A stretch of DNA of 64,000 nt from Cokeromyces recurvatus (lineage: Eukaryota; Mucoromycota; Mucoromycetes; Mucorales; Mucoraceae). The number at the start of each line of letters is the position of its first letter. The first letter of the stretch is position 1. This document shows positions 1 through 64,000 of this stretch, piece after piece. The translations under genes were made by a program, and so were the position numbers. The notes under the pieces are model-generated. The model saw nothing but the letters and a program-made list of their open reading frames with translations, was not told the origin of the DNA and made no database searches. Location of the stretch: positions 207,501 to 271,500 of the forward strand of contig NW_026251397.1 of NCBI RefSeq assembly GCF_025118155.1, in the 5' to 3' direction.

Positions 1-215
1 ACAAATACATATTAAAGAGACTGTACTATGACGTATGATTATTTAAGATCTTCATCCAAAAAAGGGGAAACCCAAAAAAAAGGGGGCGAAAAGGAAAAAA
101 AAAAGGTTTCATCATTAGCAATTATTATTATTTTGGAAAAATTGTTTTACTATTATTACTAGTAGTAGGTACAAAAAGAGAAGCCTATGTATAATAAATA
201 ATTCAAGGTACAGTA
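1..215. other. AT-rich flank without a recognisable gene
   Basis: This is A/T-rich, homopolymer-rich sequence outside the left arm of the first TIR element. I see no open reading frame of note and no structured RNA. Confidence 0.5.
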
Positions 216-785
216 GTTCCAATGCCAGAGGGCAGTTACTATTCTCTCAAAGGACCGGTTACTTTTTTTCCTTAAAGTTCAATACCTTTAACAATCTTTA
301 TTTATTGGAAGATTTTTGTGTGTACTGGACTTATACATAATGTTCTTTTATACGATTAAAGAATTTTATTTAAAAGTTAAAAAATGACCAATGAGTGCAT
401 AGCATTTATATGCTCTTTTGCCTTGGTCAGATCGCTATGGAAAAAAGTAAAGAAACCCCCTTTTGGGATAAAAGGGAAAATGTTCAAGTGTATGTTTAAG
501 TGATGATAATCAACTATCAGAAAATCGTTGTCGTAATAAAAGAAGATGATTGACAAAGGGTCAGGGATTTGGTAGGTGTTCTTATATAAGGGATTAAATC
601 CTCCTGGTTATCTCTATTTCCAATTGCTTCATAAAGGGTTCTTCAGTGTATTACTAATGATCTTCTACTTTAAAATGCATCAGTGCTACGCTACGTAGAA
701 ATTGTATTAAAATATTATTACTTTCATCTGTTTGAGTTTCTCCATTAGGGTGGGCAAAAGCAAAATATCATCAGGTGTCTTTCTA
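216..785 (+). repeat. Left inverted terminal repeat of element 1
   Basis: It pairs with 3885-4270 in inverted orientation with high but imperfect identity, interrupted by an insertion in this arm. The best conserved part is 590-765. Confidence 0.75.
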
Positions 786-2448
786 ATAAAGTTAAACGCA
801 CTTATCTTCACCATTTGGTACTGTTCATTATATTTAAGGTCTATTTTAAAAGCTGTTGCTACATGATCTATAACATGTATTCGTGATAATATATTTACCT
901 TCTTTAATAAGTAAACCAACTACTTCTGGGTTGTAATATGAGCTTATTGATACCAGTTTGCATTTTCTTTACCCACCCAGTTTTACTAAATCAAACTCAT
1001 AATTTCCTTTATAATCGTTTCCCTTTCTCTTTACTTCAACAAAACAAAGCTCGAAAGTAATTGATGCATAGGGTTCAACAAATAAAATATAATCATGGAT
1101 CATTAACTGACTTGAAGAATGTTGTGGAGGATAGGTTAACCTGAAAATATATATATAAAAAAATAGAAAATGAATACAAATTAAAGTCTATTTATGCTTA
1201 CTTACCAATCATATTTCACTCCAGTTAGCCGTAAAATCCAGCAATGTGTTAAAAATGGCCGCAACAACTCAAAGATTTGATTAGCTTCACTTTCTTGTTT
1301 CTTTAAAATGCTGCTACTGAAAATGTGAGAAATAATATCTTTAGTTATTTTGAAAGCTGTTTTTATATGTCTACTACTGCTGCTGTTCTTTATCAGATCA
1401 ATAGCGTCTTCTCTTTCTTCTTCGTCCATATCTTCATTATATAATAGCTTATGTATTTTACAACGTACTATCAACACATCGTCTTCCATGAACTCTAGAT
1501 ATTGTTTTAGATTAAGATCCTTCATTACTGAAGGCTATTGTTCGGGAGAGGAGCCGAGATAAAGAACAATAACCCTTTTCTAAAATAAGACAAAGGACTA
1601 TTGAGAACCAATTGAAATAAAACAATGACTTACAGAAAACGGATGTCGGATAAATGTTTGCGTATTTGTGCTCCATTTTCTGTAATTTGGCGGTACTCTT
1701 TTAATGCCCTCGTCGTGTTGAAATTGTTGATCATCCACTAGATAGACTGAAATGTTTTAGTGACAAAAAAAGATAAGGGGGAGCTGAGATATTGAAGTGA
1801 AAACAAAATCTAACCTGAGGGTATTTATCATCTATATCACCAAAGTCTGTTTTGCTATAGCAACTGCTCGTGTAAGCATCAATGAACTTTGATTTTCTTT
1901 TTTTTTGTCAGCGCTATGCCACGACCAAAAAGCACTTTCTTCATCTTCAGAATGCTGACTACGCTTTAAAGGCAAATCTATATTTGGCAAAAAAAAATTT
2001 AATATTTATTTTATCATTGTTCTTCACAGAGCTATACTTACCGGTTTGTGAGGTACTTGATCCTGGAGCAGTTTGGTTGTAACGATACATATTAACAACT
2101 CCGTGTTCGTTTGTAATGGACACTTCATAGTTGATGTTTTGTGTGTAAGGTTTTTTTTTTGACACGATTGGGAACAAATGAATCCTTTATATTCTATTAT
2201 AAAATAAGAATAGATGGTTTAAATATATCAGTTTAAAATGGAATTGTTTACCTTCCAATCATCTAGTATCTTCTTTGCTGCGTCAGATCGTTTTTATCCT
2301 CTACTTTTGATGCTTCATCTACTTGATTCTTCAATATTTGTAATATATCACGAGAAGTATTCGATGGTTTGTTACTTTCTATCTCTATGAAAGCATCTTT
2401 TACAGACCATAGGTCGACTTCAGATTCCAAAAAATAGTTCGTTGTCAT
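704..2448 (-). pseudogene. Degenerate orphan gene inside element 1
   Basis: Minus-strand coding fragments run from an ATG at 2448 to a stop near 707. They are an N-terminal piece (2448-2263), a middle piece (2177-1959), 'SEDEESAFWSWHSAD' near 1950-1900, a 107-residue helical piece (1525-1202), and a C-terminal part with FELCFVEVKRKGN (about 1050-1010), EVVGLL (about 930-915) and a 70-residue ORF (919-707). Plausible GT/AG sites join some pieces, but frame changes and stops (for example after LVKLGG) show decay. From memory this resembles an expanded Mucorales family without a known function. The FVEVK strand is reminiscent of the (D/E)xK half of PD-(D/E)XK nucleases, which is inference. There is no signal peptide or membrane segment. 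Confidence 0.45.
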
Positions 2449-2778
2449 AAGTCAATGAAATGAAAGCAAAAAATAAAGGATAGAAACTAGCGGGCAGTTA
2501 TATACGCACCAGATTTCGTGCGCTTAGTTTTTTTTTTTTTTCTTATCTTGGTTTATTTGTTTTCATTGAGTAGCCAAGTGTAACAGTTTCCTTTTTACAA
2601 GTTTGCGATTGCTTTGTTTATAATATGCATGTAAGTTGTTGAACAACTATGTATTTCAGCCTCATCTGATCACTTATCATTGCAAAACTTTTAAAAAAAA
2701 TAATACGAAACGCCCAGCAATCTGAACAAGGAAAAAAAAATGGTGCGCAAAAAAAAAAGCCAATATCCTAAAGGATAA

Positions 2779-3532
2779 TGAACTCGGATGCTCCTTGATG
2801 GTCACCGAGCTACCTCTACAATGGTGTTTGTCCATTTGGTCAATCTGCCTTCCCTTTGCTTCCGTGCAGACACCTTGGTACTCAAGTACTGTCGTCGTGA
2901 TGCTTCTCTTCCAGAGGATTGTCTCTTGTCTTTGTTGTGCAGTTCGCTACCTAACCCCCTCTTTGTTTGGTCTTCGGTCCCTTCGTATGGTCCAAGATAT
3001 GCCTGCTTCCGTTTCTAGTGGTACTGATACTGCTGTGACCAATATAGCTGGTCAAATACCATTCTTCTTTGCTCTCTTCCTTCTTGGAGACCACTGACAA
3101 GGTACTGATCTGTACATGTCATCCGTCTCTTGGGGTTAAATCCCATCATGTTTGTCCCCGCCTCTTGTGCAGATAAATCTCGTCTTGTCCGTTGGCGTAT
3201 GGGTTGACACCCAGGTAAGCCCAAGCCTTGTGCTTGTGGTCTTGACCATATCTCTCGTCATCATCTGTTGCAGTCTTCCTTGGTTCCTGCTCATTATTGG
3301 GATACCCTTGCCACCTCTTCCGGCTGATTTTCCCAGATTAATCAACCGCCTCTTCCTCGTTCGTCTCCCTGTCCTCCCTTTTGGGTTGCTCCCTGCAAGA
3401 TCCTCTGGTACTTTGATACCCTGTATCATCCTGAAGGGGATGACTCAACTGATCAAATCTGGGTTGCTGTCCTCTTCCCCCTGGCGGTAATGAAGTCTTG
3501 TTCCTCTTATCCTTTCCTGCCCGTAGTCGAAA
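2779..3532 (+). pseudogene. Non-LTR retrotransposon (LINE) ORF2 C-terminal fragment
   Basis: A single plus-strand frame can be read from about 2779 to a TAG at 3530-3532 with no frameshift, but it is broken by several in-frame stops (near 3016, 3025, 3106, 3205 and 3331). Readable pieces include LVNLPSLCFRADTLVLKYC, then KSRLVRWRMG, a stop exactly where a Trp is expected, then GKPKPCACGLDHISRHHLLQ. The C-x-C-x4-H-x4-H arrangement fits the zinc-finger-like tail that follows the reverse transcriptase domain in LINEs. The remainder ends WVAPCKILWYFDTLYHPE. The stretch is clearly more GC-rich than its surroundings, as expected for an insertion. No reverse transcriptase core remains, so this looks like a 5'-truncated copy nested in element 1. 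Confidence 0.6.
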
Positions 3533-3725
3533 GATAGTGTGGATACCGTTACAACAAAAAGCGTGGCTTAGGTCTTAGTAAAAGTACGCGTGTACAGGAA
3601 AAAAACCCCACTTTAGCATTCTAATCATCAACACTGGTAGTATGGTCTGCTTCCGTGCCGCTCGAATTGAGTCGATCTGATGACTAGTAATGTCTGCTTG
3701 CTAGAGAATGCAGAAGAATACCCTT
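3533..3725. other. Probable 3' tail of the LINE fragment
   Basis: GC composition stays above the background here and falls at about 3720, where A/T homopolymers resume. It holds no ORF and probably belongs to the 3' untranslated part of the inserted retroelement. Confidence 0.35.
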
Positions 3726-3884
3726 TTTCTTTAAAAAATAAGTATATTATTTTTTTTTTAAAAATGTATCATTTACAGCAACAGATAACTAAAACAGTAA
3801 AGTTTTTTTTTTTCGTGGTCTAGTAATCTCAGTCCATGTAGACTTGTGTTTCATAAAAATATCTTATCCAAGTATATTTCTTAT

Positions 3885-4270
3885 TAAGACTTTGCTTTTG
3901 TCCACCATAATGGAGAAACTCAAACAGATGAAAGTAATAATATTTTAATACAATTTCTACGTAGCGTAGCACTGATGTATTTTAAAGTAGGAGATCATTA
4001 GTAATACACTGAAGAACCTTTTATGAAGCAATTGGAAATAGAGATAACCAGGAGGCTTTAACCCCGTATATAAAAACACTATGTACAGAGTCTAGTACAC
4101 ACAAAAATGTTCCATTAAATAAAGATTGTTAAAGAAGTTATCGAACTTTAGGGAAAAAGTAACCCGTCCTTTGAGAGAATAAAAAAAAACTGCCCTTTTG
4201 ACAACATTAAGGCCGTTTTTTAATTTTTAAAAACCCCGCCCTTTGATTTCTTTTATTGGCATTGGAACGA
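3885..4270 (-). repeat. Right inverted terminal repeat of element 1
   Basis: This is the inverted copy of the left arm. The block 3909-4050 matches 600-745 closely, including the duplicated coding end of the orphan gene (codons for MEKLKQMKVIIF). Confidence 0.75.
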
Positions 4271-4470
4271 CCATATCTATTTTAGTGTGACATTATTTGA
4301 AAGTACAATAGGATTTTATAAAGGTAATTTTTATTTCTATTAAATATATCGTTTTTTTTTTAGGAGGGTGTTGTAAGATAGAAGTAAGGTATTATTACAT
4401 AATATAAAATTATATATATTATGTGTCTTTTTGGTTATATCGTAATTGAAATCGTATCATTTTTCTTTTT

Positions 4471-7174
4471 TTAATTAAACATTTCTTCAACAAATACTTC
4501 ATAATCATATCCTTCGGTTTGATTAATTGAACTACGAGGCATTGCTGTCTTTAGATAATCAATCATATGCATTGGAATTTGACTCATTCTCAAGTCCAGT
4601 TCTGTTATAAAAGGCTTATCACCTGACATTGTTTTAAATGATTCCAAGAGTTGACCTGGCGTAGTTTTATCTTCAGTTACTGAAACCATGAATCGAATAA
4701 ATTGTTCAAATGACATATAATCAACACCATTCGTAGTATCATAAAAGATACTCTCTAATTTTTCATTATCATAAATGATACCTAAGCTAGAGAGTGCGTA
4801 TTTAAATTCATATACTGATAAAGTATTTGTATAATCCTTATCAAAATATCGAAATGTTTGTTCAAATTCCTCAAGTTGAAGTGGTGTAAGATTTGTCATA
4901 TTACGAGAAACAATCTAATCATTTAAAAAAAAAATTATTAACATAGTTTTATTTTAATTTGTAATCATAAATACCTGATTTTGTATAAATGCACTTTTCT
5001 TTTGTACTGCTTCCTTTACTAGATCTAATCCAAAAGTCAAGTCTTCTAATGAATATACAGTATAATCATTTTCTTCTGTATGTGCTTCTTTGCATTCTCC
5101 ATCAAGAATTTCAATCATTTCTAGAGATTCTTGCAATGGTTCGAATAAATCGGTCAATCCTTGAACTATATCAAGTTGAGATTGAAGACTGCCTTCAAGT
5201 TCTACTAATTTAGCTGAAATTGAATCCAATTGATGTTGAAAATCATTTGCTGCATCAGCAAAGGCCTTACGAAGTCCCTCTTTAATCCTATTGTAATCAA
5301 GATAGCGAATCTATAAGTATAAACATATATATTTGTATTCTCCATTACTTACTCTCTAATAGTCCGATTGATTCTGCGATGATATTTTGCTTCATTTTGT
5401 AAAAGAGTATTCCAAGTATTGTCTAAATCTTTTAAAGTTAATCCAGCTGGAGGATAATAAGGCTTTAAATTATATGTCTTTGCTTTCGTTTGAATATTTC
5501 CTAACAATGCATCGATATCTCTTTTCTCAGCAACCCAAGCTCTTTTTTCAGTACTCTTGTAGATATCAAATGCTGTACTTTTCTCTTTTGCATCCATATA
5601 ACTATCTGATAACTCTGTATTTTCCCATTCCTTTTGAATAAATGTTACTGCCTTCATAAGCTATAGAAAAGAAAAACGAATCAATAAAAAAAAAATAGAT
5701 AGATAAAAAAAAAGAGAATTGATTTACTTTACAGCACAAACACGTTGTTCGTATTGATGTTCCATTTCCCAGACTGAAGCTAATACATCAGCAAATTTTG
5801 CTACTCTTCTTCCAGCCGTTTCAAATTCATCTTTAATATAAATTTTTTTTTTTTTTAGCAATCGATCTTTAAAATACAAGGTCACTATTCCTACCATGTG
5901 CAGAAAATGCATGGAAATATTCAGCAACATAAGTCATCACAGATTTTTCATCAGGTTTTGATATATCACACACATCTTCAACATCCAATAGTTGCTATAA
6001 AGAAATCAATATCTATTTTTCTACCCGTCCTGTATGTCTATATCACTTACAGGAATGTTTAATTTTTTAGCTGCTTCAAATGCAATAGCTGTATTTCCAT
6101 GTCTATCATTCTTTTTTTTTTAAAAAAAAAAAAAAAAAAAAAAGTCAGTTATTATGAATAGTGTATATTCTAAATAAGACATCGATGTATACCTTATCCA
6201 ATGAATGATAATCAATTAATTCAGGATGATGATGATGTATCAAAGCGCAACTGATAAATACAATATAAAAAAGTTAAAAGCGCTATCCTCTTTCTTTAAA
6301 TAAATATATATGTTTATGTGTATTTTTACAAGGCTAATCCATCTGTCCAACTATAAGTAAAGTCACGAATATCAACATCTTCATAGTTAGCTGTTTTACG
6401 TTGACACCATAATAAAAGACCTTCTTTTGCATTTTTACCATCTTGACTATTTAAAACAACAAGATTAAATAATAGGGATTTACATTTGCTATTTATTTAT
6501 TTATTTTTTTTTTTACTTACTTGATATCGGCAATAGTGAATCGTAAAATAATCGTCCACAACATACCCAAGACTAATTTTAAATTTTTATTCACTATATC
6601 TTCAGCTCCAATATTAGTTAAAGAAACACCCCTTTGTTTAATAAAATCCAAAGCTTTATTCACATTCTCCATTTTTTGAAAAATCATGTTTGGATTTTGA
6701 TTATAAGGTCGAAGTGATTCTCCACTAATAATTTCCTATATATATATAAAACGAATGAATAAAGGAAAAAAGAAGAGAGAGAGAGAAAAACAACTAAAGT
6801 CAACTTACAAGCAACTGAATTAATCGTACACCATTGGCTAGATCTTCGTTTAAATGAGTAACATTAGGAATACTTTTCAAGTCCAACTTATTATTCACCC
6901 ATTTTGTAAAAGCTAATTATAACATAAAGAATTCAATAAGGATTTTATTTTATTTTTTCTCTTTAATTCACTTTACTTTTCTTTTGAATGAGTGTCCATG
7001 CATTCACCATGGGTTGCTTGTCTATAGAATAAAGAAAGATCAGATATTCGGAGCTTCATTTTATTATAAAGGGGAGGGGAAGAGAGAAAAAAAAAAGAAA
7101 AAGGGTGTCTAACCTTCAAATGGCTTTTTCTTTAAAGAAAGTTGATTGAAATTAGATGATAAATAACTAGTCAT
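4471..7174 (-). CDS. Alpha-actinin-like actin cross-linking protein
   Basis: The multi-exon gene starts at an ATG at 7174 ([13 protein letters not shown]) and ends at a TAA at 4471. Joined exons give two calponin-homology domains. CH1 is marked by [19 protein letters not shown], and [17 protein letters not shown]2 is marked by [31 protein letters not shown] and [16 protein letters not shown] shorter spectrin-like coiled-coil rod follows, then a calmodulin-like EF-hand region in the last exon ([25 protein letters not shown] cut short here as one domain). The order CH-CH-rod-EF is that of alpha-actinin, and an estimated length near 640 residues matches the short-rod fungal form such as fission-yeast Ain1. 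It should bundle actin filaments at contractile rings and septa. The EF loop keeps only part of the acidic ligands, so calcium binding is uncertain. The exact junctions of about ten introns were only partly checked. Confidence 0.88.
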
Positions 7175-7629
7175 TATTTGAAATGAAGAGAGAGAGGAAA
7201 AGAGAGAGAGAGGGAGGAAAAAAAAGGAGTAAATAACAAATTTAGACAGTCCAATAAATAAATATTGTTTCCTTATTTGGGATAGACATAAACAACAGCA
7301 TAGCATAGCAACAATAATAATGAACTTTTTGTTATTCAACTCCGAAACGCGTTTTTATGTTGGTACGCCATTTTTCAAATAAAAATGACGATTGGATTAT
7401 TTAATAAATTTGTAAATATTTCATCATATTTGGAACCCCCACACTAGCGAGTAGTAGTAGTAGTAGCAGTAGTAGTGCTTACTACTACTACTATTACTAC
7501 TACCACTACTACCACTACTACAGACTACAGCTGTATTTATATTTATAATAACCCCGGATTTTTTCATTCTTTTTTTTTTTTCTTTATACTTCTTTTACTT
7601 TTTTTACTTTCTGTATTATTATAATAACA
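7175..7629. promoter_or_regulatory. Divergent upstream region with trinucleotide hairpin
   Basis: This 455-base gap separates the alpha-actinin gene (minus) from a membrane-protein gene (plus) and should hold both promoters. It contains GA-rich tracts (7190-7230) and a TAG/CTA trinucleotide inverted repeat at 7448-7526. No TATA box or transcription-factor site could be assigned with confidence. Confidence 0.45.
7448..7526. repeat. (AGT)n...(ACT)n inverted trinucleotide repeat
   Basis: About nine AGT units are followed by a GCTT loop and about twelve ACT-type units, with a few interruptions. The two halves are reverse complements, so the strand can fold into a long hairpin. Confidence 0.8.
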
Positions 7630-8349
7630 ATGATCATGAAGAATAAAGCAACAACAACAACAGGAAACGACAATAATAATAATAATAATAAAGTTTCAAA
7701 ATTCTTATTAGATCCTTGGTCAACAGTAAAAGTTGTTTTACCATCTGCAGCAGTTCAACTTGTAATTCATCAAACCCTATTCAAGAAAGCTTCTTTACGT
7801 GAACTTACTTTAGGCCTTACTTTATTAAATACGATTTGGTTTGCAACAACATTAAATCTTAGTTATCTTGAAACACCACTTGTTGTAAATGTACCCAGTT
7901 TAAATGAAGTAACTAAACTTGATGTGGGTAGACATAGATTTAATTGGATCAATAAGATAGAAGTAAGTAAATAAAGAGAGAACGATATATATATGGATAT
8001 TCATGTTTATGTTTATAAAAAAAAATAGGCTACTGTAAGTTTGATAAGTCTCGATCTTTACTTGAGTTGGAATGAACGAATTATAAACCATAATGGATTT
8101 GTAGATAATACATTAAAGTTGGCTACACTTGCACCTGTTGCTATCACTGTCTTTCAATCTCTTTATTTGTTACCTAAATTTAATCGACGAGCAGCCAAAG
8201 TAATTCAAGGAGAAGCAACTGCTAAAGAAATATGGGATCATGATCCATTCTTTTTAAAAGGTCATCGTGCGTATATCACATTAGACACAGTTAAAATTGC
8301 TGCTTTAGCTGTAGCTGGCCTTCGCTTTGGTCTTATGTTGAAAAATTAA
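7630..8349 (+). CDS. Uncharacterised small membrane protein
   Basis: Two exons, 7630-7962 and 8029-8349, join in frame (codon GAA, then GCT) through an intron with GTAAGT and TAG ends, giving 217 residues. An ATG at 7636 is an alternative start two codons in. After an Asn/Thr-rich N-terminus the protein has about four hydrophobic stretches (near KVVLPSAAVQLVIHQ, ELTLGLTLLNTIWFATT, KLATLAPVAITVFQSLYLL and the C-terminal VKIAALAVAGLRFGLML). A polar loop with EIWDHDPFFLKGHRAY lies before the last helix. I do not recognise the family. It shares an upstream region with the alpha-actinin gene. The intact frame and clean intron indicate a real gene. Confidence 0.75.
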
Positions 8350-8411
8350 TTTAAAGAAAAAGAAGAAGAAAAAAAAAATAAAAAAAAAAAGATGGTATTA
8401 TCATTGCCCTT

Positions 8412-8447
<36 letters not shown>

Positions 8448-8923
8448 CGCTTGTGCGTGTGCACAGACTAATATAATAATAAAGTAGTAGCATAAATCAT
8501 ATGACACCCTTTTATAATAAACTCCGGTATTCGGATAACTTTCCGCTTTTCTTTAACTAATTAAAAGAAAAAAAAAATTTTTTTTTTTAACTTATTTTAT
8601 CCAAGTATATGTTTGTTTATTTTATTTTAAAAAAGGGAAAGTAATATACAACAATGAAATGAACGAACAAATGTATCGGGAATTGTTTTAGAATAAAAAT
8701 ACAGCTTTTTAACACATTTACAAAAGGAGTGAAGAATATAATACAAAAAATAAAAAGGAATGATATAAAATCGGAATAAAAAGGGATGATGACGTTAGAT
8801 GGGTAAAAGGATGATGATGCTAAATGGGTAAAATGACATTGATTGGTTGATATATATATACACATATATGTATATGTATATGTGTGTGTGTGTGTATGTA
8901 TATAAACGAAATAAAGAGAGAAT
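8350..8923. other. Intergenic, convergent 3' regions with GT repeat
   Basis: It contains A-rich tracts, a (GT)n microsatellite at 8417-8444 and further TA/TG repeats near 8850-8900. It lies between two genes transcribed towards each other. I see no gene here. Confidence 0.5.
8417..8444. repeat. (GT)n microsatellite
   Basis: Fourteen GT units in the convergent 3' region after the small membrane-protein gene. Confidence 0.85.
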
Positions 8924-9258
8924 TTACATAAGAATAGAAGGAGGGAATATGATAGATTGTTGCTGTTGTTGATCTTGTTGAAGTAATAGTTGATATAGAT
9001 CTTCATTCTCTGTATTTGTTTGTGTTGAAGGGTAGAAAAAGGGAGCTTGAAGCATCAAGTGAGACATAGTTGGATTTGTCTTGGTAGATAATTGTTGAGG
9101 ATTTATCATACCATATGAAGACGGAAGAGTACCGTGATACATCATCCATGGTTGTGGAACATATCCAGTTGCTGTCAATGAAGAAGGTTCTGGTGTAGCA
9201 GAAGGCGACATTGTAAAATCACGACAAAGATCAAGAGGAGGAGGTTGAATTAAATCAA

Positions 9259-9290
<32 letters not shown>

Positions 9291-10508
9291 ATTGGAATAA
9301 CACACATTTTAGTGGCTAATTCAGGTGATAAAGAAATTAAATCTAAAAGAGCTTGTTTAAATGCATCATGATTTCCTTGTAAAATATGGAAACCATCTAC
9401 ACTTGCTTGTTTATCTTCTGTAAAATCACCACAACGTACCCAATCTTCGTCTTGACCTAATCTCCACATAGAGAAGGTTAAAGGTAAAGTCAATTCAATA
9501 TCTAATTGACCAACGAGTTCTCCTGTTTCTAATTGAATTTGTTGACTTAGACGAAGTTGACGAATATGATCAAAACTAATTTGAATTCTGAAGAAATGAC
9601 CTTCTGCTTGTATACGCCAAACTAATTCACGATCTACAGGACTACTATAGCAAACCAAGTCCCAGTCCCTTTGATATAAAGATGAACTATGAGCAAATCG
9701 TGTCCAAGTACCAATTCGAAGTACACTAACAGGAAGTGGTACCATTTGAATCGGAGTAGTAGTATCTAGAATAGTATGATGAGGGTGACTATTTGTAGAA
9801 GAAGAATGAACTGGGAATAATACTAAAAATACACAATAAAAGAGAAATAGAGAGAGTTTTAATATATAATTACATAATAAGGAAAAAATTAAATAGTTTA
9901 CCTTCAGGATTAGATAATGCAGATCTTAATACAGTTGTTGCCGATGCTGTGGCTGCAGCTGTGGCTGTTGATGTAGTATTACATAAATCTTCAGACATAG
10001 CTCTAGTTGTATTCTCTTGGTGATGACTTGCAACTATATCCAATAAATGAGAAGACTTTGTTTCTGGTTTTGAAATTGATCGGGGTCTTTTACGAATAGA
10101 AGAATTCTGCTGTTGATGCTGTTGTTGTTGTTGGTCTTGATGCTTTAATTCTTCAAAACGTTCAGGAGTCATCATAGTACGGAAAGTAGCTTGATAACGA
10201 GGAGGTGTAGAAAGTCTATGAGAAGATGATATCCAGTCAGGTCTATTCATAAGCGAAGAAACATGAGATGAAAGTGATGGACCCATAAGCTCTCCCTTCC
10301 TAGCCTTCGCTCTACGATTTTGAAACCAAATTTGAATAGTTCTTTCCGTAACGGCAAGCTCCCGAGCCAATCGACTGCGAACACTAGAATCTGGAAGAGG
10401 ATTTATATTAAAAGATTCTTGTAGTATAGCCACTTGACTTGGCTTTAAATGTGTACGCTTTCTAGTAGTGGATGTAGTAGGTAAAGGCGAACCAGTTTCT
10501 GAGCTCAT
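8924..10508 (-). CDS. Homeodomain transcription factor (Phx1/Pah1-like)
   Basis: Exons 10508-9902 and 9822-8924 join in phase 1 (G plus TA) through an 80-base intron with GTAAAC and TAG ends, giving 501 residues. A homeodomain occupies roughly residues 15-74. Its recognition helix reads RTIQIWFQNRRAKARKG, with the invariant W, F, N and R present. A Gln/His-rich stretch follows, then an Ala/Thr-rich stretch. A second conserved region encoded by exon 2 (about residues 215-350: VLRIGTWTRFA, DWDLVCYSSP, and ISFDHIRQLRLSQQ) is what I associate with the fungal Phx1/Hoy1/Pah1 homeobox group. It should act in the nucleus as a DNA-binding regulator, in other fungi linked to stationary-phase survival or morphogenesis. 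The C-terminus is again Gln-rich. Family assignment is good; target genes are unknown. Confidence 0.88.
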
Positions 10509-10828
10509 TTCTATTGTTTATCTTACTTAAATGGAAATAAAAAAATAAAAAAAAAATAAAATGGATAAAATGGATAAAGAAAGAAAGAAAGAAAGAAAGA
10601 AAGACACTTTATTATGATCCAGCAAAAAAAAAAATGTGTATTTATGTTAAGAAGGAATACAAAAAAAAAAAAAAAAAAATTTTTTTTATGTTTTACTTAA
10701 AAAAAAGGGGGGGAGGAGATTATTCAGTTAATAATGATAATATGGTGCGTTATTGTGTGTGTGTAAATAGAAAAAAAAATCAGCTTTTGAAGGGTTAGTC
10801 GTTGAAGTTTTTTTTTTTATTTTTTTTG

Positions 10829-10859
<31 letters not shown>

Positions 10860-11121
10860 TTCAGAACGAAAGTTGTAACTCAGTTACATTACTTTTCCTT
10901 TTCACGTTCTCCTCGATATTTATAGAAAGAAAGAAACATTGGTAAAGAAAAGACGACGTGTAACTCAAATTATTTTAGAGAAAGAATAAACCAATATAAT
11001 CTCTTATTTACATCTTCATGGTGTCTATCCTTTTGATTGGTTAATTTTTCTTTGATTGCCTAGAACTTTAATAACTAATTATTTTTGAACATTGCCAATT
11101 CAAAAGAAAATTCTGTCAAGT
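10509..11121. other. Upstream region of the homeobox gene, microsatellites
   Basis: It contains a (GAAA)n run at 10576-10602, an A run and adjacent T run near 10655-10686, and a poly-T tract of about 30 bases ending near 10857. It should include the homeobox promoter. No gene was found before element 2. Confidence 0.45.
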
Positions 11122-11325
11122 ACAGTCGGTCCGAACAAAATGTCGCCCAGTTAGAAATAAAATATCACTTAATTAACTGTCGTTGTTCACAAAATAAATT
11201 GTCGCCCGCTCAGGAACAAAATATCACCTTACCAGAAATAAAATATCGTCTTTCTGATTTAAAAAAAAAATTAGTAGTTTCATCTTTATAATTATTGCTT
11301 TCCCCAGCAGCTTTTTGAGATGAAG
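11122..11325 (+). repeat. Left TIR of element 2
   Basis: It carries at least four tandem-like units of about 20-22 bases (near 11131, 11152, 11215 and 11238), each starting GAA and containing AAAAT followed by RTC. It matches the reverse complement of 15210-15672. Confidence 0.75.
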
Positions 11326-11332
11326 AACTTTT

Positions 11333-11380
<48 letters not shown>

Positions 11381-12917
11381 CTTTTTGGCTAATTATTTTA
11401 TTAAATCCTACCACAACAGATTAAAGACATTTTTATTTAGGATGCAGTATAAACTTGAGATCGGGTCGTTTGATCTATAAGTTGAATCAAATTGTACCTT
11501 TAGTTTACAGACAGGGAGCTTTGTAAGGTCCTCGTTGGTATTAAGCAAGTTAACTTTGAATGAGAACGAAACAAAAAAAAAAAAATAACGATTAATAAAC
11601 AAAAACAAGTTTGTAATAATCCCTTAAAGGGAGGGGAGTTTATTAACCGTATAGAGAAATCAAATAAAAACTAGAAACAAAATCTAAACTAATTACAGAG
11701 TATTTACATGAAATCGGATATGACCTGGGGTTATTCTATTGTAACTGTTTCATTAATCAACCAGCAGAGTATATTTATAGGGATTGAGACTGTTTCCTTT
11801 TAATACATTTTTTATTGTTCTTTGACATCTATTGTCTTATGCACAATGTAACTTGCTCTATGGTAAAGATGACCCATATTAATTATAGATGAAACCTTAT
11901 AGTATGATTTTGCTATTAAATATAATAAATGTTTAGCATACCTTATTCTCCTCCTCATTTAATTATGCTTGAACCAAACGATATAGAGTTAATTCAGTAG
12001 AAATACATTATGTATACTGATAGTTATTCACTAATATCTTTTCTCTGAATCACAAAAGTGTATTTTATTTCGTTTTCTAAATACATCTTATTTAATGACC
12101 ATTTATTAGATAATATGTGCTTACAACAAAGATATTCAAAAAAAAAAACGCTACTTGATGATTGCTATTGTTGATAATACTAAAGTCATGTGCAAATCCA
12201 ATGAAAATTTTGATGATAGTGACAAAGTAAGTAATCGATAATAAGTATGTAAGTTCTTGTAGTTGTTCAGTTACAGCTAGTATATGCAAGCATATATTTT
12301 AGGTGTTTCCTGTGTTAGTAATTCCATTTTCTATGGACAGATGCATATATTTGCAGAACACAGAAACTCGTTCAAGTGTTGTTGGTAGTGGGGGGGTCGA
12401 TTATATCATCTTCTAAAAGATATGAGATCGTTTAAATACAGTACTCAAAAACGAAATTGGAAGATGTAAATATGCTGATGGTGATTGACGCTAGAGACAT
12501 TCAAGAGGATATCCAACTACTTAAAAATGCTATTTCCTCTTTTGAAGAAATTGGCCGCTCTTTTCAAACACATCCTTCTCGTCAAAACTTGATTTTTTTT
12601 TAACTCCTTATAATTTTTATGAATAAATACTGTTATATCCTTGTCAAAGTTACTTTATTTTCATAATTTATTATGTAAGCAAGATTTACTTTGAATTTTT
12701 CGTAAAAGTGATAGGTCTCGTGAAAAGGACCCATGAAACTTTCGACAATTTAGATATAAAACACTAACTGAAATACAATCCTTACGAATTCAAAAAAAAA
12801 AACAAGTATAAATAACTCATTCTAATGTCTTTGTTTGTGACAAAGTGTGCTTAACTCATATTCGTAACTAGCTTTTTAACATCAAGTGACCATGGCTTTG
12901 GTGTATATGCTTACACA

Positions 12918-12957
<40 letters not shown>
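12918..12957. repeat. Poly-A tract, about 40 bases
   Basis: An uninterrupted A run lies inside element 2. Length may be affected by sequencing. Confidence 0.8.
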
Positions 12958-12959
<2 letters not shown>

Positions 12960-13444
12960 ACAAAATGTTTAATGAAAAAGACGCGCGCTGCTATGATTCA
13001 CAGGTAATTAACATTGAATAAAAATAAACTAAAAAAGATAGGAAAAAGTACGTTGAGGTTTGTGAATAGTTTTATTGAGATAAAGGTTAGGCTACAAATT
13101 AAATTTTATAATAAAGGCAAATATTGTAAGGGTATTTTATATTATATCTTTCGTGAATAAGGATGATGAATAATAATAAGATTAAAAATATAACGGAATT
13201 ATATTTGATGATATAATTATTATAATATCAGGGATCATTATGTCTTTTGTATGTTTATTTTTATGTACTTGGAGTGAGATCAATTATTACGCATACTTGC
13301 ATTATTCTTAATTTATCTCCAGCTTGACGTACAAAGTTATTTTTATCAATTCATATTCAGCAGAGAATTAATAAAAGTAGATATATTTTTAGATGTAGAA
13401 CTTTATTTATTATTTTTCTTCAAAGGAGTAAATACATTTAATCT

Positions 13445-14330
13445 GTGTATAGGCAGAATTATCATAATAATGTATTATATGCTTTATTCTGGCTATTTAT
13501 CTTAACAAATCTTACAACTTTAACAGCTGGTTATCGATCTATTCTAGAGCATCTATTTAGCCCAAAACTATTGAAATCAGTGCGTGATTATGTAGTCAAC
13601 AGAAATCAGCAGGTGTCTTTCGATCAACAACCTTATTTTGGTGTTGAAGTCGATTATCGATAATTACATTAATCAGCGAGATGCAGACTAAAATTCGATT
13701 ACTACTTCTGTCAGAAAAAGGGCAAATGAAAACGAACAGTCTGTTGTAAATGCCATCGTAGAGCTTATACTAAATTTATATGATTGTGATATAAAGAGTT
13801 CCTATGAATCATATATCACAGCAAGCTTTGTTCATCCCTTTGTTCATGGACTGTTTGTTTCAAAAAAAAAATTGGAACAAAGGACCCGATTATAGAGTTG
13901 ACATATACAGGCCAAGTTACAAATACCAATAGACTAATGTCTACGACGAGTTCAAACCTGAAAATAATATTTCGCCAGCAGTGCTCATTATTGATTTTTA
14001 CCGCCTTGCTATTTTTAGCAAAGAGGCGATTGACAAGCACAGTCTTGAACAAGTCTTGGCTTTTCAGATCGTAAAGAATTACATAATCTTTTATTTGATG
14101 ATGCTTGCAAGTCATCAATTAATATACATTTACTGAATTGGCTCGGCTACCCATACCACTGAAGGAGTCAGAATTTCTCAAGCTGATTGGGCATTTAGAC
14201 AGCTGTATGTTCGTCACATCCGTATACAAACGATATAGTATACCATCAACAAGGGAAGTGGGAGAAATGAAATGTGACACCGCTTCTAGTTCATATTTGG
14301 AAGACTGCAAAGGAATACTTGCATATATAT
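13445..14330 (+). pseudogene. Frameshifted orphan gene inside element 2
   Basis: Plus-strand pieces in changing frames carry a coherent protein pattern. They include ILEHLFSPKLLKSVRDYVVN (from about 13540), NEQSVVNAIVELILNLYD and SYITASFVHPFVHGLF (13735-13850), and a frame change at the A9 run near 13860. After that come PDYRVDIYRPSYKYQ, a stop, and TNVYDEFKPENN and IDFYRLAIFSKEAIDKHSLE (13930-14050). The last piece in another frame (14155-14310) holds LIGHLDSCMFVTSVYKRYSI. From memory this is an expanded Mucorales family of unknown function. The DEFK strand may correspond to an E-I-K motif of a nuclease-like fold, which is inference. The start was not found and at least two frameshifts and one stop make the copy non-functional. 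Confidence 0.5.
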
Positions 14331-15071
14331 ATATATATATAAAGAGACACTGCCCAATATCATTTGAAAGCTAAATCATGTTATAGTTTAATAAATTTTA
14401 GTACTGTATGTTTTGAATACTGTAAATAAACGTAATTCTATCACGACTGAATGATCTATCAGCTAAAAAAGAATATAATAGCTAGTATGTATTCAATCGT
14501 CAACTTTTGAGTTGGATGTACTTTGTATAAAGTGTATATGTGTCAATTTTCAATCAAAGAAATACTACTGACTCTCTTCAGTTTTCATATTTTCCAAATT
14601 TATTACAAACAAGCAGCAATACATTGAAACATGAAATAATTGGCCAATAAGCTGATTTGATGGTTAACTTTTTTTTTTTTTTTTTTTTTTTTGATCTGCT
14701 ATTGCAAAATACTTTTTTTTTTCTTTCTTTTACTTTTATATATTTCTTTATTTTTGGGCTTATTGTGTAACTCGTACGTCCAAAAATACATTATTCACGA
14801 GATATGAATGATGATGCTTATTGTCGACCCAGTCTGCCAAAAATATTCAGCCATGATAGATTATATTACAAAAAAAACAGTCCCATATCAAAGTGGTTAT
14901 TCCTCACTCCATAAGCAACAACTGCAATAAAGGACTAAAATATGGAATTATTTTTTCATGAACCAGGATATCAGTATATCTGCACATACAATAAAATCAA
15001 GCTGAATAACATCATTTTACCAGTGTTGATTTACAGCAATTACGATATATAAACACTTTATTTTTTTTTTA

Positions 15072-15188
15072 TTAAGGACTCGTCAAGGTCTCGAAAACAA
15101 TGTTCAGATCGTCGATAGTCGTCATAACGTCTTCCATGGGATCGTACGTTGGGTACCCGTGTTCATCAAGAATGTTTTTTTTTTTCAT
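15072..15188 (-). CDS. Small intact ORF or exon in element 2
   Basis: An ATG at 15188 opens a 38-residue frame ending at TAA (15074-15072). It begins MKKKNILDEHGYPTYDPMED, continues with an acidic stretch and ends FETLTSP. The ATG directly follows a pyrimidine-rich tract and TATAG, so this could equally be the last exon of a larger gene whose earlier exon lies in or beyond the right TIR. Its codons are richer in G and C than its surroundings and no stop interrupts it, unlike the decayed orphan gene nearby. No family was recognised. Confidence 0.3.
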   Translation of the reverse strand: MKKKNILDEHGYPTYDPMEDVMTTIDDLNIVFETLTSP

Positions 15189-15265
15189 CTATATAAAAGA
15201 AAAAAAAAAGTGCTTCATTTCAAAAAGCTGCTGGTGGAAGCAATAATTATAAAGATGAAACTACT

Positions 15266-15307
<42 letters not shown>

Positions 15308-15364
15308 GAAAGACAATATTTTATTTCTGGTAAGATAATATTTTGTTCCTGAGTGGACGACAAT

Positions 15365-15508
15365 TGAGTTCTATCTACAAAATTTCTGCCAATCATATTA
15401 CAAGGAGTATTTAAATACACCCTGTATTACATAATATTTAATTGGACGGATTTTAAGTTACGCTTTATTTTTTTGGGATAAACATATTTATTTTGGGATA
15501 TTTTGATG

Positions 15509-15568
<60 letters not shown>

Positions 15569-15592
15569 AGGGAGATCTTTACACAAGTATTT
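15365..15592. mobile_element. Insert in right TIR, possible Tc1/mariner end fragment
   Basis: This block is absent from the left arm. It contains TACACCCTGTATTACATAAT, which resembles the ACAGGGTGTA-type ends of fungal Tc1/mariner elements as I remember them, then a poly-A tract of about 59 bases (15509-15567) and a short CAGGGAGATC segment. It is probably a remnant of a later insertion. A clear partner end was not found. Confidence 0.35.
15509..15567. repeat. Poly-A tract, about 59 bases
   Basis: This is the longest homopolymer in the window, inside the insert of the right TIR. Its true length is hard to trust. Confidence 0.8.
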
Positions 15593-15919
15593 ATTTATCA
15601 GAACAATGATAGTTAATTTCTGATCAAGTGATATTTTATTTCTTAATGGGCAACATTTTGTTCGGACCGGGTAACATTAATTATTGAAACTATTGGAAAA
15701 CAAAGATCTACGTTTAAAATTATATTAGAGTTAAGGAGTAAGGAACATTGATGTTATTTTTGTAAATAACTAATTAACTAAATTTTTAGTAACTTGATAT
15801 AAACAAGCTTTTTTTTTCTTTAGTTACTCTTTCTTTTCTTTTTTTTCTTTTCTTTTTTCATTCTTTTTTTTTTCTGTCTTTTTTTTTTCCCTTTTTGTTT
15901 ATAAATATACTTTGGTTAC

Positions 15920-18792
15920 ATGTCAAAGAAAGGAAAATCTGTTAGAATTTCTCCTTTTGAAGAGGACACACAATTATCACATGGTAATAAAATCGAATTA
16001 TGTCAAATAGTAATACATAATTAAAGCTTTTTATATTTATACGTGTTTAGATACCCTTCCTTTAGTTCCTCCACCTGCTGTAGGTCGTTTGAATAAAAAA
16101 TTACAAAATGAAGATCAACAGCCCTTTTACAGTATTGAAATGCAACAGGAAGACCCATTCTTTTATGAAAATGATAAGCATTTATCAGCGTCGAATACAG
16201 CTTCTATTTCAAATACTTTACAAAATCCTTTTGAACCTATAAGCCGACAAACTACATTGGTTCTTCCAGAAGGAGGAGATTATCATATGAATGAAACTGA
16301 AAAGATAATTAAAGAACTTGAAAGTGATGAAGAAAAACAAATAGAAGATGAAGAAGAAAAGGAAATACATAATAGTACTAGCAATGAGAGTACAGTCATC
16401 TCTGAAATACTAGACTCAAACGAAAAAAATAATGAAAGTAGTGATAATGATTTTGATTGGAATGATGATCCTGATCAAGCTGCAAAACCTAAACGTAGAA
16501 AGACAGCTAAAGAAAGATTTCAAGCTGCTATGAAAAATCCATGTTGTTGGCATTACTTATCACCTGTGATTAAGCGTCTTATTATTGCTATCTTGGGTTC
16601 TTGTCTCTTTATTACAATTGCTGTCGTTATCTTTGCTACGTTACCTGAACCTACTGAGGCTCAGAAAGCGGATCCTAATTTCAAAAATATTCGAAGTAAT
16701 GTCCAATGTTGGATGTATTGGGCTGCTTTCATGTGGCATATATTTTGGGTCACTACTTTTATGTTGGATTTAGTTCCTTCTATTGTTTCTCTTTGGACTA
16801 AACTTTTTAAAGGAAGAAGATCAGAAAAAGTCAAATCCTACATGGAGGTAATTGAGTATTATTGCAAAAATAGAAGATAATTTAATAATCCCTCCCTCTA
16901 TTTTTTTTTTTTGTAAAGTATTACATGAGCCTTAAAGGTTACTTTTGTTTGGTTTTGTTAGCAGCATGGAATATTGGCTCTTGGGTGTTTTTAATTAATG
17001 TTCCATTTAATGTAAATATTTGGATAAACATGATGATTTATGTTGTATAGCTGACTTTTTTTTTTCTTTTTCTCTTTTTTCTTTTTTTCTTTTTTTTCCT
17101 TTTTTTCCTTTTTTTTCTAGTCAATTAAAATTCATTCATATTCTCTTATCATTACTAAAGTATTTGGATGTTTATTAGCCGCTTCTGGTTTATTCTTTTT
17201 GCAGAAAACTGCCATTCAAATAATCGGTAAATATACACAAGGATACATGTATATAATGGGTATGCTTATTAAAATTATTTTTCTTTTTTCTCTTTTTTAG
17301 CTTTCAAGTTTCATCGAACTGCATTTGCTGAGAGACTCAAGGAAAACAAAAAAAGTTTAAAAAGTAAATTTATGTCATAATTAGTAGAATACACAAAAAA
17401 AAAAAAAAAAAAAAAAAAAAAATAGAAATAGTAGGATACTAAATTAGTTTAATATAGTTTTGGATACGCTTAGTAAATCTGAGAAAAGAACTCGTCCTGG
17501 TTCTGGAGGAATTTCGGGTAGTAATGGTTTATCAAATAATCAAGTTAGAAAGCGAAAATCACCACCCGCTTTAAAGAAAAATGATAATAGGAGTTATTGG
17601 GCTACTGGAATAGATAAGGATGAAAAATATAACCAAGAAAGAGGTCCTATGATATTAAATGATGAGCCTTATCAAGGACAAAACCCAGCTTCTTCTTCTT
17701 CATTTTTTTCTCAATTTAAAAAATCACTTGCTAGTTTTATATTAGCTGAAAAGCCCACGACAACGACAGGTCGTGTTGATAAAAGCAAGATGGATATTAA
17801 TTCAGACGAATATGCTAAAAAGGTTGCAAAAAAGTTATTTTATTCGTTAGCTTATCCTGAAGGTTATTTTGGTCAAGAGGATAACAAAAAGTGTCTTGAT
17901 ATTTATTCCTTCATCCCTTATTTTAAGGATCGTAATGAAGCTATGGATGCCTTTAAGGTATTTGATAAGGATGGAAATGGTGATTTAACTCGACGTGAAT
18001 TTCGTGATACGGTCGTCTACATTTACCGAGAACGTAAAGTACTGGCACAATCAATTCGTGATACGAGTCAAGCACTAGGTAAAATTGATACTATCTTATT
18101 AATCTTGACCTTGGTTATCACCACTGTCATCTGTTTAACGGTTTTCAGTGTGGATTTCTGGGCGGCATTGATCCCGTTTGGTACTATCTTGGCTGCATGT
18201 ACCTTTATTTTTGATACCTCTGCAAGTAATGTCTTTGTAGGCATCATCTTTCAACTCGTCACTCATCCTTACGACTCGGGTGATCTGGTTCAAATTGATG
18301 GTATTTACATGACAGTTGAAAATATTGGTATCCTAGGTACTGTCTTTGTTTCTGCAGATGGTACCAAATTATATGCTCCTACCACTGTCTTACTTACCAA
18401 GATTATCTATAACGTACGTCGTTCTAACAACATGGGCGAAACGTTAACATTCAATATCGACTTTAGAACTGAGAATGACCTTATCTTAACCCTTCGTGAA
18501 AGATTACTAGAGTGGGTTCAATCTCAATCTCGTGATTTTGGACCCGGCTTTGATTTACGCGTCACTGACATTAAAGATATGAATCAAGTTATCTTAACTA
18601 TCTGGTTACCTCATAAAGGTAATTGGGCAGATCTTGGTAAACGATTCCAAAGAAAGACTCGATTCATGATGGCCTTGAAGGCCATTTTGACAGATTTAGA
18701 TATCAAATATGAATTACCTGCTCAAAGAATTACTTCTTCAAGTGATAGGAATCTTTTTGACATTTCTACTAAACCTCAAAGCTTCACTCAGC

Positions 18793-18797
<5 letters not shown>
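15920..18797 (+). CDS. EF-hand mechanosensitive channel (MscS family)
   Basis: Six exons join in frame: 15920-15983, 16051-16847, 16919-17011, 17121-17226, 17301-17363 and 17458-18797. They give 820 residues from ATG at 15920. The N-terminus is acidic and Ser-rich, presumably cytosolic. Membrane segments follow (about residues 180-410). An EF-hand comes next, AFKVFDKDGNGDLTRREFRD, with D-x-D-x-N-x-D-x5-E ligands intact. Two more helices and the MscS core come after it (TSASNVFVGIIFQLVTHPYD, then SGDLVQIDGIYMTVENIGIL). This is the layout of fungal Msy1/Msy2 channels of the ER and cell cortex, which respond to hypo-osmotic stress and modulate calcium. The calcium-binding loop sits directly before the pore helix, as expected for calcium-gated regulation. 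All junctions have GT/AG ends. Confidence 0.92.
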
Positions 18798-18835
<38 letters not shown>

Positions 18836-20029
18836 GCCATCACATTCGTTCCTTTCCCCTCCCCCCCCACTTAACATATTTTATCTTACGTTTTTTTTTT
18901 TGTAAATACTATAACTTTATGATATACATTCATATAAATATATACAAGCTTATTCAACAATGGAATACGTATATACTGGTATATTATGTAATCCAATGAA
19001 TAAAAAAAATTTTTTTTTTGAATATTGTAGTACACACTGCATATATTTTTCACCAATGTATAAAGAGACTAAGACAAAGAAAAACCCACTAATACCTTTA
19101 CACAAGTCTTCCCCATTAAACGTAGGTTCTGGTATTATAAAAAAAAAAAAAAGTCCTTTCCTAATTAACAATAATTAAAGCTATACCCGTAAATTATATC
19201 TTCGCCGTTACAAACAAACAATAAAAAAAAACAAAAAAAAACAAAAAAAACAAAAAGTCTAGACTACTCACTTATTAAATAGGATATAATGTTAATTACT
19301 CATGCCATAAAAAAAAAAGATTTATAAACAAATAAATACAAGAGAATGATTATTCACTCCTATTCTTTTATTTTTTATATAATTACAAAAAAGGAAAAAT
19401 CATAATATGGCAAATATAATATCCTGTTATTATGTAATGATACTTATGTAGTGCAACATGTATAATGTTACCAAAAAAAGAAAAAAAAAAGACAAAGACA
19501 ATCTGTGTAATAATTATATTTATTAAGTGGTGGGTAATTAAGGAGTCAAATGAAAGACTCCTGTTATTTTTTGGTGAACATATAATATAAGGTTTCGTTG
19601 ATTCCACTAATAAGGGCGCTCTTGGTTTCAATAGTGTGACTCATCTTGTTTTTTTTTCTCTTAGTAGTGAGAAAAATATATGAATAAAGATTACCAATTA
19701 AAATAAAAAAAAAGGAAGGGCTTCTGAAACATCAATCATAAAGATTCTTTTTTTTTTTTTTTTTTTTTCCTCGAGAGGTATTAAGAAAATGAATATTATA
19801 TTTTGTACAAGCTATATATCTATTTTTATTAAGTGAAGAAAAAAAAACAGTGTGTATCAGCAGTTATATAATGCAGAAAATAGAATATAGATTTGAATAT
19901 ATTTATGTGTATTTTTTTTTTTTCAATAAATATAATACTGAAAACAAAGAAACGACAAAAAGCAAATGCGATGGAGGTAAATTGATAATAATAATGATAA
20001 TAAAAATAAAAATAAAATGTTGAATAGTA
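18798..20029. other. Intergenic between convergent genes
   Basis: A poly-A run of about 37 bases follows the channel stop codon at 18796. The rest is AT-rich with A/T homopolymers (for example 19750-19769). Scattered short frames here look random. I see no gene. Confidence 0.5.
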
Positions 20030-21838
20030 TTAAATCTTTAAATCACTAATTTGTTTTTCAACAAAGATTTCAGTACCCATAGAAGGTACACCGTCAAAGA
20101 GAACATACATGATACCTGCACCAGGTGGGAAGATAGCAGCATGAGGAGGAGCAGTGATTTTTAAAGTTTGTAAATCTTCAGAGACTTCATGTTCCAAAAA
20201 TACATAACGTTGAGACATGTGCATAGAATGAGTACTAAAGCCAGTACGAAGTAAACCAACACGAATTTTAGAAGCATCAGTTGCAGAGGTAGCAAGACCT
20301 TCCAGATTGATAAGGACATCAAAGGATTGACCATAAGTGACTACACGAGGAACATGAGAGACTAATGGTCTTGTAGCTGTCTTGAATAAATAGGGAGGAG
20401 AGAAGTATTCAACACGGAATTCAGTGGGATATTCAGCATTGATATCAGGGGGATCTACGTTATTAGAACCAGCAATCCATACACGACCATCAGGTAAAGT
20501 AAGTGCAACAGAATGGTACATACGAGCAATATCTGTATTTGCTAAATTTTGAGTCCAACGTCGACCTGCAGGAGCAGTAGGAGTATAGATAAGAGGATCA
20601 AAGGTAGGATCATGATTACGACCATTATAACCAGCCCAGCCACGTTGACAGCCATTGACCCAAAGAAGATTACCGTCCGCCATAATTAAACCATCAGGCA
20701 TAAGACGCTTATGAACAAATGTCTCCATTTCCCATTGAGGGTTCTCGTCACCCAAGTTGATACGACCACACGTATCATCAGCGACGGCATTATTCTTCAT
20801 TCGTTCAGAGCCACCACAAATAAGGATTTCAACATTATAATTATTCTTGGGATCTAAAGGAAGCATGATGGCACCACCTGTCAAAGGATAAGAACGGGGG
20901 TTACCAGGAATTTTAGGTAATTTTTTTACAATCTTTTGATTATTATAATCATAAATGATAGAATCCCTATTGGCAAAGATGAATAAATTACCATCAGGTA
21001 AAGCGAAAACAAAAGGGTAAAGATTATAGGGCATTGTTTCAATTAAAAATGGGAAATGAACTTCGCCTTCAGGTCGAGGAGGCCAAAATTCATAAGAAGG
21101 AACATTAATTTCATCACGATTCACAGCTGCGCCCTTTGTAGAACCACCAATAATAAAGATGTCACCTTCAGGTAATTGTTCAACAGTAGGATACCAACGA
21201 TTCTCTGTCATCTTTCCAGTCTTGTATTCTTCCCAAAGACAAGACTGATCTGTACAAGGTGTAAAATGTCGAATTGATTGCCAACCAGGTTCAGCTTTCC
21301 AATTTCGACCTCTCTTTTCGCCTCCGCCTGTACTAATAAAGGTACCGTTACTCAAAAAGCCGCCTGCGGAACAAAAAGTATTGGTTTCAAGTTTTAAAGG
21401 TCTATACGTATTTGTTTTCAAATCATATTCTACTGAAAATGCACTTTGACCTGAATCGAATTGTGCTTCATTCCATTCAGCTAAAAGAAAAAAAAACAAA
21501 CATGATTATTTATTTATTTTAAAAAGCTCGTATATTTATTTATACCTTTGTCAATCACTAGAATAGAATTTTCACTATCATAATAAAAAAAAAAAATTAA
21601 AAATAAATAAAAAAAAAAGTATGCATTAAACTAGTTACTTTAAAAGCACAGCATGCATGGCAGCTACACCAGTTCTACCAATTTGCTCCATTTTTCCAGA
21701 TTTTGCATATGGAGAAATGATGTTTTGTTTATCGTCAGGCCAATTGAAAGGAGATGTATCATGTTGTTGTTGTGCTGTAATTGTATTTGCTAGAAAACTA
21801 ACAGCAGTTACTATTGAAATAAATGATAAAGACTTCAT
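20030..21838 (-). CDS. Secreted copper radical oxidase (glyoxal oxidase-like)
   Basis: Exons 21838-21639, 21574-21546 (29 bases) and 21480-20030 join in frame to 559 residues. An N-terminal signal peptide is visible (MKSLSFISIVTAVSFLANTI). The protein has the kelch-like glyoxal oxidase N domain followed by the C-terminal DUF1929-type domain. Likely active-site residues are Cys in NTFCSAGG (about residue 113), Tyr in ENRWYPTVEQ, Tyr-His in IARMYHSVAL and His in STHSMHMSQR, matching the Cys-Tyr cofactor and copper ligands of this family. Enzymes of this type oxidise aldehydes to acids with release of hydrogen peroxide, outside the cell. It is head-to-head with a secreted FAS1 protein over about 510 bases. 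Substrate cannot be told from sequence. Confidence 0.9.
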
Positions 21839-22350
21839 TTAAGAAAAAAAATATTTATAAATATTATTGAAGAAGAAAAAGAAGGAGGAAAGAAAGAAGT
21901 GAAGAAGAATTTATTCATCTTAAATCTGGGGCAGATGAGGGGTGCGAAAAGGAGCAATTTTAAACTGAAAGGGTTTTATTCAGATGAGGTGATTTTTTCT
22001 CGATTGTTATTTTTATTTTTATTCTATTTTTAAGTGACTTTTATTCTATTTTTTATTTTTTACTTGCTTTTTATTTTATTTTTTTTTATTTTATTTTTTT
22101 ATTTTATTTTTTTTGCTTGAAAAAAAAAAAAATCATAACGCAATTCTACAAACATCGAAAAAGAAAACCCTGATTTTTTTTATTATAGATTTATTTATTT
22201 ACAGAAAAAAAATAAATAAATAACTACGCTTTCTTCTGTCTTTTTCTTTTTCTTTTTCTTTTCCTTTTCCTTTTTCTCTTTCTTTTTCTTTTTCTTTTTG
22301 TTTATTTTATTTTATTTTTTATTTTACAAAAGATAAAAAATAAACAAAAA
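21839..22350. promoter_or_regulatory. Shared divergent promoter region
   Basis: This 512-base gap lies between the glyoxal oxidase start (minus) and the FAS1 protein start (plus). It is dominated by TTTTA, TTTTC and poly-T motifs (22010-22320) with pyrimidine-rich sequence just upstream of the plus-strand ATG. Specific sites could not be assigned. Confidence 0.45.
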
Positions 22351-23634
22351 ATGAAATTATTAAGTTTTATTTTACTGGTTTTTTTTGTATTTTATGCAAA
22401 TGGACAAGTATTAAAGACTATTTGGGAAATAGTTGGAGCGTCAGAATCAAAGGTAACGTTTGTAACTATGTTAAAAATAAAATTAACATTTTTTTTTTAT
22501 TTAGACATTTTATGAAACTTTAAATTTAGATAAATTTGAATCAATTTCAAATAGACTTCAAGATCCATTATCCAATAATACTTTATTCTTACCAACAGAA
22601 TCAGCTACACAATCAGCAATTAAAAATAACTTTTTTTCAAACAAAACAACTGAAGATGAATTATTATACCACATGTTAGGTGAAATATATGATTTTAATG
22701 CCTTCTTTTCAATACGTTATTATCTTAAGACACTTTCACCTAAATATCCTACTATCATTGTTACACCTCAGGAAACAGATATTTTTAGTATAAAATTTCA
22801 AGTTTTAGCTGGACCTATTATTGCTAATATATTGAATTATACACAATGCAGTAATGGTAAAGAAGAATAAGCCGAGTTGTTTTTCTTTTCTTTTAAACAT
22901 AAGCCTTTTTTTTTTTTTTAATTTATACATTTTTATTATTTTTATTATTAGGTATCATTTATCATGTAGATCAATTTTTATTAGCGCCACTTAATATCAT
23001 AGATACCATTTCTTTTTTATCTAATTTGGATATACTTGAAAATGAAATTAAGGCACAAAATTTAAGTAGCATATTTGCTAATTCGAATAGTACAACTATT
23101 TTTGCCCCTATTGATTCTGCTTGGTCTATTTATAATGGTAGTGCAAATATACCTTATGGCACTATTATACATAATTTAGAATATGAAGTAGTCGATGGCA
23201 TTTATTATCATAGAAACTTTTCATATTTTAATTATACATTACATACACATTATCTTTCTACACCTATGACTGTTTTATCCTTTTCTAATGGTTCAATAGT
23301 TGCCATGAATGGTGACACTTACGAATATTATGATATGCCACCACAAAAATCGACAGTAACGGCTAATGTCATTCGAACTGATATTTTGACATCTAACGGT
23401 ACAGTTATCCATTTAGTCGATAAAATTTTGCCCGCAAATTCAAAGGCAGATTTAATGCTTATTAACAATAGAAAGTCAACGATTGCAACAACAAGTCATC
23501 ATGATGATAAATTATTTATAAATAATAACAACAGTAATGCTATTTCTTCCTCTTCTGCTAATCACACCACAACCTTCCCCTTGATTCTATTTATCAGTAT
23601 TATTAACGGTATTTTACTCTATTGTGCGAAATAA
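22351..23634 (+). CDS. Secreted two-domain fasciclin (FAS1) protein
   Basis: Exons 22351-22452, 22505-22856 and 22952-23634 join in frame to 378 residues. It starts with a signal peptide (MKLLSFILLVFFVFYANG). Two FAS1-type repeats follow. The first has NNTLFLPTESATQSAI and ends IIYHVDQFLLAP. The second has STTIFAPIDSAWSIYN and ends GTVIHLVDKILPA. These are the H1 and H2 signatures of the fold, and both are somewhat divergent. Several N-x-S/T sites are present. A Ser/Asn-rich linker leads to a hydrophobic C-terminus (FPLILFISIINGILLYCAK), typical of a GPI-anchor signal. It is probably a cell-surface adhesion or wall protein. Substituted motif residues mean ligand binding cannot be judged. Confidence 0.87.
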
Positions 23635-23982
23635 ATTATTCTCCTTTTAAATATATAAATGTATACACATATACATATACGTATATAATAATAAAAGACT
23701 GTAAAATAAATTATAGCAGTATATAATGTCAAAGCTTAAAAAAATAGATAATAAAACATGTTACTAATAATAAAATGAAACTTATTGTTACTGTTAAATA
23801 ATAGAACTGATACTCTCTTTATTACTCCGTTTTTTATTTTTATTTTTTTATAAAGCTTTTTGTATAAAATGAAAGCTACAAGAGACATGAAATAAAGCGA
23901 CCCTTTAATAAATACAACACTTGTTTATTACATCATATTATATATATCTACTATTATAAAGTATACATGAATGTTTATAAAC

Positions 23983-24026
<44 letters not shown>

Positions 24027-24209
24027 TCACACACCATGACTGATGTATAATCATGATCATATCACGATACGATCTGTATTCAATTAGTTATTTTTAGACT
24101 TGTAATTTCGGGCTATTTTTTTTTCCTTTACTGTTAAATATCTATTATTATTACAACAGAATAAGCTATTATGATACGGATATAAATAATATTACATACA
24201 AATATAGTA
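23635..24209. other. Convergent intergenic region with CA repeat
   Basis: It contains tandem ATAC/ATAT sequence and a (CA)n microsatellite at 23992-24020. Both neighbours end here. No gene was found. Confidence 0.5.
23992..24020. repeat. (CA)n microsatellite
   Basis: About 14 CA units in the convergent region after the FAS1 gene. Confidence 0.85.
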
Positions 24210-25353
24210 TTAATGAATATTACGCTCTATAGAAAGAGTCTCTCTTGTGATGGCTGAAGGTAGAGTTGAAATAATATTAGCTACAACATTTGCAAAGCTT
24301 TGAGGTCTCCATTTAGTTTGTATATCATCATCCGCTTGCGTTGTATCATTGGCTGTTACTCTTGCTTTATTATTATTACTATTGAACATGGAAGGCTTCT
24401 CTGTGAAAAAGACACCTTTCTGATCCATCGTATTATTCGAATCATGGCCAGCCGCTTTTCTTTTTCTATAATTATATATGAAAAGGGCAGATAATATAAG
24501 TAATGAAAGCCCTCCAAAGCCAATTCCTAATGCTAATCCTAAAACATGATTCACTACATTCATATGTGCAGCTTGATAGTGAATGTTATCATTGTCATGT
24601 GATGTATGAGATGGAAGATCTCTGATATTACTACGAGTCATGGTGGCAGAAGAATAAAGGGATGTTTCTGTAGTAGTAGTAGTAGGAATGTTGGTAATAC
24701 TACTCGTATATATGAATTGTTCGTATTGTTGTGTTGAGTGAGATCGATGTTTACGAGTTTTTATCTTTGGTGATAGAGTAGTAGTAGTAGTAGAAGCTTT
24801 AGATGATGAAGGTGATAATGATAATGTTCGAGTTGTCATGGATAGATTTGGTATCTTGGTGCTTTCAGTAGGTATTATCACTGCTCCGGTAGATGTCATT
24901 GAGATTATAGTAGTAATAATATCGTTATTATGAATCGTGCCTTTATGATTCTTCTTTTTATGATGATGTTTCTTCTTCTTTTTCTTTTTCTTTTTTTTGT
25001 CCTTTTTTCTCTCCTTCTCGGCCGCTGATGTTTCTGACGTTGTTGCTGTTGCTGTTGCTATTGCTGTTGTCATCGTCGTGGTCGTGGTCGTGGTCGTGGT
25101 CATTATAATTGAGGAAGGAAGAGCTAGGATGGGGATTGTAGTATGATTGATGAGTGATAAAGATAGATTAGCCACTTTTGACACATGCTTATTTTCATTT
25201 ATAGCTGTTGTAGTAAAAGATTGACCTTAATTTTTATATGTACTGGTTAGTACTATTAAAAGAGCAATTTACATGATTTACAATTTATACTAAACTTGAA
25301 GTAAAATCAATAAATAAGGATAATAAAAAAGCAATAATCAAAAGTAGTAACAT
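24210..25353 (-). CDS. Thr-rich single-pass surface protein
   Basis: I propose two exons. A short first exon (25353-25296) encodes MLLLLIIAFLLSLFIDFTS, a signal peptide. It joins in phase 1 to exon 2 (25225-24210) over a 70-base intron that contains a TACTAAC branch site. The total is 357 residues and the frame closes exactly. Without this exon the long frame has no ATG. The mature protein is Thr/Ser-rich with a striking Lys/His run (residues about 80-100), and has one membrane segment (LGLALGIGFGGLSLLILSAL, about residue 245) followed by RKRK and a cytosolic tail of about 90 residues. The layout resembles Mid2/WSC-type or mucin-like sensors, but I see no defining domain. The first-exon donor (GTTTAG) is unusual, so that junction is tentative. 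Confidence 0.65.
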
Positions 25354-26246
25354 TAAACTATGATGTACATTTAAGAAAAGAAAAGAAAGGGATATAAAAA
25401 TACATTTAGATAAAAGATAAAGATATAAATATGAATATGGATATGAATATACATATATGTATATATGTTTATATATTTATATATACACACACTTGTACAT
25501 AATATATGTATCTATATTATAATTAACTGTCTTATTTGTTCCGCCCTTACTACTTTCTCTTAACAAAATTCACATTTCATATTTATTATGTAATAAAGAA
25601 AGAGAAAGGCAAAGGTAGATCATATTAGCTTTTATTACATCATTGTGATTGTGTCCATCTACTACCCTTTTTTTTCTTTTTTTATTTCTTTTTTTCCTCT
25701 CCCCTTATAAAAGCACAGAATCATTTCATTTCAAAACAAATAAATACTTATTAATTAAATTTCATGTCAAATTTCCTTAAAAGGAAACTTATTATCTGCA
25801 TTAATAGATTCAAGGTGAGTAGACAGAGTATTTGTATATCTTGAGAAAAAGATATATACATCATGCAGCACTAAAGTAATAATAAGGACTAGAAACGATT
25901 GACTTTAACATCATCATGTTGTATACTAAATGTATTTATATCCAAATAAAATATATAACAGTTGCTCTATTATAAGATAGATTGTTATACTTTAGTGTAT
26001 CTTTTTTTTTTTTTTTTTTTTAATGATAAAGTAGTAGTATTGCGTGGAGCATTTATATATTCTCTGTTGAATAGAATCTTACTGTAATAAATATATATAA
26101 CAAACACACACATACACACACAGACTTATATAGATACACATATACATGTATACATATATACATATAAGAAATCACATAATGGAATCCAAAAAATAATACT
26201 AATACTAATACTAATAATAGGAGGGAATATATGTATTTGCTATCCT
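25354..26246. other. Intergenic, upstream of the Thr-rich gene
   Basis: It is AT-rich with ATATAC repeats near 25430-25510, a poly-T run at 26002-26022 and ACACAC sequence near 26100. Two minus-strand genes flank it. No gene was recognised. Confidence 0.45.
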
Positions 26247-27250
26247 TTAAAAGCCACAACATGAAGATTTTGGTGATGGCGGCTCTTCATCCATTGGTAA
26301 ATAGTTTGTTGGCTTTCTCTTCACTGAAGGTAAATATTGCTTTCGTTCTACTAAAATACGAGCTACATGAATAAACATGTCTTCAATCGTGCCTAGAAGA
26401 AGAAAAAAAGGAGGAATGCATAAATAAGTTGCTTTTAATTGTCTGTTAATGTCAATGACATATGTATATACCATCATCTTCTTTTGCTGATACTTCATAT
26501 AATAATGTTTCTGGACCTAATACACGTGTGATATATTTCTGAGCGTCATCATATGATACTTCTCTTTGAGACTGAGCTAAATCTAATTTGTTTGCTGCTA
26601 CAATAATAACTAATTCATCTGTCATATTTCTCTTCAATTCTATAATATACACCTTAGAAAACATGTACTCATAGATTATATATCTATAGACTGCTTTACC
26701 ATCTATCCAAGAAGATAGTTCTTCAAAACTTTCTTGTGATGTAATATCATACACTAATAAAGCGGCTTGTGCACCCCTATAATACATGGGAGCCATTGCA
26801 CGAAATCTTTCTATTATCATGGACCTTTTTCAATTATCTCTTTGTTTGCTCTTTTCCTTGTTAGATATTACATAGTTGTATTTACCTTGTCCTGCTGTAT
26901 CCCAAATTTGCAATCTTACTCTACAATTATCAACTGTTCTAAACAAGAAATTAGAAGACTCAATAAGGATGTATTGAATTCAATGAATTGTATACATGTA
27001 TAAATATATAAAACACACTTTACTGTTTTTTAGTCATAAATGAAGCACCAATGGTTGATGTTGAATTAGGTGAAAATGTTTTCTCTATATAACGCATAAC
27101 AAGTGATGTTTTGCCAACACCTTCATTAAACATTTTAATTTAATATAAAGATACTTTATTCCCTACTTTCAGTCTCTATTACTCTAATATACCTTGACTA
27201 CCCAAGACAACTACTTTTGCTTCAATTGAAGATGACGAAGAGTTATACAT
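26247..27250 (-). CDS. Rab-family small GTPase
   Basis: Six exons join in frame: 27250-27193, 27120-27024, 26938-26886, 26810-26700, 26639-26472 and 26392-26247. They give 210 residues. All nucleotide-binding motifs are present: P-loop GSQGVGKT (residues about 17-24), STIGASF around switch I, IWDTAGQ at switch II, ANKLD and EVSAK. The C-terminus ends KSSCCGF, a double-cysteine prenylation signal, so the protein is expected on an endomembrane as a vesicle-traffic switch. Sequence features place it among endosomal-type Rabs (Rab21/22/24-like), but I cannot choose one. Intron positions inside the P-loop (after GSQ) and switch II (after AGQ) are typical of such genes. Confidence 0.9.
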
Positions 27251-27476
27251 GACTATTATTAGGTCTAGTTATATTTTATATATAAAGAGTTGACAACTGG
27301 AAGAGGTTTTGAATTATTTATTAGCAGTATAATAAGAGTAAATAATAAAGATTATATGTATAAAATAATGAAAAAAAAAAAAAAAAAAAAGAGAGAGAAA
27401 AAGAAAATTAAATAAAATGATAAAATTTTAAACTTCTATGAATAATGTTTATTATTTTTTTTTTCCTCCGCTTCTA

Positions 27477-27526
27477 TTGCTGCTGCTGTTGCTGTTGCTG
27501 CTGCTGCTTGCTGCTGCTGCTGCTAT
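27477..27526. repeat. (CTG/CAG)n trinucleotide tract after the formin stop
   Basis: Repeated GCTG/CTGCTG units lie immediately downstream (minus strand) of the formin TAA at 27541-27539, so they would be CAG repeats in the transcript's 3' UTR. The tract carries a few interruptions. Confidence 0.75.
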
Positions 27527-27538
27527 TAGTATTTACTT

Positions 27539-29098
27539 TTATTTCTTTTCTGTTGCAACTGTTTCACTATTGCGTTTAAGTCCTGCTTTTAACTCTTTTA
27601 ATACTTGTTCAAATCCTTCTTCAAATGGTCTAACAAAACTTTCTATTACTACAGAATCCTCTGCAGTAGATTTTTTTTGCTTTTGTTTCGAATTAAAAAA
27701 AAAAAGACCTAAATCAATTATGTCTATTTTTATTTTATTTTATTTTATTTTACCTTTAATAATTTTATTTCTTGCTGCTTTTGTCTCTTCAATGCTCTTT
27801 CTCTTGCCTCATGAATTTCAATTTGTGCTTTCTAAATAATGTATATTTTAATATTTTTTTAAAAAAAAGATGATTATTATTATTATTACTATTATTATTT
27901 TACTTCAAACGAATTGGTAAACATGGATATAATAGCAAAGAACTCTTCAGCTTTTATCGTATTTGGATCTTCACCATAATAACTAATAAGATCACGTAAT
28001 TTTTCTTCAATATCTTTAACCATTTCCTTTAAATCATTAATAATAGGTTCTGCCTCTAATAAAAACTCTTCCATAGCTTCTGCAAATCGATCAATTTGAA
28101 GTTCAGAAGTCTTTCTCTTTCTATTCAATTTTAACTCTTCTTTTATTAGATTTAGTCCATCACTTAATGAATTCACAGTAGCAAACAGCGTAGGGGGTGA
28201 TACTATTTTGTATGAATATATACAAATATACAAATATGTGTATGCATATATGTATATGTATATATGTGTGTATATATATTAGTATTTTTTTTGTGGGGGA
28301 GGGGCATTATATTATTTACATTTAGCAGCTGCTTGCAAGTGTGACATATCTCGTGTAAAATGAACAATGTCATTATCGGACTTTGATAACAAATAGACTA
28401 AATAATGCAGCAATGTAGGTACATTACTGACACCTTCTCCTTCTGCTTTTGTATCTCTCATCTATATCATATATAAATATATAAATATATATATGTATAT
28501 ATCTAGTCTTCATCATTCAAATGATTTACCTTTAACAAAGCATTCAAATGAAATCCATAGGCATCACCACGAATTGTTTGATAATTAAGATAATTACCTA
28601 TTGCAAGAACCGTCTATGGATATACATATAAAATATGAATAAAACGAATATACATATATATATATATGTCAACTAATACCTTTAAAACATATTTAAATCG
28701 TACACTTTCTCGTAACTCTGTAATGGCAATCTGGATAATGTCCAACTCTGGTAAAATATCTTCTAATTCATATTTAAATTGTCGACGGAATAGGATACAA
28801 TTCATACGATTGGCTAATCGAGGAATGAACATCATCGCTCTAAAGTAACGTTCTGCATTTCCCAACATATCAACATCACCTTCATATTCCTTGACTATTT
28901 CAATTTCTTCTTTGGTCGGTATATATTGTCGCATCGCCTTTAGATGATCGATACTAAGTAAGTTATCATCAATATTCCATATGGCGTCACGAATACTTGT
29001 ATAAGGAACTTTGATCCTTGCCAACATGATGGCAATATTATTGGCTCGATTGAACTCGAGTAAGGTGATCAACTGTTGTTTCTTATGACCATTTTCTT

Positions 29099-29176
<78 letters not shown>

Positions 29177-31942
29177 CGTGTGCCTGGTTCTTTTTGAATA
29201 ATCTCTCTAACTCTAATGTATCTAATGCTATGTTATCATTTCCATTTTGATTTCTATCGTCGTTATCATGGCTACTATGAAGGGAAGACATCGTCGTAGA
29301 CTTCAGAATTTCATCCCAAACTGTATTTTTAATTTTATCTACAGGTAATTTAGACCAAAAGAATTGTTTCATGACAATTGACATGGATGAACAAAGTCCC
29401 TTTTCTCCTATTCTCCTCTTTTTCTCATTTAAAGAATACAAGGAACCCTCTTGTTGCTGTCCTTTCGTAGGTACTTCGTTTAGGATAACTGTCGCCGTAT
29501 TTTCATGTAATGATTCCAAGTCAGGAAAATGAAGATTAAGTGCGAGTGGATGCAAATAACGAGAGTTACGATTTGCTGGATCCCGTTTGATTAGATGACG
29601 TCGTTTAACTACAGATTGTGAAGAAAGTGGGTCATCATTAGGTTGTATTGTAGCTGTTACTAACGGAAAGAGTGGTGGAGGTGGCGGTGGTGGTGGAGGA
29701 GGAGGGGGAGGAGGAGGAGGTGGTGGTGGTGGTGGTGGTGGTGGTGGTAGTGATGGTAGTGACGGTGATTGTGGTGATGATGATAGTGATGATGATGATG
29801 ATGGTGTTGATGGTGTTGATGATACTGACACTGATGGGGGAGTGATCGTTGTGGGAGTTATATTTGGAATTGCTTGATTCAAAGAAAATTTAGATATGCA
29901 ATTCTGCTGTTGTTGATAATCATCTACTATTTTTTTCTTTTCCAATTCTAGCTCATTAATGCGATCTTCTCTTTCTTTCATTTCAGATAGCATCTTGGAT
30001 ACTTTCATTAATAATTCATTTTTTTCTCTACGAATTTTAGCAATCGTTTCTTGACTCTTCTGAACATTGTCCTTGAGTTCTTCCACCATATTACGTAAAC
30101 CTTCCACATCTTCCGTATTATTCATCTTGTTGGCGATAGTGACAGGTAGCTCAACAGATGAATGAGCTATTGCTGAACCTCCATTATCCTGTATTGTTCC
30201 TATCAATTTACCTACGATAGGTTGAGCAGATACTATGAATTGTTGTAATGATGGCTGAAAATCATCTATATATATATATATATAATTAGTAAATAATTAT
30301 AGTATAGATATCTGCCTTACTGTCAGTATGAACAGATTTAAGTTGCTTTGCAAAAATATGAACAAGACTCCAAATATCTTGTACAATTCTTTTATTGTTG
30401 GCAAGTTGACTGACACCTATAGTAAGTAACTCATTTATACTATCTATTACCAAATAGTAGATTTCAGGGTCTTTGTAAAACACTTTAAATGCAGAGGCTA
30501 TCATATCATAAGGTTGACTATAAAATTACATTACATATATTTGTTGTTTAATATTATAAGAGAATATTGCACATATATATATGTATATATATACGTATGT
30601 GCTTACATATGTCTCTTAGTAGCTTGTAAAGTTTGAATTTTTTCTTGATCTAGTTTTTTATAGTAAAGATAACGAGTTACTTGCTTTTGAAGAGCATCTG
30701 GTATCTTTTCTTTATTTTGGTCTAATTGTATCACCATATCTTCAAACCCTCTTCTCTCGAACTCACTTCGAAGTGAGTTTCGCTTTTCAACCGTATCTGG
30801 TGTATGTATGATATGATAAATGAGTTCTAGAGCAACTCTCAAACAATCCAAAATGAATAATTGAGATTCGTCTAGAGAAGATAACCCGTCTTGTTGTAGA
30901 GAGACATCATCATATAGACCATATAATCCCTGTATGAGTCGTTCAAACCGATATTGCTCTCCTTTCACTTTGGAAAATGTGTCCATAACGATGTCATGTC
31001 CTGATACTGTGGAGGCTGTACAGAGAGAGGAAAAGAATTCAAAGATGAGTATACTTGTTTTATATGATATGGATATCCTGATGTCTTTTGTTGCTGTTGT
31101 AAGAGTTGAAGATAAAGAATTTTGTTTATTATTAGAATTAATCGATGATGATTCAAACGAAGCAATGAATGTTGATCTTTTGAAATTAAATGTCGAATTC
31201 GATGGCACAGGTTCGATGGATATAAATAAGATACTTAACAAGTGTTGGAATAGAGCAGGACGCATAATCACTTGTTTCAAACCAACCTAATATATATATA
31301 AGAACAAAATGGAAATGAACATCTCCCTCCCTCTCTCTCTCTCTCTTTTTTCTTTCTTTCTTTCCCTATCATCATGTCATTGATAGTTTTCAAAAAAAAA
31401 AAAATAAAATAAAAAAATACCTGTGTATTTAATAATTCACGTATACAGTGGATACATTCAAGTAAGCATTGTTCTTCAATATTGAATAAACTCTTTTCAT
31501 CCTTTTTACTATATTTATGATATTGACTAAAAGGAGGAAAGAAAAAAAAGAACAGAATAATTAAAACAAAAGAGAAGGTAAGAATGTAAATAATTCTTAT
31601 CGTAGTATCTAACCCATTTACCTCACTTTTTTAGTTGCATATTTCTGTAATATATTTTCTAGTGCAGCTAATCCATCATGACGTCTTGACAAGAACTCGT
31701 TTATCCAAGTTACATTTCTTGTAGCTAATGTAACTCTTAATGAACTTAAATACTTTGTTAACATATCGGTTGTCATATTTCTTTAATATATATGTAAATA
31801 TACATGCAATAGAATATTATAAATAATATATGTTTGTGAAGAGAGGAAAGAACAGGGTAGGAGGAAATAAAGGTCATATATATTAGAACTATTAAAATCC
31901 AAAAAAAAAAAAAATGCATATCACCCACCCACCCACCCACCT

Positions 31943-31990
<48 letters not shown>

Positions 31991-33928
31991 CCTGGCTCGA
32001 AGTCGTTCAACAAAATAATAGGGACTATTCTGATAGTCTCGATCACGCTTATCATTATCTATTACTGATGATGCTGTAGCCAAACGACTTGCATCTTTAC
32101 GAGTTAAATTTTGATACGCATAACTATTAGCTAAAAGTTGACTTGATGTGGATGCCTCTGGTATAATGGTAGTTGCTCCAGAGGTGGGTTGTAAATGATG
32201 ATTAGAGACAGGAGAAGAAGAAGAAGAAGAATATTTTTTATTCACCAACAGACTTGAACATGTATTAGGGAATAGATGACCAATAGGGGTATGATGTGCT
32301 TGGCTATGGGTCATTTTGGTTGTATTAGATAGCCTTGGTGGCAATAATGGTTTATTCCCTAGTAGTAGCCAACAGGCATCAGAATCATCTGATGATTTAG
32401 AAACTAGTTTGTTAGCAAGGGCATCAAACTCTAGAATCATTGAACCCACTTTGGATTGATTTTGACCATGTATTGTAGATAAATTTTTACGTGAAAACTT
32501 GTAGGTCTCCGCTCGCTTGTCAATCTTGGTGGACGGAGTATTTCGTTGTGAGTTATTATTATTATTAGTAGTAGTAGTAGCGGATGATCGTCTAATACTA
32601 GTGTGATTTGATACAGTCTTTATATTTGCCAAATACTCAGTGGTAATGTTTGTTGTAGGAGAGTGTTTGCCTTTTCCAATCTTTTGTTGTTGTTGTTGTT
32701 GTTGTTGTTGTGAATGCTCTATTTGCAAAGAAGGGTTGTTCTTCTTTTGATCAAGATAACTCAAGGGATTAGGGGTAAGAGGAGGAGAGGATAGTATGGC
32801 CCGTTCTCCAATCTTTAAAAATAAGTTTCGATGATCCTCATTGGACTTTAGTGAAGAAGGTGTTGTCAGTGATTGAAGACTATCTGAGCTTCCTATTTGT
32901 TTTAATTTATTTTGTTGATGATGATGATCATTTGTGGGAGGGAACAAAAATCGAGTCGCTGTCTCATCACGTTTTATTGATTTTGATCTTTGTGTTTTGG
33001 GTGAAAATAAGGATCCACTTGAATTAGAATAAGGAATACTTTTTTGAATCGAAGAAGAAGGACTCATTCTATTTTCTTTAATATGTTCATTTTGCTGTAA
33101 TAGATAAATCTTGCGTTCCCAAGGTAATTGTCGTAACTTTTCTCGGTGAGCATCTTTCATATTCAATTCATCCTAAAAAAATAAATAAATAAAGGGAAAT
33201 AGAGTTTTGTAAGTACAACGATAGAAACCTCTCTCTCTCTTTGATCTATCCATTTATTTATTAATATATATATATATATCTCAATTTACAAGAAGATCTT
33301 CGAAAGCTTCCATTAATTCATTTGTATCAACATCATATAATGCATTTGCTGAAATAGGTGATGTAATAGACATTGTGGATAAGGTAACCGAACTTGCGCT
33401 TGAATGAATAGATGAAACAGAGCTTTTACTTTCAGTTTCTTCTATAGAGTGTCTTCCTAGCCAAGTTGGTAAGTGTGGTTTTCGTAACTTGGGGGATAAC
33501 CCAGTAGTAGTAGCAGCAGCAGCATCAGAAGCCGCGTTTAAGTTGGATCCTTTTTGAGTAGTCGTTGTAGCGGTTTTAAAAGAGATAAATGAAGAAGAAA
33601 GAGAGCTATTTTCAATATTAGGAAGCTTTGGTTTTTTCATTTTATTAGTATTGTTCTTATTGGAACTAGATGAAATCGACATAACAGTCAAATTAAAACT
33701 GTTTTTTACTTTTTTAGAAAGTTTTGTTGTTTTATTAATTGCTGTAGACTCGGTTAAAGGTAAAATGTGATTTGTAAGAGATGAGATTGTTTTTCGAATT
33801 GGGACTTTATTAGATAACTTTATCGATGAAACAAGTGCTGTTGGTATTCTTCCTATATCGATTTTGTTGTCTTTCTTAACAATTGATGTACCGAAATAAC
33901 TATCATTTGAAGCATCATATCTACCCAT
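27539..33928 (-). CDS. Formin (Diaphanous-type, GBD-FH3-FH1-FH2)
   Basis: Twelve exons close in frame to 1763 residues: 33928-33290, 33172-31992, 31780-31622, 31526-31421, 31286-30607, 30517-30321, 30265-28680, 28613-28530, 28461-28320, 28202-27904, 27831-27754 and 27679-27539. A Ser-rich N-terminus leads to the GTPase-binding start (MEAFEDLLDELNMKDAHREK and LRQLPWERKIYLLQQ). FH3-type helices follow (WINEFLSRHDGLAALENIL), then a coiled coil. The FH1 is an almost pure proline run. The FH2 shows FFWSKLPVDKIKNTVWDEIL, LLEFNRANNIAIMLARIKV and TVLAIGNYLNYQTIRGDAYG. A basic helical tail may act as autoregulatory segment. Formins of this class (Bni1, For3, SepA) are Rho effectors that nucleate actin cables and rings. 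A run of about 25 Thr sits inside FH2. The 3' acceptor of the last exon is the least certain junction. Confidence 0.92.
29098..29177. repeat. (TAG)n trinucleotide run encoding poly-Thr
   Basis: About 26 TAG units on plus read as ACT codons on minus, inside the formin FH2 domain. Confidence 0.9.
29670..29752. repeat. GGT/GGA run encoding the FH1 poly-proline
   Basis: A G-rich plus strand corresponds to roughly 27 consecutive Pro codons, mostly CCA/CCT, in the formin FH1 region. Confidence 0.9.
31953..31989. repeat. (TA)n dinucleotide run in a formin intron
   Basis: A near-pure AT repeat lies in the intron after formin exon 2, preceded by (CCCA)n and (CA)n units at 31922-31952. Confidence 0.8.
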
Positions 33929-34428
33929 AAAAAATATTTATATATGTATTTAATATATAAAATTAGAATATATATGGATATTAGATTCTATCTAATTGAA
34001 TATAAAAAGCGTGTTTCTTTAAGTTAAGTATAGAGTATAAAATAAATAACAATTTTGTACTATTAAATAATATAATTGATATGTATATATTTGTATAGGA
34101 GAGGAAAAGAAATATATAAATTATTTCAGTAAATTTTACTCATATTCACTGTTAATAATGCAAATATAATCTTCTTTTGGAAAATTAGCGCGCTTGTCAA
34201 AAGTTAGATTCACTTACTACAACAAAAAAATAAAAGATGTATAATACTGGTTATATAATTTAAAACAATAATGTAACCATACTCAGTAATACATAAGGAA
34301 GAAAAAAAAAAGGAGGGAAGGGGAAGGGAGAGGAATCACATTTGAATAGTATGCTTTCAATTTGAACTCCTAATATTTTATTTTATTTTATTTTTCTTCT
34401 CTCCTTTTCTATATACCATAAAGGAGAT
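33929..34428. other. Intergenic between formin start and rhodanese gene
   Basis: It is AT-rich and should hold the formin promoter and the 3' end of the rhodanese-like gene. A purine-rich stretch lies at 34300-34335. No gene was seen. Confidence 0.45.
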
Positions 34429-34872
34429 TTAACAATAGCATGATGAAGGTGCTTTTTCAACAATTTGGAAGCCATGTTTAATCCAATCCAATATTCCTCC
34501 TTCTACATTATATACATTTTTAAAAACAAATTTAGATATTATATATTCTGCAGTAAATCGGCTTCGTCTACCCGATCTACAAGAGAGTATAAGCTGTTTA
34601 AAGTGTTTACTATTAAATAAGGGCTGTTGTAATATTATAAATTATTAAATTTTTACCTGCACGTTTTTATCTAAATTATGAAATTTATTATTAAACAATT
34701 CCGGGCTTGTATTTGTCAAAGAATAGGGTATATTCATATCATATCCGTCAATTACACCTTGCTCTTCTAATTCACTGGGTTCTCAGATATCAATAAACAA
34801 AGCCGAAGATGGTTTAAGATGAAGCCAAATAGAAAGGTCATTTACAGAGAAAGTATGAATTACAGTTACCAT
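34429..34872 (-). pseudogene. Rhodanese-like gene with internal TGA
   Basis: Exons 34872-34657 and 34623-34429 join in phase 0 to a 136-codon reading frame with one in-frame TGA at codon 30 (34785-34783). The context is LFIDI-stop-EPSELEEQG. Rhodaneses have DVREPSE here, so an Arg codon CGA to TGA change explains it. The rest looks intact: the active-site loop reads LSCRSGRRS with the catalytic Cys, then YNVEGGILDWIKHGF, a typical rhodanese C-terminal motif. The single-domain length is normal. The intron is only about 33 bases, short even for this genome. This is either a recently inactivated gene, a sequencing error, or stop readthrough. No second lesion was found, which argues that any loss is recent. 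Confidence 0.7.
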
Positions 34873-34995
34873 TTTTTTTCTTAATTATAAAAATAAAAAT
34901 AGTCAGTAATTATCTATGATTTTATAGGTTATCAATATGATGAACAATAGATGTATAAAAATATCACAATATCATGCTAAGCAAATAAAATTTAA

Positions 34996-35031
<36 letters not shown>

Positions 35032-36631
35032 CAACGACACATACACGTAAAGTTCTGTTGTCTCTCTCTCTCTCTGTGTGTGTGTATATATATATATACT
35101 AAGATAAAGAAAAATAGCACCTGAAAGTCTTTCAAGTTGGAATAAAACAGACTTTATGGTTAAATTTCATTCTATAGATATCAAAGTTATTTTTTTTTTA
35201 TTAATTATAATCACTTACATTCAAAAGTAGGCACTCACTAACAATGGAGAATAATTTGTTTTTTGTAATACAGTAGTACTTGTTCCTTAAATGGTTAATA
35301 ATGCATAATCTCCGAAGAGCCCTAATAAAACGAGTGATTTCAGAGTTTTTTTTCATAAAAAAAAAAGGAAGGGAGAAGAGTATGAAATTCAATATATATG
35401 GTTTTCAAGGATTCACCAGCAGCGCTTACAATAACTGTATAAGCTAAATGAAGTCTCAAGTTCAGCTTAAATATGTTTGAAAACTAAAAAAAAAAGAGAA
35501 AGAAAAAGGATAGGTGACAGATGTCATGCTGTTCCTTGAAGTGAGTAACAGTATTTTAAATCTCAGTTAAATAGGTGAAAGATTTCACAATTGACTTGAT
35601 AAATTTATTGTTTGTAAATTAGATATCTTACTTCTTTCAATTAGAAATAAACTTAGTTTAATTTAGAAGAATGAAATTACTATAATAAAAATTCTTATAA
35701 ATAAATATTTTACAGGATAAATAAAAAGAAAAGAGGAAGTAACAAATAGAATAGATATCAGTGATTTAACCTGTTAATGTAATGAAATGCCTGTTTTAGA
35801 TTTAAAGAACTGGCAAAAGTAAAAAGTGTACAGTAATAGAAAAATAGCACTGTTAGCTATATTTCTTCTTTTAGTATTATTAATTTCTATAAATCAAAAT
35901 ACTTTGAAACAAAACGGTGCTGAAAAAACGTTGAAAACAAAATCCCATAACTTCAATAAAAAGAAAAGAAATTAAATTGAAAGCAAAGAGTATATCAAAG
36001 TCCACAATATAGTCAAGCTGGTTGAAGTTGGTATTTACAACTTAAAAAAAAAATTACTACTATATTTCTATGATTAACATAATAAGGGAAAAAAAAAGCA
36101 CATGCCTCCTTATTTTTCTTTCCTTACCTCAAGAGAAAATAATTAGTTTAATAAAATTAAGAATTATATAAAAAGAAATCCCTTAAACGAAAATACTAAG
36201 TTGACCCTTCACGTTGCTAAACCTTGTCAAAGCACTAGAATTCAAAGCTGTTCAAGCTAAATTAAGCACCACTCTGTAACTTATTGGAACAGATATACGA
36301 ATGAGGAATTAAAAATAAAATGAAATAAAACACCAATGCTATTTGTTTTTTTTTTTTAACTTGGTTAGTATAACCTTCTCTCAAGTCAAAAAAAAAAGTC
36401 TCCAATTCTTCAGTATGCCTAAAAACTGTTTTCGAAATCAGACAATATACATGTATATATAAATATAGATTCATATACATATTTGTATAAAATTCCAGTT
36501 ACAGTTTCAATTTTAATAGGCTAAAAACGTATTATATATTAACATTCTTTTTATATAATAAAAGTATTTATAAGATTGGTAGATGAGTGAAAGGGTATAT
36601 ACAGAATACATGAATTATAAATAATAGAGTA
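34873..36631. other. Long AT-rich gene-poor stretch
   Basis: It contains a poly-T tract of about 34 bases (34998-35031), CT/GT repeats at 35062-35090 and AT-rich sequence without coding character. Short frames (for example 35392-35201 on minus) carry no motif I recognise. Some weak repeats (AGCTTAAAT, AAGCTAAAT types near 35440-35470 and 36250) could be remains of an old repeat. Confidence 0.4.
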
Positions 36632-37306
36632 TTATTTTGTCTTTGAATAAATGATGACTAGAATAATAATGGCAATAATCAATAAAGTACTAAAACCTAG
36701 TGAGAAAAACCTATTCAAAGTCCTCCATCTTTTAATCATTTTATAATCACTATCATATTTTCTATATAGTTCATCGTTCATTTGCACAGGAAAAAACGAG
36801 CCGATCCACCATAAAGGAGGAAAGATGAATCCAAATAAGAATAAGAAAGCACCCAACGAAAAAAAGTGGTTAACAGTTAGATAATGACTAGAAGAAGTTT
36901 GTTCAGCAAAAATTGAATCGTATTCAGACCACGTGTTATTGTTTCCTTTCTCATTATTATTATCTTGCTGAGAAGTTAATACATGAGGTGGTTTAGCATC
37001 TAAATCATTTGACAGATATGTCCAAAATGAAGCAGAAGATATTGGGTCTTGTTTTTGTGTATGATGAGTAGGAGTTGCTACGTTTAAACGATCAAGTAAA
37101 ACAGGTGCGTCCTCTTTAAAATGAGTTCCAATATAATTATTAAAAGATGAATCAGAATCTCTAGGCTGGACTACTATAGCATTCTGTGGCAAAGGAGTGA
37201 CAAGTCTAGGGGTTGTTTGTTGATAAGAAGATACAGTGCTATTAACTGTTTGTGATAATATACTCTCTGTAAGACGATAAGAAAATTCTCTATTATTATC
37301 TGTCAT
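36632..37306 (-). CDS. Uncharacterised two-helix membrane protein
   Basis: A single exon of 224 residues starts at the ATG at 37306. The N-terminal 150 residues are polar and Ser/Thr/Gln/Asn-rich, without domains. The C-terminal third has two membrane helices: LGAFLFLFGFIFPPLWWIGS and, after a basic loop with RWRTLNRFF, SLGFSTLLIIAIIILVIIYS. The FPPLWWIGSFFP plus WRTLNRF pair is a pattern I have seen in conserved fungal membrane proteins of unknown role. I cannot name it. It probably sits in an internal or plasma membrane with the N-terminus cytosolic. Element 3 begins about 370 bases upstream of its start. Confidence 0.8.
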   Translation of the reverse strand: MTDNNREFSYRLTESILSQTVNSTVSSYQQTTPRLVTPLPQNAIVVQPRDSDSSFNNYIGTHFKEDAPVLLDRLNVATPTHHTQKQDPISSASFWTYLSNDLDAKPPHVLTSQQDNNNEKGNNNTWSEYDSIFAEQTSSSHYLTVNHFFSLGAFLFLFGFIFPPLWWIGSFFPVQMNDELYRKYDSDYKMIKRWRTLNRFFSLGFSTLLIIAIIILVIIYSKTK

Positions 37307-37633
37307 ATTTCTTTTTATTGAAAAAAGAAAGAAATGATAATAAAAAAAAAGCTAATAATAATCAATTAATATTTAATTTATTCATAAAAAAAAAAAAAAA
37401 TTGTCACAACAAAATGTATATCATTATTATTTGGTTGACATTTTTCACTATTTTTGAAAAAAAAATCTTATTAAAATTCAACAGATATACAAGTTCTATG
37501 TAGCAATTTATGCTGCTTAATAATATTTAAATAAACTGTTTGATATATATACAAACTTCTTTTTTTTCTAGTCGGATATTATCAGTAATAATTTCTTTAC
37601 AATAGTCACTATCGTACTGTAGTATGTTTAGTA

Positions 37634-37675
<42 letters not shown>
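37307..37675. other. Upstream region ending in poly-T at element 3
   Basis: AT-rich, with a poly-T run of about 34 bases (37640-37673) abutting the left TIR of element 3. No gene was seen. Confidence 0.45.
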
Positions 37676-37676
<1 letters not shown>

Positions 37677-37770
37677 CCAAACCAACATTAATTTTTTGTA
37701 GATTATAAGCCCAATCCTCAAAGTTCAGGAACTCAACTCAACTAATTGTATTATGTCGTTACAAAGTTAA
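37674..37770 (+). repeat. Left TIR of element 3
   Basis: About 85 bases match the reverse complement of 40788-40880 with roughly five mismatches. Confidence 0.85.
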
Positions 37771-38649
37771 TATAAAGTCGATCTATAAAATGAAAATAAA
37801 ATCATATGCATAATCAATTCAACTATAACTATTAAACTTAGAATGTGATAGCTATTAAAGATACATGAAATTTTAATATACCAATTGAATAGAGGAAGCC
37901 TTTAAAATAACCTTTTATCACTTTAGATTGATTTATTTTTTTGATATACTTTGATGGATCAAATTTAGTCGGCTCCTTGTCATCACTGTTATTGCTATGA
38001 TCTATATTGTTATAGCTATTGTTGGATTCGTTAATCCTGCCAACGCTATCTACATTATCTATATAATACTTTTCTTCTCTATTGTATCAGTCTAATTCAG
38101 CACTACACAGTGTAATTAAATTGGTAGCACTATAAAGAATACAGTTTTATTATCTACAACATAAGAACAAACAAGATAATTCAGCTTCAAAGATTTAATA
38201 ATAATAATACTTTATAAATCAAGCACAGCATATAACTACAATCAATTTTCGTTGAATATCAAATAACTTGCAAAATATATAAATAGTTTTTTTATTTATT
38301 TTTTGACCCTCCTCGTAGCACTAATTTCAATTCCTTTTTCCTTTTAAATCTTTTTTATCTTTTTAATCCTTTTACAACGAAAAGGTCAGTACTTTCAATT
38401 TATTCAATGGATGTTACCACTTCCCCATCTTCTTCTGGTGCAAATATTTTTCTACTTTTTGAAATGAATTCTATGTCACTTTTAATGTATTTTTTCTTAA
38501 TATTAGTTTAATCCTACCACATACATTCAATGCCTGAACTTTAATATATTCGCTAAGAGGCTTAGATATTTAGTTGGCTGGCAAGTTAAGAAGATAATAA
38601 TTTTTTGTAGATTTAGGTCTAGTTATTCTTCTAATGTAAGGATTAATCT

Positions 38650-39060
38650 TTATTGGTAATAAAGGAAATACATAAGTATGAGATACTCTTGCATAAGTGG
38701 TTTTAAGATGTTATCTGAAATTGTATTAGGGGAATATATTTTAAATGCTTTGATCAAATGTTTACATGCCGTTGTATAATAGTTATTCTCTTTGATTAAG
38801 ACTTTTTTCTCCGTGTTTTTCTTCGATCTAAATCTATTTGCTGCCATGACGATAACTATAGGGTTTGCCTTATATTTATATCGAATATTCAAGCAATATT
38901 TGTTTACTCTAGTTATAAATTTGACGTCAACTACATTCTGTATTTTCACTAAAATAAGCGAGTTGACACATTTGTATTGCTTTGATGGTGGGAAAGTATA
39001 GAATATTTGACTTTTTTCGAGATGAAAAATCAATAGTAATACTTTCATATATGTTTCCAT
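38650..39060 (-). CDS. Orphan ORF in element 3, possible nuclease-like
   Basis: This 136-codon frame starts at the ATG at 39060. Its central part reads NSLILVKIQNVVDVKFITRV and YCLNIRYKYKANPIVIVMAA. The V-K-I-Q strand followed by a helix and a hydrophobic strand recalls the E-x-Q/VEIQ pattern of Rpn/PDDEXK-type transposon-associated nucleases, and from memory an expanded Mucorales family. A catalytic Asp upstream is not evident in this frame, and the C-terminus runs into unrelated-looking sequence (ILMYFLYYQ), so it is probably a fragment of a larger, decayed gene. It may continue into the Asn/Asp-rich stretch near 38090-37900. Function is unknown. Confidence 0.35.
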   Translation of the reverse strand: METYMKVLLLIFHLEKSQIFYTFPPSKQYKCVNSLILVKIQNVVDVKFITRVNKYCLNIRYKYKANPIVIVMAANRFRSKKNTEKKVLIKENNYYTTACKHLIKAFKIYSPNTISDNILKPLMQEYLILMYFLYYQ

Positions 39061-39524
39061 TTATTTATTTATTTTCTTCTATGTTCCCATTCTAGTTAAA
39101 ATAGTAAAAAGAGCACTGTGATATTAATGAAGAGATAAACTTAAAAAAAAATATTCAACGATAATATTTTCAATATATTGGGTCTGTAATAAGAGCCTAC
39201 TGACGAGATCAGTGTCTAGTCGTTTATACAAAGTAATATTTTACCGTATTTCATTAAGTCAAATCATCAGACATAATAAATTTTACGAAAAATGCAACAA
39301 CAACAAAAAGAGCTTTTTCTCCTACAATTATAACATGTATAGTAGATGAAAATTAAAATAAAAAATGTTTACATGTTTTATGGATTAACACATTTGGACC
39401 TATATCTTGACAACAGAAAGAGAAAAATCAACACTAGAGGAGACACAAAGCTAAGCTATTTTTAAAGTGCAAATTGAATTCAAAAACATTAGTAGCATGT
39501 GAACTTTTTTTTTTTTTTTTTTTT

Positions 39525-40200
39525 TCACTCACACCATCGTTTAATATTAATACAATTTATGACCAACTTTTGTAGAAAGTACGGTTTGAATATTGACTGG
39601 CATACTTTCAACTTATCTTCTACATTTGTCTTGTGTAAAAATATCGTATTCTTTATCAATACAATTTCGCCATTAATAAATAATTTTTCTTTAATCCCAG
39701 TATCATACACACTAAGTTTCAATTTTAAGTGTTGCGATAAGTACTCTATTGATTTTAACTCAGGGCTCTAAGATAATCATTCATTGATCGAGATTACATC
39801 ATTATCGAGAATCTGCTTCTAGTAGACGTTGATGTACATTTTAGGGTCATTATCCTGCTGAAAATAAGCAACATTTCATGACATGCCGTTATATCCTAAG
39901 TTATTCGTAAGTGTAGCTCCTAGAATACGCTGGTGATTATATGGAATTCACATTATCATAATATATCTGATTTGTGTACTTTGAATCCTATTTAATCTTA
40001 TAACCTCAAATTGTAATAGAATTCTCCCTCCATCATGCTTGAATATAATATCAAAATAATGAGACTTCAACGGATCGCCCTGCCTTGACCAATAGTATTT
40101 GTATCCATCTAGACCTTATATATTAACTTTTGTCACGTTAAAGAACACAAATATGCTGCCAGTCATCGACAATTCAGTTCTAGTACTTTGGGGGTGTAAT
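39525..40200 (-). pseudogene. Tc1/mariner-type transposase remnant
   Basis: On minus, in changing frames, the catalytic region of a DDE transposase can be followed. The pieces in order are VFFNVTKVNI, stop, GLDGYKYYWSRQGDPLKSHY and FKHDGG (about 40150-40050), then ILGATLTNNLGYNGMS, stop, NVAYFQQDNDPK (about 39930-39850), then SPELKSIEYL and QHLKLKLSVYDT (about 39780-39705). The last frame runs to a stop at 39525. FQQDNDPK and SPELKSIE correspond to the second Asp and the third acidic region (SPDLNPIE) of the Tc1 catalytic triad. The first Asp (usually SDETK) reads FNVTK here. Stops replace Trp at two sites. The copy is inactive. No N-terminal DNA-binding part was found. Confidence 0.65.
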
Positions 40201-40787
40201 AGAACGAGCTCTGGGTATAAGCATAAGGAGTATTATAGTACATAAATTACATAATAAAGGATAAACTATAAAGTAAAACATTGTATCGCATCTTGTAAAT
40301 AATATAAACCATATTGATATCCAATCATCTAGACGTGTCAACTAAATAGGACATTATGTCAGTTCTAAACCTATTTTATATAACTCTGATAAAGGAATTC
40401 AGGTCGTCTTTGATTCAAATAAGAAAATAACACTTTTTAAAAGACATCAGGAGCTTATAATCAGATCATTATAACACCTAATAAATAATCCATATAGATC
40501 AGTACCTTGAATCAACAAGACATATATATTTGAATACTAACAAACTTATTTCATAGCTATTTTTATTTCTTTGATTCAGGATTCAATAGTATGAGTCCAA
40601 GTAGTTGTTTAGACGCGAAATAAGCTTTGTCTTTATTTTTCTTCTTTACATTGAATGAACAGTCTCAAACTGTGCTTTTTTTTTTCTTTTTGTCTTCTCT
40701 CTTTCTTTTATTTTTTTTTCCTTTTAAAAATATCATCTGTACCACCATATCGTGCCTAATTTATATCGACTTTGCTTGTTCTTATGG

Positions 40788-40880
40788 TTAACGACATAAT
40801 ACAATTAGTTGAGTTGAGTTCCTGAAATTTGGGGATTGGGCTTATAATCTACAGAAAATTAATGTTGGTCTGGTCTAGAA
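40788..40880 (-). repeat. Right TIR of element 3
   Basis: Inverted copy of 37674-37770. The match ends at GGTCTGGTCT near 40877. Confidence 0.85.
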
Positions 40881-41003
40881 AAAATTTGGATGATGTTTTA
40901 TTTTCATTTTTCATTTTTTATTTATTTTTATTTTTCATTCTATTTTATTACTTTTCTATACTTTTAAACGCCAAAACGCTGTATTATTAACTAATTTTAG
41001 AAA

Positions 41004-41598
41004 ATGTCAATCTCACCTTCTAAACAGGCTGCTATTGCTGCTTATCGTCGCCTTTTAAAAACACAAAGAGAAGTATTTACAGGTAGAGTATAACATGCAT
41101 TCACTTATTTTGACACATGGAGAATAACAATCTTGGTTTTATTAGGCGATGTAAAAGCTATTCAAGGTAATATAGACTATGGTCCGAAACTCTTTAAAGT
41201 GTATTTAGTATAAATTATTTAGCTGCTAGAAAGGAAACTTATTCAAGATTTATGCAATATAAAAATGAAGCAAATGTTGATGTTTTAGATGAAGTATGCA
41301 ACATGAAAAAATAAGTAAATAAGCAAGCATAATTCACGTTTAATAACATGCTTGTCAATTAGAAACTTAAACTAGCTGATCAAGTATGCTCTTTATTAAA
41401 ACAAAATGGCGTCAAGGCAGTAAGGGAAGAAGGAGCTAGTACACCAAGTAAATATTATAAATAGATACATATTTATATATATATAAATACGAAAAAAAAA
41501 CATGTGATATTAACTATATAATATACATAGAATTACATATAAACGATGAAGAAGGCAATATTAAGTTTGGTGATGTTGCAGGACATGCAAAGAAATAA
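41004..41598 (+). CDS. MZM1: Mzm1-like LYR protein, complex III assembly
   Basis: Five exons join in frame: 41004-41082, 41146-41166 (21 bases), 41223-41293, 41363-41447 and 41531-41598. They give 107 residues. The LYR-type motif is AAYRRLLKTQREVFTGD at the N-terminus, followed by ARKETYSRFM and a conserved end EEGNIKFGDVAGHAKK. This matches Mzm1/LYRM7, a mitochondrial matrix chaperone that stabilises the Rieske iron-sulfur protein Rip1 before its insertion into complex III. Length (about 105-125 in the family) fits. The second coding exon is only 21 bases. The gene sits directly beside the right end of element 3, so its promoter is short or overlaps the element. Confidence 0.9.
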
Positions 41599-42236
41599 AC
41601 AACTACATTTAACAGATCTTATAATATGTAATGATAATAAAAAGTAATTCAATGTTCCTCTTATATATACAATGTAAACTTCTTTGGTTAAGGACTTCTT
41701 TATGATTAATAACATACAAAATATATTGTTATTCTTATTAATTAAATTTTTAGAATATAAATTAAAAGTGATAAAAAAAAAGGAGACTATGGGTAGTAAA
41801 GAGTATTTAATTCATTGCAGTGTACTATGTGAATAAAGGGAGATTATATCTATATTTATTTATATTCGTATTTATGATTATTATTTTCATGTATTTATAT
41901 GAAGGGAAATGGTATATATCGTCATGCAAAATGCTTATGTAATAATAAGTTGCTATAACGTAAGGAGTAAAGATAAGAAATGCAATCTTATTATATTTGA
42001 CACTTAATATACTTTTAATATCATTACATATATACATATATATATTCTATTAAAGAGGAGAGTAGTGATATACTTCTTTGCTCATGTAAGAGTTAATAAT
42101 GTATATTAAAAATATATATATATATATATAATTTATTATTGCTCGTATAGTCATTTATTCTTTCTTTCTTTTTTTTTTTAATTTATAAAAGTATTCCTTC
42201 CTTTTGCTCTCTCTTTTTCCCTTTTTTTTTTCTATC
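41599..42236. other. Intergenic AT-rich region
   Basis: Contains ATATAT repeats (42105-42130) and a pyrimidine-rich leader before the next start codon. No gene was seen. Confidence 0.45.
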
Positions 42237-43728
42237 ATGACACGGGCTCAAAAAGAGTCAGCATTTCACCTTTCATTATTAGTACTCGTACAATGGATCA
42301 GCTTAGCTGTTATTATATTGAATTCAACAGCATTATATTTATTGAAAAGTTCATCACAACTTCGTGCTATTGTCAGCACTCACTTTAGCGCGACAGATTA
42401 TATGCTGATTATTTTAGGCTCAATTTCATTTATTAATGCTACCATTTACCTGTTCCTACATATACATTTATATTTCCGTCTTGGTTCTAAACCAGATCTT
42501 CCATTTTCTTCACCAAGAATAATTTCAGCTACTCAAGTCGTCATGTCTGTTATATTAATTGCCCTATGGACAGTTGCTACTTTAATTATCCTAACTTACT
42601 CTCAAGGTAAAGGTATTTCACATATTCGTATACTCTTATTCTTATCGAATTTTTTTTTCTTTTCCTTGTTGTGCATAGAATCAACTTCATCATGCCAATT
42701 TAACAATACTATACATATCCATAACCATAATGACATTTGTGAATTATTTAATACTGCATTAATGCTAGGTAAATTTTAATAATATTGACAGGAGGTGAAC
42801 TTATTAAAAATAAGGGAATTGCAGCAAAAAAAAAAAAAAAAAAAAAAATGCAAAGAGGAAGGAGCAGTGTGTGGGGGGGGGGAGGGGGAGGGGAAAGGAA
42901 AGAAAATGGATAATTGTCCTAACTTGATAAATATTATTTTTAGCATTTGCAGCAGTTGGAGGTTGGGTTTTAGTTTTACTAGCCACGCTATTCACTTTAA
43001 TTCGTTCTCCTATTCCACCTACTACTATCTTTACTATTGAAGCGCCCCCACAACGCTTCTCTCAACCTATGCTTATCTCTCCTCCTGATAAAGCCTATTA
43101 TTCATTAGATCAAGAACAGCCCAATAAACCTTATTATATGGGGCATTACAATAAGAAAAGTAACGTCAATTCTACGACTCATTTTACATCCGAAAATTTA
43201 CACCAGTTACAACAGAAAAAAAAGAGTGGTGATAGAGATAGTGTTTCATTGAGGTCTTATTATCAACGAAATGTTTCAACAACTGAACCTAATAGTATCG
43301 AATTAGGGCAACAGTCTTCTTCTATGACAATGACAGGATATGAGTTTTCAGAGAAACGAAGGAGTGATATTGATCTGTTAGAATCAACTATGATCACCAC
43401 AACCTCTCAGCCAAATAATGAAGAGCATTATCATTATAATTATCAACCTACTCATATTATGCATCCTTTATCTCCACCTATATCAATGACCCAGGACATG
43501 CATATGCCTATGACTACCACTACTTCGTCTTCCACTTCGTTTTATACACCTCGCTGCCGTAATATTTTAGAATCCTCTGATAGCCAGTGCTCATTTCCAA
43601 GCTTGTCTACAATAGACTCACTCTCTAAAGGGTTTCAGCCAATACAATTCGATTTACCCATCATTCAAGTGGGTATGTTATCCCACATTGATGCCTCTTT
43701 CCTTCAAAAAAAAGGGATAAAGTCATAG
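42237..43728 (+). CDS. Four-helix (MARVEL-like) membrane protein
   Basis: Exons 42237-42606, 42679-42768 and 42944-43728 join in phase 1 at both junctions to 414 residues. The start MTRAQKES is preferred over an upstream in-frame codon at 42204 because it begins the polar N-terminus. Four membrane helices are seen (LSLLVLVQWISLAVIIL; YMLIILGSISFINATIYLFL; VVMSVILIALWTVATLIILT; and VGGWVLVLLATLFTLIRS). They fit a MARVEL-type or related four-pass layout. A long Ser/Thr/Gln-rich cytosolic tail of about 240 residues follows. The second intron contains a poly-A run and then a G-rich run (42830-42900). No catalytic motif; the function is unknown. Confidence 0.8.
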
Positions 43729-44100
43729 AAAAATTTCGTTGAGAATTCACTTACGAAAACAGAAGCCATCATTTTTCTTTTTTATTATTACTATTATTAT
43801 TCATATTGCTTCTATTATTTAAATAATGTTTTTTATTTTAATTTACTTATTAATCAACTTTTTTATACAAATATAACATGTTGGTATAAAATTTTCTTCT
43901 CCTTCTTTTTTTTTTTCACATTCTTCAGTAAAGATTTGTATACATTCATTTTTTTTTAAGAAAAAAAAACATAGATGATTTTTTACTATATGTTTTAATT
44001 TTAAGAATTCTGTTATAAAAAAAAAGGATAAAGTGAAAAAAGTACAAAGGAAGGAAAAAAAAAAACTAATAAGAATGAGATAAAGTTACAACAATATTAT
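43729..44100. other. Convergent intergenic region
   Basis: AT-rich 3' flanks of the membrane-protein gene and of ATP2. No gene was seen. Confidence 0.5.
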
Positions 44101-45950
<1,850 letters not shown>

Positions 45951-47320
45951 TTCTTTTTTGTGGAGACAAAAAAAAAAAGAAAGAGAGTAAGAGAGGGGTT
46001 TAATTTAAAAAGAACAACATTATTTTCGTAGTATTAATTTGAATAACACGCCCCCTGGGTAGCTGAGTTAACGCTAGATACACACCTTATATTTTTGCCC
46101 CACATAAAATAGCAAAATGTTGCTGAAATTAAATATTAAGTGATGACGAAAAGGGGAATGATGTGTGTACTATCTTCTTTTTTTTTTTTTTTTTCTTAAT
46201 GATTATGGGCACAAAAATTTATTTATTTTCCTTTTATTTGTTAGAGTTTTAGGCACTTTTTTGTCAAAAGCTAATAATTTTAGATAAAGGGAAATAAATC
46301 AAGTAACGCACTTTTAGCATATAAAACTTTCAAAAAGCCAATTAATAAAAAGAAAAAAAAACAAAAAAAAAAAAGATACTAGCCTACACAGTACTTTATA
46401 GAAAGTAAGACAAGTTACTTGCGCAAAACTAAAGAGGAACCATGAGTGTCTAATAAGACAGTATTGATAATTTACTTCAAGACTGAACTTATTATAACGT
46501 AAATATTAAAATTTCTACCTTGAAGAATTGTCCTTAGTTGAAGAATTATATTTACTATTTCACTTTCTGATAAGCGGAACTGGGTATCGATAGCTATTAA
46601 GTATGGAAAATGATAATTTGTGCATTTTCTTGAAAGCGCTTAGATCTTGTTACTACTGTAGTATACGACGGCTTTTTACAAACTTTATTACTGGAACAAC
46701 ATTTTTTTTTATTTGTTAATTTCAAAGCTTCTGTATTATCTAATATACACGTAATGCAGACTTTCCCTTTCATAATACACTTTCTTTTTATTTGCTTTGT
46801 GAGAATAAAAAAAAATACAAGGATACTATATCTTCATCATTTCTAAATTTATTTATCTTTGTTGCGATTGACCCTTATTTGATGTCCTTTTTATTGCGGC
46901 TTTTTATACAAGATATCTACTATATTACTGATTTCTCTTCTGGCCAAAAAAAGAAAGAAAGAAAGAAAGAAAAACTTGATTCTTCTCTTGCGTACTATAA
47001 CCAAAAGGATAAAAAGGAAAAGAAATAATAATCATTTCTGTCAATATTAGGATAAGGCTATCCTTATTCTTTTCCTATTCTTCTGCAGCCAAAGAGTTTA
47101 TTGTTAGCAGTCTCATCATCTGCCCTTTTTCTTTCCTTTGTAATTATACAAATTAAATAGTGTTGATCTGTAAATTATATGAAAATTCATCAATGCTAAT
47201 TATAGTATTTTCTTTTTCAATATATGCATAATGTAAAGTATTCTTTTATATTATTATTTTTATTAATAATGTTATTATATGTATAATTAACTACATAAAA
47301 AAAAATGTCGAATGTTATTG
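45951..47320. other. ATP2 upstream region and AT-rich gap
   Basis: A GA-rich tract lies at 45970-46000 just upstream of ATP2. A CCCCCTGGG-containing block (46050-46062) in otherwise AT-rich sequence may belong to its promoter. A (GAAA)n run lies at 46948-46974. No gene was recognised in the remainder. Confidence 0.45.
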
Positions 47321-48368
47321 TTACTGAGGGGGATTGTCAGCCATAAAGCCATTATTTCTTTGATTATTATTATTGTTATTCTCACCACCGAAGCGGAACT
47401 GTCTTACATAAATAAGGTAACCAACTAGTAGACATAGAGATAAAATTAGTAAACTCTCGAACAATTCATCTTCTTCAGAGACGCCATCCAAACGATATGG
47501 GCTGTCATCATAAGAATCTTCTTGGTTTAGTTTTTCTTGTTCCTCCTTTTCCTTTTGTTTTTTCATTTTATATTGTCGCTCCATTTCTTCACCAATGTCA
47601 TACTGCTTTTCACTTTCATCATTGATATTCTTTTGTTGTTTATGGCTGTTGTAACCACTTGCTAGCTTTGATGCCCGATTTTCTTTATTGTCGTCATTAG
47701 ATGCAAATGCAGTTCCGACTTCTTGTCCTGTTAACCATTCCCAATAATATTTAATGTACATTTTGATTAATGACAGTTTGACAGGTAAATAGGCATCTTG
47801 ATCAATATTAAGTGCCTGGTCATAGGCTCGTTTAGCAAGATGGAAATCTTTAGCTACACCAATACCATTTTCATACATCCATCCCAAGTTCCAAAATGCT
47901 AATGGTGACCCTTGCATTTCAGCAGCGAAACGATAACAAGAAACAGCTTTCTCAAAATCCACTGATGTGCCAATTCCCTTGTAATAATAATCACCCATTT
48001 TTACTCGAGAATCAACATTATTTTGATTAGCTGAACGTGTCCAGTAGATAAATGCAGACTCCTCTTTATTCAGCCCTTTAATGATCTCAGTTGATTGTTG
48101 CTCATCATGATCATTTAATGATCCAATTAAAGGTAAATGATATAACATTCTTTTATCATTATCCAAAATATATGCAACATTTGACTGTGCTACTTCATAT
48201 CCTCTTTCAGCTGCTAGCATATATTTGAGAAGTGCGTTCTCCATATCGTTATTTTTATAAGCTTTATATGCTTCCTCAACAGTTGGATTTAACCAATCAC
48301 CTCTTTCTGTAATTACTTTATAATACTTTAATAATATTAGTTAGTCAGTCTTTTTGTTTTTTGTGATT

Positions 48369-48418
<50 letters not shown>

Positions 48419-50062
48419 TTTTAAACTTCTTTGAAAAGAAAAAAAAAAAAAACTAAAAGTACTTACTGAAACAGCTACACGACAAGATGACCTAGGGGTC
48501 ATATTTTGTTCATTCATATGAGCAAGATACCAATAGGCTAACAAATGTTTAGCATCAGCCGCCTTCGTGAATAAACGAATGGCGAGAGACATGGTAGCTT
48601 CATTTTGAATATATTCTATAGCCAAATTAACTTGAGCATGTGCATTGTCTTGATCTACTGCCTTTTTAAAATACTCTATTGCTTTATCTCGGTTTTTGTC
48701 TACCACAATACCGTCCAAATACATCATACCTAGATTATTTTGCGATGTAGGATCCCCCAAATCTGCGCCAAGTTTAAACCATTTATGTGCCAATCTCTCA
48801 TTCACTTTCACACCTTCACCACGCCAATGCATTAATCCTAAATAACCAGCGGCCTGTCCAATGACCTTACTGTGCTTTGCATGCACTTTACCACTCGATG
48901 TCACTTTATCTACAATTTGGTGGAAGAATGCATACGCTTCATTAAAATTACGAGGTACATTACGAGTACCAAGGTAATAAACTTGGCCCAACATAAGCTG
49001 TGCTTCAATATCTTGTTTTGAAGCCAAGTAGCGCCAATATTGTAAAATTTCATCAATACTGACAGTTTTCTCTGAACCACTTGTATGTTTAAATCTTTTC
49101 TCTGTTGCTGCACTTGCACCATAACCATATACACCTCCATTTTCCTCAGATAATCGAACTTTAGCTAGAGGAAGCGAATGTCCTCCAGGAGGCCCAGAGA
49201 GATAGTAACTGATTACTTTATTAGCAGCGTTTTTATAATGATATAAAGCGTCTTCACAAGACTCTTCTGTACCAATGCCTAATAGATATCTATAGCCCAT
49301 TGTCATTTCAGCCATTGTATCGCCACCATGAGCAGCAAATGTATGATATAATAATGCTTTAGCTTGATCTCGCTCTACCACATTGCCAATGCCTGTAGAA
49401 TAAATAAAGCCTATCATCTGCTGTGCAGTTGCATTCCCTTTCGAGGCTAATTCATTGTAATAATCAAAGGCTTTTTTATAATTTCTTGGAAATGAATATT
49501 TTGAGAACTATATCTTCAGTCAATTCATTTCAGCCTTTTAAAATTCATATTCAAGTACTTACAAAATTTATCTCAGCTAATAATAATAATGCGTCATTAT
49601 TTCCATATTCTCTGGCTGATTTTTCCAGCATTAAAATGACATTATGAAAATCATTTTTTCTTGAAATGTCTAATTCTTTTTTGTCATTTGAGGGTATTAT
49701 AGAGGAGGATATCGAACTTGATTTCCAGTAATTGATTAACTTTTGAAACAAACGATCTGTAAAACTTATTTTCGAATCTTTTTCTAATTTTTGAGTATTA
49801 TTAATGTAATTTTCTTCGATAATTTCGAGTTGTTTTTTTGCTTGTTCATATAACTTTTGGCCTATAATCAAGAAAAAGGAGGAAAAAAAAAAAAGAGAGA
49901 ATGAAAGTGTGTGTTAAGACATGCTTCCTAGTACTCTATGCGCATAACCAGGTATTACCTTCAATTTTAAAGTCAACATTTCCCTTTTCAATTGATGTTA
50001 TGAATGCTGCCTATAGAAATAAAAAAATAAAATAAAGAGTTAACTATATTCAATTGAGCAAT

Positions 50063-50102
<40 letters not shown>

Positions 50103-50197
50103 ATACAGTCTGTTGTGTATTGTCTTGCTGTTCAGTTGCAGAGACGATTTGAACAATAAAGCCGATAATGATAGCTAGAGTTTTTAAAATATTGTTT
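47321..50197 (-). CDS. HRD3: HRD3/SEL1L-like ER-associated degradation factor
   Basis: Minus-strand exons encode a signal-anchor-like N-terminus (NILKTLAIIIGFIVQIVSAT) and a lumenal region of many SEL1 repeats. Examples are GNATAQQMIGFIYSTGIGNV, AGYLGLMHWRGEGVK, SQNNLGMMYLDGIVVDKN, DSRVKMGDYYYKGIGTSVD and AFWNLGWMYENGIGV. A C-terminal membrane helix follows (FESLLILSLCLLVGYLIYV) with a short Asn-rich tail. Signal, SEL1 array and C-terminal anchor are the layout of Hrd3/SEL1L. This protein partners the Hrd1 ubiquitin ligase and delivers misfolded ER proteins for retrotranslocation. Large exons are 49417-48470 and 48300-47321 approximately, with smaller ones upstream. I could not find an in-frame ATG for the first exon. 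The given start is its probable splice acceptor, so an upstream exon is missing or the sequence has an indel. Confidence 0.85.
48371..48413. repeat. (GT)n microsatellite in an HRD3 intron
   Basis: About 20 GT units within an intron between two SEL1-repeat exons. Confidence 0.85.
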
Positions 50198-51726
50198 CTT
50201 AATACGTTAGGAATCAAAGAAAAAAAAAAAGAATAAAACAAGATGGATTAGGGCCTTACGAGATAAATAAATAATTTTCTTCTTCCAGCAAATTGAACTC
50301 TGTTTTATCGGCATGTTGGGCTTTTAACGAGTTTTTCTTTTTGCTAAAGAAAAATAAAATGTATTGTATTTGCTTTATTAAATAATTAAGCTCAACGCGT
50401 ACCAATTTTTTATTGGCTACAAAAGATTTATAGACATATGTACACCCTCATCAAAGAAAAGCAAATACTCTTACGTAAGAAATCATGAATGGTTGCATTT
50501 GTTATTGTAATTGCTTACAAGGATAAACATTTCACTGATTGTATTTCTATTTTTATTAATGAGCTTATTCTTGAACAGGAAAAAATGGTTATCATTCTTA
50601 CTTCTCCAGTTTACCAACGTATGCTTATTTACCCTCCTTTTTTTTTTTCGAAGTTGAGAAGAGGATGTAAGTAAAAATTACACTCTCTTGCTGTAATTTG
50701 TACATTCTACAATACTCTTGTCGCTGTGAGAACTAAAGTCTGCTGCAGGTATTTGTGAAGGATCAAACTGCATCAAGATAACAAGTAGATCATCATTTAT
50801 ATCCGAAAGTAAAAAGAGAGGAATGAATTATATACATTTATATGCATATATTTATATATAAAGGGTTATGATAATAGACTTCTTTTTTATATTAGGGATA
50901 AACATGACTGATTGCGGTGACATTTCCCTTTGATTCGTGAATATGCAAAATCATACATTCAATTGCCTACAAGGTATATTTTTTTTTTCGGCCAAGCCTT
51001 TCTATATGCACTCCAAGAGAAATAAGCATAATCCTTGTTTAATTGCATCAGGTAGTGACTGTACTATATTATTATCTACCACCATAATAAGGGTTATAAA
51101 ATACATAATTGACATGTTTCGAGCCATTCAACCTGATACTTGAACACTTGGAATTTATTATATAAAGACTAGAAGAGCCAGCAAATATAATCACAGAAAT
51201 CCTATAGTAAAAAACTAGGAGTCGAAGGCATTTTAAAATAAATCAATAGTACTTTACAATCTTTTTGAAGATACCTCTATTGATATTAATATTATTAGTT
51301 AACCGAATACTTATTTTATTTCATTTTATTTTTTTTACAAATGAAATAAAACATATTACAGCATTTATAGGCTTGTATGCAGTTAAAGTCATTCCTGCTT
51401 ATAATATTCAGGTACATCTTATTAGTTTAATGAATACTGAAACAATATAGATCAATTGTTAAAATATTAATAAGAATATATGTATAAATATATATATTTT
51501 TTTTGCTAAGAAGTTTGGAAACATAACACATTCTATACGATAATTTCTGCTCTTCACATAAATGAAGCTCTTTGACTAACTAACTACGCAATATATTTAT
51601 TGTTAACTTTACAAATTAATTTTAATCTCCGTTAAGAAAGCAGAATAAATTTGCGTGTATACTTTCCTCTTTCTTTTATTTTTATCTTCTTCACAAAAAA
51701 AAAAAAAAAGAACAACACTAATCATA
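50198..51726. other. Intergenic, gene-poor stretch
   Basis: Divergent upstream of HRD3 (minus) and of the UBX gene (plus). Short plus-strand frames at 50489-50674 and 50937-51143 lack recognisable domains. A related phrase (ATTGCYTACAAGG) occurs at both 50511 and 50961, so an old repeat is possible. No gene is supported. Confidence 0.4.
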
Positions 51727-52679
51727 ATGACAACTGTTACAGATGCTATAGAACAAAATACTTTTAATAGGGAGCTCAAAATATTGAATCCACCAAAAAG
51801 TGCTAGTCCTATTGGTAATTGATTAAAACAGAGTCATTCAATAGTTATTTACGATGCTCATTGATTCTTCTCTTCCCTCTACTTTTATTATTATTATTAT
51901 TATTAGCTGATTTGCCAGAGTCTGCTTATAAACTAAGTGCTAATGAACTCAAACAATTGTATCAATCCCAACTTGAATATCGTCAAAATCTTGAAAATAG
52001 GTGAGAATATAAGAAAATAATTAATACCGATCACTTATTTAAATAGAGATTTAATTCTCTTGTAGACCATTAAAAACACAAAAGATGAGAGACAGTGAAG
52101 AGCAAGAAAAATTAAAACGATATCCTAAAACAACAATTCGTGTTCGAATGCCTGATCATACAATTGTACAAGCCGTTTTCCAATCAAAAGAAAAAGGTAA
52201 ATGTTGAAGAAGGAACAAACATGTTATACATTAGAAACTTATTCTTATGATACACTATCAGTGTCCGCGTTGTATGAATTCATAAGATCTTTATTAGAAA
52301 CACCTGAGCGTAAATTTGTACTTTGCTTGCCACCCCGTACTAAATTGGTTGAACCATCAATTAGTTTGTTCAAAGCTGGGTTATCTCCAGCATCAAATGT
52401 GTTGTTTGGCTGGATTGAAAAAGGAGAAGGAGGTAGAATTATCCTAACTGTGATAATAGTAGGAATATCTAATTTTTTTTTGTATTACTTTTTACAGGAA
52501 AAGATCTAAAGCAAATATATCTCGATATGAAGCAAGATTTAACGCCTGCTGCTTCTCCTCAATCATCTTCATCACATGTGCCTACTATTTCATCCATTTC
52601 AAATAATACTAATCAACAAAAATCAGCATCGAAATCTATTCCAAAATGGTTACAAAAAGGACTATTTAACAAGAAATAA
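51727..52679 (+). CDS. UBX-domain protein (TUG/Ubx4-like)
   Basis: Five exons join in frame: 51727-51814, 51907-52000, 52066-52196, 52262-52432 and 52498-52679. They give 221 residues. A charged helical region comes first (residues about 30-75), followed by a UBX fold: KTTIRVRMPDHTIVQAVF, then SALYEFIRSLL, FVLCLPPRTKL and GLSPASNVLFGW. UBX domains bind the N-domain of the AAA ATPase Cdc48/p97. The closing GLSPAS-VLFGW motif is what I associate with ASPSCR1/TUG and yeast Ubx4. Compared with those proteins the N-terminal ubiquitin-like domain is missing, making this a short form. The C-terminus is Ser-rich with a basic end (WLQKGLFNKK). Role in Cdc48 assembly or membrane traffic is inferred. 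Confidence 0.8.
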
Positions 52680-54005
52680 AATAGCATATAAATAGATACA
52701 TACATACATACATATATATATACATATATACAGTTAAATAAGTTGGCTTTTATAGTTTCTTTTTGTATTAGAGTCTTTGACAGAATATCCTTTCATTATC
52801 TGTTTCTATACATGTTTTACTTTAGTCGATTAAACAAGATAAATATAGTTTAAATTCAGTTGCTGTACGAATTAGATTCTAGTTGGTATATTTTACTTGT
52901 TCTGTAGACTAGAAATGCTCTTTTAATCTTTCAAGTTAAAATTAGAGTATATAATTATTGAGATTATTTTAAGACAGCCTTTTTTTTTTATTGTATAGTA
53001 GTCAAAGAAATCTAATATTGATCACCACACAAGTTTTATCTAGATAAGATAAAGATTCCAACTATCGCCTTTAAAAAAGATGTCTAAACATGATTGACTG
53101 GACAAAAATGCAGCCATTCAATTATACTTACTGTAGAGATATTACAAAGCTTCCAAAAAAAAAAAAAAAAAAAAAAAACGATAATTTCTTCTAATATTAT
53201 TTTAAGATAGTTTATTTATATTTTATATGAAGTAGACTTGTCATTCATGTTGTAAAAGAAAACTTACACCCACAATAACAGATCGTTATGGCGACTTTGT
53301 TTGCAAAAAGCTGTTGCAATGCTGTAGGAATGTAATTGCAATACTGCTGAAATACTCGTCCTATCTCTTATGAAAGATTGACTCGGCAAGATCTTCTCCC
53401 ATCCATCAGAAACAATAAGTTTGTTGCTTCTAACGCAGTTTACTCCTAGTGTACAATTTATATTTGTTTAGGCAAACATGATTTAAAAGCTAGAGTTATT
53501 CTGCTTATATTAGTGCTGGATCATTTAAACTATTCCGTTTCCACTCAAAAGCAATGTGTTATCAATATGTCTCCAAATACGTTATTGACTTTAAATTCTA
53601 GAGACTATTCATATTCCCTTTCATTTTATTTACATATACATTTTAACACCTTTTCTTTGTTCATCCTTGGACAATAATTTAGATAAATACAATTACCTCG
53701 TTTACCCAAAAAAAAAAAAAAAAAAAAAAAAAGTCTGCCTTCATTATCATTATAATCAGGGCAAAAGCCTCATGATTGGCTCCCTTATTTCCCCCTTTCA
53801 CTAATTATATTGTGCTCTTGACCAAAAAAATAAAATAGACTTTCAAGTTACTAATGTGCTCATTGATGATATGACTCGGTGAATCTTGCTGCGTTTAATA
53901 TAAATTTAAACCTTTATAAAACGCATTGAAGTACAAAATCCTGTTTACTTTATTAACGGAGTTTAAACCATGTAAAAGAAAGAGAATTAAATATGTTGTC
54001 ATTTT

Positions 54006-54042
<37 letters not shown>

Positions 54043-54059
54043 TTTAGTAGACAATTAAA
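52680..54059. other. Gene-poor intergenic region
   Basis: ATACAT repeats follow the UBX stop codon (52690-52730). Three A or T tracts of 20 or more bases occur (53153-53178, 53707-53732 and 54008-54035). Short frames are not convincing. Confidence 0.45.
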
Positions 54060-54622
54060 ATGACTCACGATCATCATGATCATTCCAATTGTACTCATGA
54101 TCACGGCTCACATGGTGATCCTAATGCATTAAAGGCAGTTGATGAAATTAATAGTCGACAACAAGCTGCAGATAGACTTGCTAAAGTAAATAATAGATAT
54201 ACAACTTTCTTTCTTTTTTTTTTGAAAAAAAAAAAAAAAGCTAAATTATAGATGTATGTTCATTATTATAGTTTTTAATTGAATTGCAAGAATTAGCGAA
54301 AGAGTATAAGAAATCGACTCAGTAAGTTTTTTTCTTCTTCTTTCGCGTATATCTTTATAGAGCCACACTTACTGACAAGATCATGCCTTTTTTTTTCTGG
54401 TTTTGTTTAGAGTAAAAACTATACCAGCTGTTGCCAAGACAGATGTTGAATTTTTAGTAAGTATTTTTAAAAAAAAACGCGGAATGCAACAAGTATTGTT
54501 TATCAAATATTCTATTTTAATAGATGAACCAATTTTTGATTCCTAAAATGCAAGCTGAATCTGTTTTGAGAGATAACAATAACGATATTTTAGCTTCTAT
54601 GAATTTCCTAGTTAGCAATTAA
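54060..54622 (+). CDS. HYPK-like UBA protein
   Basis: Exons 54060-54185, 54272-54321, 54411-54456 and 54524-54622 join in frame to 106 residues. The N-terminus is His/Asp-rich (MTHDHHDHSNCTHDHGSHGD). A helical region follows with RQQAADRLAK and LIELQELAKEYK. The C-terminus is a UBA-type three-helix segment (AKTDVEFLMNQFLIPKMQAE through NNDILASMNFLVSN). Charged helix plus terminal UBA matches HYPK, which binds the NatA N-terminal acetyltransferase at ribosomes. The His-rich start is unusual and could bind metal. SEC22 follows in the same direction 346 bases downstream. Confidence 0.65.
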
Positions 54623-54968
54623 ATAGAATATATAAACATGTTATTCAATTTTTTTTTCTTAAAAAAAAAAGAAAATTTTTTTTACGTTTATTATGTATGT
54701 ATGTTATATGGCATGATAGAAAATATATAAAAAAGGAATAAGCATATACACAAGTAAACGTAGGCTAGCTTAAAAAAAAAAAAAAAGAAAAGAAAAGAAC
54801 TGGTCGAGTTTTATTGAGAGAAATAAAAGTTTCTGCTGCTGCCACGTCACAAAGACGCTTTTTTTTTATCAAAGTGTATTAAATTATCTTTTCTTTTTTT
54901 TTTGTGTGTGTGTTATAACTTTTTCTTTTTTACTTGAATTTCAAGTGCAGAATATTATATATTAATAA
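54623..54968. promoter_or_regulatory. Short upstream region of SEC22
   Basis: AT-rich with A-runs and a T-rich leader before the SEC22 ATG. Specific promoter sites were not identified. Confidence 0.35.
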
Positions 54969-55851
54969 ATGGTAAAAACAACAATTATTGCAAGAGTCTC
55001 TGATGGTCTTCCATTAGCAGCTAGTATGGATGATGAACAGGTATACATATGCAAACATAGATTATATATATATGTGTGTGTCTTTATTTATATTATACAT
55101 GTATATAAAGGTCGAGAATGAATTAGCTGAATATAAAGGACAAGCAAAGACCATCTTTAAACGACTTAATATGAATTCTGAACCGAGATGCTCTATTGAG
55201 TCAGGAAAATATGTATTCCAGTAAGTTTTTTTTTCTTTGTATAGAATATATTTGTTTTCATGGATTATGTTGTTTAATTATCTGCTTTATGTATATATAT
55301 AGCTATATTATTGAAGGAAGCGTTTGTTATTTGTGTATTTGTGATAAATCATATCCTCGTAAACTTGCATTTAGCTATTTAGAGGAATTGGCTAAAGAGT
55401 TTAATATGAGTTATGGTAATGAAGTTGATAAGCCTGGATTAAGACCTTATGCATTTGTTAAATTTGGTAAAATATATGCAAGAATATACATGTATATATA
55501 TATATAACATGCAGTAATCTTACGATTCGAATATAAATACTAGACGTTTTTATGCAAAAAACAAAAAGAATATATCAAGATACACGAACTCAAAGCAACT
55601 TGACAAAATTAAATGAAGATTTACAAGATGTGACGCGTATTATGACTAAAAATATGGAAGATTTATTATGGCGTGGAGATAGCTTGGATCGTATGAGTAC
55701 TATCTCTGGTGAATTAAAGGACAGTGCAAAGATGTTTAAGGATAAGGCACGTCATTTAAATTTACAAGCATTATATCGTAAATATGGTCCTCTTGTTATC
55801 ATTGCTTCCGTCATTTTATTCGTCCTTTTGATTCGTTATTATTGGTTTTAA
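54969..55851 (+). CDS. SEC22: Sec22-type R-SNARE
   Basis: Exons 54969-55040, 55111-55220, 55303-55466 and 55544-55851 join in frame to 217 residues, close to the 214-215 of other Sec22 proteins. An N-terminal longin domain (VKTTIIARVSDGLPLAASMD, then YIIEGSVCYLCICDKSYPRK and AFSYLEELAKEF) is followed by an R-SNARE coiled coil. Its zero-layer arginine is in NMEDLLWRGDSLDRM. A C-terminal tail anchor closes the protein (YGPLVIIASVILFVLLIRYY). Sec22 acts in vesicle fusion between ER and Golgi in both directions. All introns have GT/AG ends. Confidence 0.96.
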
Positions 55852-55894
55852 TCAACCAGATAGGAAATAAAAAAAAAAATAATAGTTTAGTTTA

Positions 55895-58058
55895 TTAAGA
55901 GAGGGATTGACTGCTTATACAAATATGTCCCTTATTCTTGTATAAATATTGATTACTTTCTAGATTATTAAGAATATAATTATAATTGACCATAATACCA
56001 AATGATTGTTGGAAGCCTTTATTTGAGGTATCAGCTTGCCAATGAATTTGATGGACGCAAGCACCGTTTTTTAGATGAAAGTTAGCTTATAACATTAGGA
56101 AGCCAGTTTAATATGAATGGTTAATAAAATGTAAGAACTTCTTCTGATATCATACATACCAACAGGATCTAAAGCATTCTTTCCTTTCATGTCTTTTTCA
56201 TCTAAAATATATCTCGCGCATAAACTCATTAGAGGCGACCTTAATTCTTCTTTATCCTCATCATTAAATCGATCTAATTTCTGTATTATTTAATATGAAG
56301 AAGATTTTACTAAAGATGGTTAACAAGTGATTATATTGTGCTGTAGTACTGGTACTAGTACTAGCACTAGTAGTAGTGACACATTATCATACCATTTTCC
56401 AATTCTTTATAGTGTTAAATTCCGCTTGAATTATAGTATGGATATTATTATTTAGCCATGTTCGAAATCCCGGAATAGGACTAAGAGTAGCAAATGTGTG
56501 TATTTGATGATGAGTCTGTTTCAAATTTTCTATGGCCTTTTTAATTAAATAATGACCTAAATGAATTCCACCTAATCCTTTCTGAGTAGTGATTGAATAG
56601 CATATAGCATATTTGAATGTCTGTTGCTGTCGTTTCATAACCCTATCTTCCTCTTCATCGTTATCTAAGAAGAATTCCTTTGCATTTATAATATCTTGAA
56701 TTGATGTTGAAAGTTCTGGAACAAGTGCAACATGAATGAATACAAGTGGCTCATTCGCTTTATTCAGACTATCTTCAAAAAATAAACCATAAACTCGGCG
56801 ATCAGGTCCTAACCGTCTTCAACACTATAAGAATAATAATATAATAGACTCGACTCATTCTTAATTCAACAATACCTTTTCAAATCTTTCCAGTCCTGAA
56901 CAGCATGAACAGCTTCATAAGTACAAATCTATATGAAAAATATAATTAGTTCCTTTTTTTTTCCTTTTACTGGACGGCATGTCATTGATACCATTTATTT
57001 GTTTATTTATTTTTTTCTTTACTTTTTCTAATATATCTCCCGAGGTATTTTGCCATTTTATTTGTTCTAACTTTAAACATTTAGTTATATATTCTTTTAG
57101 TTTTAAACGAATATCTTGCTCTAAATCGGAGAATCGAGTATACAATGAGGAAGCAGAATTATTTCTTTTCTCTGTGTCTATAATATCCTATATATACACA
57201 TATACATATGTAAACACATAAGCTTAGGTACATGAATAACACGCTTGTCTATAATTTACAAGTAAATCCGCCCTTATATCAATCAAAAATTTAAGTCCAT
57301 CAGGCAAGACTTGATGAATTCGATCAAAAAGTTGACCAAACTTCAGTTTTAGATAAGGAAGAGGGTCGTAAGGATTTTTTTTTTTTTTTTGTTAAATTGC
57401 GTTCATATAATATAACATAAAATGAATGAATAAACATACTTGATTGTGGCTAGTGTGACCCAACTTATTAAAATAGTAGCTTTCTAATATTAGATTGTCA
57501 ATATATATCTCTTTTAGTCAGTTATAAATAAAAAAAAAAATCATCGTTTACGTTCTATCAAGAGATCAAAGGTCTTTCTTTTTTCATTCTATTGTGTGTA
57601 TAAGATTCAGTAATAAAAAAAAAAGGTATATTAAATGCAGTAGTTACTTTATCTAGTCGCTTATACAATTTACGAAATTTCCTTGTATAACCAAGTAAAG
57701 ACGAATTGTCTTCTTTCATAATACTTTGTAGTAATTCTTGCATAATAACTAAATTCTTTTTTTCCGAAAAAATCTTTGTAGCTTATATATATCTGTAGTT
57801 AACAATCCATATCATATATTTATATACAAGTCTGACTAAACTGCACTTACTACTATTATTATTTATTGTTTCTATTGTCTCTGATGAAGTCAATGTTCTA
57901 CGCATTTGAAGATTAATAGTTTGATTAGCATTATATCGAATATCAAATTCATTCCTCTTATTAATTGTATGACTTGGAAGAGGAACTGAAGATACTAGTA
58001 ACATTCTTTGTTTAAAAACGTTAACAGGGCCATTTAAGTTTAATAAAATCCTTTGCAT
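55895..58058 (-). CDS. MLYCD: Malonyl-CoA decarboxylase
   Basis: The gene runs from ATG at 58058 to TAA at 55895 in about eight exons. Recognisable parts are LLQSIMKEDNSSLLGYTRK (N-terminal helices), LPDGLKFLIDIRADLLDI (helical domain), and in the catalytic acyltransferase-like domain RRVYGLFFEDSLNKANEPLV, SITTQKGLGGIHLGHYLIKK, TLSPIPGFRTWL and NGACVHQIHWQADTS. These are the conserved signatures of malonyl-CoA decarboxylase, which converts malonyl-CoA to acetyl-CoA and CO2 in mitochondria, peroxisomes or cytosol. The basic N-terminus (MQRILLNLNGPVNVFKQRML) may target mitochondria. The C-terminal SLS is not a clear peroxisomal signal. One junction is problematic: before DPLPYLKLKFG (about 57378) no AG acceptor is visible, only a poly-A run on the coding strand. 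Confidence 0.85.
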
Positions 58059-58372
58059 ATGTATCTAAATTTTAAAAGAAGAACAAGACAAGAAAGAAAG
58101 AAAGAAAAAAAAAAAGGCGCAATATACATTATTCTCACAAAATAGGATTGTGTATTACATAATTGTGTTCATGTTATTTTAGTCAAGAAAAGGAAGACTT
58201 AACATCTAATTATTCATCTTTTTATTATTAACAAATGCGATGCTTGTAAAGAAAGAATAAAAAAGGTTATAAATGTGTATATATAAGGCATAATATATAT
58301 GTATATATGTATATATATGTATATATATGCGTATGTATTATATGTATATCATGTATTTGTTTATGTATAGCT
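58059..58372. other. Intergenic between two minus-strand genes
   Basis: GAAA repeats (58085-58105) and ATATGTATAT repeats (58290-58340). It should contain the malonyl-CoA decarboxylase promoter. No gene was seen. Confidence 0.45.
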
Positions 58373-59049
58373 TTACTTCTTCTTGCCAAATGTCAAAGGC
58401 TCACCAATATTCTTTCCTCTTAACTTGATACCAAGAGCACGCTCCATTTTACCAAGAATGTTTTGGTTGGGAATAGCCTTACCAGCTTCGTATTCATTTA
58501 CAACTTGAGGCTTTTCATTAATAAGTTGAGCCAAGTCCTTTTGTGTGATACCCTTTGCTTGACGTCCCTTTTGAATAGCCTTACCAACAGACATATCAAC
58601 ACGAGGTGGTGGTGGAACGTCATTTTCACGGTCAAGTTTAGCAATACGACGATGATCTGTATCAGCATGACTAGAGTTGGTTACGGTCGATTTCTTTTCA
58701 GTAACAATAGCAGCACCAACCTAAAAATTGAAAATGTTCGAGTTAGCTTTTATCCTTTAAACGCACTTTTTTTTTTTTTGTTTTTTTTAATACATGTTTA
58801 TTTATTTTATTCTCTCCATATTTCCCTTTATCCGTTTTTTTTTCCCTTTTTCCTTTTATCTTTTATCTTTCTTTTGATATACTTACTCTTCTGGCAGCAT
58901 TAAGATCAGATTCGCTACGAGCAACCTTTGCCTTTGTAGGGTCACGCTTGCGAAGAACGGTAGTCTTATCCCAGTCTATACAAATAATATACCTTTAGCA
59001 AATATTGACTTGCTAACTAAATATCAATATAAATGGTCTTACCAGACAT
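58373..59049 (-). CDS. MBF1: Multiprotein bridging factor 1
   Basis: Exons 59049-59043 (7 bases), 58975-58887 and 58720-58373 join in frame to 147 residues. The first exon encodes only ATG TCT G. The protein begins [15 protein letters not shown], continues through an N-terminal MBF1 domain, and ends with a Cro/C1-type helix-turn-helix ([19 protein letters not shown], then [20 protein letters not shown]). This is the standard MBF1/EDF1 architecture at the normal length. It is a coactivator bridging TATA-binding protein and bZIP factors, and it associates with collided ribosomes to prevent frameshifting. Intron structure and motifs are clean. Confidence 0.97.
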
Positions 59050-60383
59050 GTTTAGATAATATAAAATAAATTAAGGAAATAAAAAAAAAAAAAAGAAATT
59101 GAAAACTTGGGATTTTTTTTTATTTTATTATTATTATCATTATTTATTCGTATAAATAACCGCAGCTGCTGAAGTTTTTTTTTTTTTTTGTTTTCCAATT
59201 AGTATTGATGTGGCAACAAATTACCAATAAGATTAAGCAAATGGAACTTATCTTGGAAGGCCATAGAAAGAAATTTCAGGACGCAGTTTTAATTTTTGAA
59301 CTCATAAAAAAAAAACTTTTTAAAACAAAGCAAGTACTCGAAGCTTTTTTACTTTTACTCGTAGAAACTTTTTATTTCCTATTATAAGCGTAATATTTTG
59401 AAAAATTATACTCATACTATTAAGCATTTGTTATAAGAAATATTACATCTATTTAGCATTAGTTTTTTTTTTTGGATATTATAACATAATTAGCTTAATT
59501 TATTTTAATAGAAACAAATTCAAAGCTTTTTTTTTTTATGATATACACTTTTAACGAGTACTAGATAATAAAAAGAAGGAAAGCAATCTCATAATAAAGT
59601 CTTTCTATTTATTATCACAATAGAATCATTTATTTAAAATCATTATGTAATATGCGTTGTCACAAAAATATCCATATTTAGCATAAAGCGTTCTAAGATA
59701 TTATATATTTATATATCTGTATATTTTTTTTTACAACATACCTTCAACGATGTCTGAGTACCAGTAGTAAAATTGTGGTATATAAAAGCTGTAACATAAT
59801 AGATGAATCAAATCTTTTTATTGCTTTTCAATTTTATTTGCAACTCTACCATCTATGAAAAATAAGAATAAAATATGCTTTGTTTACATATACATGCTTC
59901 TTCTTTTCTCTATAAAAGCATTATTTGTGTAAGTTCTTACACTAAATGGTCTTGTGTAAATATTTAATAAAAAAAAAAAAAAGAGGAGGGGGAAGGAGAG
60001 CTTCATATGGTTAGGTATAAATAACAAAGAGGTTAACAAATGAAGGATATAGCAGCCTTACTGAAGGAACGTGTATACGAGTATATCATATTGATTCATT
60101 ATTTGGAGAAGGTGATTTAGGCTGTGTGTGTGTGTGTGTATACTTATCACTTTCCAGCTAAAAGATTTATATATACTAGAATATGTATATCATTATTTAG
60201 AATTGTTGTTTTATATATAAAGAGAATACGAAAGAGGTTTCTATAGTTCTCTTTTATTTATTTATAATGGATCTTTTTGGCCTTTTTTTTTTCTTTTTTT
60301 TAAACAAAATACATGTAGTTTATACCTATTTCATTAATATTACAGTACGCATTCTTCTCTTTGTAATTTATAAATTAGCATCT
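59050..60383. other. Intergenic, no supported gene
   Basis: AT-rich sequence with poly-T tracts and a (GT)n run at 60123-60140. A 60-codon plus-strand frame at 59205-59387 is Lys/Leu-rich with no family match that I recognise. It may be chance. Confidence 0.45.
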
Positions 60384-62785
60384 TTATTTTCTAACAGTTT
60401 TTGCTCTCTCGACATAGTAACGAGCTTCTTTCGCTCTGTGAATAATTGCACCACGTACAGTTCCTCTCTTAAGTAACTTGTAACCTTTCTGTACAGGAAT
60501 ATTGCGACGTCTTTCATCTCTTCGCTTTCTGAACAGCTCTCGACGCTCCTTAATTTCTTCATCACTTATTCGTGTTGTAGAGGCATATTGTAAATAAGTT
60601 CCGTCAATTAATTTATGACAATCAATCATACGCTTGGGCATATTCTAAATGTAAATGTAAGTATTCAGGGTAACTAGGATAATAAATGATATTGAATGTT
60701 ATTACCTGAATGACTTGAAATACTTCTAAAGGATCATGAACGGATAAAATCTCACTTTCATTTAATTTGAATATGCCTAAAGCAATACGAAATAATACTT
60801 TTTGTCCATCACTATGAATTGACTTTAGCATTGTTTTCGTATAATATATATTTCTATATCTATCTATAAACAAAAAAAAAACTCACTAAAATAAGCAATC
60901 CCAAACACGTAATACGCTCTAAAATAAATTAAGAATAAAATGAACTTACTATACATTCTTAATAAATACAGATATAAATATATACATATGTACATATCAC
61001 ATCTATTTTTTTTCCTTCATTTTTATACATACCTCGGTCGGTAAAATATTAATATACAAAGTTAAGAACCAATGACTAGTAACTAAAGAACAAGTTGGCA
61101 TACCTACAGTCGCTTCTTCTTCACATTCCCAAAACGTTTTCCCTCCAGAGATCCTGTTCCACAAGTGAGGGTGTCTTTCGGAGATTAAACTCATCAGCAC
61201 GTTTTGATCTATATTGGCACCTTCCATCGTCACATCATAAATACTGGATGGCAAAATATCGGTAATCAAAACTACAAATGTCCAAAATGCTTCTTCTTCA
61301 TTATTCATAAATAAAAGCAACATGCCTGCAATATAATTTAATGATTGGCAATAACCAATTGAAGGGGAATAGATCGAAAAAGCTAAAAGAACTCTTCTTA
61401 AAGATTGAATGATGGGTATCTTCTTTTCTGTATTTGATAAAGAATTGTTTTCAGGACGAAAATGATTATTTTCAGGAAATGTACGATGTAAATCTAATCA
61501 AACCACATAAATAAAAATAAGCAAAGTGAATATATAATTTTTTTTACTACCTCTTTCAATAATATCAAGATTTTCATTTTCATTTCCTATTTCTTCTGCA
61601 TGTTTCACCAAATCAAAATATAAACCTTTATTTGCTTCCATTTTTGCTTTTGCTCCACTATAATGTAACCAAGCCTAAAAAGACTATCATTTAATTTTTT
61701 TTTCTTTTTTTTGTCACATTTCAATTTTCCTTACCTGTCCTCTTAAATCAGGTGGTATACCTTTTCGGATGTAACGTTTAACTATATCAAAAAAAAAAGA
61801 ATAAGCATTTTATATGTATACACATATTATTTATAAATAATTACTTTTATTACTTCTTGCAGGCCATTGACCATTGTTATCTGCTAAAAGTTGTTTCCAT
61901 TTTAATAATCTTCGCTTCATAATGGGTGCATATTTATTTTGAAACTCATTATAGTCTTCCTCAGTAACCCATTGTGAACTTTTCAAGAATCCGTATTGAT
62001 CTCTAGACATAGTATGCATATTATTATTAGACAGTGAAACAAATAAAATAAAATAAAATAAAATAAAATGAATAAAATAAAATAAAATAAAATAAAATAA
62101 AAAAAAAGATACCTTTCTCCTGTTTGCTTTTGAGGAGGTGGGTAGGTAGTATTTGAACCGTCGTCATATAATTGTCGCTGATTATTTTCTCCTTTTTTAC
62201 GAGAAATGGCTAGTTTTTCTTTGAATGAGTTTGCAAGGGATTTATTACTGCTATTATGATCATTTGAGGATATCGGGGTTGGGGAATCTTTATTATTTGA
62301 CAATAATTAATAATAAATAGACTATTAATTATAAAATGATGGTATTTACCTATTAAAGGTCGAGGATCATCTTCTACTATCGAGAAGGGTGTCATTATAG
62401 ATAATTTGGTGTCTGTTGTAGAATGAAAATAAGAAGATATAATATCGTCATCGTCGTCGTCATCATCATCATCATTTTCCTCTGATCCTGATTCGTCAAT
62501 AGAAGAAGTAGCTCCAGTTCTATTATTAAGAACAGTTAAAAAATTGTGATGAGACGTTTGATTTCGCAGTGATGGGTGCTGTGAACTAAAACTAGGTGCT
62601 CTTTTGATATGTTTACTATTTTGAGAAGGTGGATTAGTATTGCTCAGTAAATAATCTGACAGTTGTCTACGAATGATGGAATGATTAAAGGAAGATGACC
62701 GTTGACGAGTTTTATATTTCTTCATGTCTACTCTTTCTTCTAGCGTCTTTGTTTCTGTAGCGGCAGTCCGAGATGGTAAAGACAT
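60384..62785 (-). CDS. TBC-domain Rab GTPase-activating protein
   Basis: Nine exons join in frame: 62785-62350, 62287-62113, 62002-61845, 61781-61735, 61674-61551, 61493-61033, 60918-60887 (32 bases), 60811-60706 and 60644-60384. They give 599 residues. A Ser-rich N-terminus with an Asp run (about residues 108-117) precedes the TBC domain: RKGIPPDLRGQAWLHYSGA, then the arginine finger IIERDLHRTFPEN, the glutamine finger GYCQSLNYIAGMLLLF, and LRVWDCLFYDGQKVLFRIAL. Both catalytic fingers are intact, so it should stimulate GTP hydrolysis by a Rab. The layout resembles yeast Msb3/Gyp3. The C-terminus is very basic. A Rab gene occurs in the same window, but pairing cannot be inferred. Confidence 0.92.
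62040..62106. repeat. (AAAAT)n run in a TBC-gene intron
   Basis: Near-perfect pentanucleotide array of about 12 units, lying between exons 2 and 3 of the TBC gene. Confidence 0.85.
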
Positions 62786-63033
62786 TATATAAATGTAACA
62801 GACTCAAGTCGAGATGAATTGGGTTTTTTGGGTATACGAAAAAAAAGAACAAAAATAAAATAAAATAAAATAATGAAATAGAAACAAGTTTCAGAAAAGA
62901 TCGATATAATGTTTAAAAATAAAATAAAGTAGAGTTATTTAATGAATAAAGAAATTGTTCATTATAATATCTATAATAGAACAATAAATGTAAATATGGA
63001 TTTGTATTTATTTATCTATTTATTTATTTATTT

Positions 63034-63064
<31 letters not shown>

Positions 63065-63454
63065 TTTGGTTAAAAAAGCGGAGTTTACTATTCATAATGC
63101 TACTGTTCATACTCAAAATGATGGCAACTGTACAAATCAAGAATATAAAATATGCTGTTAATTGTTAGGTAACACGAAGAATTAGCGCCTCTTTACTTTG
63201 CAATTTTTAACAATACCGATTTTTTTTTATTATCTTTGTAAGTCTTAAAAGTGCAATGCTTTTTCTTTTTTATGAGATTTGGACAAGAATATTTATTTAT
63301 TAGATGAACCAATTTAAAATATAGATGGTTTTATAGAGCTTTTTTTTTTTTTTTCTTCAAACCATTTTTCCCCAATGTGATTCTTATATGGTTAGCCTAT
63401 CCAGTACAATCCTCAACAGTAGTTGAAATATTACACGGTATAGATTTGTTCATC

Positions 63455-63509
<55 letters not shown>

Positions 63510-63885
63510 GGGGGCTTTATATGAGCTCTGATACCCATCTTCGACCAAAAGCGAACCCTTACTACTCTACTGCTGCTCATCGTCATAATTGAATCATCTC
63601 TTCTTAATAACAAGGTATCGAAAAGAGAGAACCCTAACGAGCATAGTGATGTAGTAATCATTTTCATTATCGTTGATGGGAGATTTTCGAGTATATCTAA
63701 TAACTTTGTACCTATTTGCCTTTAGATGATTTATACTTTATTATTATTACTATTATCAAGATAAAGTATATTCTAAACTACATTTGAGTGAGTTTAATTA
63801 TTACGCGTACGATCATTATCCTCAGCTTAAACAAAAAAAAAAAAAAAAAAAAAAATCCAGTTTCTTTTTAATAATACGTATCTCC
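62786..63885. other. Upstream region of the TBC gene, microsatellites
   Basis: It contains an (ATTT)n array at 63006-63064, a poly-T tract of about 41 bases at 63457-63498 and a short plus-strand frame starting MSSDTHLRPK at 63520 that stops after about 23 codons and may be chance. It should contain the promoter of the TBC gene. Confidence 0.45.
63006..63064. repeat. (ATTT)n tetranucleotide array
   Basis: About 14 near-perfect units upstream of the TBC gene. Confidence 0.85.
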
Positions 63886-64000
63886 TTATTTTTTGAAAAA
63901 ATTGTTTCTTTTCAATTCCATTGCTGTTTTATAAGGTGCAGTAATTGGAGGCTGTAAAGGATCTAATTGCTTATAAGTAGCCTGCAAAGGATAAGTTCTA
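63886..64000 (-). CDS. C-terminal end of a gene running off the window
   Basis: A minus-strand frame is open from the window edge to a TAA at 63886-63888. It reads TYPLQATYKQLDPLQPPITA, then PYKTAMELKRNNFFKK. The Pro/Gln-containing, basic-ending tail is coding-like, but 37 codons are too few to identify a family. The rest lies outside the window. Confidence 0.45.
   Translation of the reverse strand, partial: RTYPLQATYKQLDPLQPPITAPYKTAMELKRNNFFKK

What the first reader, a model, noticed from the sequence alone, without database searches (positions are those of the whole stretch)
216..40880. Three different TIR elements each carry an orphan, possibly nuclease-like ORF
Elements 1 (216-4270), 2 (11122-15672) and 3 (37674-40880) have unrelated inverted ends, yet each holds one decayed gene that I link only to expanded Mucorales families. 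In each a strand-like motif with E-x-K or K-x-Q chemistry precedes a helix: FVEVKRKG, VYDEFKPE and LVKIQNVVD. If these are PD-(D/E)XK-type proteins, the elements may form an undescribed class that moves with a restriction-nuclease-like enzyme, or that carries one as cargo. The inverted ends are seen directly. The nuclease link is inference.
Basis: partly seen in the sequence, partly recalled or inferred. Interest (0 to 1): 0.75.

Follow-up and report, generated by a model that had tools for sequence, protein, structure and literature searches.

The report
Fungal Tc1-type transposons with nuclease-like genes
Three old DNA transposons in the fungus Cokeromyces recurvatus each hold the wreck of a nuclease-like gene, and relatives of these genes often sit next to a Tc1-type transposase, so such jumping genes may have picked up restriction-enzyme-like partners more than once.

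Summary
The inverted ends are real (95%, 91-93%, 95% alike); E1 and E3 have TA on both sides, E2 on one. The window is Cokeromyces recurvatus, Mucorales. The three ORFs belong to three Mucorales families. E3's (C) has a good model with a PD-(D/E)XK-like fold and D-x18-E-x-Q, the spacing of E. coli RpnA D63/E82/Q84. E1's (A) and E2's (B) show PD..ExK motifs and align with each other, but have no reliable model. So the nuclease guess is supported for one family, plausible for two. As the enzyme of movement it is not supported: E3 also holds a decayed Tc1/mariner transposase, and at 11 of 16 fetched relatives no inverted repeat spans the gene. Near relatives, transposases within 700 bp lie upstream on the same strand in 8 of 10 cases; L044 holds both genes inside one TA-flanked, 99% alike pair of ends. 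Best reading: Tc1/mariner-type elements, moved by DDE transposases, with PD-(D/E)XK accessory genes. Mariner elements with other endonucleases are known (PMC3627910): a new variant of a known kind.

The parts
211..4273 (.). E1, TIR element between two TA dinucleotides (209-210, 4274-4275)
576..764 (+). E1 inner 5' TIR arm (pairs with 3891-4079); codes for the end of gene A on the minus strand
286..331 (+). E1 outer 5' TIR arm (pairs with 4089-4134); holds the stop of gene A near 302-304
3891..4134 (-). E1 3' TIR arm, with an inverted copy of the end of gene A
305..2400 (-). Gene A, decayed, several exons; ExK motif FVEVKRKG in 975-1139; end split by the 226-bp repeat
350..575 (.). Repeat inserted in the E1 5' TIR, at least 38 further copies in the genome
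11123..15673 (.). E2, TIR element; TA at the 5' side only
11192..11343 (+). E2 5' TIR arm (pairs with 15195-15370)
15195..15370 (-). E2 3' TIR arm, inner part
13692..14133 (+). Gene B remnant, broken by frame changes; VYDEFKPE motif at about 13939
37675..40875 (.). E3, TIR element between two TA dinucleotides
37666..37761 (+). E3 5' TIR arm
40789..40884 (-). E3 3' TIR arm
39528..40232 (-). Decayed Tc1/mariner-type transposase
   Evidence: best E 1.5e-49 among the set, which includes its own pieces
38650..39060 (-). Gene C remnant, open for 136 codons; the catalytic D and E of the family are replaced by Q and K

Best explanation
E1, E2 and E3 are old Tc1/mariner-type TIR elements that carry a PD-(D/E)XK gene as a second, accessory gene. 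They moved by cut-and-paste at TA by a DDE transposase: encoded in cis in E3 (now dead), supplied in trans for E1 and E2, where none is found. Shown: the TIRs, TA flanks of E1 and E3, the transposase remnant in E3, the fold of family C, and transposases beside several relatives. Inferred: that the elements moved as units with the nuclease gene aboard, and what the nuclease did. My best guess is an Rpn-like, poorly specific DNA cutter that raises recombination or gap repair, so that the element is copied back after excision. Passive carriage is the main alternative.
Against: No transposase found in E1 or E2, also at a lax threshold. In L037, L039 and L041 a TIR copy lies between transposase and nuclease gene, so there the transposase element is complete without it. 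The 700-bp cut-off was chosen after seeing the data and mixes two ways of measuring gaps; within 1.5 kb the count is 8 of 14 (P 0.01). L030 and L041 have transposase pieces downstream. 11 of 16 loci lack a spanning inverted repeat, and L035's is a 2.2-kb palindrome of another kind. E2 lacks TA at its 3' side. No Pfam family reaches its cut-off for A, B or C. No two-gene element was seen in several copies.
Confidence: 0.5

Rival explanations
1. Passive passengers: TIR elements captured pieces of a large host gene family, as Pack-type elements do (recalled), and the genes have no role in movement.
For: All three window genes are broken or have lost catalytic residues while the TIRs are still 91-95% alike; the families are common outside TIRs.
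Against: Three families in three different TIR sets, plus L044 and C8 sharing one TIR; same-strand order beside transposases; gene A end built into the E1 TIR.
Confidence: 0.28
2. Chance neighbours: PD-(D/E)XK genes and Tc1 elements share transposon-rich regions, and TIR pairs around the genes come from separate insertions.
For: In L037, L039 and L041 the transposase has its own TIR pair; 7 of 16 loci hold a transposase somewhere in 10 kb, not counting the short L030 piece, against 13% expected, as a transposon-rich region would give.
Against: Strand and order bias; one TIR pair around both genes in L044 with 99% identity and TA flanks, and in E3.
Confidence: 0.17
3. The PD-(D/E)XK protein is itself the enzyme that moves the elements.
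For: E1 and E2 hold no other recognisable enzyme gene.
Against: TA flanks and ends typical of Tc1/mariner, DDE transposase in E3 and L044; most fetched relatives have no spanning TIR; the RpnA lead points to a poorly specific nuclease (PMC5350276).
Confidence: 0.05

Closest known systems
[quoted passage not shown] abstract start and passages seen)
   Same: TIRs, TA target sites, Mariner transposase followed by an endonuclease gene (one said to hold an EcoRII-type catalytic domain), and elements that keep Mariner TIRs and an accessory gene but no transposase.
   Different: Those endonucleases are GIY-YIG or EcoRII-C, with methyltransferase or Fanzor beside them, in algal viruses; here a Mucorales fungus with Rpn-like (C) and other PD-(D/E)XK-like (A, B) genes. 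The Mucorales Fanzor1 elements named in the passages seen are MuDR-like.
Rpn/YhgA-like nucleases (PF04754, PF12784; PMC5350276, abstract and passages seen)
   Same: PD-(D/E)XK fold with Q in place of the usual lysine; D42/E61/Q63 of P0001 spaced like RpnA D63/E82/Q84.
   Different: Fungal, below Pfam cut-offs (PF04754 best E 0.1 in 2 of 21 members; PF12784 E 0.21 in one); activity untested.
CreTc1 of Cokeromyces recurvatus and other Mucorales Tc1 (PMC5630946; passages seen)
   Same: Tc1 transposase with long TIRs (CreTc1: 1,672 bp, TIR 218, 60 copies) in the same species.
   Different: E3 (3.2 kb) and L044 (3.7 kb) are longer and hold a second gene.

Membership tests
Tc1/mariner superfamily element | terminal inverted repeats | tested here: met
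   E1, E2, E3
Tc1/mariner superfamily element | TA target site duplication: E1, E3 | tested here: met
   also L044
Tc1/mariner superfamily element | TA target site duplication: E2 | tested here: not met
   TA at the 5' side, not at the 3' side; may be decay
Tc1/mariner superfamily element | IS630/Tc1-type DDE transposase: E3 | tested here: met
   decayed remnant; reference transposase of L041 has DDE_3 at E 3.9e-29
Tc1/mariner superfamily element | IS630/Tc1-type DDE transposase: E1, E2 | tested here: not met
   no match at E 1e-4; at 0.5 only one 20-residue match in E1, E 0.39. Both are called Tc1/mariner-type by ends only
PD-(D/E)XK superfamily: family C (E3) | core fold with D on one strand and E-x-K/Q on the next | tested here: met
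PD-(D/E)XK superfamily: families A and B (E1, E2) | same fold | tested here: inconclusive
   motifs; A-B hhalign 228 columns, E 0.0017, probability 15; A and B against C found nothing; A model pLDDT 50; B not modelled
Rpn family | D-x18-E-x-Q active site | tested here: met
   lost in the window copy
Rpn family | score above Pfam cut-off of PF04754 or PF12784 | tested here: not met
   hence 'Rpn-like' only
Rpn family | metal-dependent DNA cleavage | not testable with these tools
   needs purified protein

The most novel reading that the evidence does not exclude
In Mucorales, Tc1/mariner transposons carry PD-(D/E)XK nucleases of several families as working second genes that help the element persist, by steering repair after excision or by cutting DNA that lacks the element: a eukaryotic parallel to TnpB/Fanzor in transposons, built on an Rpn-type nuclease.
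Probability: 0.18. Interest if true: 0.78.

Novelty: new variant of a known kind. Interest (0 to 1): 0.5.

Why it matters
Accessory nucleases in transposons (TnpB, Fanzor) turned out to be RNA-guided cutters. If fungal Tc1/mariner elements have also taken up Rpn-like and other PD-(D/E)XK nucleases, these large Mucorales families of unknown function would gain a testable role, and the question why transposons keep nucleases that are not their transposase could be asked in a second, unrelated enzyme family.

Tried and rejected
Pfam scans of single members of the three families gave nothing above a cut-off; profile searches of the Protein Data Bank by sequence gave no meaningful match for A, B or C. 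Rfam found nothing in the window. In the PDB comparison of C no Rpn structure is listed among the rows shown; that is no evidence against kinship. A search for a second TIR pair between the two genes of E3 and of L044 found none. The first-look idea that L039 is one large two-gene element was dropped: its transposase has its own TIR pair.

Papers: ten searches; in their listings I saw no paper on PD-(D/E)XK genes in Mucorales Tc1/mariner elements. Only open-licence PubMed Central text was searched. 'Transposons to toxins' (REase domains from transposons) is known to me by title only; its text was not read.

Full report
Setting. The window is G000:C3:207501-271500 of a 28.05-Mb genome. Protein matches with 100% identity name it Cokeromyces recurvatus (P0001, P0019), and E1's gene is partly annotated there (P0020).

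Ends. All three inverted repeats exist at about the stated places. E1 and E3 are bounded by TA on both sides, E2 only on its 5' side; E1 and E2 begin CAGT after the TA, as Tc1 elements commonly do (the last clause is recalled). The E1 5' arm is cut by a short repeat that has at least 38 further copies, which explains why its arms look broken.

E3 is more than an orphan ORF. On the minus strand at 40232-39528 lies a decayed Tc1/mariner transposase, and gene C follows at 39060-38650 on the same strand. The gene C ORF of E3 has relatives in the genome: 12 further places, and 33 matches with another member as query, many with open frames. Across 21 aligned proteins from several Mucorales the motif is D42-x18-E61-x-Q63: D in 16 of 18, E in 16 of 19, Q in 18 of 19 with a letter at that place. 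E. coli RpnA needs D63, E82 and Q84 (PMC5350276, passages): the same spacing.

Families A and B. E1's gene belongs to family A (12 proteins; one named 'NERD domain-containing'), E2's to family B (25 matches in the genome). Both show PD...ExK and align with each other over 228 columns (E 0.0017, probability 15); neither aligns with C. The A model failed (pLDDT 50). I call A and B PD-(D/E)XK-like on motif only. In E1 about the last 50 codons of gene A lie in both TIR arms, and the same tail is present in R. azygosporus, Phycomyces and Parasitella proteins, so in E1 the gene and its ends are one structure. Whether those other species have the TIRs could not be tested.

Do these genes travel with transposases? 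In 9.9-kb stretches around 16 relatives, 5 have inverted repeats that span the gene (L032, L035, L037, L039, L044) and 7 hold transposase matches longer than a short piece (L031, L036-L039, L041, L044), against 13% expected per locus. Directly upstream and on the same strand they stand in L036, L037, L039, L041 and L044 and in E3, at 45 to 468 bp, and at C33:140271 and C2:398103 by the genome list. Downstream pieces on the same strand occur at L030 and L041. So within 700 bp 8 of 10 are upstream and same strand (P 4e-4), within 1.5 kb 8 of 14 (P 0.01). The cut-off was set after seeing the data, and gaps were measured in two ways (to ORF edges in the fetched loci, to match edges in the genome list). 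The DDE_3 list shows 150 of at least 184 matches, and 150 of 403 candidates were scored, so the genome count is a lower bound.

The cleanest case is L044 on contig 19: a 3.7-kb element with 351-bp ends, 99% alike and flanked by TA, holds a decayed Tc1-type transposase and 45 bp behind it a broken family B gene. The same end recurs at 89% on contig 8, 785 bp before another family B gene. Against this, in L037, L039 and L041 a TIR copy separates the transposase from the nuclease gene, so there the gene is merely a neighbour, perhaps the step before capture.

Mechanism. Shown: Tc1/mariner-type ends, TA, a DDE transposase in E3 and L044. Inferred: a DDE transposase moved E1-E3, in trans for E1 and E2. 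What the nuclease does is open. RpnA is a metal-dependent, poorly specific endonuclease that raises recombination (PMC5350276, abstract and passages). By analogy a C-type protein could promote copying back after excision, or damage cells that lose the element. The window copies cannot do this now.

Known or new. Mariner elements with transposase, endonuclease (GIY-YIG or an EcoRII-type domain) and methyltransferase or Fanzor are in print, as are TIR-and-TA elements with the accessory gene alone (PMC3627910, passages). Long-TIR Tc1 elements of Cokeromyces are in print (PMC5630946, passages). What I did not find in ten searches is Rpn-like or other PD-(D/E)XK genes in Mucorales Tc1/mariner elements. 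Hence a new variant of a known kind.

Noticed in passing
window 350-575: A repeat of about 226 bp with at least 38 further copies (83-89% alike), inserted in the E1 TIR and gene A end; no Rfam family matches.
   Followed up: partly
window 2700-3540: GC-rich insert in E1; + strand reading holds CACGLDHISRHHLL, which looks to me like the end of a LINE-type reverse transcriptase gene (recalled motif). Pfam found nothing in four open pieces.
   Followed up: partly
L035 1780-3994 / 6232-8446: Inverted repeat of 2,215 bp, 99.8% alike, around two family C genes on opposite strands.
   Followed up: no
P0026 (Rhizopus arrhizus, 630 aa): One gene model that holds, in order, motifs of families C, B and A; either a model running over neighbours or a real cluster of the three.
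   Followed up: no
L041 6215-7561: Intact 449-codon Tc1-type transposase; five places in the genome score alike with a 450-codon open frame, which suggests recent activity.
   Followed up: no
L030 3821-4075 and L041 4249-4377: Transposase remnants just downstream of the nuclease genes, same strand, so these genes may sit between two transposase pieces.
   Followed up: partly
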